A DNA stretch of 41,989 nt from a virus. Of the stretch, positions 1 through 41,989 are shown in pieces. A model generated the notes under the pieces. That model was not told the origin of the DNA. It was given only the letters and a program-made list of their open reading frames with translations, and did not search any database. The stretch is from the IMG/VR virus record IMGVR_UViG_3300036780_000106, positions 1 to 41,989 of that record, one strand, 5' to 3'. Every line of letters begins with the position of its first letter. The first letter of the stretch is position 1. Made by a program: the position numbers and the translations under genes.

Positions 1-1944
1 AAGAACGTCCTCACCATCACCGCCGGCGACGGGACGGCGGCCAACCCCGGCTACCTGAACCTGCGCGGACAGGACGCGATCAACGGCTACCAGGCGGCGG
101 CCACGGCGATCGCCAAAGCCAAGCAGGACGGGCAGGACGGGCTGGCGGACGACTTCCAGAAGTCGATGTACAACCGCGTCGCCTCGCAGCACCTGCTGAA
201 CTTCGGGCGGGAGATGGCGGATCACCGCTTTCAGCAGACCGCGCAGTACTCCGGAGAGTCGGCGATCAACCGCGCCAACATCTACGCCTCTAACGCAAGT
301 AATGCCTACGCGAGCTACGGGCAGACGGACGCCGACGGCAACGCGACGGGCGACTTCCAGAAAAACCTGCAGGTGGCCGAGCAGGAGACGCTGAACGGCG
401 TGCACATCATGAAGGGCGCGCCGGCTGGCAGCGATATGGCCAACGCGGCGCTCCTGAACCTGCACACGCAGATCGGCGCGGGCACGCTGTCGCAGATGAT
501 GGATGCGCGCGCCCCCTACTCGAAAGTTCAGGCCGTGTACGAGGACCTGAAGGCGAAAGGCTTCCTGGATGAACGAGCCACCGACACCCTGGGCAAGATG
601 GTCAAGACCTACTCCGACCAGGAGAGCACGCGCACCGCGGTAACCGACAACCTGAGCGACGCGGTGCGCGCGAGCCAGGGACAGCCTACGAGCTCGACCG
701 GCACCCCCGACTATCAGTTCCCCATCAAGGGCGCCACGGTCACCGCGCAGGGCTACGACGCCGGTGTGCCCGGGAAGACGACAGGCGGCGTCACGATGAA
801 CATTCCGCAGGGCTCGACCATTCAGGCGCCGGCGGCAGGCACGGTGACCCAGGTGGGCAGAGATCCGGCCGGCAACTTCACCATGAAGATCCAGCACGCC
901 GACGGATCCACCACCGGTTTCTCCGGACTGACGGCCTCGAACGTGAAAGCGGGCGACACGGTCGAGCGCGGCGAGGCGGTGGCCACCAGCGGCGCCGCCG
1001 ATGGCAAGACGCCCTCGGTGTTGTGGTCACTAACCAACGCCGCCGGAACGAATGTGGATCCGACGAAGGCGGGGCTCGCGCCCGTCGACCTGACGAAGGT
1101 GACCGACGAGAAAGTGCTGGGCGCAGCGCTCGACAGCATGCGCAAGCAGGTAACCGACCCGTATCTGCAGCAGCAGGCAACGACCGAAATGGAAATGATG
1201 GTGCGGCACAACCAGCAGATGGCGACCGCGGGGCAGGCTCAGATCTACAAGCAGGCCAGCGACGCCTTCTATCCCAACTGGAGCGTGAGGGACATTCCGC
1301 CCTCCGTCGCCGGGCAGCTCACGCCGGAGCAGCTCGCGGACTTCAAGGACAAGCAGACGGCCCATGTGCTCCAGCAGTACCACCAGGGGCAGGCGTTCAA
1401 GGAGATGGGCGAGACGGACCAGGTCTCGAACTTCCTGGCTAACCCGGACCAGCTCACGCCGGCCAACGTGGAGGCGGCGCGCGCTAACTTGGCTAACTCG
1501 ACTTACCTGCAACTCATGGAAAAGGCCACGCAGCTTCAAAACAACCCCAAGGGAGTTATCGAGGCGCAGGCGGTGAACGACCGGGTGAAGCTATACGCGA
1601 ACCAGGTTGGCATCAAAACTCCAGACGACAAGCAGACGCCGGCCGACAAGCAGAACTACACGGCGCTGATGTTCAAGGTGCAAAACGACATCGACACAAT
1701 CAAAGCGCAGAACCACGGCAAGGCGACAGCGGACCAGGTGGACAAGGCGATCCAGCAGGAGCTGATCCAGCGGACGATCACGACTCCGCGCAGCCTTCTT
1801 AACCCGTGGTCGATCTTCAGCCCCAACGTGTCTACCACGAAGCGCAACTTCCAGATGCCGGCGCGCGCGACTTCTGTGGTGCCCGGGAGCGACGGCAAGA
1901 TGCATTACACGGATGGAAAGGCGGATCTCGGGGTGGTGCAGTAA
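1..1944 (+). CDS. Virion ejection/tail protein with degenerate M23-like domain (5' end missing)
   Basis: The frame is open from base 1, so the start lies outside the window; an internal ATG at 166 only marks the first Met. The 647 visible residues are rich in Gln, Ala and Asp and largely helical. Codons about 238-357 resemble a lysostaphin-type (M23, LytM fold) beta domain, with the 'IQAPAAGTVTQVG' and 'VKAGDTVERGEAVATSG' strands. The usual zinc ligands (HxxxD, and HxH near the end) appear replaced, for example by VLW where HLH is expected, so it is probably structural. The opening residues (NPGYLNLRGQDAINGY) are typical of podoviral proteins placed between the tail nozzle and the giant ejected protein. 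It ends with TAA directly abutting the next ATG. Likely part of the internal or ejected virion complex. Confidence 0.7.
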   Translation, partial: KNVLTITAGDGTAANPGYLNLRGQDAINGYQAAATAIAKAKQDGQDGLADDFQKSMYNRVASQHLLNFGREMADHRFQQTAQYSGESAINRANIYASNASNAYASYGQTDADGNATGDFQKNLQVAEQETLNGVHIMKGAPAGSDMANAALLNLHTQIGAGTLSQMMDARAPYSKVQAVYEDLKAKGFLDERATDTLGKMVKTYSDQESTRTAVTDNLSDAVRASQGQPTSSTGTPDYQFPIKGATVTAQGYDAGVPGKTTGGVTMNIPQGSTIQAPAAGTVTQVGRDPAGNFTMKIQHADGSTTGFSGLTASNVKAGDTVERGEAVATSGAADGKTPSVLWSLTNAAGTNVDPTKAGLAPVDLTKVTDEKVLGAALDSMRKQVTDPYLQQQATTEMEMMVRHNQQMATAGQAQIYKQASDAFYPNWSVRDIPPSVAGQLTPEQLADFKDKQTAHVLQQYHQGQAFKEMGETDQVSNFLANPDQLTPANVEAARANLANSTYLQLMEKATQLQNNPKGVIEAQAVNDRVKLYANQVGIKTPDDKQTPADKQNYTALMFKVQNDIDTIKAQNHGKATADQVDKAIQQELIQRTITTPRSLLNPWSIFSPNVSTTKRNFQMPARATSVVPGSDGKMHYTDGKADLGVVQ

Positions 1945-4900
1945 ATGGCGACAACACCGGTCACCCTCGACTTCGGAAAAGCAATCGCGATCGGCGACCC
2001 GGCAGACGCGCAGGCCTCCGCGCTGCAGGGCGCCATCGCGTACGGCTCGACGCAGGATCCCGACGCCTACGCGGGCCTGCTCAAGCTGCAGAAGCAGACG
2101 GGCGTGCCTCCCGCGGTGTCGAGCGGGAACCAGCAGCAGGTGCGCCAAGCGGCCGAGGTCAACGCGATCGATTACCGTGGATTCGCGGTGAGCCATCCGC
2201 GGACCACGGCCTGGGCTTCAAACCCGGACAACGCCGCGGTATCAGGCGCCGACGAAGTGCAGCGGCTGGCTGGGATCGAGGGGAACGCCGGCGTGATGCG
2301 GGCGGCGACGCCGTGGGAGGCATTCAGCAACAAATACCTCTACCCGATCCAGCAGAAGCTGATGGAGTACCCAGGTACCCGGATGGCCGTGGACGCCGTG
2401 GCGGGATCCGCCGGGATGGTTGGCGACGTAGGCTCGTTTCTCGGCTGGCACGGCGCCAACCAGACCAAGCAGAACCTGCTGCAGCGAATCGAATCGAATT
2501 TGGACGTCTCCCAGGCCAACATCTGGGAGAACGGAGAACAGGACAAAGGGAACGGGGTGGACTGGCTGGCGAAGAACCTCGCGCCGATGATCCCGGCGGT
2601 CCTGGCCACCGGCGGTACCAGCCTGCTGGCGCGCACGCTAGGTCTGAGCGGCGCCGCGGCGAAGGTGCTGAGCGGGCTCACCGTGGGAGCGATGTTCGAT
2701 ACGCAGCAGGCGGGCAAGACCTACACGGCAGTGGCCGGGTCTGGCGGAAGCGATTATGCGGCGCGGCTGGCGGCGAATCGGGTAGCGGCAATCGGGGCGC
2801 TCCCGAACGCCCTGTTCGGAGCCACCGACGTTCTCCCGCTATTGCGCGATAATCCGCTGCTGACCTCTCTCGGCCTTGGAGGCGCAACCGGCGCCGCCGG
2901 GCAGCTGGGCCAGAACGTGGCGACGGGTCAGCCCTGGCAAAAGGGCCTGGCGCCCGCCGCCGTCCAGGGCGCGGCCATGATGGGCGGCATGCACATCGGC
3001 ATGGGAGCGTTCGGCGGCAGCATGAGCGACGCGGTCGACGCGGCCGAGCAATCGAAGCTGCGAGAGCGCTCGCCCGAGAAGTTCAACGAGGCGATGCAGT
3101 CAATCTTCGCAGGCGATCAGAGTCTGCGCATTCCGGTCGATCAGTTCAACGGTTACTTCAAGGGCAAGGGCGCCGACCCATCCACGGTCGCCTCCGCGCT
3201 CGGATCGGCCAACTACGCGGCGGCTCATCTTTCGGGCGGCGAGGTGGAGATCCCGCCGGCCGAGTACCTGTCGAAGCTGGAGCCGGAAGACCAGAAGGCG
3301 CTGCTCCAACACATTGTGGACCCATCCACGGGCCTGACGGGGCGGCAGCACCAGGAAGGCCTCGCAGAGCTCGAACAATGGGCCACAGGGGGCGGCGCGC
3401 AAAAGCTGGCGGAGGATGCGGCCGCGGCGGACGCGGAGACGGCCGCGACGCCGGAATACCAGGCGGTGAAAGAGGACCTGCGGCAGCGCTACACGGACGC
3501 GGGCGAGACGCCCCTGGCTGCGGAAACGACCGCGGCCGCGGGCGCGAGAGATATCGGCAACCTCGCGGCAAATTTCCAGATGAAGCCCACGGAAGTCCTG
3601 GCGATGTTCAACCCTAAGGTGGTGCGAGGGGAAGCGCCGGAGGGGCAGCGAAACGTTGTGCCGTCGCCGTCGATTTCCGCTTCGGAAGCGTCTGGCAGTG
3701 TACCTGAGCGGGAAGCGGGGAATCAAAGTTCGCCTGCGCAGAAAGGCTCGGCGACGGCACCCGAACAGGCTACGCCGGTAACTATCGCGCGTCAACTTGT
3801 AAAAGCTGGCCATCCCTATTGGGACAGCACCTCGGACGCTTTCGCCACCAACGCGGCAATACAAACCGAACTTCAGAAGACAGGGCTGCCCAGCGGCAGG
3901 AAGACCGCTGCGTTCAAGGCCGTGAAAGACGAAATCGCCCGCATAGGGTCGGAGCGCAAAGCGGGCTACGAAGCCAGGAGAAGGGCGTCGCCAGAATACC
4001 GAGCCGCGGCAGAAGAGGCGCGGCGGCTGCACGATGACGCCTGGGATGAAATGTCCCCCGATGAACAAACAGAAGCAACCGAAGGGGAATACCGGAGGGC
4101 ACAGAACGAGTCCGAGGCCGAGCAAAAGAAGCAGGAGGAAAGCGAGGAATGGGAGCGCGAGTTACACCGTCGCGTCGCCTACATGGATGCGAAGCAGGCC
4201 CAGGTTGAAGAGCTGCTCGACAAGCAGGGCGTGAAGTACGCGTCGAGGGGCTCCTCTACTTATTCCCGTTACCTCACGATCGAACAGCCCGATGGGGGGA
4301 CCGCGAAGATTCGCATCAGCGACCACGAGCCCCCAACCGGCGTGCGCGGCGGCTATGTGGGCGGATACAACGAGGCGACCGGGGAACGCTACGACGCGCC
4401 CGACCTCTCGCTGCACCCGGGGGACGACGCAATTGATAAAGTACGCGACCTAATCGGCGCGGCGACTCCGGACGAGATGAGGCCCTACGACGTGGCCCGC
4501 GTGCCGCTCGACCAGCTGCATCTCGACCCGAAACGCTTCCAGTACAAGATGAACACCGACGCCGGCGGGGTGACCAACCTGCTGAAAGGGCAGGCCTGGA
4601 ATGAGGACAACGCAGGCGTCATCAGCGTGTGGCGCGATCCGGACGACGGCAAGACTTACGTGGTGAACGGCCATCATCGCTACCAGCTGGCAAAGGAAAC
4701 GGGGCAAAGCGACGTCGCGGTGCGCATGATCGGGGCCGACAACGCGGCCGAGGCGAGAGCGAAGGGCGCAAGGCAGAATATCGCCGAGGGCCGCGGCACG
4801 GCGATGGACGCGGCAAAGTTCTTCCGCGATTCCAACTATTCGCAGGCAGACCTGAAGGGCCTCGGAATCAGCATGGGCGAGGCCACCGCCGCGAACGGCG

Positions 4901-7900
4901 TGGCGCTGGCGCGCTTGCATCCCGGCCTGTTCGATCAAGTGGTAAACGGCAAGGTTGCGGAAGGCCGCGCGGTTGCGATCGGGAACGCGACGGGCGATCC
5001 GGAGGAGCAGGAAGCGATCCTGAAGCTGATCGACAAGGCCGAATCGAAAGGGAAGCACGTCACCAACGAAACGGTGAACGAGCTGGCCAGGATGGTCAAG
5101 GGCGCGGGGCAGCATGCCGAGACCCAGAACACGCTGTTCGGCGCGCAGGAAACGACACACTCCCTGGCGCTCGAAAAAGCCGAGGTGTCGAGTTACATCC
5201 GCAAAACGATCGGTGAGGAGCAGCGCACCTTCGCCGGGGTTGCCGACGAGAAGAGGGCCGCGCAGCTGGGCGGCGTCGAAGGGCAGACCATCAACGCGGC
5301 GAAGAACGGCGAGATCGCCGGCGATGCCGCGATCGCCAAAGAAATGTACGACCGGCTGAGCGTGCGCAGTGGTACGGTGGATGAAATACTCAACCGCGCA
5401 GCCCGCGAGATCGCGGAAGGAAAGAAGCCAAATGACGTCAAAGCCAAAGCCTACGCAGACACCAGAGACGCCCTTCGAGAAGCTCTCGCCGGAGCAGATA
5501 GCGTCCGTGGAGGAATGGGCGGAGAGAACGAAGGCCGACCTGCGGGCGGCAAGCCAGGATCGGCAGATGCAAGCACCGCCTCCGATGTCCTAAGCCTCTT
5601 TCAGACCCGCGGCGAAGACCAGCAGCCTCGCGGATGGATCCGCATCCTTCCCGACGGGTCGGTCGAAGTCGGCAAGACCAAGATCGGCAACGAGAGCACG
5701 GACCTGCACGAGCTGCTCGGGCACGGCTACCTGATCTCGCTCAACCGTCTCTTCAAGGCCCACGGCGACCTGGCCAGCGAAACAGTCAAAGCCGACCGTC
5801 AGACCATCCTCGACTTCCTGGGCGCGAAAGACCTGGACTCGCTCACCCGGGAGCAGCACGAGCGGTTTGCGGACGCAACCCTCCAATACCTGCGCGAAGG
5901 CAAGGTTCCGAATCCGGAGCTGCGGGGCGTCTTCCAGCGCATAGCGGTCTGGCTGCAATCTATTTTCAAGAAGGCTTCCGACCTCGGGGCAGAGATCTCT
6001 CCGGAGCTGCGCGGCGTCATGGACCGGCGCTTTGCCGCGGATAATGCGCTCAACAGGGCGGAGACGGAAGCCGGCCCAAAGCTGTTCGCCAGTCCCGAGG
6101 AGGCTGGCTGGACCGAGGAGCAATTCCAGAAATACGCGGCCGACAACAACATGAGCGCAGAGCAGGCCAGGGCCGACCTGGTGGGCAGGCTGAACGAGGC
6201 GGCGGTACGCGCGCGATCCGAATCGTGGCGCGAGGAAGAGCGCAACGTCCGCGAGGCGGTGACGGCCCAGGTAGACCAGAGGCCCGATTACTCCGCGATC
6301 CGCTCGCTGCGCAGGGGCACACTCGACGACGGGACCGAGCTCGCCCTGGGGCGCGAGGATCTGGTGAAGCAGTTCGGCGAGGACCGCGTGAAGGCGCTGC
6401 AGGCACAGCACCGAGGACTCTACCGCAACGAGGGAGGCGAGGATCCGGAGATCGTGGCTGAAGTGTTCGGATTCAACTCGGCGGCGGAGATGCTCAAGGC
6501 GATTGAAACCGCGCCGCGGCGCTCGGCGGCGATTGAGACGGCGACGCGCGAATACATGACGGCGAAGCACGGCGACATCCGCTACGACGGCACGCTCGAC
6601 GACCAGGCGCGGATCGCGCTCGAGAACGACAACCGCGCGGAAGGGCTGCACGCGGAGCTGATCGCGCTCAAACAGAAGATTGCCGGCATGGCCGGACAGC
6701 GCGACGCGCTGCGCGCGATTGAAGTCGCCCCCATCGCCAGCTACCGCGAAGCCGCGCAGCAGATGGTCGAAAAGAAATCGCCGGCGGACCTGCAGCCGAC
6801 GCGCTACCTCGACGCCAGCCGCAGATACTCGCGCGAGGCCTTCGAGGCGCTGCAGAAAGGCGATGCGCAGGCGGCGGCCGAGGCGAAGCACAAAGAGCTG
6901 ATGAACCACTTCCTCTTTCGCGAGGCAAGCGCGGCCAGGGATTATTTAGAAAACAAGTTTGAGCCGTACGTGAAGCGGACGCTGAAGCCGGCGGCGCAAT
7001 CGAAGCTGGGACTGGCCGGCGGCGACTACCGCGACCAGGTCAACTGGATCCTGGCGCGCTACGCGCTGGGGCCGCAGGTGGCGCGGCCCGAGAGATCGCT
7101 GGGAGAATGGGCGGCGTCCAAGTACGACCAGGGCAAGGAGCCGGCGATCGATCCGGCCATCCTGGATGAGTCGCGCACGATCAACTACCGCAATGCGCCC
7201 ATCTCCGAAATCCGCCGGGTGCACGACGCGCTGGTCAACGTCCGCAAGCTGGCATCGCTCGAGTTGGGAATGGAAGTAAACGGCAAGCGGATCGAATTCT
7301 CGGCGGCCGTGGCCAACATGGACGCCCAGGCGCGCGAGACGCTGCCGTCGAAGCCGACGCGGGTGCTGAAGGGCAACGCCACGCTGGGGGAGAGGTTCGC
7401 AGACTACGCGGAGCGCGGAGACGCACTTCTGATGCGCACCGAGCGCCTGATGGAGTGGTGGGATGGCGGCAAATCCGGCCCCTGGCACGAGAATCTCTGG
7501 AACCTGGCCGCCGATGCGCAGGGCAACGAGTACAAGCTGCAGGAGCAGGTAACCAAGGCGCTGGGGGACGCGCTCGAGCGCATCCCCAAAGAGCAGCGCG
7601 CAAAAATGCTGGACAAGGTGAGCGTGGACGGGATCCCCGAAACCGTAACCCGGCACGACCTGATCTCCATGGCGTTCAACATGGGCAACGAGGGCAACCT
7701 CGACCGCTTGACCAAAACCTTCATCGCCCACGGCTGGGATCCGGACGCGATCGAGCGGATCAAAGGGATGCTCACGCGGGACGAGTGGCAGTTTGTGCAG
7801 GACGGCTGGGACTCGCTGAAGCCTCTGGGGAAGGCGCAGTCGGAGCTGGAGAGGCGGCTCACGGGACTGCCTCCCGTGATGGTGACGCCGACGCCGCTGC

Positions 7901-9342
7901 GCCTGGGGCTGCGGGACGGGACCATGGACGTGGCCGGGGGATATTACCCGGTAGTGATGGATCCACGCTACTCGGCTCGCGGGGCGCAGCAGGATGCCGG
8001 CACGAGCGCGCAGAACCTGATGGAGGCCGGCTACGGCCGCGCCGCCACGTCGCGCGGAAACATGAAGGCGCGTACCGGATTCGGAGGCCCGCTGCTGCTC
8101 GACTACGAGCAGGTATTGACCCAGCACACGGCGAAGGTGATCAAGGACATCACTCACCGCGAGTTTATGCTGGTGGCCAACAAGCTGCTGCTCGACCCCC
8201 AGCTCCGGCTCGCGATGCGCGAGACGCTGGGAGAAGGGTATGAAGAGAAGATGATGCCGTGGCTGCGCACGATTGTGAACGACCGCAACGGCAGCGCGGT
8301 GCAGGGACTGAGCGACTTCTCAAGAGCGCTGAGGGCGCTGCGCACCAACCTGACGCTGGCCACGCTCTCCTACAAGATCTCGACGTCGCTCCTGCAGTGG
8401 ACGCACGCGCCGCGCATGCTGCTGAGCGCCAACCCAGGGTCCTACGCGCAGGCTATGGTGGACTTCCTCGCTCACCCGGCGGAGATGACCCAGCAGATCA
8501 AGGACCTCTCGCCGAACGAGATGGCCTCGCGCGGCGACAACCTCGACCGCGATATTCGCGCGGCGCTCAAGGGCGACCCCGGCATCCAGCGCAGCATGGC
8601 GCGGGTGGGCAACGTCTCGATTAAGTACACCGACCACATCCTGAGTTTCCCGCTGTGGCTATCGGTCTACCGCGACGCGCTGAAGGAGCACGTGGGGCTG
8701 ACCGAAGACAAGGCACAGAACCTGGCCATGCACGCCGCCGACAGCGCGGTGCGGCTCGGGCTTGGCTCGGGGGCGCCGAAGGATCTGCCGCCGATCATGC
8801 GCGGCAACGATGGGGCCAAGCTGATCACGATGTTTTACTCCTTCCACAACGGCATCTACGGCCAGGTGCGCGACATCGGGCACCAGTTCCGCCAGACGCA
8901 CAACGTGGCCAAGCTCAGTTACGGCCTGGCGCTGTCGGTGCTGGCGCCGGCGCTGCTGGGCGCGCTGGTCAGCGGGAATGGCCCGAAGGACGGCGAGAAC
9001 AAGGGATTATGGGCGGCCAAGCGGGCGCTGCTGTTCAGCGCGGACACGGTACCCCTGCTGCGCGACGCAGCCTCGGCCCTCGATAGCGACGGTGAGATAA
9101 AGAACCCGCTCTTCAACATGGCCAGCAAGGCTACGAAGGCGACGCAGGAAATGATGAGCGAGAGCGACGACAAGGATTGGCGCGGCGTCGGCCTGAGCTA
9201 CCTGGAGGTGGCCGGAGACCTGGCCGGCGTGCCTGGCACGACGCAGGCGATGAAGCCGATGCGGTACATGAACCAGGTACAGAAAGGGAACGTCGACAAC
9301 CCCAACGTGTGGGACGCGGTGGCGGGATCAGCGCGCCACTAA
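1945..9342 (+). CDS. Giant polyvalent ejection protein (ParB/Srx-like and zincin-like domains)
   Basis: A 2465-residue protein starting immediately after the previous stop. Residues about 120-370 hold Gly/Ala-rich hydrophobic stretches that could insert in membranes. Residues about 845-955 form a ParB/sulfiredoxin-like domain with the signature NGHHRYQLA at 908-916. Around 1253-1340 an HELLGH motif (H1255, E1256, H1260) sits in a zincin-like segment followed by a YLREGK helix. The C-terminal third has the helical texture of large polyvalent phage proteins and a hydrophobic segment near 2324-2345. Such proteins are packaged in the capsid and injected with DNA (compare T7 gp16), and can carry enzymes or antirestriction activities for early infection. 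The role is inferred from family and position; the enzymatic activity is not proven. Confidence 0.8.
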   Translation: MATTPVTLDFGKAIAIGDPADAQASALQGAIAYGSTQDPDAYAGLLKLQKQTGVPPAVSSGNQQQVRQAAEVNAIDYRGFAVSHPRTTAWASNPDNAAVSGADEVQRLAGIEGNAGVMRAATPWEAFSNKYLYPIQQKLMEYPGTRMAVDAVAGSAGMVGDVGSFLGWHGANQTKQNLLQRIESNLDVSQANIWENGEQDKGNGVDWLAKNLAPMIPAVLATGGTSLLARTLGLSGAAAKVLSGLTVGAMFDTQQAGKTYTAVAGSGGSDYAARLAANRVAAIGALPNALFGATDVLPLLRDNPLLTSLGLGGATGAAGQLGQNVATGQPWQKGLAPAAVQGAAMMGGMHIGMGAFGGSMSDAVDAAEQSKLRERSPEKFNEAMQSIFAGDQSLRIPVDQFNGYFKGKGADPSTVASALGSANYAAAHLSGGEVEIPPAEYLSKLEPEDQKALLQHIVDPSTGLTGRQHQEGLAELEQWATGGGAQKLAEDAAAADAETAATPEYQAVKEDLRQRYTDAGETPLAAETTAAAGARDIGNLAANFQMKPTEVLAMFNPKVVRGEAPEGQRNVVPSPSISASEASGSVPEREAGNQSSPAQKGSATAPEQATPVTIARQLVKAGHPYWDSTSDAFATNAAIQTELQKTGLPSGRKTAAFKAVKDEIARIGSERKAGYEARRRASPEYRAAAEEARRLHDDAWDEMSPDEQTEATEGEYRRAQNESEAEQKKQEESEEWERELHRRVAYMDAKQAQVEELLDKQGVKYASRGSSTYSRYLTIEQPDGGTAKIRISDHEPPTGVRGGYVGGYNEATGERYDAPDLSLHPGDDAIDKVRDLIGAATPDEMRPYDVARVPLDQLHLDPKRFQYKMNTDAGGVTNLLKGQAWNEDNAGVISVWRDPDDGKTYVVNGHHRYQLAKETGQSDVAVRMIGADNAAEARAKGARQNIAEGRGTAMDAAKFFRDSNYSQADLKGLGISMGEATAANGVALARLHPGLFDQVVNGKVAEGRAVAIGNATGDPEEQEAILKLIDKAESKGKHVTNETVNELARMVKGAGQHAETQNTLFGAQETTHSLALEKAEVSSYIRKTIGEEQRTFAGVADEKRAAQLGGVEGQTINAAKNGEIAGDAAIAKEMYDRLSVRSGTVDEILNRAAREIAEGKKPNDVKAKAYADTRDALREALAGADSVRGGMGGENEGRPAGGKPGSADASTASDVLSLFQTRGEDQQPRGWIRILPDGSVEVGKTKIGNESTDLHELLGHGYLISLNRLFKAHGDLASETVKADRQTILDFLGAKDLDSLTREQHERFADATLQYLREGKVPNPELRGVFQRIAVWLQSIFKKASDLGAEISPELRGVMDRRFAADNALNRAETEAGPKLFASPEEAGWTEEQFQKYAADNNMSAEQARADLVGRLNEAAVRARSESWREEERNVREAVTAQVDQRPDYSAIRSLRRGTLDDGTELALGREDLVKQFGEDRVKALQAQHRGLYRNEGGEDPEIVAEVFGFNSAAEMLKAIETAPRRSAAIETATREYMTAKHGDIRYDGTLDDQARIALENDNRAEGLHAELIALKQKIAGMAGQRDALRAIEVAPIASYREAAQQMVEKKSPADLQPTRYLDASRRYSREAFEALQKGDAQAAAEAKHKELMNHFLFREASAARDYLENKFEPYVKRTLKPAAQSKLGLAGGDYRDQVNWILARYALGPQVARPERSLGEWAASKYDQGKEPAIDPAILDESRTINYRNAPISEIRRVHDALVNVRKLASLELGMEVNGKRIEFSAAVANMDAQARETLPSKPTRVLKGNATLGERFADYAERGDALLMRTERLMEWWDGGKSGPWHENLWNLAADAQGNEYKLQEQVTKALGDALERIPKEQRAKMLDKVSVDGIPETVTRHDLISMAFNMGNEGNLDRLTKTFIAHGWDPDAIERIKGMLTRDEWQFVQDGWDSLKPLGKAQSELERRLTGLPPVMVTPTPLRLGLRDGTMDVAGGYYPVVMDPRYSARGAQQDAGTSAQNLMEAGYGRAATSRGNMKARTGFGGPLLLDYEQVLTQHTAKVIKDITHREFMLVANKLLLDPQLRLAMRETLGEGYEEKMMPWLRTIVNDRNGSAVQGLSDFSRALRALRTNLTLATLSYKISTSLLQWTHAPRMLLSANPGSYAQAMVDFLAHPAEMTQQIKDLSPNEMASRGDNLDRDIRAALKGDPGIQRSMARVGNVSIKYTDHILSFPLWLSVYRDALKEHVGLTEDKAQNLAMHAADSAVRLGLGSGAPKDLPPIMRGNDGAKLITMFYSFHNGIYGQVRDIGHQFRQTHNVAKLSYGLALSVLAPALLGALVSGNGPKDGENKGLWAAKRALLFSADTVPLLRDAASALDSDGEIKNPLFNMASKATKATQEMMSESDDKDWRGVGLSYLEVAGDLAGVPGTTQAMKPMRYMNQVQKGNVDNPNVWDAVAGSARH
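2367..2381 (+). repeat. Outlying partition-type repeat AGTACCCAGGTACCC
   Basis: This site inside the giant gene shares 14 identical bases (AGTACCCAGGTACC) with the site directly upstream of parA. The other copies cluster around the partition genes near 22-23 kb. It may be a distant centromere or operator site, or a coincidence of codon choice (it encodes part of EYPGTR). Confidence 0.35.
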
Positions 9343-9554
9343 GCGGGAGGGTTGCCCTGACGGCCGATCCACGCCACCCCTGCAAAAAAGGCGACCAGGC
9401 CAACCAGCACCGCGGCGCAGGCCAGCTCGGTCAGCAGATCAACAAACGGCCGCAGAAGGCACCCAATCCCGTATGCGCCCCAAGTGAGTGCGCACGCAGT
9501 CACGAGTGCTCCGGGACCGTTCAGGAACAACTGCTTCAGCTTTTCGATTCGCAT
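9339..9554 (-). CDS. Small two-TM membrane protein, antisense in the late region
   Basis: A 71-residue protein beginning MRIEKLKQLF, with two predicted membrane spans at about 14-34 and 42-63 and a short polar tail. Its TAG overlaps the stop of the giant virion gene tail to tail. The start ATG is at 9552-9554; I see no strong Shine-Dalgarno sequence before it. A holin-like or superinfection-related membrane role is possible but unproven. The gene interrupts an otherwise rightward morphogenesis and lysis region, so it may be expressed independently, for example in lysogens. Confidence 0.55.
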   Translation of the reverse strand: MRIEKLKQLFLNGPGALVTACALTWGAYGIGCLLRPFVDLLTELACAAVLVGLVAFFAGVAWIGRQGNPPA

Positions 9555-9590
9555 CGTGTGAGCGTACGCCGCGCCCGCGCGCGTGGCAAG

Positions 9591-9602
9591 GATACCCGTA
9601 AC
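9591..9602 (+). promoter_or_regulatory. Conserved element GATACCCGTAAC, copy 1
   Basis: One of five copies of this 12-mer, all in the same orientation. This one lies about 40 bases upstream of the fibre-adaptor ATG, in the gap after the leftward membrane gene. It is a candidate operator, stoperator or phage-specific promoter element. Confidence 0.6.
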
Positions 9603-9641
9603 AGCCTCATGCGGCCCTAGTCTCAAGCCGAGGCCCCTCCC

Positions 9642-10268
9642 ATGACCATCAGCACGACGAACAGGATTGCGGGGCCATTTTCCGGGGACGGAGTCTCCGT
9701 CAATTTTCCGTTCGCGTTCAAGGTCTTCCAGGCCGCGGACTTGCTGGTAACGGAGAACGACGGCACGGATCCTCCGGACAGCGAGCTGGACTATACGGTG
9801 GCGCTGAACGCGGACCAGGACAACAACCCCGGGGGAACGGTCTCGCTGACCTATGCGCTGGCCGTGGGCACGACGCTCACGATCACCAGCGACATTCCCG
9901 CGCTGCAAACCCTCGAGTTAAGCAACGGCGGATCGTTCTACCCTTCGGTGATCAACGCGGCGCTGGACCTGCTGACCATCCTGATCCAGCAGCTGGTCGA
10001 CGCGCAGGCATTCGACCTGCAACTTGCGCCGGGAACGCCCGGAGGCCACGTGCTGAGGTACCTGCCCTGCGCCGGCGCGGTCCCGGGAAATACCTACACC
10101 GCGCCGGGCACGGTGATCGCCGTGGCTTACAACGGCGTGCTGATGCCCTTGGGCGTCGACGCGCCAACGCTGAGTTACACCGTGACCGGGGGCAACGAGA
10201 TCACGCTCAACTTTCAAACGGAGGCCGGCTACCCGCCGGATCGAATCGATGCGTTCATCGCTACGTAA
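9642..10268 (+). CDS. Tail fibre adaptor, T7 gp17 N-terminal-like
   Basis: 208 residues. The N-terminal ~120 residues, with 'RIAGPFSGDGVSVNFPFAFKV' near the start and a late 'ITSDIP...LELSNGGSFYPSVINAALDLL' stretch, match the pattern of the T7 tail-fibre N-terminal domain that docks fibres to the tail. In T7 gp17 this domain is fused to the shaft; here it is a short separate protein just upstream of a long fibre, so it probably acts as the adaptor. The start is preceded by CGAGG about 10 bases upstream. It overlaps the next gene by 20 bases, which suggests translational coupling. Confidence 0.7.
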   Translation: MTISTTNRIAGPFSGDGVSVNFPFAFKVFQAADLLVTENDGTDPPDSELDYTVALNADQDNNPGGTVSLTYALAVGTTLTITSDIPALQTLELSNGGSFYPSVINAALDLLTILIQQLVDAQAFDLQLAPGTPGGHVLRYLPCAGAVPGNTYTAPGTVIAVAYNGVLMPLGVDAPTLSYTVTGGNEITLNFQTEAGYPPDRIDAFIAT

Positions 10269-13200
10269 AGGCTGCAAGCTTCTCGCCATCGTCCTGCTGC
10301 TTACAGCCGCCGCGCGCGCCCAGGTCAATCCGGCCACGCAGATCAGGTGGCCGGCCTGCGCCGGCGGCAACCAGACGTACTCGATCGTGACCGGTACCTG
10401 CATCGCGGTCGGCACTGCGGCGAACCCCGCCGGCTCGAATACCCAGGTGCAGTTCAACTCCGGCGGCATCTTCGCCTCCGATCCGAATTTCACTTTTACC
10501 TATTCCCAGGGCGCGCCGCTGGTCTCGGTGGAAAGCCTCAATTCCGCGACGACGCAGGGACTCGCGACCGGGGTGACCGACCCGCTGATTTACGACACCT
10601 TCGGGCGCTACCCGGCAGGAACGAACATCTGCCCCGGCAACCCCTGCGTGAGCGGATTGGTAACTCTGAGCGGCAACTCGCAATGGATTGTGAACGGGAA
10701 CGCGATCGCCGGCGACACAGCGACAAGCGCGGTGACGAGCACGCCATTCATGTCCCAGCAGGGGGGCCACCTGCAGTTTTCGACCGTGCCCACCGTGGGC
10801 GCGCCGGTGAACTATTACGCCATTTTGCCCAACACGGCCACCGTGGGCGGGACGCCGCAGACCATTCACGAAGTGGGCGCCACGTTTCTCCTTGGCTATA
10901 CGGACCCGACGACGGGCGCCTGCGAAGCGGTGCCGGGGGCGCAGCGGATATTCTCTCCCTCGCTCACGCTGGCCGTGGTGAGCGGCCTCTCTCCCGTCTT
11001 CCAGAACTTGATTCATCTGGAGATCAACCAGGACAAGTACTCGCTCCACGTGGGGCAGACAACGCTCTATCCGTGGACAGCGATCCAGACGATGAACTTC
11101 AACACGCCGCTCTCGGCCGACTGCAAGACCGAATACAAAGTCTCGATGAAGCTGGACCTGGCGGCGGACCTGAGCGGGAACTACCACGTGCTGCTCACGC
11201 TGCCCGATCACGAGGTCGTAGGGCCGATCCCGTTCGCAGCGTCGCTGATCACCGCGCTGCCCACCTACGTGTTTCTGCAGGAGCAGACCCAGCCGGGGTG
11301 GACCCCGGGCTACTGGGGCAGCGTGTGGATGGGGCAGGACGAGAGCGAGAAGCTGGGCGCGAAGGGCGGCGCGGGACAGGACGGCGACATCGGCAACCTG
11401 AACGGCCTGGCGGCCGGCGCGCGATATCAGTACCAGCCGTTTACGGTGCCCACGAGCGCGGGCGGCGGGTGGTACCCATTGGCGCTGGGCCGAGGCATCG
11501 GAGGTACGTGCTGGATTGATGGCACCTTCGATGTGACCGCGGTCTCCGCGGCCGGGATCGAACAGCACGTCATCCTGCAGGCACAGGAATCGAACGCGCA
11601 GGTATCTCCGCGGCTGTTGCAGACTCTGGGCACGATCGCGTTTCCGTTCGACCAGTTCCGGCTTTCTACGGACAACGGCTGCAATCAGCTTCTGGAGGGC
11701 CACCTTTACTCGAATGCCGGCACTTACGCCGACACCATCACGATCCAGGGAAAGGGCGTGTTCGAGCCGGAAATCGGGATCGAGACACAGAACGGCTCGA
11801 CCCCCTGCAGCGGCAACAGCGTGGGCGGCGTTTGCAACACGACCTCGATCACGGTCGCGTCCCAGGACACGCTGAACGCGGTCGTGAACGAGACTACGGA
11901 TTCGGCTTCCGGCTGGAAGACGCTCTTCTACAACGGCCTGAGCTATGCCAACGTCCCCCTCACGGGCCGCTTCGGGCTGATGGCCTACGATGTGAGCACC
12001 TATCTCCAGACCCTGGACATCGATGTGCAGGCCCTGGGCACCCAGAGCGCCGGCTGCTCCATCCCCCGCTACGAAAGCTCGGGCGTGAACGGCGCGGAGC
12101 TCCCGATCGACCAGGTGAGATGTTCCTGGCTGGTGCCGAGCGGAGCGACCTGCAACATCACAGCGTCAGGTAGCGTGTCCGCGGCGAGCTGCTCCGGAGG
12201 GACGAACTACGCGGTGACCAACCCGGCCGGCCGCCAGGAGCAACTCTTCATCAACCAGAGCGGCTGCTCCGGAGCCATCCTGAACATTACCTCCGTAAGT
12301 GGCGGAGCGGTGGCGGGTACCTCGATCTATGCGGCGGGAAGCGGGAGCTGCTCGACGGCCACCGGCGTGGCGACCTACAGCGAAGGGTTAGTGGCGCTCG
12401 ATGCTCATTTCCCGGCGAGCAACAGCGTGAGCATCACCGCACAGAACGGCTTCAGCCTGGGATCGTGGGCGCAGGTGCCGTCGCCAGTGACGGGCGCCGC
12501 GGTGCTGGCCGGAGGGAGCACGGTGCGGCCCCTGGCAGCGCCCGGCAGCGCCTATGCCGGCATCGTGGTCTACACCAGCAATCACACAGCCTCGATGGCG
12601 GACAACGGAAAACTGGTGGTGATGAACTGCGGAAGCGCGTGCGCCTACAACCTGCCCACAACGCAACCGAGCGCCGCGTGGTGGGTGCGGGGCGTGCAGA
12701 GCATCGGGTCAACGCTCGCAACGGTGGGGCTGAGCGGCGGCGACACCTTCAATCAGGGCGCGTCCGCGCCGGCGCTGAACGGCTACGCCTTCGAACCGCT
12801 GTACGCGAACCTCAATCTCTCGACCGACTATATCTCCAACCCGCCGCTGAAGGCCGGTGCGGGGGTCACGCTTACGCCAGGCCCTAACGGCCTCAGCATC
12901 GCCTCGACGGCGGTGTCTAATTTTTCTCCTGGATGCGGAGTGACCGGCGGCAAGTGCCTGTACGCCGCTGGCATCCTGACGCCCGTGCTTTCGACCGGCA
13001 GCGCGGTGACCCTTTACAGCTACACGCTCCCGGGCGGGACGCTGACGGCGACCGGCTGCGTCAACGTGGAAATGTGGGGGCACCATTCGACCGGTACGAC
13101 GACCACGTCCCTTGCGATCGCAATCAGCGGCGCCAGCGTCACGGGCTCGGAGGGAACCAGCGCATCGGAAGCGGTACTGGTGGCGCAGTACTGCAACTTC

Positions 13201-13398
13201 GGATCGACGGGCGCGGGCGGCCAGGTGATCTACCGAAAGCCGTCGAGCTACATCTCCGGAGCGATCCCGGCGCCCGCCGCGACGACGGCGAGCCAGGCCT
13301 CCACCGGAAACCTGACCATCACGGGGACGTTCACGACCTCGGGCGTGCTGGACTACTGGACGCCGGACGGTTTCTTTGTTTACCTCTCACCGCAATAA
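10249..13398 (+). CDS. Long fibre/receptor-binding protein with an apparent signal peptide
   Basis: 1049 residues, directly after and overlapping the adaptor. The N-terminus is basic (MRSSLRKGCK), then hydrophobic (LLAIVLLLTAAARA), with an Ala-x-Ala-like cleavage site before QVNP: a textbook Sec signal peptide, unexpected in a virion part. The body is Gly/Ser/Thr-rich beta-type sequence with many spaced cysteine pairs (CPGNPC, CGSAC), resembling secreted proteins. The C-terminus has the repeated fibre-tip texture (NLTITGTFTTSG). Position after the adaptor and before the lysis genes supports a host-recognition fibre. The start is the only good one in the overlap, but its ribosome-binding site is weak. 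An alternative is a secreted or surface-displayed lysogenic-conversion protein. Confidence 0.6.
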   Translation: MRSSLRKGCKLLAIVLLLTAAARAQVNPATQIRWPACAGGNQTYSIVTGTCIAVGTAANPAGSNTQVQFNSGGIFASDPNFTFTYSQGAPLVSVESLNSATTQGLATGVTDPLIYDTFGRYPAGTNICPGNPCVSGLVTLSGNSQWIVNGNAIAGDTATSAVTSTPFMSQQGGHLQFSTVPTVGAPVNYYAILPNTATVGGTPQTIHEVGATFLLGYTDPTTGACEAVPGAQRIFSPSLTLAVVSGLSPVFQNLIHLEINQDKYSLHVGQTTLYPWTAIQTMNFNTPLSADCKTEYKVSMKLDLAADLSGNYHVLLTLPDHEVVGPIPFAASLITALPTYVFLQEQTQPGWTPGYWGSVWMGQDESEKLGAKGGAGQDGDIGNLNGLAAGARYQYQPFTVPTSAGGGWYPLALGRGIGGTCWIDGTFDVTAVSAAGIEQHVILQAQESNAQVSPRLLQTLGTIAFPFDQFRLSTDNGCNQLLEGHLYSNAGTYADTITIQGKGVFEPEIGIETQNGSTPCSGNSVGGVCNTTSITVASQDTLNAVVNETTDSASGWKTLFYNGLSYANVPLTGRFGLMAYDVSTYLQTLDIDVQALGTQSAGCSIPRYESSGVNGAELPIDQVRCSWLVPSGATCNITASGSVSAASCSGGTNYAVTNPAGRQEQLFINQSGCSGAILNITSVSGGAVAGTSIYAAGSGSCSTATGVATYSEGLVALDAHFPASNSVSITAQNGFSLGSWAQVPSPVTGAAVLAGGSTVRPLAAPGSAYAGIVVYTSNHTASMADNGKLVVMNCGSACAYNLPTTQPSAAWWVRGVQSIGSTLATVGLSGGDTFNQGASAPALNGYAFEPLYANLNLSTDYISNPPLKAGAGVTLTPGPNGLSIASTAVSNFSPGCGVTGGKCLYAAGILTPVLSTGSAVTLYSYTLPGGTLTATGCVNVEMWGHHSTGTTTTSLAIAISGASVTGSEGTSASEAVLVAQYCNFGSTGAGGQVIYRKPSSYISGAIPAPAATTASQASTGNLTITGTFTTSGVLDYWTPDGFFVYLSPQ

Positions 13399-13415
13399 AT
13401 GAAGGGACGCCGCAA

Positions 13416-13709
13416 ATGGACGCGATAGCAAGCAGCATCGACGCGAGGGCGGCCAAGGACGGCGCGCGGCGGGTCTTCCGTCCCGGACCGTCGTGGGCGA
13501 CGATGGCGGCGATGCTGCTATCGGTGACGCTGCCGGCGTGCGGGTGGATGGTCTCGATGTCGAACCGCGTGGCGGCGCTCGAGGTGAAGACCGAATCGCT
13601 GGCCACCGCCGCGCAGATGGCCGAAGTGAAACAGAAAATCGACGATTGGATCGCTGCGTCCGATCGCGAGCGGGAGCACGAGCGGCCGCGCACCAGGGGC
13701 GACCGATGA
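13416..13709 (+). CDS. Holin-like or spanin-like membrane protein
   Basis: 97 residues. A cytoplasmic N-terminus is followed by one hydrophobic span at about 27-47, then a helical, probably coiled-coil segment (50-82) and a charged tail. GAAGGGA lies about 10 bases before the ATG. It overlaps the lysozyme start (ATGA), a typical holin-endolysin arrangement. The LPAC at 39-42 could also be read as a weak lipobox, which would favour a spanin. Sequence alone cannot decide between a class III-type holin and a spanin component. Confidence 0.55.
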   Translation: MDAIASSIDARAAKDGARRVFRPGPSWATMAAMLLSVTLPACGWMVSMSNRVAALEVKTESLATAAQMAEVKQKIDDWIAASDREREHERPRTRGDR

Positions 13710-14182
13710 ACGACACGCTGAACAAGAGCCTGATCGCGGGACACGAAGGGCTGCGCCTGATCCGGTACAAGGACTCGCGCGGCTTCTGGACGATCGGCCG
13801 CGGCTTCAACCTCGAAGCGCCAGGGGCCCTGACGGTGTGCATTGCGGCCGGCGCGGATTACGCCGCGGTGATGACCGGCGCCGCAATCACGCTCGAACAG
13901 TGCGACGCGGTCTTTGAGCTCCAGTACGAGGCGGTGGCCGGGGAAGCGCGCCGGGCGGTGCCGGGCATCGACGGAGATCCGGACAACGCTGGAGCGGTGG
14001 TCTGCGACATGATCTTTGAACTCGGCTTTTCTGGCTTTCTGGCTTTCCACCAGGTAATCGCCGGATTGCTGGCGAGGGACTGGCCGGCGGCGATCGCAGG
14101 CATGAAGGCGTCAAAGTGGGCCACGCAGGTGCCGAGCAGGGAAGAGAACGACGTGGCGCTCCTGGAGGCCCTGAGTGGCTAG
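13706..14182 (+). CDS. Endolysin, GH24 phage lysozyme
   Basis: 158 residues. It has the classic T4-type lysozyme catalytic triad with correct spacing: E14 (GHEGLRL), D23 (YKD) and T29 (WTIGRGFN). It hydrolyses the beta-1,4 bond between N-acetylmuramic acid and N-acetylglucosamine in peptidoglycan to release progeny. There is no N-terminal signal, so export should depend on the upstream holin candidate, with which it overlaps by four bases. The ATG at 13706 is preferred because it gives the normal family N-terminus. The downstream gene starts within its last codons. Confidence 0.92.
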   Translation: MNDTLNKSLIAGHEGLRLIRYKDSRGFWTIGRGFNLEAPGALTVCIAAGADYAAVMTGAAITLEQCDAVFELQYEAVAGEARRAVPGIDGDPDNAGAVVCDMIFELGFSGFLAFHQVIAGLLARDWPAAIAGMKASKWATQVPSREENDVALLEALSG

Positions 14183-14381
14183 CGCGGTCGCGGCGGTGAT
14201 CCTGGCCACTTCCCACGGGAGCGCGTTCTGCGCGGATCTGCGGCCCATGACGGAGAACGAGCTTCTGGCCGCGCGGGTGCGGCAGCTCGAGGAGCTGGTG
14301 AGAGCCCAGGAACGGACGATCGCCGAGATTGTGAACGAGCGCGACGCGGCGCGGCTGCTGAACGAACTTTGTCACTACTGA
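14175..14381 (+). CDS. Small signal/TM plus coiled-coil protein, possible spanin
   Basis: 68 residues from a GTG start overlapping the lysozyme stop, with GGAGG about 8 bases upstream. The first ~20 residues are hydrophobic (signal or anchor). The rest (ENELLAARVRQLEELVRAQE onwards) is a heptad-type helix. An anchored coiled-coil protein right after the endolysin fits an Rz-like inner-membrane spanin, although it is shorter than usual. The later ATG at 14247 has no ribosome-binding site and would remove the hydrophobic part. Confidence 0.5.
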   Translation: MASAVAAVILATSHGSAFCADLRPMTENELLAARVRQLEELVRAQERTIAEIVNERDAARLLNELCHY

Positions 14382-14393
14382 AAGGGACCCGAG

Positions 14394-14585
14394 ATGCGAG
14401 ACGAACTGAGGCGCAACTTCCTGGGCTTCGTGCTGCTCGTCGCGGGCGTGGGGATGGTGCTGCTCGGTGCCCGCGTCCAGATCAACAAGCTGTCGGATGC
14501 AGGCTTCGGATTTATCGGCATGGCCGGCCTGGCGCTGCAGGTGACGCCCCCAAAACAGCCGGCGCCGACCGTAACCGCGCCATGA
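14394..14585 (+). CDS. Small two-TM membrane protein, holin/antiholin candidate
   Basis: 63 residues with two hydrophobic segments (about 9-27 and 36-49), a basic N-terminus and a Pro-rich tail. AAAGGGA precedes the ATG by about 8 bases. It sits in the lysis cassette and its stop overlaps the next ATG (ATGA). The topology suits a holin or antiholin; which of the three small membrane proteins in the cassette makes the hole is not decidable from sequence. Confidence 0.55.
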   Translation: MRDELRRNFLGFVLLVAGVGMVLLGARVQINKLSDAGFGFIGMAGLALQVTPPKQPAPTVTAP

Positions 14586-15190
14586 ACCTCGCCATCCTCT
14601 CTTTTTTCAGGAATGCCGGCACGGCCGAGGCGACGCCCTCGCGGAGCGCACCACCGGTGAGCCGGCCTGCGATCTACTGGGATCACGTAGACAGCCCCGG
14701 CGATTTAGACCTGGCGCCGACCAACGCGGCGCCGGCGCGCGAGCCGGCTCCAACCATTGAACCAGCAACCGCACCCGCAGCACAGGAGAAGTCGATGGCG
14801 AATAAGTTTGTGAGTTTTCTCGAGGCGGCAGGCAAGGACGTAGAGAAGAGCCTGGCGTTTGCCGTGAAAGAAGCGCCTACAGTGGACAAGCTGGCAGCGG
14901 CCTTGTGGCCTCCCACAATTGCGATTTCCGCTCCCGCGACCGCCGCGCTGAACCTGATCCAGAATTCGGTCATCGCGATCGAGCAGAAGTATGCCGCGGC
15001 GGGCGTGCAATCCGGAACCGGCGCGCAGAAGGCCGCCGAGGTGCTCACCCTGGCCGGCCCAGCTGCAACCCAGTTGCTGACCGCCGCAGGCGTTCCAGCC
15101 AGCGAAGAGGGCTACGTCGAGGGCGTCATCGATGCCGTAGTCGGCGTCCTGAACGTGCAGACGCCGGCGCCAACGCCGGCCGCAGCCTAA
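14582..15190 (+). CDS. Conserved phage protein with an internal start
   Basis: 202 residues from ATG 14582. The first ~70 residues are Pro/Ala-rich and low in complexity. A second, in-frame ATG at 14795 has AGGAG about 5 bases upstream and begins a well-structured helical domain (MANKFVSFLEAAGKDVEK). That second start may give the main 131-residue product, with the longer form as a fusion or alternative. The helical part includes alternating hydrophobic stretches and the sequence QKYAAAGVQSGTGAQKAAE. I do not recognise a function; its position suggests a lysis-associated or late accessory role. Confidence 0.55.
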   Translation: MNLAILSFFRNAGTAEATPSRSAPPVSRPAIYWDHVDSPGDLDLAPTNAAPAREPAPTIEPATAPAAQEKSMANKFVSFLEAAGKDVEKSLAFAVKEAPTVDKLAAALWPPTIAISAPATAALNLIQNSVIAIEQKYAAAGVQSGTGAQKAAEVLTLAGPAATQLLTAAGVPASEEGYVEGVIDAVVGVLNVQTPAPTPAAA

Positions 15191-15193
15191 GCC

Positions 15194-15880
15194 ATGAAGA
15201 GGCTGCAATCCATCCTGATAGCCCTCGCGCTGGCCACCGTGCCCTGCGTGGGGGCTGTCGCGATCCGCGCGCTGTGGCCGATACCGGCCGCGGTGGCCAC
15301 GGGGAGCGCGCAGGTGAATCGAGTGCTCGACAGCTCCAAGTTTGTCGAGACGATTGCCGGCGTCGCGATCGCGACCGAAAGCGTGCGGCTGAACCGGAGC
15401 CTCGACAACCTGGACCGGCAGGTGGCGGCCATCGGGCCGGCCGTGAGAAAAGTGGATCCGGTCCTCGACAAACTGGGCCACTCGATCGACCTGGCAAACG
15501 CGCCCTGCGTGCCGGGACCGTGCGGCACCTTCGCCGATGTAGGGAAGACGCTGAACACAGTGCGCGGGACCTTCGGCCAGATCGAGGTCGCGGCCGACCA
15601 CGAGAACCGCAACCTCGCCACGCTCGACCTGCAGGAGGCGACGCTCTTCGCCGACTTCCACGGTACGGCGACCAGGGCCAACACCAGCCTCGACACGTTC
15701 AACGGGCTGCTGGCCAGGCCGAGCGTGACGCTGATGCTCGACAACGGCGGCAAGTTTACGACCACCGCCGTGGCCGTCGAGGAGAAGCTGGCCGCGTGCA
15801 CGCTGCACCCCACGCTTCCATGCGTGCTGAAGAGCGACATCCTCTTCGGGGCGCAGGTGGGCGGCTACCTACTGAAATAA
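15194..15880 (+). CDS. Membrane-anchored protein of unknown function
   Basis: 228 residues. A basic N-terminus (MKRLQ) and one long hydrophobic segment (about 6-32) form a signal anchor. The remainder is predicted periplasmic, with long amphipathic helices (QVNRVLDSSKFVETIAG; VRLNRSLDNLDRQVAAIG) and two cysteine pairs (CVPGPC and CTLHPTLPC). The start lies 3 bases after the previous stop, so it is the last gene of the rightward lysis operon. The shape recalls chemoreceptor-like or phospholipid-transport anchors, but no family is recognised. Confidence 0.5.
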   Translation: MKRLQSILIALALATVPCVGAVAIRALWPIPAAVATGSAQVNRVLDSSKFVETIAGVAIATESVRLNRSLDNLDRQVAAIGPAVRKVDPVLDKLGHSIDLANAPCVPGPCGTFADVGKTLNTVRGTFGQIEVAADHENRNLATLDLQEATLFADFHGTATRANTSLDTFNGLLARPSVTLMLDNGGKFTTTAVAVEEKLAACTLHPTLPCVLKSDILFGAQVGGYLLK

Positions 15881-15896
15881 CCGAGACCGGGACCGA

Positions 15897-16166
15897 CTAG
15901 CCGACGTGGCTGTGCTCGGCGGCCGTGGCGCGCTCGTGCTGGCCGCGCTCGTTCTCGCGGGCGGCGGGGCTCCAGTTCGTGGCAAGGATCGCCTCCTGGG
16001 TTGGGGACCACGGGGCGATGACGCCGTTCGTGCGGATCATGCCGATGAAGAGCTCGGTGATCGCTCCGCCGCGCACCATCTCAAGGCGCGCGCCTGGGTA
16101 GCCGAGTTCGGGGCAGGTAACGCTTCCGCCGCTGAGCAAAGTTCCGAGTGCTTGTCCGAAGTTCAT
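15897..16166 (-). CDS. DUF2829/Tad2-like protein, candidate Thoeris anti-defence
   Basis: 89 residues. The pattern MNFGQALGTLLSGG, then a strand-turn segment, then 'FIGMIRTNGVIAPWSPTQ' and 'ILATNW' matches the DUF2829 layout seen in many phages (MNFgeAL..L..G..V, PW.PSQ.D.LA.DW). Characterised members (Tad2) sequester the cyclic ADP-ribose signal of type I Thoeris defence. A strong ribosome-binding site (AAAAGGAG) precedes the ATG. It is a single leftward gene between late and lysogeny regions, typical of a cargo gene. Family membership is seen by eye; activity against Thoeris is inferred. A ~14-residue charged tail after the domain is extra. Confidence 0.72.
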   Translation of the reverse strand: MNFGQALGTLLSGGSVTCPELGYPGARLEMVRGGAITELFIGMIRTNGVIAPWSPTQEAILATNWSPAARENERGQHERATAAEHSHVG

Positions 16167-16219
16167 GGGTTTCTCCTTTTTTGGGGCAAGACAACTTTAG
16201 TCCAATCGGCGCCACGGGC

Positions 16220-16230
16220 GATACCCGTAA
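16220..16230 (+). promoter_or_regulatory. Conserved element GATACCCGTAA, copy 2
   Basis: Same 11 bases as the other copies, with G instead of C at position 12. It lies between the divergent Tad2-like gene and the 16303 gene, immediately before a strong hairpin. Confidence 0.55.
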
Positions 16231-16235
16231 GCGGG

Positions 16236-16271
16236 TTGCTGATCTCTAGCCTTGGGGCTAGAGCTCAGCAA
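16236..16271. other. Strong hairpin in the 16.2 kb intergenic region
   Basis: The arms TTGCTGA-T-CTCTAGCC and GGCTAGAG-C-TCAGCAA enclose a TTGG loop: 15 paired bases with one T/C mismatch. There is no T-run on either side, so it is not a standard intrinsic terminator. It could be an operator dyad or an RNA structure in the 5' leader of the 16303 gene. Confidence 0.55.
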
Positions 16272-16283
16272 AACTGAAACAGC

Positions 16284-16294
16284 GGGGGGGGGGG
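16284..16294 (+). repeat. Run of 11 G before the 16303 gene
   Basis: Eleven consecutive G residues lie 9 bases upstream of the ATG, where the ribosome-binding site should be. Length slippage here would change the Shine-Dalgarno strength or spacing. Confidence 0.6.
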
Positions 16295-16302
16295 ATCCCT
16301 AG

Positions 16303-16809
16303 ATGGAAAGCGGCACTGCGCCGGAAACGGCGCCCACACCAAAGCAGATCGACGAGCTGATCGCGGAGTACGCGGCGGCGCAGAACGAGGCCGCGGCGCT
16401 TGGAGCGGCGGCAAAACTTCTCTCCGACAAGGCCGGCGAGATCAAGGCAAGCCTGACGGCGACGGTGGAGCGGTGGGGCGCGAGGCACACCGAGAAATCG
16501 AAGCGGCTGGCCGGGCTGCGTCACCTGGCGCAGACCACGACGGCCACGCGGGTCTCGATCGACGATGCGGCCGTCGAGAAGCTGCGCGCGTACCTGGGCA
16601 CGACGGAGACGCCGGAGCTGGCGCAGGAGTTCTTTGTGGCGCACACCAGCTACAGCCTGGTGAGCGGGCCGGGCGACAAGCTGAAGACCCTGACCATGGG
16701 TACGCGCCTGCGCACAAAGATCACAGGCATGCTCAAAGGCTGCTTCACCATCAAGACCAGCGCTCCCTCCCTCAAGGTGGAGTTGGCGGAGCTGAAGCCG
16801 GCGGTCTGA
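16303..16809 (+). CDS. Hypothetical protein with N-terminal coiled coil
   Basis: 168 residues. Residues about 12-55 form an Ala/Glu/Lys-rich helix, probably coiled coil. The C-terminal half has mixed alpha/beta character and ends with an FTIKTSAPSLKVEL strand pattern. This outline is vaguely like phage accessory proteins of the Gp157 type, but I do not assign it. The ATG is preceded by a run of G acting as ribosome-binding site. It is the first rightward gene after the conserved element and hairpin, so it probably responds to them. Confidence 0.6.
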   Translation: MESGTAPETAPTPKQIDELIAEYAAAQNEAAALGAAAKLLSDKAGEIKASLTATVERWGARHTEKSKRLAGLRHLAQTTTATRVSIDDAAVEKLRAYLGTTETPELAQEFFVAHTSYSLVSGPGDKLKTLTMGTRLRTKITGMLKGCFTIKTSAPSLKVELAELKPAV

Positions 16810-16813
16810 CGCC

Positions 16814-16990
16814 GTGGACGATTTCGACTTCACGGTCGAGGACGAGGTGCGGCAGTCGTTCCTCTCGTTCTGCGGGCGGCGGCGAGGGCGGAAATTCCAG
16901 CGGAAGCCGGGTGGGGGCGAACGCCACAGGCCCCAGCCCCCGCGCCGGGAGGCTCCCAGGGCCGCGCGTGGCGATCCGGTGGGCCGGTGA
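16814..16990 (+). CDS. Possible small Arg/Pro-rich protein
   Basis: 58 residues from a GTG three bases after the previous stop. It begins MDDFDFTVEDEVRQSFLSFCG (GTG read as Met) and becomes Arg/Pro/Gly-rich. The acidic, folded-looking N-terminus and tight spacing favour a coupled gene. The low-complexity tail and lack of a clear ribosome-binding site keep confidence low. It runs towards the 3' end of the leftward integrase gene. The rest of 16991-17032 holds only a GC-rich inverted repeat. Confidence 0.35.
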   Translation: MDDFDFTVEDEVRQSFLSFCGRRRGRKFQRKPGGGERHRPQPPRREAPRAARGDPVGR

Positions 16991-17032
16991 TACCCCCAAA
17001 TCGCCCCACGGGGCGCCAGCGGCCCCGGCCCC

Positions 17033-17941
17033 TCAGTAGACCAGCAGGTCGTTTGGCGTGTGCTCCAGGTTGAGATCCGTTCCCAGGTAGCGCTGGGTGG
17101 TGCGAACGTCCGCGTGGCCAAGCATGAACTGGATCTGCTCGATGTCGGCGCCCCGGGCCCGGCAGAGCTTGGCGCAGGTGCGCCGAAGGTCGTGAGGACC
17201 AAAGCGGGGAATCCCGATCCCGGCAGCTGTCTGGTGAACGATGTGCCAGATGGTTTGGGCGGTAAGCCCGGCCGGCCCGAGAGTGGTCTGCCGGATCAGG
17301 CGTCCCTCGCGGATCTTCGCGGCGGCGAGCCAGGCATCGATGGCCTGTTTCACCCAGGCCTGGACCCCGACGGTGCGGACCCTGCCGCCCTTGCTGACCA
17401 GGTCGGGAAGTACCCAACGGCCGGCGCGGCGCTGGACGTCGGCGACGTTGAGCGTGGCGAGCTCGTCCCGGCGCAGCGCGCAGCCCACCAGCATAGCCAG
17501 GATGCAGTAATTCCGAAGGCCTCGCAGCGTCTTTCGATCGGGCACCGCGAGCAGCCTGCGGACCTGCGCCTCGGTGAGCCAGTTGCCGGCGCGGGATCCG
17601 CGCCGAGGAAGGCCGCCGACGCGGAGCAGGTCCGTCGCCTGCTGCGCATCGATCGCGCCCGAGGCCTGCGCCTCTCGGATCAGGGCACGCGCCGCGGAGA
17701 TGCGCAGGTTGACGGTCGAAGCGGAGGATCCGGCCGCCTTCATGGAGCCGCGCCATTCGAGCAGCATGATCCGGGTGATGGGCTCGCCGTCGGCGAAGGC
17801 GAGCAGGTCGGCGATGCCGCGGGCGTAGCTCTGGCGCGTGTTGGGCGACGGGACCGCGGCCAGAACCAAATTTGTGAGGGAGGTTGCTCGGGCGCCTTCC
17901 GGCAGCAGCCAGGGCGCGGGTTTGGTTTGGGTGGTGGGCAT
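17033..17941 (-). CDS. int: Tyrosine-recombinase integrase
   Basis: 302 residues. The N-terminal ~115 residues form a SAM-like core-binding domain (NTRQSYARGIADLLAFADG). The catalytic domain has the full set: R157 (ALRRDEL), K184 (SKGGR), H250-x-x-R253 (HDLRRT), H276 (GHADVRTTQRYLG) and nucleophile Y285. It should integrate and excise the phage at a host attachment site. No long arm-binding domain is evident, so it is of the shorter XerC/D-like type. The start ATG has no Shine-Dalgarno and lies close to a TAAACT -10-like hexamer, so its leader would be very short. The attachment site itself was not recognised. Confidence 0.92.
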   Translation of the reverse strand: MPTTQTKPAPWLLPEGARATSLTNLVLAAVPSPNTRQSYARGIADLLAFADGEPITRIMLLEWRGSMKAAGSSASTVNLRISAARALIREAQASGAIDAQQATDLLRVGGLPRRGSRAGNWLTEAQVRRLLAVPDRKTLRGLRNYCILAMLVGCALRRDELATLNVADVQRRAGRWVLPDLVSKGGRVRTVGVQAWVKQAIDAWLAAAKIREGRLIRQTTLGPAGLTAQTIWHIVHQTAAGIGIPRFGPHDLRRTCAKLCRARGADIEQIQFMLGHADVRTTQRYLGTDLNLEHTPNDLLVY

Positions 17942-17952
17942 AATCGCGCCAG

Positions 17953-17983
17953 TTTACACCCGTTGTCATAATGGGTACTATGA
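17953..17983 (+). promoter_or_regulatory. Divergent int / 18059 promoter region with dyad
   Basis: On the plus strand TTTACA (17953-17958) and TACTAT (17976-17981) are 17 bases apart. A small dyad, TCATA-N8-TATGA (17966-17983), overlaps the -10. The same interval would serve leftward integrase transcription. Predicted only from consensus likeness. Confidence 0.4.
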
Positions 17984-18058
17984 TTGAAATTTGCTGTGAG
18001 TGCGCGACCTCGCATTTATCCGGCCGCGTGAAACCGCGACGCCAGAGGACGAGGCGCC

Positions 18059-18262
18059 ATGCCGTTACCTTTCCTCCACCGGCCGGATCCGGACCCGGGC
18101 CTGGGAAGCGACCGAGCCCGGCGCGTGGCCGACACCCTGGCGCGGGACATCGCCGTCGCGATCGCGCGGCTGGGAACGGCCGACAAAAACCGGGCGCTGC
18201 TCGCGATCGCGGCATTTGTCGCGGACCAGCTCGAGGCTCTCGAAGACAGCAACGAGACATAG
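18059..18262 (+). CDS. Hypothetical small helical protein
   Basis: 67 residues, with an N-terminal Pro/Asp-rich stretch and then a helical segment ending FVADQLEALEDSNET. GAGG-type purines precede the ATG. It is followed after 15 bases by the next rightward gene with its own good ribosome-binding site, so the two are probably one operon read from the promoter near 17953. No family recognised. Confidence 0.5.
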   Translation: MPLPFLHRPDPDPGLGSDRARRVADTLARDIAVAIARLGTADKNRALLAIAAFVADQLEALEDSNET

Positions 18263-18277
18263 GCCGGAAGGAGCCGC

Positions 18278-19051
18278 ATGCCCAAACCGATCCGCTGGCT
18301 GAAGGAAGCCGCCGAGATCCAGCGCAGGGCGCAGGCCTCGACCTACTCGCACTTCAGTACCGGGGACATCGCCAACCTCTTCGGGTTGATGCCGCGCGCC
18401 GCCAGCACGCTGATGGAAGCGATGCCGCGGGTGCGCTATGGGACCAGTTACATCGTGCCGTCGGAAGGGCTGCGCGAGTTTCTCGACGAGGCGGTCCGTG
18501 CCCCCGACGTGGCCGAGCTGATCCGGACGCGGAGGGCGGCGAACCTCTACGTCTCGCGGCGCAAGCCGCGGACCGTGGTGCTCAAGGAGAAGCTGGGCAA
18601 CGGGCTGGCCTCGCTGCCCGAGTGCGTGACGCTGACGCGCGGCGAGCTGCGCGTGAAGTTTTCGACGGCGCTCGAACTGGGCCAGGCGCTGGCGATCCTG
18701 ATCAGCAACATGGAAGGCGACCTGGAGTGGTACGAGTTCTGCCGGCTGTACGAGCCGGAGCAGCCGGCGCTGCCATCGGAAAGCGCGTACGAGGCGTTGC
18801 GCCTCGGCGGAGACGCCAGCTACTTTGTGGCGCGAGGGAACGCCGGCAAAGCCAGGGATTACGCGCGGCAGGCCGCGCACCATGCCCACTGGGTCCAGGT
18901 CGAACGCGGCACGGTCACCGTGGAAGAGTACGACAGGGAAGTGGAAGCGGCCTCGGGCGTCGCGGGAGCCATGAGGGAGATCGTCGCCGCGATGACGGCG
19001 CCGGACGCGCCGAGCACGTTCAGCGGTCTCGCCCGCCGGGCGTCAACCTAG
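18278..19051 (+). CDS. Hypothetical protein with possible N-terminal HTH
   Basis: 257 residues. AAGGAG lies 6 bases before the ATG. Residues about 20-70 (HFSTGDIANLFGLMPRAAST, then RYGTSYIVPSEGLREFL) look like a winged-helix or excisionase-like DNA-binding segment. Later parts are helical with an acidic-aromatic patch (EGDLEWYEFC). The gene converges with the leftward repressor operon and overlaps its last gene by 9 bases. It is near the integrase and could be a directionality or regulatory factor, but this is only positional. Confidence 0.55.
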   Translation: MPKPIRWLKEAAEIQRRAQASTYSHFSTGDIANLFGLMPRAASTLMEAMPRVRYGTSYIVPSEGLREFLDEAVRAPDVAELIRTRRAANLYVSRRKPRTVVLKEKLGNGLASLPECVTLTRGELRVKFSTALELGQALAILISNMEGDLEWYEFCRLYEPEQPALPSESAYEALRLGGDASYFVARGNAGKARDYARQAAHHAHWVQVERGTVTVEEYDREVEAASGVAGAMREIVAAMTAPDAPSTFSGLARRAST

Positions 19052-19606
19052 CATCAGGCCACCTACCATCAGCGTGCGATAAAGCGCGCCTACCTTCCGG
19101 GCGTTCCTGGCCGTGATGGTGTCGCGGTCGAACTGGATCGAGCCATTTCGATAGCCGAGGCGCTGGGCGAGCGACCGCTTGGTAAAGCCCTCCCGGAGCA
19201 GATGCTCGATCTTCCTCCAGGTCGGCGCCGCCGCAATCACGGTCCCGGCGCGCGCCGCGGAATCGTCGACCGCGAGGATCCTCCGCTCCGTGCTTTCGCG
19301 GATCCGCTGGCGCTTCCCGGAGCGAATCTCGAACACGATCGATTTGCCGACCCGCGCGTCCCTGGCTACGCTTTTGTACCCGATCCCACGCTCGCCGAGC
19401 TTAAAGATGTGCTGGCGCGCGGGCTTCGCATCCACAATCCCGCTCCGGCGCCCAGCCTTGTTCTCCGCGTCGCGCCAGCAGGAGTAACGCGAGTTTGCCG
19501 CGCGGCACGGGATACAGCGGCAGCCGGCCATGTACCGCATGCGCGCGCCGTGCGGCTTGCGTGCGCCAAGCTCTGCCGCCGGTTTAAGATCGCTCGGCCT
19601 GGCCAT
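19043..19606 (-). CDS. Zinc-knuckle/HTH regulator-like phage protein
   Basis: 187 residues. The N-terminus carries 'HGARMRYMAGCRCIPCRAAN' with H19, C29, C31 and C34, a short metal-knuckle signature common in phage regulatory proteins. Residues about 65-105 (GIGYKSVARDARVGKSIVFEI) and 130-150 (GFTKRSLAQRLGYRNGSIQF) look like two helix-turn-helix segments. It is the last gene of the leftward repressor operon and overlaps the preceding gene by 23 bases. A transcriptional regulator in lysogeny is likely but not shown. Confidence 0.6.
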   Translation of the reverse strand: MARPSDLKPAAELGARKPHGARMRYMAGCRCIPCRAANSRYSCWRDAENKAGRRSGIVDAKPARQHIFKLGERGIGYKSVARDARVGKSIVFEIRSGKRQRIRESTERRILAVDDSAARAGTVIAAAPTWRKIEHLLREGFTKRSLAQRLGYRNGSIQFDRDTITARNARKVGALYRTLMVGGLMLG

Positions 19607-19889
19607 CTGAAGCCTTTTCCGCAGCGGTCCAGTAACCGCGCCGGTCCATGAGACGTTTTCCGTTGGCCCATTCTTCCTTCACGTGGGGCAGGTTGGGAAG
19701 ACGGCCGTCCAATGCGAGCACGTCGGCGGCCTCGAGGAGGAGCGCGTGCTGCTCTGCGATGGTCTCCGCGCCTTCCATGGCCAGCTCCGAGAAGCGGTCG
19801 ACGATCAGCTCGACGGCTGTCTCGAGTTGCCCGCGGTCCATGTTTTTCAAGTGCTCAAAGCAGACTTGGGCGGCCTCAAAGTCGATCAC
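19584..19889 (-). CDS. Hypothetical protein in the repressor operon
   Basis: 101 residues, mostly helical and acidic (MIDFEAAQVCFEHLKNMDR at the start). No motif recognised. It overlaps the downstream zinc-knuckle gene by 23 bases and follows the 74-residue gene after 10 bases, so it is co-transcribed leftward with the repressor. Confidence 0.55.
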   Translation of the reverse strand: MIDFEAAQVCFEHLKNMDRGQLETAVELIVDRFSELAMEGAETIAEQHALLLEAADVLALDGRLPNLPHVKEEWANGKRLMDRRGYWTAAEKASDGQAERS

Positions 19890-19899
19890 GGGAGGTGCC

Positions 19900-20124
19900 T
19901 CATTTCGCCGGCTTGACGAACGCGCTCACCGGTGGCGCCTCGTCCAGCGGGCGTTCTTTGTCGGCCATCGCGTCCATGACGAACGCGATCGCGAGCCATA
20001 GGTGGGAGAGGGAGCGGGCGCCGTAGGCCATCTCGTCGCGGCGCCCTGGCTTGACCGCGGCTTGAGCAGTGGCGCCGCGCGCTGCGAACCCGCGGAGCTG
20101 AGAGAGCTGATCGCGGTCCGGCAT
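19900..20124 (-). CDS. Hypothetical small protein in the repressor operon
   Basis: 74 residues with a helical middle (LSHLWLAIAFVMDAMADKE) that is amphipathic rather than membrane-spanning. It starts 3 bases after the repressor stop; GGTGTGACCC before the ATG is only a weak ribosome-binding site, so coupling to repressor translation is likely. Function unknown. Confidence 0.5.
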   Translation of the reverse strand: MPDRDQLSQLRGFAARGATAQAAVKPGRRDEMAYGARSLSHLWLAIAFVMDAMADKERPLDEAPPVSAFVKPAK

Positions 20125-20127
20125 GGG

Positions 20128-20370
20128 TCACACCTCCGCCGGCAGAGAGCCGGGAACGACGGCGCTGTTGTACTCCTCGGGAAAGAGGATCTGGTCGCGG
20201 GTGAGTTCGGTGAACAGCGAGGCGATCCTTTTAGCCACCGGCGCGCTCGGCTTGGCTGTTCCCTTTTCCATGCGGCCGAAGTGAGAACGGCCCACGCCGA
20301 CGCAAGACGCCGCCTCTCCCTGGGTCCAGCCCCGACGCTCGCGGGCGAGTTTTAAAGGAGTGATCATCAC
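20128..20370 (-). CDS. XRE-family repressor (CI/Cro-like)
   Basis: 80 residues, essentially one helix-turn-helix domain (residues 7-55: LKLARERRGWTQGEAASCVG then GRSHFGRMEKGTAKPS) plus a short tail. No C-terminal peptidase domain is present, so RecA-driven self-cleavage as in lambda CI is not expected. Start choice: GTG at 20368-20370 or ATG at 20365-20367. Both lie a few bases from the predicted transcription start of a strong leftward promoter, so the message is effectively leaderless, as for lambda cI from PRM. It is first in a leftward operon and divergent from the replication gene, so it is the best candidate for the immunity repressor. Confidence 0.8.
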   Translation of the reverse strand: MMITPLKLARERRGWTQGEAASCVGVGRSHFGRMEKGTAKPSAPVAKRIASLFTELTRDQILFPEEYNSAVVPGSLPAEV

Positions 20371-20386
20371 TTATAGGGTTTATAAG
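20370..20386. promoter_or_regulatory. Operator candidate CTTATA-N5-TATAAG
   Basis: A perfect 6-base-arm inverted repeat covering the leftward -10 and the repressor start. Its half sites recur as CTTATAAG at 20445-20452 over the rightward -10, so one repressor could control both promoters. Confidence 0.6.
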
Positions 20387-20407
20387 GCGCATACCCATCA
20401 TTGTCAA
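20379..20407 (-). promoter_or_regulatory. Leftward repressor promoter
   Basis: On the minus strand TTGACA (20407-20402), a 17-base spacer and TATAAA (20384-20379). The predicted transcription start is about 20372, at or next to the repressor start codon. The -10 lies inside the dyad CTTATA-N5-TATAAG. Confidence 0.75.
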
Positions 20408-20423
20408 GTGGGGGGTGTGAAGA

Positions 20424-20452
20424 TTGACAATCGGGGCGCGGGCACTTATAAG
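20424..20452 (+). promoter_or_regulatory. Rightward early promoter with overlapping operator
   Basis: TTGACA (20424-20429), a 17-base spacer and TATAAG (20447-20452). The palindrome CTTATAAG (20445-20452) covers the -10. Transcription would begin near 20459 and read the replication and partition genes. Confidence 0.75.
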
Positions 20453-20467
20453 CGCGTAAGGAATCGG

Positions 20468-20494
20468 ATGCCAATCTTGCGAAGGTCCAAATGA
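20468..20494 (+). CDS. Possible 8-residue leader peptide
   Basis: An ATG preceded by AAGGA (20458-20462) opens the peptide MPILRRSK. Its TGA overlaps the replication-gene ATG (AATGA). This arrangement could couple translation of the initiator to the leader. Too short to be sure. Confidence 0.25.
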   Translation: MPILRRSK

Positions 20495-21996
20495 CGGCCG
20501 CTCCCCAGGCGACGCGGCGCAATGAGCGAAAACCGCGCCACGGCTGGTTCGATTACGAGGTCCTGGATGTTTTCGGGGATGAGCTCGGCCCTTACGGAAT
20601 CACCGTTTACACGGTGCTGGCGCGCCTTTGCTACGGCGGCTTCCGGGTGACCATGGGGCTCCGTGAGCTGGCGGCACACGCCCGGATGAAAAAGGACTCG
20701 CTGGCGCGGACGCTGAAGCGGATGATCGAGCTGGGGCTCGTGGTCGAACAAAAGGGCCGCACCGGGAAGTCCGTATCGAGCTACGACCTCACCGATGTTA
20801 AAGATCTGGTGGAGCAAATGAGGGCGCTGGCGAGGGAGCGCGCGGCCAGCGCCTCATCTGTCTCTGACAGCGACAGAAGCACCGAGGGCTCCGCTGGGAG
20901 CCCCGAGGAGAAGCCGGAGGCGTCCGTGCCGCCAGATCGCCAAGCCCAGGGCGGCGATGCCGCAGCGGGCACGCACGGCGGCGCGGAGGGCACCGCAGAG
21001 CTTGAGGCCTCCGATGTGGCAGTTGAGGCGGACGCAGACTGTCTCCCACAGCGACAGATGGAAGCCGAGGGCGCGGAGGCTGTGCAAAACGCGGTGGGAG
21101 GGCCAGAAACGGGCGTGGCCAGAGAGACAGATCTGTCGCAAAACGGGCCCCGATTTGAGACACATCTGTCGCAATCAGCCTCGCGCGTTAATTGGCAAGA
21201 AGGTAGTAAGCAACGAAGTAATAAAAACACACCCCCCCTACCCCCCCTACCCCCCCCGGGGGGTGTGAAAGAAAACCTGCATTCACGCGAGGCCGCCCCG
21301 GACGGAACCCAGGACGAGACCCGATGGGCCAGCTTCATCGCGGAGCTGAAGCGGGAGATGTGCGACGAGATGCCGATCGGCGTGGAACTGGCGAAGCACT
21401 GGAAAGAGCTACACCGCGGCCAGAGCGATTTCAAAAGCTGCTTCGGCGCTTGGTGGCTGCTCGAAGTCGAACGCGGGACGCAGGCGCCATGCGCGATTTT
21501 CTCAACCTACGCCGCCGACGAAGCGGCGACCCAGGCCGGAATCGCGAAGTACGAGAAGCGGCTCAAGCGGCTGCTGCGCCGGTTCTTCGCGCTGGCGAAG
21601 GACACGCCAATAGAGTTTTTGAAGGTGCTGCGCTCGGAGGAGCGGACGCCAGGGGAGGCGGAGCGAAAGCAGCCGGCGGTCAACGGCGAAATACCCGAAG
21701 GCGACCGCGAGGCGTGGATGGAAGTGCAGCGGCTGGCGAAGGAGCACCTGGCCAAGCTCGCAAAGGTGAACCCAGCCATCAAGCTCGAGTGGATCCACGA
21801 GGGAGTGGAACCCGCGCAACTGGAGTCGGTCGAGAGCGTGAATGGCGGGCGGGTGTGGAAGCTGCGATCGCCGGCGCCGGCCACGACGCGCGTGGTGATG
21901 GAGCTGCTGAAGGAGCCCGTGCTGCGCAGGGTCGCCGCCGGCGTGCGGATCGAGATCGCTCCGGAGCCAGGAGCGCCCAAGTACCCAGGTACCTAA
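20491..21996 (+). CDS. Replication initiator (lambda O-like layout)
   Basis: 501 residues. Residues about 15-110 form a winged helix-turn-helix (YGITVYTVLARLCYGGFRV, then GLRELAAHARMKKDSLARTL). A long disordered linker (about 115-270) is encoded by DNA containing candidate origin iterons and C-tracts. The C-terminal part (about 275-501) is helical and may contact the host helicase machinery. DNA-binding N-terminus, origin inside the gene and position first after the rightward early promoter are as in lambda O. GAAGG lies 7 bases before the ATG. No helicase or polymerase gene is seen, so replication would rely on host enzymes. Name not assigned because the family match is by layout only. Confidence 0.65.
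   Translation: MTAAPQATRRNERKPRHGWFDYEVLDVFGDELGPYGITVYTVLARLCYGGFRVTMGLRELAAHARMKKDSLARTLKRMIELGLVVEQKGRTGKSVSSYDLTDVKDLVEQMRALARERAASASSVSDSDRSTEGSAGSPEEKPEASVPPDRQAQGGDAAAGTHGGAEGTAELEASDVAVEADADCLPQRQMEAEGAEAVQNAVGGPETGVARETDLSQNGPRFETHLSQSASRVNWQEGSKQRSNKNTPPLPPLPPPGGVKENLHSREAAPDGTQDETRWASFIAELKREMCDEMPIGVELAKHWKELHRGQSDFKSCFGAWWLLEVERGTQAPCAIFSTYAADEAATQAGIAKYEKRLKRLLRRFFALAKDTPIEFLKVLRSEERTPGEAERKQPAVNGEIPEGDREAWMEVQRLAKEHLAKLAKVNPAIKLEWIHEGVEPAQLESVESVNGGRVWKLRSPAPATTRVVMELLKEPVLRRVAAGVRIEIAPEPGAPKYPGT
20855..21230 (+). repeat. Candidate origin: ATCTGTCGC iterons plus AT-rich stretch
   Basis: Copies: CATCTGTC (20855-20862), inverted GCGACAGA (20870-20877), inverted GCGACAGATG (21051-21060), palindrome GACAGATCTGTC followed by GCA (21126-21140), and ATCTGTCGCAA (21164-21174). 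Copies in opposite orientation encode different residues, so protein repetition does not explain them. An AT-rich patch (21187-21230) follows, as an unwinding element would. This matches the lambda-type origin inside an initiator gene. Confidence 0.5.
21228..21267. repeat. C-tract array with 10-bp inverted repeat inside the initiator gene
   Basis: Three C-tracts of 7, 7 and 8 separated by TA, then six G. CACACCCCCC (21228-21237) and GGGGGGTGTG (21258-21267) are perfect inverted repeats. The minus strand reads like a telomeric (TAGGGGGGG) array able to form a G-quadruplex. The reading frame stays open (PPLPPLPPPGG). Confidence 0.6.
21979..21994 (+). repeat. Partition-type repeat upstream of parA
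   Basis: AAGTACCCAGGTACCT lies 27 bases before the parA ATG and overlaps the end of the initiator gene. A likely centromere half site or autoregulatory operator for the partition pair. Confidence 0.55.
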
Positions 21997-22020
21997 GGAC
22001 CCAAGGGAAGGAGGAGCACG

Positions 22021-22641
22021 ATGATCATCACCGTAGCGAGCTACAAAGGCGGGGTGGGAAAGACCACGACGGCGGTGCACCTGGCCGCCTATCTCCAGAG
22101 CCTGGGGCCGGCGCTGCTGCTCGATGGCGACCAGACACGCAACGCCACGGCGTGGTCGGAGCGCGGCGACGGGTTCCCATTCCGAGTGGCGCCGATTGAC
22201 CAGGCCGCGAAGCTGGCGCGCCACTTCCGGCACATCGTGATCGACACCGGGCAGCGGCCGAGCGGCGATGACCTGAAGGCCGCGGCGGAGGGGTGCGATC
22301 TGCTGGTGGTGCCGACCATTCCCGGCGCGCTCGAGACGGACGGGCTGGGACAGACGGTGCGGGCGCTGCAGGGCGTCAACGCATTCTTCCGCGTCCTGCT
22401 GACCTCGGTGCCTCCCGACGCGGCGAAGGAAGCGGCCGAGCTGCGCAGCCTGCTGGCAGCGGCGCACGCCCCGGTGTTCGAGTGCGAGATTCCGCGGCTG
22501 AAGGCTTTCAAGAAGGCCGCGGGCGCCGGCTGCATCGTGTGGCAGGCGAGGGATCGCGAGGCCGCGCGGGCCTGGGCGTGTTGCGAGGCTGTCGGGCGGC
22601 AACTGAGGGCGATCGAGTTGAAGATGGCGGTGCGGGCATGA
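22021..22641 (+). CDS. parA: ParA-type partition ATPase
   Basis: 206 residues. The deviant Walker A is KGGVGKTTT (9-17), the A' motif is LLLDGDQT (32-39) and the Walker B is HIVIDTG (about 71-77), as in the small ParA/MinD-like ATPases. No N-terminal HTH is present, which is the type Ib layout, where the small partner protein does the DNA binding. The ribosome-binding site GGAAGGAGGAG is very strong. It overlaps the downstream partner by ATGA. Role: ATP-dependent segregation of a low-copy replicon, suggesting an extrachromosomal prophage phase or segregation of replicating phage. Confidence 0.88.
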   Translation: MIITVASYKGGVGKTTTAVHLAAYLQSLGPALLLDGDQTRNATAWSERGDGFPFRVAPIDQAAKLARHFRHIVIDTGQRPSGDDLKAAAEGCDLLVVPTIPGALETDGLGQTVRALQGVNAFFRVLLTSVPPDAAKEAAELRSLLAAAHAPVFECEIPRLKAFKKAAGAGCIVWQARDREAARAWACCEAVGRQLRAIELKMAVRA

Positions 22642-22928
22642 GCGACCTGGCGAAGGCATTCGCGGGATTGAAGCAGGCCCAGGAGCCTGAGCGCCTGGGC
22701 GCGCAGGTACCCAAGCGCGCAGGTACCCAAGCGCCGAAGCCAGGGCCGAGGCTGGCGCCGCTTCCACTGCAGGGCACGGCGAAGAGCCAGCACCCGCAGT
22801 ACGCGGCCGTAAAGGTCTTTTTGCGCCGCGAGACGCACAGGGCCGCTGGACGGAAGTGGCAGGACGAGGAAGGCGGCGACTTCTCCGACCTGGTGGAGAC
22901 GCTGCTGCGGAAGTACCTGGGTACCTGA
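22638..22928 (+). CDS. Small partition partner, ribbon-helix-helix-like (ParB role)
   Basis: 96 residues. A flexible Pro/Gln-rich N-terminus holds two GTACCC repeats in its DNA. The C-terminus (YAAVKVFLRRETHRAAGRKW, then FSDLVETLLRKYLG) fits strand-helix-helix, as in centromere-binding proteins of type Ib partition. Its ATG overlaps the parA stop. The last codons lie in another repeat (22911-22929). The functional assignment rests on this fold pattern plus the parA context. Confidence 0.65.
   Translation: MSDLAKAFAGLKQAQEPERLGAQVPKRAGTQAPKPGPRLAPLPLQGTAKSQHPQYAAVKVFLRRETHRAAGRKWQDEEGGDFSDLVETLLRKYLGT
22703..22734 (+). repeat. Two tandem 16-bp repeats GCAGGTACCCAAGCGC
   Basis: Perfect direct repeats at 22703-22718 and 22719-22734 within the partner gene; each contains GGTACCC. 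Candidate centromere iterons. Confidence 0.55.
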
Positions 22929-22972
22929 GCACTTTTGCAGCGGATGGCTGCAATAGGTACCCAGGTACCCAA
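22911..22972. repeat. Inverted pair of GTACC repeats after the partition genes
   Basis: AAGTACCTGGGTACCTGAG (22911-22929) is the reverse of AGGTACCCAGGTACCC (22955-22970). They flank the end of the partner gene and lie just before the next ribosome-binding site. Confidence 0.55.
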
Positions 22973-22983
22973 CCGGAGGCTTT

Positions 22984-23403
22984 ATGTTCGAGACTTTGAC
23001 CAGCGTGTTGACGGAGCCCGGCGAGCTGCCCATGTTCCTGCAGGGCTACGTGGAGGAGACGGGGGGCGACCCCGCCGAAATCGTCTGCCAGGTGTTTGTG
23101 CCCTGGCGCCCGGACGCGACGCAACCGCGCGACGTGCGCCCCGAATACATCTGGACGCACAGAGCGCTGATCCTCGATTTCACCCACGCGGGGGTGGTGC
23201 TCCCGCTAGATATAGCGGGCGACCTGGAACCGGCGATCGCCGACGGCAAGATCGAGGCCTACGGGCTGCGGAAGGTCTGCCCTGGAGTATGGGCGCTGGC
23301 GCCGTCGCTCTTGATTGAAGGCATCGTCCACTGCTACCTGGTCTTCCATGGCGTGCCCGATCCGGCGCCGTGGGAGAGCCGGATCATTGTGGTGAGCCGA
23401 TGA
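22984..23403 (+). CDS. Hypothetical early-region protein
   Basis: 139 residues of mixed, beta-rich character without obvious motifs; aromatic and acidic residues are well spread (YVEETGGDPAEIVCQVFVPW). GGAGG precedes the ATG by 4 bases. It is downstream of the partition cassette and overlaps the next gene by four bases (ATGA). Function unknown. Confidence 0.6.
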   Translation: MFETLTSVLTEPGELPMFLQGYVEETGGDPAEIVCQVFVPWRPDATQPRDVRPEYIWTHRALILDFTHAGVVLPLDIAGDLEPAIADGKIEAYGLRKVCPGVWALAPSLLIEGIVHCYLVFHGVPDPAPWESRIIVVSR

Positions 23404-23618
23404 GCGAGGATCTTGTGCAGGACGACAAGCCCCACGAGGATGTGACGCGGGAAGGCCGCGAAGCCGGGGCCAGGGCCTACGCCTGGGCGGCGAGCGTGCC
23501 AGGGACGCCCTACGGCGGGGCCGCGATCGCGCACCAACTGCCCGGATCGGGTGCGGCACCCGATCCGCCGCGCCGAGACCTGATGCCGCGGCTGCGGGGA
23601 GGAGATGCGTGCGGATGA
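23400..23618 (+). CDS. Hypothetical small acidic-to-neutral protein
   Basis: 72 residues from an ATG overlapping the previous stop. Mostly Gly/Ala/Pro-rich after a charged start (MSEDLVQDDKPHEDVTREG). No motif seen. Translationally coupled on both sides; the next gene's possible ATG 23605 lies inside it. Confidence 0.5.
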   Translation: MSEDLVQDDKPHEDVTREGREAGARAYAWAASVPGTPYGGAAIAHQLPGSGAAPDPPRRDLMPRLRGGDACG

Positions 23619-24093
23619 GAGAGGCGGCGACAAAATGACGAGCATGGGGATCAGACCCGGGGACGTGGTGCTGGTGATTGAGCGCCGCGGCGAGCAGCAG
23701 TTGGTCTACAACGGGTTGGTGAACCGCTTTTCAATGGACGAGGAGCTGGCCGGGGCGGCCGGGGAGCCGGCGATCGAGGCCAGCTTTGTGGCGATGTATC
23801 CGGAAGTCCGCTGGGGGACGCATTACGGCCCCGGCACCAGGCCGACCACGGTGATCGTACGCAGCATCGTCCATATCTCGCACCGGGACTTTATCGAGGG
23901 CCGCGCGGGCCTGGGATACGAGGAGCTGCCGGGGCCGGTGCCGGGCATTTGCCGCTACTGCGGATGCACCGAGCGGCGCGCGTGCCGACCCGCGTGCCGC
24001 TGGATGGACCCCGAACGGACAGTCTGCTCCAGTTCCCCGTGCCGAGAGAAGTTCGCGGAGGACAAGGCGGCCGCGCCCGCTCAGCTGCGCTGA
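23605..24093 (+). CDS. Phage protein with C-terminal Cys-rich zinc-binding motif
   Basis: 162 residues if the ATG at 23605 is used, 152 from 23635; both have purine-rich leaders, so the start is uncertain. The body is beta-rich. Counting from 23605, the C-terminal segment (C116, C119, C121, C127, C131, C141, C146) has the pattern CxxCGC...C...C...C seen in many phage proteins of unknown role and probably binds zinc. Last gene of the rightward early region; it converges with the leftward operon, overlapping it by 13 bases. Confidence 0.65.
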   Translation: MRADERGGDKMTSMGIRPGDVVLVIERRGEQQLVYNGLVNRFSMDEELAGAAGEPAIEASFVAMYPEVRWGTHYGPGTRPTTVIVRSIVHISHRDFIEGRAGLGYEELPGPVPGICRYCGCTERRACRPACRWMDPERTVCSSSPCREKFAEDKAAAPAQLR

Positions 24094-24467
24094 GCCCCCG
24101 ACCGAGGCCCCGGTCTGCGCGCGGTCAGGATTTTGACGGCCTCGAGGATATCGGCGAAAGGGCAGTGGCCGCGGCACAGGGCGCCGTCGGCTGCCCAACC
24201 CACGGGAAGGCGGGGCTGCGGTCCGTCGACCACCAGCGCGCGCGTAGCCTTGAAGGTCGCCCGGAGGTGACCGAGCAGGGCGCCGCCGCCCTCAAGCGGC
24301 CAGACGACCAGGACGAGGTCGACGGGGATCGACGCCAGCATCCGCTCAGCCTCCGCCACGCCGAGCGCGGAGAAGACCCTGTAGTTGTGGATCCGGAGCA
24401 GATAGCGCAGCTCTCCCACGCGCTCCTCATCGTCGCCCGCCAAGAGGATCGGTTTCGGGGGCCTCAC
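24081..24467 (-). CDS. Degenerate CheY-like receiver protein
   Basis: 128 residues, single domain, GTG start overlapping the previous stop. The acidic pair is present (D12, D13 in LLAGDDEE) and the hydrophobic beta strands align (VDLVLVVWPLEGGG). The phospho-acceptor position expected five residues after D50 is Val55, and the conserved Lys near RALVVDG is missing. It cannot be phosphorylated in the usual way, so it may be a decoy or a protein-interaction module. It is the last gene of the leftward operon. Confidence 0.6.
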   Translation of the reverse strand: MRPPKPILLAGDDEERVGELRYLLRIHNYRVFSALGVAEAERMLASIPVDLVLVVWPLEGGGALLGHLRATFKATRALVVDGPQPRLPVGWAADGALCRGHCPFADILEAVKILTARRPGPRSGAQRS

Positions 24468-24673
24468 CCGAGGCCTCGCTTCCGGCGATCGGGGAACAGC
24501 GGGGCGTAGAGGCTGAGGGCTACCGCGGCGGCGCTGCGTCCAAGCACCACCCGCTGGAAGTGCATACCGGCCAACATGTCGCCGTGGACGCGGCTGGTGC
24601 AGTTGATGCCAGGGCCGGCCTGGCAGACGGGGCAGCGCTGGGAGCGGGCATCAGGCTGGCGTTGCCGTTTCAT
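24464..24673 (-). CDS. Small phage zinc-binding protein
   Basis: 69 residues. 'CPVCQAGPGINC' (C14, C17, C25) followed by H30 and H38 forms a compact zinc-binding site of the kind found in small phage proteins. The tail is basic. Its ATG overlaps the previous gene's TGA and its TGA overlaps the receiver-like gene's GTG. Nucleic-acid binding is likely; target unknown. Confidence 0.6.
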   Translation of the reverse strand: MKRQRQPDARSQRCPVCQAGPGINCTSRVHGDMLAGMHFQRVVLGRSAAAVALSLYAPLFPDRRKRGLG

Positions 24674-24906
24674 AGTCCACGCTCCACGAGGCGCAAGCGA
24701 AACTCTGTGCGCACCTTTCGCAGGTTGCGAGCCAGCGCATAGGCGGCGACGGCGACGTCGGCCTCGTTGAGCGGGGAGGCGGAGTATGCGGCCTCGCGCG
24801 CGAGCGTGAGGAGGAGCCTGAGATCGAGGTCGTCCCATGCGCCGCATTCGAAGCGGCGCTCGACCTCGGAGATGGTGGCAAGGACCAGGCCGCGATCGGT
24901 GCTCAT
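24670..24906 (-). CDS. Hypothetical helical protein
   Basis: 78 residues, acidic N-terminal half (STDRGLVLATISEVERRFEC) and a basic C-terminal helix (RNLRKVRTEFRLRLVERGL). ATG at 24904-24906 overlaps the preceding stop; its own stop overlaps the next start. No family recognised. Confidence 0.55.
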   Translation of the reverse strand: MSTDRGLVLATISEVERRFECGAWDDLDLRLLLTLAREAAYSASPLNEADVAVAAYALARNLRKVRTEFRLRLVERGL

Positions 24907-25127
24907 CGGCGCCCCGCTTTCCCGGCGCGCTCCGCGCTGACGGCGATACGGCAGGCCAGGGCGTACACAGCGTCCCAGGGCACGGAAAACTGCTGGCGCG
25001 TCCCGGAGAGCCGCAACGTGGCGATCAATGGGTCGCACTCAACCACCACGGAGCGAGCGCAGCCCGCGGAGTGGACCGAAACGCCGGTCTCGAAAACAAG
25101 CCGAGTCTTACGATCGGAAAGCCTCAT
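24903..25127 (-). CDS. Hypothetical small beta-rich protein
   Basis: 74 residues. A good GGAGG lies before the ATG at 25125-25127. Alternating hydrophobic residues (RLVFETGVSVHSAG, SVVVECDPLIATLRLSG, then QFSVPWDAVYALACRIA) suggest a small beta sheet plus one helix. Overlaps both neighbours by four bases. Function unknown. Confidence 0.55.
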   Translation of the reverse strand: MRLSDRKTRLVFETGVSVHSAGCARSVVVECDPLIATLRLSGTRQQFSVPWDAVYALACRIAVSAERAGKAGRR

Positions 25128-25717
25128 CGCGCACCTCCCGATGCGGCGAGCAGCGCGGCGGCCGCGTTGGCGGCGCCGGTGTCGACCAGGCAGAAGAGGA
25201 AGCGGTGTTCGGGGCGATGGCCCCAATAGCACCTGCAGAACTTCCAGCCCTCGCGCGCCATGAGCGGAGCGAAGCGGGCGGCGAGGACCTGGCGACGGTC
25301 GGGACCTTCAAGCGGGAAATCTGGGTGAGCGCGATCGAGCGCGCTCCAGACTTCCAAGGGAACGCAAACGCAGCAGCCGGTGCAGTGGAGTTGTATCCGG
25401 AGTTCCGCGGTAGGTTCGGACGGGCGCCGGCGAGCACGGGCGGCGACCAGGCGGGCGTAGCAGGCGATGGGGATGGGCTGGGTCATCTCTCGTAGCGCGT
25501 GGACGGCTATCCTAGCTTCCTCAAGTTCCTCGGCAAAATCGGCATCGCCCCAATAATCGGGCGCCCACTGTTCAAGCATGCGAAGTCTGGCGACCGGATC
25601 GAGCGCGCGGAGCGCGACGAGCGCTCGCGACGATTGTGGGGAACCCAGGCCGTACCTCTTGGAGTCCGGGTTATGATTAGGCTGCGCGGGTCCGGCAGCA
25701 TCTTGGCTGGTGTGCAT
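25124..25717 (-). CDS. Hypothetical Cys-containing protein
   Basis: 197 residues with an excellent ribosome-binding site (GAAGGAGG). N-terminal ~25 residues are polar, then helical (LDPVARLRMLEQWAPDYWGD); the C-terminal half has CTGCCVC and CRCYWGH clusters that could bind metal. Stop overlaps the next ATG. No family recognised. About 80 bases with no recognisable gene separate it from the RHH gene upstream (25718-25797). Confidence 0.55.
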   Translation of the reverse strand: MHTSQDAAGPAQPNHNPDSKRYGLGSPQSSRALVALRALDPVARLRMLEQWAPDYWGDADFAEELEEARIAVHALREMTQPIPIACYARLVAARARRRPSEPTAELRIQLHCTGCCVCVPLEVWSALDRAHPDFPLEGPDRRQVLAARFAPLMAREGWKFCRCYWGHRPEHRFLFCLVDTGAANAAAALLAASGGAR

Positions 25718-25797
25718 TGTAGCCTCCTTCAGTGGCTGCGTTGCGGCTTGGCCCGCGACTTCGTTGGCTCGAAGGGAGCGGCCAGTGAACTTTCTGC

Positions 25798-26010
25798 TCA
25801 GCGTTTGCTGCGCGCTGCTTTGGGTGCGGGGACGCCTTCGACTCTCGCTTGGTGGGCCATCCGCCGGATGGTCTGCCGAATGACCTGGGCCTGCTTGAGC
25901 CCAGAGATCTCGACGAGGTAGTCGAGGTCCGAGCGGGTCGCCGCATTGATGCGCAGCGAGATGGGCTTTTGCGGCGCGGCGGTCGTCAGCTTCTTCGGTG
26001 GCGTCTTCAT
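25798..26010 (-). CDS. Ribbon-helix-helix-like DNA-binding protein
   Basis: 70 residues. A basic N-terminus precedes ISLRINAATRSDLDYLVEIS, then GLKQAQVIRQTIRRMAHQAR, the strand-helix-helix pattern of MetJ/Arc-type repressors. The ATG at 26008-26010 is chosen because it overlaps the stop of a 26-residue peptide gene (ATGA) and has AAAGGA at proper spacing; an ATG two codons earlier (26014-26016) is also possible. It could regulate its own operon, perhaps at the palindrome near 27031. Confidence 0.6.
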   Translation of the reverse strand: MKTPPKKLTTAAPQKPISLRINAATRSDLDYLVEISGLKQAQVIRQTIRRMAHQARVEGVPAPKAARSKR

Positions 26011-26087
26011 TGGCATCCTTTCGTGTGCTTTGACAGCGCCACCAGCACGGCGGCGACGATTACGGCGGTGATGGGGACGGCGATCAT
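26007..26087 (-). CDS. 26-residue single-TM peptide
   Basis: MIAVPITAVIVAAVLVALSK followed by HTKGCQ. One membrane span fills residues 1-18. Its ATG follows the preceding stop by one base (TGAGATG) and its stop overlaps the RHH start (ATGA), so it is neatly fitted into the operon. Too small for routine gene finding. Role unknown; a small membrane effector, antiholin-like peptide or toxin-like peptide are options. Confidence 0.5.
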   Translation of the reverse strand: MIAVPITAVIVAAVLVALSKHTKGCQ

Positions 26088-26088
26088 C

Positions 26089-26319
26089 TCAGAGCTGGCC
26101 GCACATTTTGTCGCGGGCGTCGCGCAGCTTGTCGATGATAAATTGCAGCGCCGCATCCGGCGGGTTGCGGCCGTGCTGCATTTCGTGGGCTCGCGTCAGG
26201 GCGTCGAGCACCTCGGAACCGCCGGGGACCTCGATGCGGAGCACGCGATTCAGGACCGCGCCTGCGTTGAGACTCGGCGGAAGTTTGTATTTTGCGCGCA
26301 AATCGCGAATGGTGGTCAT
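26089..26319 (-). CDS. Hypothetical small helical protein
   Basis: 76 residues with a strong ribosome-binding site (GAGGAGG) before the ATG at 26317-26319. Helical and charged (TTIRDLRAKYKLPPSLNAG; ALTRAHEMQHGRNPPDAALQ). The HEMQH string resembles HExxH by spacing, but there is no supporting metalloprotease context. Second gene of the leftward operon. Confidence 0.55.
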   Translation of the reverse strand: MTTIRDLRAKYKLPPSLNAGAVLNRVLRIEVPGGSEVLDALTRAHEMQHGRNPPDAALQFIIDKLRDARDKMCGQL

Positions 26320-26332
26320 CGCGGTCCTCCTC

Positions 26333-26992
26333 TCAGTCCCAGGCGCGGGCGTCGCAGTGCTCTTTCCAGGTCCGGCGCATCTCGCGGATGGCCTGAGCAT
26401 AATCGTCGCCGGCAAGGATCGCGGCGCGTGCCGCGAGACCGGCCGAAGCCTTAACATCGTGGGTCGCGCGAGTCCAGGTATCGGCGAGGAGATAAGCGGA
26501 GGCGCGCGGGTAGCGGGCCGACAGCTCCCCCAGGTTTGCGATACAACGCCGCGGAGGCCGGACGCCATCGTTTTGCTCGTCCTCCATCATCTGCTCAAAC
26601 TCTTCAGCGTACCGTTGCCGGTCGGAGACGGCGGCTTCTAATTCAGCCAGCCCCTTGATCGAGGCGAGTTGGCTGTGCCACAGAGCTTCAGCGTTCTCCG
26701 CTTCGGCGTGGGCGGCGAGGCTAAGGGCGTCGATCTGAGCGGCGATGTGGGCGGGCAAGATAATGCGGCCCTGGCCGCTGGCGTAGACGCGGCGGCCTTC
26801 GGGCGCGATCCCCGATTTAGCGAGAGAGGCGATGTCCTGGGCGGCGAGCTCCTCGCTCTGCTGCCCGAGGGAGATCAGGCCAGATCCATAAGCCCTGCCG
26901 GGGCGAAATAAAGCGATCTCGATGTTTCGGACGTTTCGCCCTGGCGTCGCGACGATCGTGGTATCACCGTGTTGGTACTTCTCGGGGTTCAT
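26333..26992 (-). CDS. First gene of the leftward operon, unknown
   Basis: 219 residues. GAGGAGGAG lies 8 bases before the ATG. The N-terminal part is beta-like (DTTIVATPGRNVRNIEIALF); the middle is a long Ala/Glu/Gln-rich helix (about 80-135). The first position after the leftward promoter at 27020-27049 means it should be the best expressed product of the nine-gene operon. No family recognised. Confidence 0.6.
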   Translation of the reverse strand: MNPEKYQHGDTTIVATPGRNVRNIEIALFRPGRAYGSGLISLGQQSEELAAQDIASLAKSGIAPEGRRVYASGQGRIILPAHIAAQIDALSLAAHAEAENAEALWHSQLASIKGLAELEAAVSDRQRYAEEFEQMMEDEQNDGVRPPRRCIANLGELSARYPRASAYLLADTWTRATHDVKASAGLAARAAILAGDDYAQAIREMRRTWKEHCDARAWD

Positions 26993-27019
26993 TCGTGGGG
27001 CTCCTCCTCAATGCTTTAG

Positions 27020-27049
27020 AATGTAGCGCAATGCGCTACATGCTGTCAA
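27020..27049 (-). promoter_or_regulatory. Leftward operon promoter with 21-bp palindromic operator
   Basis: Minus strand: TTGACA (27049-27044), 18-base spacer, TACATT (27025-27020). Between and over them is a perfect palindrome, ATGTAGCGCA-A-TGCGCTACAT (27021-27041). A dimer bound here would block the polymerase. The plus-strand -10 of the crp-like gene (TATAGT, 27084-27089) is 40 bases away. Confidence 0.65.
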
Positions 27050-27097
27050 GCGCTATTTGTCTCCGTATATCTCTCGGAGGGCGTATAGTCTATTGGC

Positions 27098-27790
27098 GTG
27101 TCCAGCAACACCATCCTGCGAGCCCTGACGGCCGAGGAGCTCGCGCGCCTGCAGCTCAGGCCCGTGGGCTTTGAAGTGGGTCACGAGCTCGAGTTCCCGG
27201 GCAAGCCGATCAAGCGTGTTTATTTTGTGGAGACCGGCATGGCCTCGATCACTACGACGTTTCTCGACGGCGAGCAGGTCGAGGTTGGGATGTTCGGATA
27301 CGAATCGATCGTCGGCGCCTCCGCGCTGATGGGCTCGAGGTGCAGCCTCAACCGCGTGTATACGCAGATCGCGGGTAGGGGCTTCGCGGCGCCGGTGGAG
27401 CGGGCACAGGCCGAGTTCGGGCGCGGCGGCAGGTTCCAGCAGCTCACCCTGCGCTATGTGCAGACGCAACTGCTGCAGGCGATGCAGAGCGCGGGCTGCA
27501 ACGCACGGCACAGCCTGGAGCAGCGCCTGGCGCGCTGGCTGCTGATCTGCGCGGACCGCGCCAACGCGCGCCGGTTCGAGCTGGCGCAGGAATACCTGGC
27601 CATCATGCTCGGGGCGACGCGCTCGTCGGTGTCAATTGCGGCAGGATCCCTGAAGGCCGCGGGGCTGGTCGGCTACGAGCGAGGGCATCTTCGGATCGTG
27701 AACGCGGCGGGCCTGAGGCGGCGCGCATGCGAGTGCTACCTTGCGGTGAAGGATCACCTGGAAAACTCCGCGGAGTTCAGCGGGGGATAG
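27098..27790 (+). CDS. Crp/Fnr-family regulator
   Basis: 230 residues. A cyclic-nucleotide-binding-like barrel (about 8-105, with KRVYFVETGMASITTTFLDG) is followed by a long dimer helix and a winged HTH (about 165-200: AQEYLAIMLGATRSSVSIAA). The barrel lacks the standard cAMP-contact signature (RxS), and no Fnr cysteine cluster is obvious, so the ligand is unknown. The GTG start lies about 9 bases after a TATAGT hexamer, with no -35 and no ribosome-binding site, implying a near-leaderless and possibly activator-dependent message. It diverges from the leftward operon and precedes packaging genes; a switch to late expression is one plausible role. Confidence 0.75.
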   Translation: MSSNTILRALTAEELARLQLRPVGFEVGHELEFPGKPIKRVYFVETGMASITTTFLDGEQVEVGMFGYESIVGASALMGSRCSLNRVYTQIAGRGFAAPVERAQAEFGRGGRFQQLTLRYVQTQLLQAMQSAGCNARHSLEQRLARWLLICADRANARRFELAQEYLAIMLGATRSSVSIAAGSLKAAGLVGYERGHLRIVNAAGLRRRACECYLAVKDHLENSAEFSGG

Positions 27791-27894
27791 GCCGCTCGAA
27801 AAACTAAGTGCGGCTCCGAACAGACAGCGGGACGAACCGGGCCGATGCTCGTGAGACCTTGCCTTCAAACTTCAGAGAGCCGCCCCCGGGGGGG

Positions 27895-28272
27895 ATGCGC
27901 GCGCCGCGGCCCTTGCGGGTCGCGGTGAACGAGCAAGGCCGCAGGATCGGCGAGACGCACCACAACGCGCTTATTCCGGACGCCGTGGTAGACCAGATGC
28001 GCGGCCGCCACGAAGACGACGGAATCGGCTACCGGGAAATAGCCCGGGAATTCGGGCTGAAGCTGCCGGCGGTCAGCAAGATCTGCACCTACCAGCGCAG
28101 GGCGCAGACGGCCGAGCGGTGGAAGACGATCCGAGCCGGCTCCGATCCGATCAGCCGAGAGAGAGCGGGCGGCGGAGATCATCCCCGCAACCCGCCGGGC
28201 CCGGACAGGAACGCGACGAACCGCTGCGACGATACCCGTAACCCTCCGGCGCTGCCCTACAAAGGGAAGTAA
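27895..28272 (+). CDS. HTH DNA-binding phage protein
   Basis: 125 residues from ATG 27895, which lies after a G-rich leader; a GTG at 27808 would extend it by 29 residues with no clear signal. 'RVAVNEQGRRIGETHHNALI' and 'GIGYREIAREFGLKLPAVSK' form the helix-turn-helix of a widespread phage regulatory family near packaging genes. The C-terminal ~35 residues are Pro/Arg/Asn-rich and contain DTRN, encoded by a copy of the GATACCCGTAAC element, so that copy is inside the gene. The protein may bind packaging or regulatory sites just downstream. Confidence 0.6.
   Translation: MRAPRPLRVAVNEQGRRIGETHHNALIPDAVVDQMRGRHEDDGIGYREIAREFGLKLPAVSKICTYQRRAQTAERWKTIRAGSDPISRERAGGGDHPRNPPGPDRNATNRCDDTRNPPALPYKGK
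28231..28242 (+). promoter_or_regulatory. Conserved element GATACCCGTAAC, copy 3
   Basis: The only copy inside a predicted gene (3' end of the HTH gene); it is about 307 bases upstream of the small terminase gene, ahead of the packaging and head operon. Confidence 0.55.
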
Positions 28273-28548
28273 CGATATGCGGTCTCGTAACGCCTTCTGA
28301 TTTTGGAAGCCCTTTCAAAGCCCGAATTGCACATTTTGAAACACAGCATCGCGATGCAAAGTATCCGAAGTCTGGGATTGATAACGTGCGGCAGTATCTC
28401 GGGCGTAAGGCGCTTCGACGGGCGCTTACCTGAAGGTGAGCGACGCGGAGGCCTCGGCGGCGGTGACTGGAGCTTTCGGCCCCTCGGAGCCGGTTTGAAA
28501 ATGTGTGTATTCAAAACAATCAACCAGGCCTCCTTGAGGAGCCGCTAG
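28273..28548. other. Dyad-rich region before terminase; cos/pac candidate
   Basis: No convincing gene. It holds a perfect palindrome GCATCGCGATGC (28346-28357), a 13-base near-perfect inverted pair CACATTTTGAAAC (28330-28342) and GTTTGAAAATGTG (28493-28505), and a stem GTAAGGCGC/GCGCTTAC (28405-28429). The first ~130 bases are AT-richer than the surroundings. This placement and structure fit a terminase recognition site. A TTG-started frame (28303-28548) exists but has no ribosome-binding site. Confidence 0.45.
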
Positions 28549-29043
28549 ATGCCGCGCGGGGGTAAACGACCAGGATCGGGCCGCAAGCCCGCGCCGAAGA
28601 AGCCGGAGAAGCCGGACCCGCTTGTGGCGCTGTCGGCACGCAAGCGGATCTACCTCGAGAGTCTTTCGACGGGGAAATCGAAGCGCCAGTCGGCACTCGA
28701 CGCAGGCTACGCCGAGTCGGTGGCGAGGACAGCGAAGGAGCACATCGAAACTCCGGATGTGCAGAAAGCGTTCGCGGCGCTGATTCGGTCCGTGATTCCG
28801 GCGGAGAAGATAGTGGCGCGCATCGCGGAGGGCCTCGACGCGATGGAAACGAAGGTGTTTTCGTTCCAGGGAATGGTTTTCGACGAGAAAGACCTGATCG
28901 CCTGGGGCGAGCGCCGTGAGTACGCAAAGATGGCCGCCGAATATGGGGAGTACTTTGTCTCACTGCCACAAAAGATCGTGCACTCGGGGAAGGTGACGCT
29001 CGAAAGCCTGGTGTGCGGCGAGGAAGAAAAGAAAGGGGAGTAA
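28549..29043 (+). CDS. terS: Terminase small subunit
   Basis: 164 residues. A basic, glycine-rich N-terminus (MPRGGKRPGSGRKPAPKKP) is followed by the HTH common to small terminases (LSARKRIYLESLSTGKSKRQ, then ALDAGYAESVARTAKEH) and a helical C-terminal part. It recognises the packaging site and recruits the large subunit. A GAGGAG lies just before the ATG. The large terminase gene follows after two small genes. Confidence 0.75.
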   Translation: MPRGGKRPGSGRKPAPKKPEKPDPLVALSARKRIYLESLSTGKSKRQSALDAGYAESVARTAKEHIETPDVQKAFAALIRSVIPAEKIVARIAEGLDAMETKVFSFQGMVFDEKDLIAWGERREYAKMAAEYGEYFVSLPQKIVHSGKVTLESLVCGEEEKKGE

Positions 29044-29045
29044 CT

Positions 29046-29345
29046 ATGCGGTCGAAGCTGACGCCTGTAGCTCCGGAGATCGAGCTGCTCGAGGCCGTCG
29101 TGTACGCGAAGGAGCAGCCAGAATATGAGCCGCTGCCGGTCTCAAGATCGCAAGACGGCGACATCGTTTCGCGCTGGAGGCCGAACCTGCGCGCGCGGAT
29201 CGCGCTGCTGTTCGGCGCGGACATCTACCTGACGCAGCTGACCTTCAACCGCGGGCTGCCGCCGGTCAGGGTGAGCCTGGAGAAGCCCAAATACGGGTGC
29301 GTTCGAAAGGAAGAGCATCAGTGCTCATTCAGGCCATCGAAATAA
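29046..29345 (+). CDS. Conserved phage protein next to terminase
   Basis: 99 residues. The start ATG is close to GGGGAG. Residues 40-85 (DIVSRWRPNLRARIALLFGA, then DIYLTQLTFNRGLPPVRVS) have a pattern found in small proteins beside terminase genes of related podoviruses. No biochemical role is known to me. Overlaps the next gene by 25 bases. Confidence 0.6.
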   Translation: MRSKLTPVAPEIELLEAVVYAKEQPEYEPLPVSRSQDGDIVSRWRPNLRARIALLFGADIYLTQLTFNRGLPPVRVSLEKPKYGCVRKEEHQCSFRPSK

Positions 29346-29533
29346 AGCTGTTCCAGCCTGGCAACAAGAAGGCTGTCACGGGGCGTATTGTCGCCGGGCC
29401 GGGCCGGCACTTCACCGCAGCCAACGTTGAAGCGGCACTGCGGGAGTATGCGGAGAAGGTGGAAGCCGCGATGCCGGACCGGTACCGGATCGTCCAGGTC
29501 GGCCGCGCGGCGTTCAACTTCGTGCGCGTTTGA
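29321..29533 (+). CDS. Conserved small phage protein
   Basis: 70 residues from a GTG with AAGGAAG upstream. Small alpha/beta protein (QAIEIKLFQPGNKKAVTGRI then NVEAALREYAEKVEA). Its TGA overlaps the TTG start of the large terminase gene, so translation is coupled. Function unknown. Confidence 0.6.
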   Translation: MLIQAIEIKLFQPGNKKAVTGRIVAGPGRHFTAANVEAALREYAEKVEAAMPDRYRIVQVGRAAFNFVRV

Positions 29534-31035
29534 CAGCCGGGCTCGAGCGCGCCACGGCGAGGATCCGCGAGTGGAAGCTCGACCCGGTTCAGTTCGTGCG
29601 CGACAACTTTCACGCCGAGCCCGACCCCTGGCAGCACGACGTGCTCGACCTCATGGGCAAGCCTGGGCGCAAGCGCATCGCCATGAAAGCCTGTGCCGGC
29701 CCCGGCAAGACGGCGGTGCTGGCGTGGGCGGGCTGGCATCGCATGGTGTGTTTCGCCGCGCCGAACGAGCACCCCAAGGGTGCCGCGATCTCGATCACGG
29801 GCGACAACCTGCGCGACAACCTGTGGTCGGAGCTGGCGCGTTGGCAGAACGAATCGCCATTCCTGCTGAACGCCTTCCAATGGAACGCGCAGCGCATCAC
29901 GGCGAAGGACCATCCCGAGACCTGGTTCCTGGCTGCGAAGGGTTGGGCCAAGTCCGCAGACATGGATCAGATCGGGCGCACGCTGTCCGGACAACACGCG
30001 CGCTTCCCGTTCTATTTGATCGATGAATCGGGCGACATTCCGCCGAACATGATCAAGAGCGCGGAGCAGGGGCTCACGTCGTGCGAAGACGGCCTCATCA
30101 TCACCGCCGGCAACACCACATCGCAGACGGGCCTGTTGTACGAGGTCTCGACCCGGGGGCGCAGCCAACGCGATGCGGCTGGAGACCCGCTGTGGGAAGT
30201 CGTCTCGATCACTGCCGATCCGGACGACCCGAAGCGCACGCCGCGCGTCGATATCGAGTGGGCGCGCCAGCAGGTCGCACTCTACGGCCGCGAGAACCCG
30301 TGGGTGATGGCATACATCCTGGGACTGTTCCCGCCTGGCTCGATCGACGCGCTGCTATCCGCGGACGACGTGGAGAAGGCGATGAACCTGCATCCCCGGC
30401 CCGAGACCTTCAGCTGGGCGCAGAAGCGGATCGGCGTGGACGTGGCGCGATTCGGCGACGACCGCACAGTACTGTTCCCGCGCCAGGGCATAGCCGCCAT
30501 GACGCCCCGGATCATGCGGCACCCGCGCGACTCGGCTGTGTCCGTGAACATCGCCGGCGCGGTGATGAGCAAAAAGATGGAGTGGGCGCAACCCACCGCG
30601 TTTGGCGAGGAAGAGATTCTCTCGTTCTTCGACGACACCGTGGGATGGGCGCACGGCGCGGTGGACGTGATGCGCGCGGCGGGACACCAGGTCTACGCGG
30701 TGCAGTTCAACGGCCCGGCAAACGACCCCCGCTACTTCAACCTGCGCGCGGAGATGTGGATGAAGATGGCGGACTGGGTCAAGGCGGGAGGATCGCTGCC
30801 CAACATCCCGGAGCTGGTGAGCGAGCTGAGCGCGCCAACCTACTTCTTCCACGGGGGAAAGTTCCAGATCGAATCGAAGGAACAGATCAAGAAGCGGCTG
30901 GGCCGGTCGCCGGATCTGGCCGACGGGCTGGCGCTGACGTTCGCGATCCCTGACGCCCCGGCCGGGATGACCAAGCTGCCAGGCATGGGCCGGCGCGAGA
31001 CGCCGAAGGCTTACGACCCGTACGCGGCTATTTGA
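29530..31035 (+). CDS. terL: Terminase large subunit
   Basis: 501 residues from a TTG that overlaps the previous stop. ATPase: Walker A-like KACAGPGKT (53-61) and Walker B FYLIDESGD (161-169, acidic pair D165-E166). Nuclease: RNase H-like metal centre with D304 (GVDVARFGDD), acidic residues near FFDDTVGWAHGAVDVM (367-382) and SPDLADGLAL (460-469). It drives ATP-dependent DNA packaging and cuts concatemers. Full length and intact. The leftward 31011 gene overlaps its 3' end by 25 bases. Confidence 0.93.
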   Translation: MTAGLERATARIREWKLDPVQFVRDNFHAEPDPWQHDVLDLMGKPGRKRIAMKACAGPGKTAVLAWAGWHRMVCFAAPNEHPKGAAISITGDNLRDNLWSELARWQNESPFLLNAFQWNAQRITAKDHPETWFLAAKGWAKSADMDQIGRTLSGQHARFPFYLIDESGDIPPNMIKSAEQGLTSCEDGLIITAGNTTSQTGLLYEVSTRGRSQRDAAGDPLWEVVSITADPDDPKRTPRVDIEWARQQVALYGRENPWVMAYILGLFPPGSIDALLSADDVEKAMNLHPRPETFSWAQKRIGVDVARFGDDRTVLFPRQGIAAMTPRIMRHPRDSAVSVNIAGAVMSKKMEWAQPTAFGEEEILSFFDDTVGWAHGAVDVMRAAGHQVYAVQFNGPANDPRYFNLRAEMWMKMADWVKAGGSLPNIPELVSELSAPTYFFHGGKFQIESKEQIKKRLGRSPDLADGLALTFAIPDAPAGMTKLPGMGRRETPKAYDPYAAI

Positions 31036-31307
31036 GGCGCCACAGCGGATCGACGCCGCACTCCTTCAGCAGATCGCTGAGCGTCCGCCCACTCAGTTCT
31101 GGCGCGGCCGAGGATCTCAACCGGAAGAACCGCACCGACGAGCTCGCTCATCCGGCACGCTCCGGACTGGTAATCGACAGCGTCCAGCAAAAGCTGCAGC
31201 GCGCGCACCAGTGCACGGGAAAGTATCGCCAGATCGTCGACGGGATCCGCGTTGGGCCGGCTGAGAATCTTATTCGCAAGCTCTCGGGCGTCGTCTCTCT
31301 CGCTCAT
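31011..31307 (-). CDS. Small leftward protein between terL and portal genes
   Basis: 98 residues; helical with a polar C-terminus. GGAGG precedes the ATG at 31305-31307. 'NADPVDDLAILSRALVRALQ' is a helix pattern. It is coupled to the leftward gene upstream (ATGA) and runs into the terminase end. Function unknown. Confidence 0.55.
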   Translation of the reverse strand: MSERDDARELANKILSRPNADPVDDLAILSRALVRALQLLLDAVDYQSGACRMSELVGAVLPVEILGRARTEWADAQRSAEGVRRRSAVAPQIAAYGS

Positions 31308-31567
31308 TTAACGGCCTCCGCGTTCTTCGCAGCCTGCCCGATCTGGTACGGCATCCACTCGCAGAACGCGCTCTCCGGCCGGAGGCCTTCGCCCTGGAAC
31401 AAGAACACGGAGGTGTGGCTCACGGGAATGCTGTAGCCATCGAAAACGCCCAGGTTGACCATGGTGTCAGAGTGAACTGAAGCGACGATCGCAGCCAGGG
31501 GCTGCTCCGTTCGCGCTTGCATCTTCGGCCAGAACCACACGACGCGGCCTACGGTCGGCTTGATCAT
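31304..31567 (-). CDS. Conserved phage protein (leftward)
   Basis: 87 residues. The pattern IKPTVGRVVWFWPKMQAR, LAAIVASVHSDTMVNLGVFD and CEWMPYQIGQAAK matches a small protein family that recurs in podoviruses and siphoviruses of alpha- and betaproteobacteria. GGAGGAG lies 11 bases before the ATG. It is divergent from the 31632 gene, with the conserved element in between. Role unknown. Confidence 0.65.
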   Translation of the reverse strand: MIKPTVGRVVWFWPKMQARTEQPLAAIVASVHSDTMVNLGVFDGYSIPVSHTSVFLFQGEGLRPESAFCEWMPYQIGQAAKNAEAVK

Positions 31568-31591
31568 TTGCGGGGGTCTCCTCCTATCGAG

Positions 31592-31603
31592 GATACCCGT
31601 AAC
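31592..31603 (+). promoter_or_regulatory. Conserved element GATACCCGTAAC, copy 4
   Basis: It lies in the 64-base gap between divergent genes, 28 bases before the acetyltransferase-like ATG. Confidence 0.6.
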
Positions 31604-31631
31604 AGGGCAGGGGCGCTCTACCCTTGGAACC

Positions 31632-32120
31632 ATGAGCACACCCTCCATACGGCGGGTCAGTTATTCCGAGATTCTCGGCGCGGGCAACGCGCAGGAGCTG
31701 ATCGAGGAGTACGCCGCCGAGTGCTCCATCCCCCAGCTCGGCCAGGTCGAGCCGCAGGCTGAGACCTATGCCAAGCTCGAGGCCGCGGGCCTGATGGCCT
31801 GCTTCGCCGCCTATGAGCCGTACGACACGCCGGCCGGCGACGTGCCGCGGCTGATCGGGTTCGGGGCCGTACTCGTATCCGCGCAGCCCCACTACGGCGG
31901 CCGCAAAGTGGCGATGGTCGAGAGCCTGTTTGTGGCCCGGCAGCGGCGCAGGAGCGGTGCGAGCGGACAGCTGATGCATTGGATCGAACAGCACGCGGCC
32001 GAGGCTGGATGCGTTGCCGTCCTCTATTCGGCGCCGGCCTACAGCCGGTTTGCCAAGGTGCTGGCCGCGAGCCACACGCATGTGTGCACCAACGTGGTCT
32101 ACGCGCGGGGGCTGAATTGA
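31632..32120 (+). CDS. GNAT-family acetyltransferase-like protein
   Basis: 162 residues. 'VAMVESLFVARQRRRSGASG' followed by QLMHWIEQHAAEAGC gives the acetyl-CoA-binding beta4-alpha3 region (R/QxxGxG/A-like: RRRSGASG). The tail YSAPAYSRFAKVLA fits the last strands of GNAT folds. Such proteins are often found beside portal genes in podoviruses; their substrate is unknown. The ATG has only a weak ribosome-binding site. It starts the operon behind the conserved element. Confidence 0.7.
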   Translation: MSTPSIRRVSYSEILGAGNAQELIEEYAAECSIPQLGQVEPQAETYAKLEAAGLMACFAAYEPYDTPAGDVPRLIGFGAVLVSAQPHYGGRKVAMVESLFVARQRRRSGASGQLMHWIEQHAAEAGCVAVLYSAPAYSRFAKVLAASHTHVCTNVVYARGLN

Positions 32121-32557
32121 GCGCCCTCACGGTGCAGGCACGAGTCGGGGCGACGAGCGTGGAGCTGCTGCAGACGATTCGGACCTTCGAAACCGCGGCG
32201 ATGAACGCCGCGCAGGCTCACGTCGAGATGGAGCACCTGCTGCACGGTGGCATGTACTCGAGGACCGCGCGGGTCAAGGCGGGAACGGTGATCACGGGAG
32301 CGCTGATCAAGCGCGCCACCGTGCTGATCGTCCAGGGCGACGCGCTGATGCTGATGAACGGCGGATTCGCCGAATTGAGCGGGTACAACGTGTTCGCGGC
32401 TTCAGCGGGGCGCAAGCAGGTATTCGTTGCCCGCGGCGACGTGACCATCACGATGATCTTCCCCAGCGCAGGCACGACTGTGCAGGACGCCGAAGCCGAA
32501 TTCACCGATGAAACCGACCTGCTGCTGACGCGCCGCGAAGGGGAGCCGAGAGCATGA
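32117..32557 (+). CDS. Conserved phage protein, cupin-like
   Basis: 146 residues from a TTG overlapping the previous stop (TTGA). 'HLLHGGMYSRTARVKAGTVI' then TGALIKRATVLIVQGDALML and AGRKQVFVARGDVTITMIF give a beta-barrel pattern of cupin type. The last part (AEAEFTDETDLLLTRR) is a strongly conserved tail in relatives near head genes. No catalytic claim. Coupled to both neighbours. Confidence 0.65.
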   Translation: MSALTVQARVGATSVELLQTIRTFETAAMNAAQAHVEMEHLLHGGMYSRTARVKAGTVITGALIKRATVLIVQGDALMLMNGGFAELSGYNVFAASAGRKQVFVARGDVTITMIFPSAGTTVQDAEAEFTDETDLLLTRREGEPRA

Positions 32558-32802
32558 GCCTGATCACCAAACTGGTGATTTACACAAGCGAGGCGGAGCT
32601 GGAGAAGCACGCGGCCAGCTACCCATGCCTGGTGAACTACATCCCGTTTACCAAAACGGGAGACCTCGACGATGGATGCGGGCACTATGCGCGCGTAACT
32701 TTTGTGGCTGTGGATCCAACCAGCCAGGAGCCCAGCCTGCCGGCGGCCGAGTTCGACAACGTGGAGTTTGTCGGATTCCCCATGCCGAGGCTGCAGAAGT
32801 AG
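32554..32802 (+). CDS. Hypothetical small protein
   Basis: 82 residues. The ATG overlaps the previous stop. Starts SLITKLVIYTSEAELEKHAA and ends EFDNVEFVGFPMPRLQK. Mixed alpha/beta, no motif. In the pre-portal cluster, so probably a minor head or accessory protein. Confidence 0.55.
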   Translation: MSLITKLVIYTSEAELEKHAASYPCLVNYIPFTKTGDLDDGCGHYARVTFVAVDPTSQEPSLPAAEFDNVEFVGFPMPRLQK

Positions 32803-32812
32803 GGAGCTGAGC

Positions 32813-33163
32813 ATGTCGGGAATCACAACAGCAACGGCCATCGCGCTGGGCTCGCTCGCGGTGGGCGCGGTAGGGACCGGCGTCGCCGCCTACAACGGCA
32901 TGCAGTCCAGCGACAGCCAGAAGGCGGCACTCAAGGCGCAGACCACGACCCAGCAGACGGCCACGGCCGCGGCGCTATCGACGGAGCGCAAGAACGAGAC
33001 AGCGACGAACGCCGCGAACCAGAAGGCGCCCGACGTCTCGGCCATCCTGAGCCAGGCTGCGAACGCCTCGAAGGTTGGAATCGGATCCACCATGCTGACC
33101 GGCCCGGGCGGCGTGAGCAACGGCAGCCTGAGCCTGGGCAAGAGCACGCTGCTGGGGGGCTAG
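32813..33163 (+). CDS. Small hydrophobic-N-terminus protein before the portal
   Basis: 116 residues. The first ~27 residues form a Gly/Ala hydrophobic segment (ATAIALGSLAVGAVGTGVAA), then Ala/Thr/Gln-rich helix, then a TMLTGPGGVSNG tail ending GKSTLLGG. That tail pattern recurs in small pre-portal proteins of podoviruses. GGGAG lies about 7 bases before the ATG. Possibly a minor virion or ejected protein. Confidence 0.6.
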   Translation: MSGITTATAIALGSLAVGAVGTGVAAYNGMQSSDSQKAALKAQTTTQQTATAAALSTERKNETATNAANQKAPDVSAILSQAANASKVGIGSTMLTGPGGVSNGSLSLGKSTLLGG

Positions 33164-33167
33164 GGAA

Positions 33168-34868
33168 ATGCCAGATAACAACCAGAGCCGCCAGCAGGCG
33201 ATCCTGCGCTGGGGGCAGCTCAAGACGGAGCGGTCGAGCTGGTGGACGCACTGGCAGGAAATCACCACCTACCTGCTGCCGCGCAACGGGCGCTACTTCC
33301 GCCAGGACCGCGACAAGGGCAACCGGCGCGACAAGAACATTTACGACAACACCGGCATCCGCGCGCTGCGCACGCTGGGAGCGGGGCTCATGGCCGGCGC
33401 CACGTCGCCGGCGCGGCCGTGGTTCCGGCTGGGGACGCCGGATCCGGACCTGAACGACTTTCAACCGGTAAAGCTGTGGCTCGACGACGTCTCGAAGCGC
33501 ATGCACATGATCTTCCAGAAGTCGAACACCTATCGGGCGCTGCACCAGATGTACGAGGAGCTGGGCGCGTTCGGGACGGCCTCATCCATCATCCTTCCCG
33601 ACTTCCAGAACGTGATCCACAATTACCCGCTAACAATCGGGGAGTATGCGATCGCCACGAACGCCCAGGGCAACGTGTGCACGCTCTACCGAGAGTTCGA
33701 GATGCCGGTCTCCGCGATGGTCAAAGAGTTCGGGTCCGCCAACTGCTCGAGCACCGTCCGCTCTCTGTACGACTCGGGCAAGGGCCTGGACCAGTGGATC
33801 CCGGTCATCCATGCGATCGAGCCCAGAGCCGACCGCGACCCAGCGCGGAAGAACGCACGCAACATGGCCTGGAGATCCATCTATTTTGAGTTGAGCGGAG
33901 ACTCGAGCCTCCTGCTGCGCGAAAGCGGGTTTTTGCAGTTTCCCGCGGTGTGCCCGCGCTGGGCGGTCGCCGGCGGCGATATCTACGGGAATTCGCCGGG
34001 CATGGAAGCCCTGGGCGACATCAAGCAGCTGCAGCACGAGCAGCTGCGCAAGGCCAACGCGATCGATTACCAGAGCAACCCGCCCCTGCAGGTGCCAACC
34101 TCCATGAAGAACCAGGACGTGAACCGTCTGCCCGGCGGGATCACGTACATGGACCCCGGCGCCGGCGGCGCGGAGATCAAGACGGCGTTCGACGTGCACC
34201 TGGATCTTGAGGACTTGCTCGCCGACATTCGCGACTGCCGCGCGCGCATCAACTCGGCGTTCTTCGCGGACATGTTCCTGATGCTCGACTCGAACACCGG
34301 CCCGCAAATGACGGCGACCGAAGTGGCGGAGCGCCACGAAGAGAAGATGCTGATGATCGGCCCGGTGCTGGAGCGCATCTCGAACGAGCTGCTCTACCCG
34401 CTGGTTGAAACAACTTTCACGCACATGCTGGAAGCGGGTCTTGTGCCCCCGCCGCCGCCGGACATGCAGGGACAATCGCTGAACATCGAGCTGATCGGAA
34501 TACTGGCGCAGGCGCAGCGCGCGATCGGCACCAACTCCATCGATCGCTTTGTACAGCAGATGGGCGTGGTGGCGCAGGCGAAGCCTGAGGTGCTGGACAA
34601 CTTCGATCCGGATCAGTGGGCGGACATTTACAGCGACAGCCTGGGCGTGGATCCGAAGCTGATCGTGGCTTCTAGCCAGGTGGCTATGGTCCGGCAGGCG
34701 CGCGCCAAGGCACAGGCCGCGCAGGCACAGGCCGCCGCCGCGCAGCAGCAGTCGCAGACGGCGAAGAACCTGGCGCAGTCGCCAACGCAGGGCGGCCGGT
34801 CGAACGGGCTCCAGGACATGATGAACCAATACAGCGGCTACGGCTCGCCTTCGGGCGCCGAGGTCTAA
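33168..34868 (+). CDS. Portal (head-to-tail connecting) protein
   Basis: 566 residues. N-terminus with 'WGQLKTERSSWWTHWQEITT' and YLLPRNGRYF, and body motifs LGAGLMAGATSPARPWFRLG and FGTASSIIL, are characteristic of head-tail connector portals of podoviruses. The dodecameric ring forms the packaging and ejection channel. C-terminal ~60 residues are Ala/Gln-rich. Three pieces of this gene (33439-33489, 33537-33601, 34801-34841) are repeated in the next gene. Confidence 0.93.
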   Translation: MPDNNQSRQQAILRWGQLKTERSSWWTHWQEITTYLLPRNGRYFRQDRDKGNRRDKNIYDNTGIRALRTLGAGLMAGATSPARPWFRLGTPDPDLNDFQPVKLWLDDVSKRMHMIFQKSNTYRALHQMYEELGAFGTASSIILPDFQNVIHNYPLTIGEYAIATNAQGNVCTLYREFEMPVSAMVKEFGSANCSSTVRSLYDSGKGLDQWIPVIHAIEPRADRDPARKNARNMAWRSIYFELSGDSSLLLRESGFLQFPAVCPRWAVAGGDIYGNSPGMEALGDIKQLQHEQLRKANAIDYQSNPPLQVPTSMKNQDVNRLPGGITYMDPGAGGAEIKTAFDVHLDLEDLLADIRDCRARINSAFFADMFLMLDSNTGPQMTATEVAERHEEKMLMIGPVLERISNELLYPLVETTFTHMLEAGLVPPPPPDMQGQSLNIELIGILAQAQRAIGTNSIDRFVQQMGVVAQAKPEVLDNFDPDQWADIYSDSLGVDPKLIVASSQVAMVRQARAKAQAAQAQAAAAQQQSQTAKNLAQSPTQGGRSNGLQDMMNQYSGYGSPSGAEV

Positions 34869-34882
34869 GGGAGGCAGGCGCG

Positions 34883-35275
34883 ATGGTCGACATGAAGATG
34901 AGCAAGGCCGAGGCGAAAGAGCAGTGCACGCCATCGGATCCGGACCTGAACGACTTTCAACCGGTAAAGCTGTGGCTCGGCGACGCGCTGCACCAGATGT
35001 ACGAGGAGCTGGGCGCGTTCGGGACGGCCTCATCCATCATCCTTCCCGAACGGGCTCCAGGACATGATGAACCAATACAGCGGCTACCGGGCATCGGCGA
35101 CGACGTGAACCTGGGCGACGAGGTCGCGATCACGGCCAAGGCGACGGTGACCTCGAAGAGCGGCTACCAGACGATGATGGGCGACTCGGAGATGAGCCTC
35201 TCGCTGCAGATCACCGACATGGAAGTGAGCGGCGGATCGAGCAAGTCGGCGAAGGCCCTCTACGACAAATCCTGA
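34883..35275 (+). CDS. Capsid-staple-like protein with portal-derived insert
   Basis: 130 residues. The N-terminus MVDMKMSKAEAKEQCTP and the C-terminal part GDEVAITAKATVTSKSGYQ and SLSLQITDMEVSG match the ends of a small family adjacent to portal genes whose members I recall as capsid staple proteins. The normal middle is absent; instead 51 codons (34935-35087) are copied from the portal gene. Blocks A and B keep the portal frame and block C is read in another. GGGAGG lies before the ATG. The frame is intact, but folding and function are doubtful. An assembly artefact has to be excluded. Confidence 0.6.
   Translation: MVDMKMSKAEAKEQCTPSDPDLNDFQPVKLWLGDALHQMYEELGAFGTASSIILPERAPGHDEPIQRLPGIGDDVNLGDEVAITAKATVTSKSGYQTMMGDSEMSLSLQITDMEVSGGSSKSAKALYDKS
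34935..35087 (+). repeat. 153-bp compressed copy of portal-gene segments
   Basis: Block A 34935-34985 equals 33439-33489 with one mismatch. Block B 34985-35049 equals 33537-33601 exactly. Block C 35047-35087 equals 34801-34841 exactly. The order is as in the portal gene, as if a duplicate lost 33490-33536 and 33602-34800. The B/C junction has 3 bases of microhomology. Confidence 0.9.
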
Positions 35276-35280
35276 GGGCC

Positions 35281-35292
35281 GATACCCGTAAC
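35281..35292 (+). promoter_or_regulatory. Conserved element GATACCCGTAAC, copy 5
   Basis: It lies 5 bases after the staple-like stop and 16 bases before the ATG of the Bbp19-like gene, ahead of scaffold and capsid genes. Confidence 0.6.
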
Positions 35293-35308
35293 AGGCTTGG
35301 CGCGCCGC

Positions 35309-35665
35309 ATGATCGGCATTGTGCAACCCTACGATCCAACCGACCTCAAGGGGCAGGAGGCGGAGCGGGACGACAAAGCGACCCGGCTCCGCCTTTTGGC
35401 CGAAGTGGAACAGCTGGATGTGAAGTGGCTTATGGGCTCGAAGCGCGGCCGCAGGATCGTGTGGCGGCTTTTGGAGCAGGCGGTGGTTTTCAAGGCGACG
35501 TTCGACACCAATGCACTGCGCATGGCGTTCAACGAGGGCAAGCGGTTCTTCGGCACCCGCACCCTGGACCTGATCCACACATCCTGCCCCGAGCTGTACG
35601 CGCTGATGTTGAAGGAGTCGAACGATGGCAGTAGAAGCGACGGTAACGGCAACAACTACAACTGA
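35309..35665 (+). CDS. Bbp19-like phage protein
   Basis: 118 residues from ATG 35309; a TTG four codons earlier is possible. 'VKWLMGSKRGRRIVWRLLEQ', AFNEGKRFFGTRTLDLI and CPELYALMLKE fit the Bbp19-like family of BPP-1-type phages. No good ribosome-binding site is seen. It overlaps the scaffold gene by 41 bases, so the C-terminal residues may be dispensable. Role unknown, expected in head morphogenesis. Confidence 0.7.
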   Translation: MIGIVQPYDPTDLKGQEAERDDKATRLRLLAEVEQLDVKWLMGSKRGRRIVWRLLEQAVVFKATFDTNALRMAFNEGKRFFGTRTLDLIHTSCPELYALMLKESNDGSRSDGNGNNYN

Positions 35666-36323
35666 AACCGTGACGCCGCCCGCGGCGGGCGCAGCCGTGC
35701 TCCTGGGCGCGGAAACGCCTGTCGTATCCGCAGATCCAGCAGCAACCCCTGAAGCAATCGCAGCCAAGGCGGCAAGCGACGCCCAGGCGGCAACCGATGC
35801 GAAGGCCGTGGCCGACGCGAAGGCTGCAGCCGACGCGAAGGCAGCGGAAGACGCGAAGGCGCTGGGCGCCCCCGACAAGTACGAGTTCAAGGCTCCCGAG
35901 GGGACAACCTACGACCCGAACCTGATCGCCGCGTTCGAAGCTGGCGCCAAGGAAGCGAACCTGCCGCAGGATGTGGCGCAGAAGCTTCTCGACCAGATGA
36001 CTCCCAAGTTAGCGGAGCGCCAGGTCGAGCAGGTTACGGCGATTCGGAAGGAATGGTTCGAGGCCTCGAAAACGGACAAGGAATTCGGGGGAGACAAGCT
36101 CGAAGCCAACCTGGGGATCGCCAAGAAGGCGCTCGACACGTTCGGGTCGCCTGAACTGAACAAGCTGCTGGTCTCGACCGGCCTGGGCAACCATCCGGAG
36201 ATGATCCGGCTGATGTTCAAGGCAGGTAAGGCGCTCAGTGAGGACACATTCGTTGCCGGCGCCGCTTCCGTGCGCGGCAACGTTTCCGCAGGGTCGGTCC
36301 TCTACGACAAAACCACGACGTAG
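35625..36323 (+). CDS. Scaffolding protein
   Basis: 232 residues. The first ~80 residues are Ala/Thr/Asp-rich with repeated DAKA units; then a folded-looking helical part (about 85-200: YEFKAPEGTTYDPNLIAAFE, NLPQDVAQKLLDQMTPKLAE). Acidic, helical proteins of this size directly upstream of the major capsid gene are scaffolds that guide procapsid assembly. AAGGAG is correctly placed before the ATG. Confidence 0.75.
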   Translation: MAVEATVTATTTTETVTPPAAGAAVLLGAETPVVSADPAATPEAIAAKAASDAQAATDAKAVADAKAAADAKAAEDAKALGAPDKYEFKAPEGTTYDPNLIAAFEAGAKEANLPQDVAQKLLDQMTPKLAERQVEQVTAIRKEWFEASKTDKEFGGDKLEANLGIAKKALDTFGSPELNKLLVSTGLGNHPEMIRLMFKAGKALSEDTFVAGAASVRGNVSAGSVLYDKTTT

Positions 36324-36337
36324 GAGATAGGTGAACC

Positions 36338-37402
36338 ATGGCGCTTCTGCCCGCGAACACCGGACACAACACCCTCATCGACGTAGCCAAGAGCTTTGGC
36401 CCCGACGGCAAGGTGATGGTGGTGGCCGAACTTCTGAACCAGTCGAACGAGCTGGTTCCTTACATGAATTTCATCGAAGGCAACCTGCCCACCGGCCATA
36501 AAGCCAGCGTGCGCGTGGGCCTTCCCACCGTCGGCTTCCGCGAGTTTTACAAGGGCGTGCAGGTCTCGAAGTCGGGCCGCGCGACCATCGAAGACGTTTG
36601 CTGCATGCTCGAGGGCAGAAACGAAATCGACAAGGCCCTCGCCGACCTGAACGGCAACACGAACGCCTTCCGCCTCTCCGAAGGCCTGGCCTTCATCGAG
36701 GCTATGACGGAGCAGTTTGCCCAGTCGGTGATCTACGGCAACGTGGCGACCCAGAAGGACGGCATCCTCGGGCTGACCCCGCGGTACAGCTCGAAGGCGG
36801 CAACCTCTGGCGCGAACATCATCGACGCCGGCGGCACGGGCGCCACCAACACCTCGGTGTGGCTCGTGGTGTGGGGCGAGAACACCGTCACGGGGATCTA
36901 CCCGAAGGGATCGAAAGCCGGCCTCAACCAGGAGGACCTGGGCGTGATCGATGCCTTCGACAGCTCGAACAACCGCTTCCGCGCCTACGCGGAACTCTGG
37001 GAATGGAAGTACGGGCTGCACGTGAAGGACTGGCGCTATGCGGTGCGCATCGCGAACATCCTCACCGCCGACCTGATCGGGCAAACGGGCACGCAAGCCA
37101 TCACGGCCTCCACCTGGCTGAACAAGCTGATGATCAAGGCCCTGGCGCGCATCCCGTCGATGGGAATGGGCACCGCGACCTTCCTGGCCAGCCGCACGGT
37201 GAAGGAGATGCTCTCGATCGGCGCGCTCGACAAGAGCCAGAACGCCCTCAGCTTTACCGACGCCGTGAACCAATATGGCAAGGTGAGCGCGGGCTCCGTG
37301 GCAGGCAGCGGCACCGGCATCCAGGGCGGCCAGCTCATGTTTATGGGCGTGCCCGTGTTGACCGTCGACCAGATCCTGGCGACCGAGACACAGGTCAGCT
37401 AA
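36338..37402 (+). CDS. Major capsid protein, GP7-like (HK97 fold)
   Basis: 354 residues. 'TLIDVAKSFGPDGKVMVVAE' followed by LLNQSNELVPYMNFIEGNLP is the N-terminus typical of epsilon15/BPP-1-type capsid proteins; GLHVKDWRYAVRIANI and GGQLMFMGVPVLTVDQI are typical late segments. It builds the icosahedral shell. A purine-rich AGGAGATAGG precedes the ATG. It follows the scaffold after 14 bases. Confidence 0.9.
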   Translation: MALLPANTGHNTLIDVAKSFGPDGKVMVVAELLNQSNELVPYMNFIEGNLPTGHKASVRVGLPTVGFREFYKGVQVSKSGRATIEDVCCMLEGRNEIDKALADLNGNTNAFRLSEGLAFIEAMTEQFAQSVIYGNVATQKDGILGLTPRYSSKAATSGANIIDAGGTGATNTSVWLVVWGENTVTGIYPKGSKAGLNQEDLGVIDAFDSSNNRFRAYAELWEWKYGLHVKDWRYAVRIANILTADLIGQTGTQAITASTWLNKLMIKALARIPSMGMGTATFLASRTVKEMLSIGALDKSQNALSFTDAVNQYGKVSAGSVAGSGTGIQGGQLMFMGVPVLTVDQILATETQVS

Positions 37403-37462
37403 TCCCTTTGCGCGTTGCGCGCCTCGTGAATCCGCGTGGCCAGCGACGGGAAATCGTAAACG

Positions 37463-37491
37463 GCGAGGGTCTCTAAGCCGAGATCCCTCGC
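37463..37491. other. Hairpin between capsid and decoration genes
   Basis: GCGAGGG-TCTC pairs with GAGA-T-CCCTCGC around loop TAAGCC (7 plus 4 pairs, one bulged T). No T-run. Could partly uncouple or stabilise the capsid message. Confidence 0.5.
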
Positions 37492-37504
37492 GGGAGAACA
37501 AACA

Positions 37505-37948
37505 ATGCCCATGCTCGATTCCGAAAACGTATTCGCCGCGGCACAGTCGACCGCGGCCTTCAACATCGGCGACAACCCTAGCACGAACAGCTACGACACA
37601 GGCTCGGCCAACGCAAGCGAGGCCGCGCAGACCAGCGAAAACCTCTGGCTGCAGATTGTCTGCAACACGCTGTTCGCGGGCGCAACCGCAACCGTACAGG
37701 GGGTGCTGCAGACCTCTCCGGACAACGCGACCTGGACGGACTCTGTGGCCGGCAAAGCCCTGCTCGCCACGGGCGTCACGGTGGGCCAGGCGCTGCTCCA
37801 GGTGCAGCCTCCGACCGGCACGCAGCGGTACTGGCGCACCATCATCCGGGTAGCGGTGGCGAACCTTTCCGCCGGCGCGATCGACAGCTACATCTCGAAC
37901 GTTCTGCAGTACAACGTCCAGCGGCCGAGCGGCTTCACGGTCGCCTAA
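37505..37948 (+). CDS. Bbp16-like capsid decoration protein
   Basis: 147 residues, beta-rich (SENLWLQIVCNTLFAGATAT; QRYWRTIIRVAVANLSAGAI). Sequence pattern and position right after the capsid fit the Bbp16-like cement/decoration proteins of BPP-1-type phages. The ATG is preceded by GGGAG. About 100 bases separate it from the capsid gene and hold a hairpin. Trimeric capsid stabilisation is the inferred role. Confidence 0.72.
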   Translation: MPMLDSENVFAAAQSTAAFNIGDNPSTNSYDTGSANASEAAQTSENLWLQIVCNTLFAGATATVQGVLQTSPDNATWTDSVAGKALLATGVTVGQALLQVQPPTGTQRYWRTIIRVAVANLSAGAIDSYISNVLQYNVQRPSGFTVA

Positions 37949-38058
37949 CCAAGTTTGCGGCGTAAAGCGGGATCCCCTTGATCAGGGAACCGGGCCACGG
38001 TGGGAACACACCCGAGCCGTGCGAGTCACGCGGCAATTCAACCAGGGAGGAAACCCGT

Positions 38059-38244
38059 ATGCTGGTGCGTTCGCTGCGCAGGCACTACGATACCTCGTTC
38101 CGCGAGGAAAACGAGTTGTTCGATCACACCGGGCCGCTTTACGAACACATCGTAGAAGTCGCGGCTGACGGGACGGAGCCGGCGCTAAAAGCCGACCCTC
38201 CAAGCCGGGAGCGGAAACCCGCAAAACCGGCTGGGCGGAAATAA
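38059..38244 (+). CDS. Hypothetical small virion-region protein
   Basis: 61 residues. GGGAGGAAA is well placed before ATG 38059. Starts MLVRSLRRHYDTSFREENEL, ends Lys/Pro-rich. No family recognised. It lies between decoration and tail-tube genes, just before a terminator-like hairpin. Confidence 0.5.
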   Translation: MLVRSLRRHYDTSFREENELFDHTGPLYEHIVEVAADGTEPALKADPPSRERKPAKPAGRK

Positions 38245-38262
38245 TCTCCGAGCCGACTGGCC

Positions 38263-38299
38263 AGGGGTCGAAGCCAACCAGCTCCGGCCCCTTGTTTTT
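38263..38299 (+). terminator. Intrinsic terminator-like hairpin
   Basis: AGGGGTCG and CGGCCCCT form an 8-pair stem with one G-U, followed by TGTTTTT. It lies between the 61-residue gene and the tail tube A gene, so it may reduce tail gene transcription relative to the capsid. Confidence 0.55.
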
Positions 38300-38310
38300 C
38301 GTGAGGGACC

Positions 38311-38994
38311 ATGGCATCCGTTGTCGATATCTGCAACATCGCGCTCTCGCACATCGGGGACGTGGCCCAGGTGAGCTCGATCGCTCCGCCGGACGGATCC
38401 GCGCAGGCAGCGTACTGCGCCACCTTTTACCCGCTCGCGCTCAGCGCTCTGCTCGAGATGGCTAACTGGGGATTCGCGACGGTGCGCTCGACGACGGCGC
38501 CGGTCACGAACCCAAGCACGACTTGGAGCTTTGCGTACGCCTACCCGGCCGATCTCGTCAACATGATCGCGGTGCTGCCGCAATGCGCCCTCGACGATTA
38601 CACGGCAAACTTTGGAGAGCGGCACCACGAGTGGGACGCGCCGGCGCCCGACTTCGCGAACCCCGCGGCCAACATCTACGTGCCGCAGCGTTACGAAGTC
38701 GAGCAGGATGGCGAGGGCAACCTCATCATCCTCACCAACACGTGCGGCGCGGTCTTCCGCTACACGATCCAGGTCTACGACCCAACCAGATTCAGCCCGC
38801 TGTTCACCCTCACGCTTTCCTACCTGCTGGCGTCGATGCTGGCCGGCCCGATCATCAAGGGCGAGGAGGGGGCGCAGATGTCGGCCGCCATGATGACCAA
38901 AATGGAGCAGTACAAGGGACGCGCCGCGGTCTCCGACGCGACCCAGCGGCACATTGTGCTTGAGCAGCGCGTGCCGTGGATGGCGGGCAGGTAG
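38311..38994 (+). CDS. Tail tubular protein A-like (T7 gp11-like)
   Basis: 227 residues. 'VVDICNIALSHIGDVAQVSS' and the C-terminal LSYLLASMLAGPIIKGEEGA follow the pattern of gp11-like adaptors that join portal and tail nozzle. GAGGGA lies before the ATG. The nozzle gene begins 2 bases after its stop. Virion structural role is well supported by order. Confidence 0.82.
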   Translation: MASVVDICNIALSHIGDVAQVSSIAPPDGSAQAAYCATFYPLALSALLEMANWGFATVRSTTAPVTNPSTTWSFAYAYPADLVNMIAVLPQCALDDYTANFGERHHEWDAPAPDFANPAANIYVPQRYEVEQDGEGNLIILTNTCGAVFRYTIQVYDPTRFSPLFTLTLSYLLASMLAGPIIKGEEGAQMSAAMMTKMEQYKGRAAVSDATQRHIVLEQRVPWMAGR

Positions 38995-38995
38995 C

Positions 38996-41989
38996 ATGGC
39001 GAGCACACGAGTCTTCAAGCCATCGTTCTCCGGCGGCGAGATTTCTCCGGAGATGTTCGCGCGCATCGACGACGGCAAGTTCCAGTCGGGAGCGGCCTCG
39101 CTCGAAAACATGATTGCTACGCCGATCGGCGCGGCGGAGAAACGGCCCGGCTTCGAATTCGTCAAGGCGACCAAAAACAATGGCGTGGCGCGGCTGATCC
39201 CGTTTACCTACTCGACAACGCAGACCGTCGTCATCGAAGTTGGCGCCGGGTACTTCAGGTTCCACACCCAGGGCGAGACGCTGCAATACTCGGCGACGCA
39301 ACCGGCCTACATCGGCGGGAACGACATCACCTTGACGGTGGCCAGCCCTTGCGTCGTAACGTGCCCCGGGCACACCTTCTCGAATGGCGACCCTGTGTTC
39401 TTCGTTGTGGCACCCGGTGACGCTTCGACGCTGCCCACGGGGCTGAGCCAGGCCACGGTGTATTACGTGGCGAACCTGTCGGGAGACGCTTTCAATGTGG
39501 CGGCAACGCCGGGGGGCGCGCCTATCGACACAACCGGCGAAACCCATGGAACCAACCAGGTGTTCCGCTATTACGCACTGGGCGACCTGGTGACTGAGGC
39601 CGGAGAGATCTACTACTGCACAACGCCGTTTGGGTCAATCGAACCAGTTCCCGCAGGACCCGGCTGGTACGAGCTGCCCAGCGACCTGACCTACGAGATC
39701 CCCAATCCCTACGCTACCGACGACCTGTTTTCGATCCACTACGTGCAGAGCGCGGACGTGATGACGCTGGTGCACCCCAACTACCCTCCCATGCAGCTCG
39801 AGCGGCTGGGCGCGGAATTATGGACCCTGGTGGGGATCGTCTTCGGCCAGGCGCTGAACCCGCCGACCGGCGTGGCCGTCGCGGAGAGCCCCGGGTACCA
39901 GGCGCAGATCTCGACGGTGACAAACGGCACCGGCGCCTACGCCGGGCAAGCGCTGATCACGACGGTCTCAAACCACACCCTTGCCCTGGGGGACGGCGTC
40001 TACATCAAGGGGCTTACCTACACGCCCACCTCCGGGCCTCCGCAGGTCCTCGACGGCTTCTACCTGGTGGCGCTGGTCCCGGTGGACGGGACGGGCGCCC
40101 TGATCCCGAACGAGCTCTACCTGATGGACTACAGCGGCAACAACCTGCTGTTCAACTCGACTGGCGCCTACTCCAGCGGCGCGACCATTCAGTACGGCTC
40201 GAAGATCTTCAACATCACCAATTTCTACGTGGTGACGGCGGTGGCCGCGGACGGCATTCAGCAGAGCGCCATTTCCGCCGAAGTCTCGGTGCTGAACAAC
40301 CTGGACGTGACCGGCAGCTTCAACACCATCACCTGGGAGGCTGCCGCGAGCGCCGGCGCGGGAGCGCCGGCCGTCTACCAGTACTACATCTACAAAAAGC
40401 TCAACGGCCTCTACGGCTACATCGGCACCACGCTGGCCGCGACGCTCAGCTTCAGCGACAACAACATCGCGCCCGACATGTCGATTACGCCGCCGCGCTT
40501 CGATGCGGTGTTCGACTCGGCGGGAAACTATCCGGGCGCGGTCTCCTACTTTCAGCAGCGCCGCTGCTTTGGAGGCACCGCCGATCAGCCGCAGAACCTG
40601 TGGATGACGAAGAGCGGGACCGAGAGCGACATGAGTTACTCGCTACCGGTCCAGGACACAGACCGCGTGGCTATCGGCATCGCGGTGCGCGAGCTGGCGA
40701 CCATCGAGCACATCGTGCCGCTGCTGCAACTCATACTGCTGACCAGCTCGACCGAGATCAGCGTGAGCCCGATCAACACGGACGTGATCACGCCCGCGAC
40801 CATCGACCCGCGACCGCAGTCCTATATCGGGGCCTCGAATGTTCAGCCCACGATCGTCAACAATTCGCTGATCTACTGCGCGGCCCGCGGCGGGCACGTC
40901 CGCGAGATGGGCTATCAATGGCAGATCGGCGGCTACGTGACGGGCGACGTCTCACTGCGCGCGGCGCACCTGTTCGACAACCTGACGATTGCGGACCAGG
41001 CTTTCATGAAATGCGCCTGGCAGGTGGTGTGGTTTGTCAGCTCTAACGGAAACCTGTTGGGCCTGACCTACGTTCCCGAGCAGCAGATCGGCGCGTGGCA
41101 CCATCACGTGACGGACGGCTTGTTCCAGTCGATCGCCTGCGTCGCCGAAGGAGCAGAGGACCGGCTCTACGCGGTCATCAGCCGCACCGTGAACGGCGCG
41201 CCGGTGAATTACATCGAGCGCATGGCAACGCGCAACTTCGCGAGCCTTGACGAGTGTTTCTTCGTCGATGCCGGCGCGACCTTCGACGGAACCAACACCT
41301 CAGCCATCACCCTCGGGGCGGTCCTCGACACAACCGGCGGCGCGCTCGCCGGAACCTGGGATGTGAGCGCGTCGGACGCCATCTTTGCGCCCACGGCCAC
41401 TGGGTTCCTGGTCCTTACGGGCTCCGACGGTGTGAAGTACCAGTTCGAAATTCTGAGCACCGAGCCGACGGTGGCTAACACCCTGCCGGTCTCGCCGATC
41501 CCCGCCGGCGTCACGTTCGCGGCCGGCGTTGCCTGGGCCTGGGCGCAGCAGACGTTCACAGGCCTGACGTGGCTCGAGGGCGAGACGGTCGCGATCCTTG
41601 GGGACGGCGGCGTGCAGCCGCAACAAGTGGTCACGGGAGGTTCGATCACGATCCAGCATCCTTGCACCATCGTGGCGATTGGGCTGCCGTACGCGCCGAC
41701 CATGGAGACGTTGCCGCTGGTGGCGCAAGTGGATGGCAGCGGGCAGGGAAGAGTAAAGAACATCAACCGGTGCTGGCTGAGGCTCTGGCGATCGAGCTCG
41801 ATCTTCGCGGGGCCGTCGCCCACGAGCCAGGTGGAGTATCGGCAGCGGAAGACGGAAGCATACGGACAGCCGCCGAACCTGGTCAGCGAGGAAGTCGAGA
41901 TCGAGATCCCGGCGAGCTGGACGAGCTCGGGGCAAATTTACGTGACGCAAACCGATCCACTGCCCCTGACACTGCTGGGGCTGACCTTG
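38996..41989 (+). CDS. Tail tubular protein B-like nozzle (3' end cut by window)
   Basis: 998 codons open to the last base, no stop seen. The N-terminus 'STRVFKPSFSGGEISPEMFA', ENMIATPIGAAEKRPGFEFV and GYFRFHTQGE is the hallmark of T7 gp12-like nozzle proteins. Middle and C-terminal parts hold fibronectin-like beta repeats (NVAVTAVAADGIQ-type strands near 40.2-40.4 kb). The last residues (QTDPLPLTLLGLTL) match the usual end of this family, so only a few residues are probably missing. Confidence 0.88.
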   Translation, partial: MASTRVFKPSFSGGEISPEMFARIDDGKFQSGAASLENMIATPIGAAEKRPGFEFVKATKNNGVARLIPFTYSTTQTVVIEVGAGYFRFHTQGETLQYSATQPAYIGGNDITLTVASPCVVTCPGHTFSNGDPVFFVVAPGDASTLPTGLSQATVYYVANLSGDAFNVAATPGGAPIDTTGETHGTNQVFRYYALGDLVTEAGEIYYCTTPFGSIEPVPAGPGWYELPSDLTYEIPNPYATDDLFSIHYVQSADVMTLVHPNYPPMQLERLGAELWTLVGIVFGQALNPPTGVAVAESPGYQAQISTVTNGTGAYAGQALITTVSNHTLALGDGVYIKGLTYTPTSGPPQVLDGFYLVALVPVDGTGALIPNELYLMDYSGNNLLFNSTGAYSSGATIQYGSKIFNITNFYVVTAVAADGIQQSAISAEVSVLNNLDVTGSFNTITWEAAASAGAGAPAVYQYYIYKKLNGLYGYIGTTLAATLSFSDNNIAPDMSITPPRFDAVFDSAGNYPGAVSYFQQRRCFGGTADQPQNLWMTKSGTESDMSYSLPVQDTDRVAIGIAVRELATIEHIVPLLQLILLTSSTEISVSPINTDVITPATIDPRPQSYIGASNVQPTIVNNSLIYCAARGGHVREMGYQWQIGGYVTGDVSLRAAHLFDNLTIADQAFMKCAWQVVWFVSSNGNLLGLTYVPEQQIGAWHHHVTDGLFQSIACVAEGAEDRLYAVISRTVNGAPVNYIERMATRNFASLDECFFVDAGATFDGTNTSAITLGAVLDTTGGALAGTWDVSASDAIFAPTATGFLVLTGSDGVKYQFEILSTEPTVANTLPVSPIPAGVTFAAGVAWAWAQQTFTGLTWLEGETVAILGDGGVQPQQVVTGGSITIQHPCTIVAIGLPYAPTMETLPLVAQVDGSGQGRVKNINRCWLRLWRSSSIFAGPSPTSQVEYRQRKTEAYGQPPNLVSEEVEIEIPASWTSSGQIYVTQTDPLPLTLLGLTL

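Follow-up and report, generated by a model that had tools for sequence, protein, structure and literature searches.

Five copies of a 12-mer and their promoter context

The DNA analyzed here, referred to as the window, comprises an entire stand-alone viral record (41,989 bases), and all window counts are confined to that contig. It contains a tail-fibre-adaptor operon, a gene at 16303, a packaging (terS/terL) operon, an acetyltransferase-portal operon and a Bbp19/scaffold/capsid operon. A small HTH protein is encoded at 27925-28272 (plus strand), just upstream of the terminase genes. Both a tyrosine integrase (17033-17941, minus strand) and a ParA-type ATPase (22021-22641, plus strand) are encoded as well. 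The 12-mer GATACCCGTAAC occurs exactly at 9591, 28231, 31592 and 35281, and a copy with one mismatch, GATACCCGTAAG, is found at 16220. All five are on the plus strand, in agreement with the first-pass annotation, and four are intergenic, as had also been claimed; the fifth, at 28231, lies within the 3′ end of the ORF at 27925-28272. It had been supposed that such a recurrence would not arise by chance, and a count of matches with no more than two mismatches bears this out, with 7 in the window against 1.04 expected and none of 100 shuffled sequences reaching 7.

When the five copies were aligned with their flanks, a hexamer was found exactly 15 nt after each 12-mer: TAGTCT (9618-9623), TAGCCT (16247-16252), TACAAA (28258-28263), TACCCT (31619-31624) and CATGAT (35308-35313). 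If these hexamers are numbered -12 to -7, GATACCCGTAAC occupies -39 to -28 and its CCCGTA coincides exactly with the -35 slot, at a spacer length of 17 bp. Four of the five hexamers carry an A at -11 and a T at -7, the exception being TACAAA, and the earlier statement that no conserved -35/-10 surrounds the repeat was therefore mistaken. This arrangement strongly supports a reading of the repeats as the upstream halves of promoters. A reading of the element as a dimer site or inverted repeat, GATAC-CC-GTAAC, was dropped because among relatives the right half changes independently of the left.

The element of the tail-fibre-adaptor operon (9591-9602) precedes a gene that starts with the ATG at 9642. 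At the promoter of the 16303 gene (element at 16220-16231), an inverted repeat, TTGCTGATCTCTAG..CTAGAGCTCAGCAA, covers the spacer, the -10 and the start region. Promoters inside inverted repeats were seen in two cases: this one (16235-16272), in which the arms covary among G000, G001 and G003, and that of BPP-1 bbp9 (L146, near 6130-6175), in which the inverted repeat ends in TTTTT and is terminator-like. The packaging-operon element (28231-28242) is the one mentioned above that lies within the HTH ORF, and its -10-like position reads TACAAA in the window, TATAAA in G003 and TAGCAT in G001. At what would be the start of the packaging transcript there is a conserved 7-codon mini-ORF, MRSRNAF (28277-28300, plus strand), which takes the form MRSRYAL in G001, MRFRYAF in G003 and MRNRYGF in L051. 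In these three (from about 5360 in G001) the mini-ORF overlaps a tyrosine recombinase-like ORF of ~180 aa; the middle of this ORF has been lost in the window, and end fragments only are present at 28277-28548.

The two remaining elements, before the acetyltransferase-portal operon (31592-31603) and the Bbp19/scaffold/capsid operon (35281-35292), are followed by the start codons ATG 31632 and GTG 35321, each 7-8 nt past the -10 hexamer and coinciding with the predicted +1/+2. Because the start codon sits at the expected transcription start, the mRNAs of both operons are predicted to be leaderless. Translation of the Bbp19-type gene most likely starts at GTG 35321 and not at the upstream ATG 35309: sequence conservation with relatives at the N-terminus begins only at the GTG. 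As a separate observation, pieces of the portal gene (33168-34868) from 33439-33601 have been copied at 98-100% identity into 34935-35087. The copies lie in the N-terminal half of an ORF at 34883-35275, the C-terminal half of which matches Gp10-like/phrog_825.

The element in related phages

A scan with the capsid protein gave 23 related contigs. In near relatives the motif precedes the acetyltransferase gene and is also present ~1,050 nt ahead of the capsid gene. Where contigs extend over the packaging operon, the 16303 gene or the fibre adaptor, it is found before these too; the fibre-adaptor promoter of the window also precedes the homologous gene in G001 and G003. The first-pass annotation had made its proposal depend on the presence of the motif at equivalent positions in related phages, and it is indeed found there, ahead of the corresponding operons. 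Strict sites number 4-6 per genome in eight near-complete genomes, among them G000, and occur only on the late strand. Upstream of bbp19 and of further late units in zth2-2, Limnohabitans phage DC33 and two metagenome-derived records, ctEw122 and ctQRb9, the sequence GGTRCCCGTAWN is found at an identical spacing, and sites precede tail-fibre units in these four as well as bbp9 in BPP-1. Dozens of related podoviruses have this promoter ahead of the corresponding operons. A megablast comparison of the window with known phages gave short patches only, and de novo searches for repeated words in distant loci gave nothing useful. The taxonomy of the DC33 record (PQ492659.1, L148) places this phage in Inoviridae, although its gene content is that of a tailed phage of the BPP-1 kind.

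Matches to the 12-mer were collected with a weight matrix from 118 sequences and made non-redundant. On the late strand, 54 of 73 matches are accompanied by an A at -11 together with a T at -7, and on the opposite strand 2 of 18 are (Fisher, 1.4e-6). Position -12, which was outside the selection criteria, is a T in 45 of these 54 sites, and the spacer positions hold little information. The -35 slot of the 54 sites is CCCGTA or a near variant and is never TTGACA-like, and the distance from the element to the -10 is a constant 15 nt across Bordetella, Limnohabitans and uncultivated phages. Both features of a sigma70-type promoter with a substituted -35 are present, namely a -10 hexamer with T at -12, A at -11 and T at -7, and a constant spacing. 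A start codon lies at the predicted +1/+2 in 27 of the 54 non-redundant sites; the remaining ones, which mostly belong to fibre and packaging units, have a leader. We also scanned all 5-mers at -34 to -30 before nAnnnT-N6-RTG, using the window together with 88 loci that came from the HTH scans described below (89 sequences in all). CCGTA was the top word, with 18 occurrences against 0.36 expected and nothing comparable on the other strand, in a scan that is only partly independent because the spacing was learned on a subset of the same sequences.

The small HTH protein and its covariation with the element

Among the proteins that had been named as possible binders of the repeat, a Crp-like one does not fit, because its gene (27098) is private to the window, with no tblastn match in any motif-carrying relative. 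Two other candidates for a shared regulator, the rep region and the phrog_1590 protein (19043), also gave no tblastn match in these relatives. An HTH protein had been named as well, and here the small one at 27925-28272 would fit, as judged by its co-occurrence with the element; we propose it as the activator of the five promoters. It has a conserved domain of ~69 aa with the pattern NExGRRIGETHHNA...YERRAQT..WK, and translation may in fact begin a few codons before 27925. A tblastn search with the window genes detected this protein in the motif-bearing genomes that cover its region (in G002 and G004-G007 the element is present, but the contigs stop short of the HTH position), and homologues were detected in Caulobacter phages and in BPP-1, where the homologue is Bbp27, annotated only as an 'endonuclease'. 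Scans that combined the pattern with tblastn gave 36 loci at first and 226 matches subsequently; 80 of the latter were retained. The loci are on viral contigs, apart from one in a Gallionella MAG, the single locus returned by the scan of genome_contigs.

With a matrix trained only on sites of other genes, the canonical element was recognized upstream of bbp19 in 21 of the 26 clusters that have the HTH gene and in none of the 8 relatives that lack it (G010, G012, G017, G018, G023, epsilon15, Tyrion and HU1), a difference with a Fisher probability of 7e-5. In several of the HTH-lacking relatives bbp19 comes directly after the preceding gene, and therefore the bbp19 promoter itself is missing. 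The candidate regulator is present where the element is and absent where it is not, with four exceptions: the HTH-bearing clusters L079 and L084, which have no recognizable element ahead of bbp19; G010, which lacks the HTH gene and carries one strict site; and G020. In the last of these (loci L041-L043) the repeated element ahead of bbp19 and the fibre adaptor is another one, CCGTATACGCA; the bbp19 promoter reads CCGTATACGCA, 17 nt, TAGTCT, 6 nt, ATG, and the HTH protein is very divergent (38 bits).

The predicted structure of the HTH protein has a helical core, at moderate confidence (pLDDT 66.5). A fold search of the PDB with this model gave no significant match (best E 0.24); the match to 5fgm (sigma region 4; E 0.33) was non-significant as well, and we make no claim of likeness. 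Searches of Pfam and PHROGs, even at E≤10, returned only sub-threshold generic HTH matches, including Sigma70_r4; there was also a sub-threshold match to phrog_836, 'late transcriptional activator'.

The sequence of the element varies with that of the HTH protein. Bbp27, at 43.5% identity, is paired with a variant element, GGTGCCCGTGCC, and BPP-1 carries four perfect copies of this variant, before bbp26, bbp24, bbp19 and bbp9. The element of Caulobacter phage RapA is GGTGCGCATGAT and that of G021 is GGTGCGCATAGG; in both, the HTH protein is altered after the recognition helix and the K-I-C-x-Y-(E/Q)-R-R pattern of most others is lost. The variants of BPP-1, RapA and G021 were found by inspection upstream of the expected genes and should be weighed accordingly. 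In a Mantel test with 23 taxa, HTH and element distances were correlated with r=0.57. The partial correlation given Bbp19 distance was 0.45 (p=0.0002), and that between Bbp19 and element given HTH was 0.15. The element sequence follows HTH distance better than Bbp19 distance, as would be expected if element and regulator coevolved, with shared ancestry only partly removed by the partial tests.

A proposed late-gene regulon and its alternatives

As a whole, these results make it likely, in our judgment, that the family shares a late regulon, with host RNA polymerase recruited by an HTH activator of the phage that stands in for the -35 contact. The five copies in the window would be -35-region elements of coordinated late promoters used by this polymerase, with the host sigma factor reading the TAnnnT -10 hexamer. 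GRTRCCCGTAAN would take the place of the TTGACA contact and would be bound by the small HTH protein, made before the late phase, which would position or hold sigma region 4 or RNA polymerase. The packaging, portal, capsid, tail-fibre and 16303-gene operons would then be switched on together, and the acetyltransferase and Bbp19 operon mRNAs would begin at the start codon itself. Binding of the element by the HTH protein, its action as an activator and not as a repressor, its contact with RNA polymerase and the exact start sites are all inferred from the sequences.

The main rival holds that the element is an operator from which a phage protein, be it the small HTH protein or some other, represses the late promoters at the -35 until induction. 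A repressor at this place would be expected to have the same footprint, operators that overlap the -35 are a common arrangement, and the co-occurrence of the HTH gene with the element and their covariation fit a repressor equally well. Activation is nevertheless likelier because a usable -35 hexamer is absent: with CCCGTA or a near variant in this slot at all 54 sites, the promoters would be weak unaided. Further, the HTH gene heads the late cluster by the terminase genes and is not beside a lysogeny switch, and in BPP-1 cI is a separate gene, bbp32. We therefore regard repression as unlikely. Still less probable is a reading of the element by the host, through an alternative sigma factor or an activator, with no phage protein involved. 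The window ORFs that were scanned included no recognizable sigma factor or RNA polymerase, and some ECF sigmas have -35 elements that end in AAC, both of which would suit a host factor. However, the -10 has the housekeeping TAnnnT signature, the element is common to phages of different hosts (Bordetella, Limnohabitans and the Gallionella MAG), phages of the same family without the HTH gene lack it, and it tracks the HTH sequence better than that of a structural protein. The first-pass annotation had offered a phage-specific promoter, which stands, alongside L5-type stoperators or boundary repeats that block or delimit transcription; L5 stoperators are likewise short, asymmetric, of one orientation and intergenic, but they are repressor-bound terminating sites without promoter context, whereas these repeats hold a spacing fixed to the base with a -10 (and, in half of the sites, with a start codon) and precede operons at equivalent positions in relatives, so that this reading is very improbable.

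Phage activators that replace -35 contacts are already known. Lambda CII, Mu Mor/C and P2 Ogr act at promoters with poor -35 elements, and their sites differ in sequence and position from the window element. Genes for RinA/ArpU-type late activators of Gram-positive phages lie, like the HTH gene, close upstream of terminase genes. RinA is described in PMC9867676 as a phage-encoded activator linked to packaging, a likeness to the protein proposed here; no RinA/ArpU membership was found for the HTH protein in Pfam or PHROGs, even at E≤10. In T4, the MotA box replaces the -35 upstream of a host sigma70 -10, is centered at -30 and lies 12 bp ± 1 from the -10 (PMC2988021). The proposed system is alike in that a box for a phage protein replaces the -35 at a nearly fixed spacing above a host -10. 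It differs in that the window element is centered at about -33.5, lies 15 bp from the -10, has a CCCGTA core where MotA boxes have TGCTT, and serves late genes; the small HTH protein had no detected relation to MotA, and no counterpart of AsiA was identified, in a comparison made without a profile search. Also close is the system of BPP-1 (Rauchvirus), which has the same late gene order, the Bbp27 homologue and four perfect GGTGCCCGTGCC promoters, including that of bbp9, although its element differs from that of the window at several positions. In the open-access literature, a scope that left out the original BPP-1 genome paper, we found no description of the family, of the element and its promoter, of the predicted leaderless late mRNAs or of phage Bbp27.

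A bolder version, which we offer only tentatively, is that the HTH mini-protein is a detachable replacement for sigma region 4 that leaves the host RNA polymerase with its sigma but retargets it to late promoters, of which about half would yield leaderless mRNAs. The same system would drive the late genes of BPP-1, and perhaps, through the promoter of bbp9, the gene next upstream of mtd, also mtd and the diversity-generating retroelement. At the level of individual genes, the analysis corrects two start codons, to 35321 in the window and to about 26255 for bbp26 of BPP-1. More broadly, it predicts leaderless late mRNAs in proteobacterial phages and proposes a late-gene switch for a large phage group that includes BPP-1, the model for diversity-generating retroelements, where the direct prediction is that Bbp27 would act on four identical 12-mers.

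What the first reader, a model, noticed from the sequence alone, without database searches (positions are those of the whole stretch)
34935..35087. Staple-like gene whose middle was replaced by a collage of portal-gene DNA
Exactly 153 bp (51 codons) inside the gene after the portal consist of three portal segments in original order (A 51 bp with one mismatch, B 65 bp, C 41 bp, overlapping by 1 and 3 bases). The reading frame stays open and both ends still look like a capsid-staple-type protein. It looks like a tandem duplicate that shrank by two deletions, or template switching, and created a chimeric protein with part of the portal read in a new frame. The near-perfect identity implies a recent event.
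Basis: partly seen in the sequence, partly recalled or inferred. Interest (0 to 1): 0.8.

Follow-up and report, generated by a model that had tools for sequence, protein, structure and literature searches.

The report
Phage gene patched with portal-gene fragments
In this phage a small gene of unknown function has lost its most conserved stretch and carries instead three recent copies of pieces of the portal gene next door, most likely the scar of a local DNA duplication that was then trimmed by deletions; it is a clean rearrangement fossil that probably broke the gene, not a new capsid 'staple'.

Summary
Window 34935-35087 consists of three segments of the adjacent portal gene, on the same strand and in order (51 nt with one mismatch, 65 nt, 41 nt). 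They are by far the longest repeats in the window. Relatives carry the uninterrupted 102-103 aa gene: 23 codons containing the invariant YPxGLxIxLDDDxLxKLG block were replaced by 51 codons. The fragments match this phage's own portal (156/157) far better than relatives' portals do, so the event is recent. No other contig shows it.

The interpretation needs two corrections. First, segments A and B are read in the portal's own frame; only C is in a new frame. Second, the gene is not a capsid staple. It belongs to the epsilon15-gp10/Bbp20 family, whose staple assignment was revised in 2022: a 130-aa protein fits the density, and that length matches gp8, the Bbp16 homologue. This phage has an intact Bbp16/gp8 homologue at 37505-37948.

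Best explanation: a ~1.5 kb tandem duplication followed by three deletions (or an equivalent slipped template). It sits in an indel-prone slot between portal and bbp19 and probably inactivated a dispensable gene. The open frame is near chance expectation (~0.19). A library artefact cannot be excluded without reads.

The parts
34883..35275 (+). Chimeric bbp20/epsilon15-gp10-family gene (130 aa); own residues 1-18 and ~70-130 retained
   Evidence: PF21628 31.2 bits (cut-off 27) but only profile 42-96 of 98, against 16-96 in L005; phrog_825 E 2.3e-8; relatives 102-103 aa
34935..34985 (+). Collage segment A = portal 33439-33489, one mismatch at 34980; read in portal frame
34985..35049 (+). Collage segment B = portal 33537-33601, 65/65; read in portal frame
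35047..35087 (+). Collage segment C = portal 34801-34841, 41/41; read in a different frame from the portal
33168..34868 (+). Portal (head-tail connector) gene, intact; donor of all three segments
   Evidence: PF12236 E 3e-182; phrog_332; 80-86% aa identity to L005-L008
33439..33489 (+). Donor of A
33537..33601 (+). Donor of B
34801..34841 (+). Donor of C
35297..35665 (+). bbp19 homologue; right-hand border of the indel-prone slot portal-bbp19
   Evidence: PF25181 Phage_Bbp19 E 2e-13; slot lengths
37505..37948 (+). Intact Bbp16/epsilon15-gp8 homologue: the likely real capsid cement ('staple') protein of this phage
   Evidence: PDB 3j4u_H cementing protein E 7.6e-8; BLASTP to Bbp16 3e-13 and to epsilon15 gp8 9e-8

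Best explanation
A genuine, recent illegitimate rearrangement of the phage's own DNA. The sequence needs one backward jump (from codon 18 of the bbp20-like gene back 1,496 bp into the portal gene) and then three forward jumps (48 bp, 1,202 bp, about 160 bp), all on one strand. The most economical history is a ~1.5 kb tandem duplication of portal plus the start of bbp20, which leaves one intact copy of both genes and so is viable. Three deletions then trimmed the redundant DNA, and the last one ran into bbp20 and removed its 23-codon conserved core. Slippage of one replicating strand along the same template in a single event would give the same four joins. The 130-aa product most likely no longer performs the Bbp20/gp10 function (itself unknown); the gene lies in a slot that relatives repeatedly gain and lose, and the capsid cement role is carried by the intact Bbp16/gp8 homologue. 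Shown: segments, order, strand, donor, replaced block, absence in relatives. Inferred: duplication intermediate, loss of function.
For: Same strand, original order, all from within 1.5 kb upstream. Three randomly picked patches would be same-strand and in order about 1 time in 48 (my arithmetic). Segments match the window's own portal 156/157, while relatives' portals differ from it by 8-25% in A and B and 10-31% in C, so it is self-derived and recent. Joins overlap by only ~0-3 bases and no longer bridging template stands out from random positions, so the joins are illegitimate, not homologous. Tandem duplication occurs in this phage group: L006 carries a 450-bp exact tandem copy in its tail-fibre-like (bbp23) region. 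The portal-bbp19 slot is an indel hotspot, 33 bp to 2.7 kb long; L019, with 84% portal and 89% MCP identity, has a 620-aa ORF there and no bbp20 on the stretch held. The replaced block holds invariant Y, P, G, L, L, L and G positions. AlphaFold2: relative pLDDT 71, chimera 59, with collage residues at about 40-50. Random portal collages are open 56% of the time, so open and in frame is ~0.19 by chance.
Against: No intermediate (full or partial duplication) and no uninterrupted near-identical sibling was found. The frame is preserved, which a purely broken gene need not do. pN/pS of the retained part (0.48 against L005) is only mildly above the portal (0.22) and like bbp19 (0.45), so decay is not shown. 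Reads were not available.
Confidence: 0.6

Rival explanations
1. One-step templated patch: a replication fork or single-stranded portal fragments annealed at the bbp20 gene and switched template several times, replacing 69 bp by 153 bp in one event, with no duplication intermediate.
For: Very short overlaps at all joins; the only substitution, at 34980, lies 5 bases from the A/B join, as expected of error-prone joining.
Against: All three patches are same-strand and in order, which duplication-deletion predicts and independent patches do not. No recombinase or annealing protein was recognised among the window proteins scanned, but many have no family.
Confidence: 0.25
2. Assembly or library artefact: chimeric molecules in the metagenome library were built into the contig.
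For: Single virus record of IMG/VR type; no second contig has either internal join; the collage length (153 bp) is close to a short-read length.
Against: Overlaps of 1-3 bases are far below any assembly k-mer, so graph collapse cannot make these joins. 153 bp plus flanks exceeds one ~150-base read, so several chimeric reads would have to agree (inference). One collage-specific substitution suggests an independent history. The frame is kept.
Confidence: 0.13
3. Functional innovation: the chimera is expressed and selected, with portal-derived peptides giving the protein a new contact or replacing the lost core.
For: Open frame; A and B keep the portal's own frame (about 35 portal residues); both gene ends keep strong similarity to the family.
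Against: Resemblance of the collage to the lost block is at chance level (P 0.08-0.67 for DNA, 0.10-0.51 for protein); the fold prediction is poor in the collage; openness is expected ~1 in 5 by chance.
Confidence: 0.07

Closest known systems
Bbp20 of Bordetella phage BPP-1 / epsilon15 111-aa gp10 (PF21628 Gp10-like, phrog_825)
   Same: Same gene slot (portal - bbp20 - bbp19 - protease - MCP - cement protein) as in BPP-1; retained C-terminal half matches Bbp20 at 39%, E 2e-7, and gp10, E 2e-5; the intact relative L005 matches 3j40_N at 5e-8 and the family profile at 2e-19.
   Different: The window protein lacks the invariant YPxGLxIxLDDDxLxKLG block and has 51 portal-derived codons instead.
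Capsid cement/'staple' protein: BPP-1 Bbp16, epsilon15 gp8 (130 aa)
   Same: Encoded intact in the same operon at 37505-37948.
   Different: Not homologous to the collaged gene. The name 'staple' came to gp10 through an assignment later judged wrong (PMC9207676).
Tandem duplication followed by deletion; templated insertions by illegitimate recombination (general knowledge; no directly matching phage paper found)
   Same: Same-strand, ordered, nearby donor; 0-3 base overlaps; recent identity.
   Different: Three fragments retained inside one small open gene, with replacement of that gene's core; no flanking duplication left.

Membership tests
Bbp20 / epsilon15 gp10 family (PF21628, phrog_825) | Profile match above curated cut-off | tested here: met
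   31.2 bits against 27, but only profile 42-96/98; relatives 56-62 bits over nearly the full length
Bbp20 / epsilon15 gp10 family (PF21628, phrog_825) | Conserved block YPxGLxIxL..xLxKLG | tested here: not met
   Replaced by the collage in the window; invariant Y25 P26 G28 L29 L33 L41 G42 in 18 relatives
Bbp20 / epsilon15 gp10 family (PF21628, phrog_825) | Slot between portal and bbp19 | tested here: met
Capsid staple/cement protein (Bbp16, epsilon15 gp8) | Sequence similarity to Bbp16/gp8 | tested here: not met
   Family-level test: Bbp16 against gp10 and gp8 against Bbp20 give no match; the real homologue is 37505-37948
Capsid staple/cement protein (Bbp16, epsilon15 gp8) | Presence of the product on the capsid surface | not testable with these tools
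   Needs virion proteomics or cryo-EM; in BPP-1 the abundant cement protein is Bbp16 (PMC3863775)
Tandem duplication with later deletions | Donor segments on the same strand, in order, from adjacent DNA | tested here: met
Tandem duplication with later deletions | Surviving duplicated flank or an intermediate in a sibling | tested here: not met
   No other repeat >20 nt in the window; no sibling found. This is a trace that can be lost, so it lowers but does not exclude the history.

The most novel reading that the evidence does not exclude
The chimera is a newborn functional protein: a phage replaced the core of a small virion-operon gene by in-frame portal peptides, and the product is expressed and useful, for example as a portal-interface mimic in head assembly.
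Probability: 0.06. Interest if true: 0.7.

Novelty: new member of a known kind. Interest (0 to 1): 0.3.

Why it matters
It is an unusually clean snapshot of how neighbouring-gene DNA can be pasted into a small phage gene while the frame stays open, with donor, order, joins and lost ancestral block all readable. It also exposes an annotation trap: genes matching epsilon15 gp10 / PF21628 are read as capsid 'staples' although that assignment has been revised, and the real cement protein (Bbp16/gp8 type) is another gene in the same operon.

Tried and rejected
Second copy of the collage or its joins in viral contigs: A/B join pattern, one chance hit only, in an unrelated sequence (L017); B/C join none. 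Uninterrupted near-identical sibling: none. Genome collection: only two weak partial matches. Older, diverged portal fragments downstream of the portal in ~55 related loci: no convincing case; short hits in L007/L045 (15 nt) and L023 (33 nt, 82%) were not pursued. The window's own row in that scan was not a valid positive control, because its portal coordinates were merged with the collage; one search serves instead. Collage as mimic of the lost block: chance level. Extra bridging template at the A/B join: 12-nt matches at 32336, 6701 and 3745 are within the range seen at random positions. Structure search with both models: no significant match. Diversity-generating mechanism: not pursued, since the fragments are near-exact ordered copies, not mutagenised. 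Literature on short-patch illegitimate recombination: nothing relevant held.

Full report
Observation. Three segments of the portal gene (33168-34868) recur in the next gene: A 33439-33489 at 34935-34985 (50/51), B 33537-33601 at 34985-35049 (65/65) and C 34801-34841 at 35047-35087 (41/41), overlapping by 1 and 3 bases and adding up to 153 bp. They are the longest exact repeats of the whole window (65, 45, 41; next 20) and far beyond chance. The finding's coordinates and counts are correct.

What was replaced. Intact relatives (L005, L006, L007, L008, L012, L013) encode 102-103 aa. Aligned to them, the window keeps codons 1-18 and the C-terminal ~61 codons; 23 codons in between (L005: TDESPRYPYGLSINLDDDALAKL) are gone and 51 collage codons stand there. 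The lost block and the residue next to it hold 7 of the 12 invariant columns of the family alignment.

Frame. The offsets are 1496 (A), 1448 (B) and 246 (C). A to B is a 48-nt step, and both are read in the portal's own frame. B to C is 1,202 nt and shifts the frame; C is read as ERAPGHDEPIQRLP instead of the portal's SNGLQDMMNQYSGY. The net length change (+28 codons) restores the gene's frame. Random ordered portal collages of the same sizes are open 56% of the time, so an open and in-phase outcome is expected about once in five (0.56/3). The open frame is therefore weak evidence of selection.

Recency and donor. The relatives' portals differ from the window's by 8-25% within A and B (29% in the more distant L023) and by 10-31% within C; the collage differs by one base. 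The donor is this lineage's own portal, and the event postdates its split from every relative found.

Which gene it is. The retained half matches PF21628 Gp10-like and phrog_825; intact relatives match PDB 3j40_N, epsilon15 gp10, and BPP-1 Bbp20. This is where the label 'staple' comes from. But a 2022 re-analysis (PMC9207676) concluded that the 111-aa gp10 sequence was wrongly assigned to the staple density (map-model correlation 0.10) and that a 130-aa protein fits (0.61, 0.81 refined). The epsilon15 record gives gp8 exactly 130 aa and annotates it as similar to BPP-1's cement protein Bbp16; equating the paper's 130-aa protein with gp8 is my inference from the length and that annotation. In BPP-1, Bbp16 is the abundant cement protein and is essential (PMC3863775). 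The window encodes an intact Bbp16/gp8 homologue at 37505-37948. The collaged gene is therefore a Bbp20-type gene of unknown function, not the staple. A 2025 epsilon15 paper still uses gp10 as the staple (PMC12391199), so the naming is not settled in the literature.

Tolerance to change. The interval between portal and bbp19 ranges from 33 bp to 2.7 kb among relatives. L018 has an extra 197-aa ORF there, L019 a 620-aa ORF and no bbp20 on the stretch held, and L024 has neither. L019's MCP fragment is 89% identical to the window's. The gene thus seems to be dispensable or replaceable in close kin, although L019 and L024 are partial contigs.

Mechanism. The sequence is explained by one backward jump of 1,496 bp and three forward jumps (48, 1,202 and about 160 bp; the last is inferred from relatives). 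A tandem duplication leaves both genes intact in one copy, so it is viable, and shrinking such a duplication by deletions automatically gives same-strand, ordered pieces. Independent patches would give that about 1 time in 48. A single slipped-strand event gives the same joins and cannot be distinguished. The joins carry ~0-3 shared bases and no longer bridging template stands out. Tandem duplication does appear in the group: L006 has a 450-bp exact tandem copy.

Consequence. AlphaFold2 with the same relatives gives the intact relative a mean pLDDT of 71 and the chimera 59, with the collage at about 40-50 while the C-terminal hairpin stays at 84-89. Neither model matches a solved structure significantly. 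The collage does not resemble the lost block beyond chance. pN/pS in the retained part is 0.48 against L005, above the portal (0.22) and MCP (0.14) but like bbp19 (0.45): inconclusive. I conclude probable loss of the original function, not shown.

Artefact. The window is a single virus record; neither internal join nor a near-identical sibling was found elsewhere (very near records may be left out by the tool). Overlaps of 1-3 bases exclude k-mer collapse, and one short read could not carry the collage plus both flanks, so an artefact would need several agreeing chimeric molecules. Reads are needed to close this.

Verdict. Real with high probability, recent, self-derived; an instructive but ordinary kind of rearrangement in a gene whose 'staple' label is out of date.

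Noticed in passing
window 37505-37948; L064 6971-7363 and 7705-8040: Annotation trap: PF21628/3j40 'gp10' matches are named as coat/staple proteins, but the epsilon15 staple density was re-assigned to a 130-aa protein (PMC9207676), whose length matches gp8 (Bbp16 type). The window carries both families.
   Followed up: yes
L006 1703-2152 and 2151-2600 (same DNA as L044 1915-2364 and 2363-2812): Exact 450-bp tandem duplication (period 448) in the region of the tail-fibre-like bbp23 gene upstream of the portal; real recent duplication or assembly effect not decided.
   Followed up: partly
L019 5202-7064: A 620-aa ORF with a signal-peptide-like start and no PHROG match sits in the slot where relatives have bbp20.
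   Followed up: partly
L018 5211-5804: A 197-aa ORF with a signal-peptide-like start is inserted between portal and bbp20; its start resembles that of the L019 insert (MKKxIL...).
   Followed up: no
window 22021-22641 and 20491-21996: ParA-like partition protein (phrog_164, E 4e-26) and a weak replication-initiator match (E 7e-4): possible plasmid-like lysogeny.
   Followed up: no
window 1945-9342: 2,465-aa protein with phrog_9880 (E 8e-244) and an odd match of residues 846-1180 to phrog_21 'portal protein' (E 4e-68), although the real portal is at 33168.
   Followed up: no
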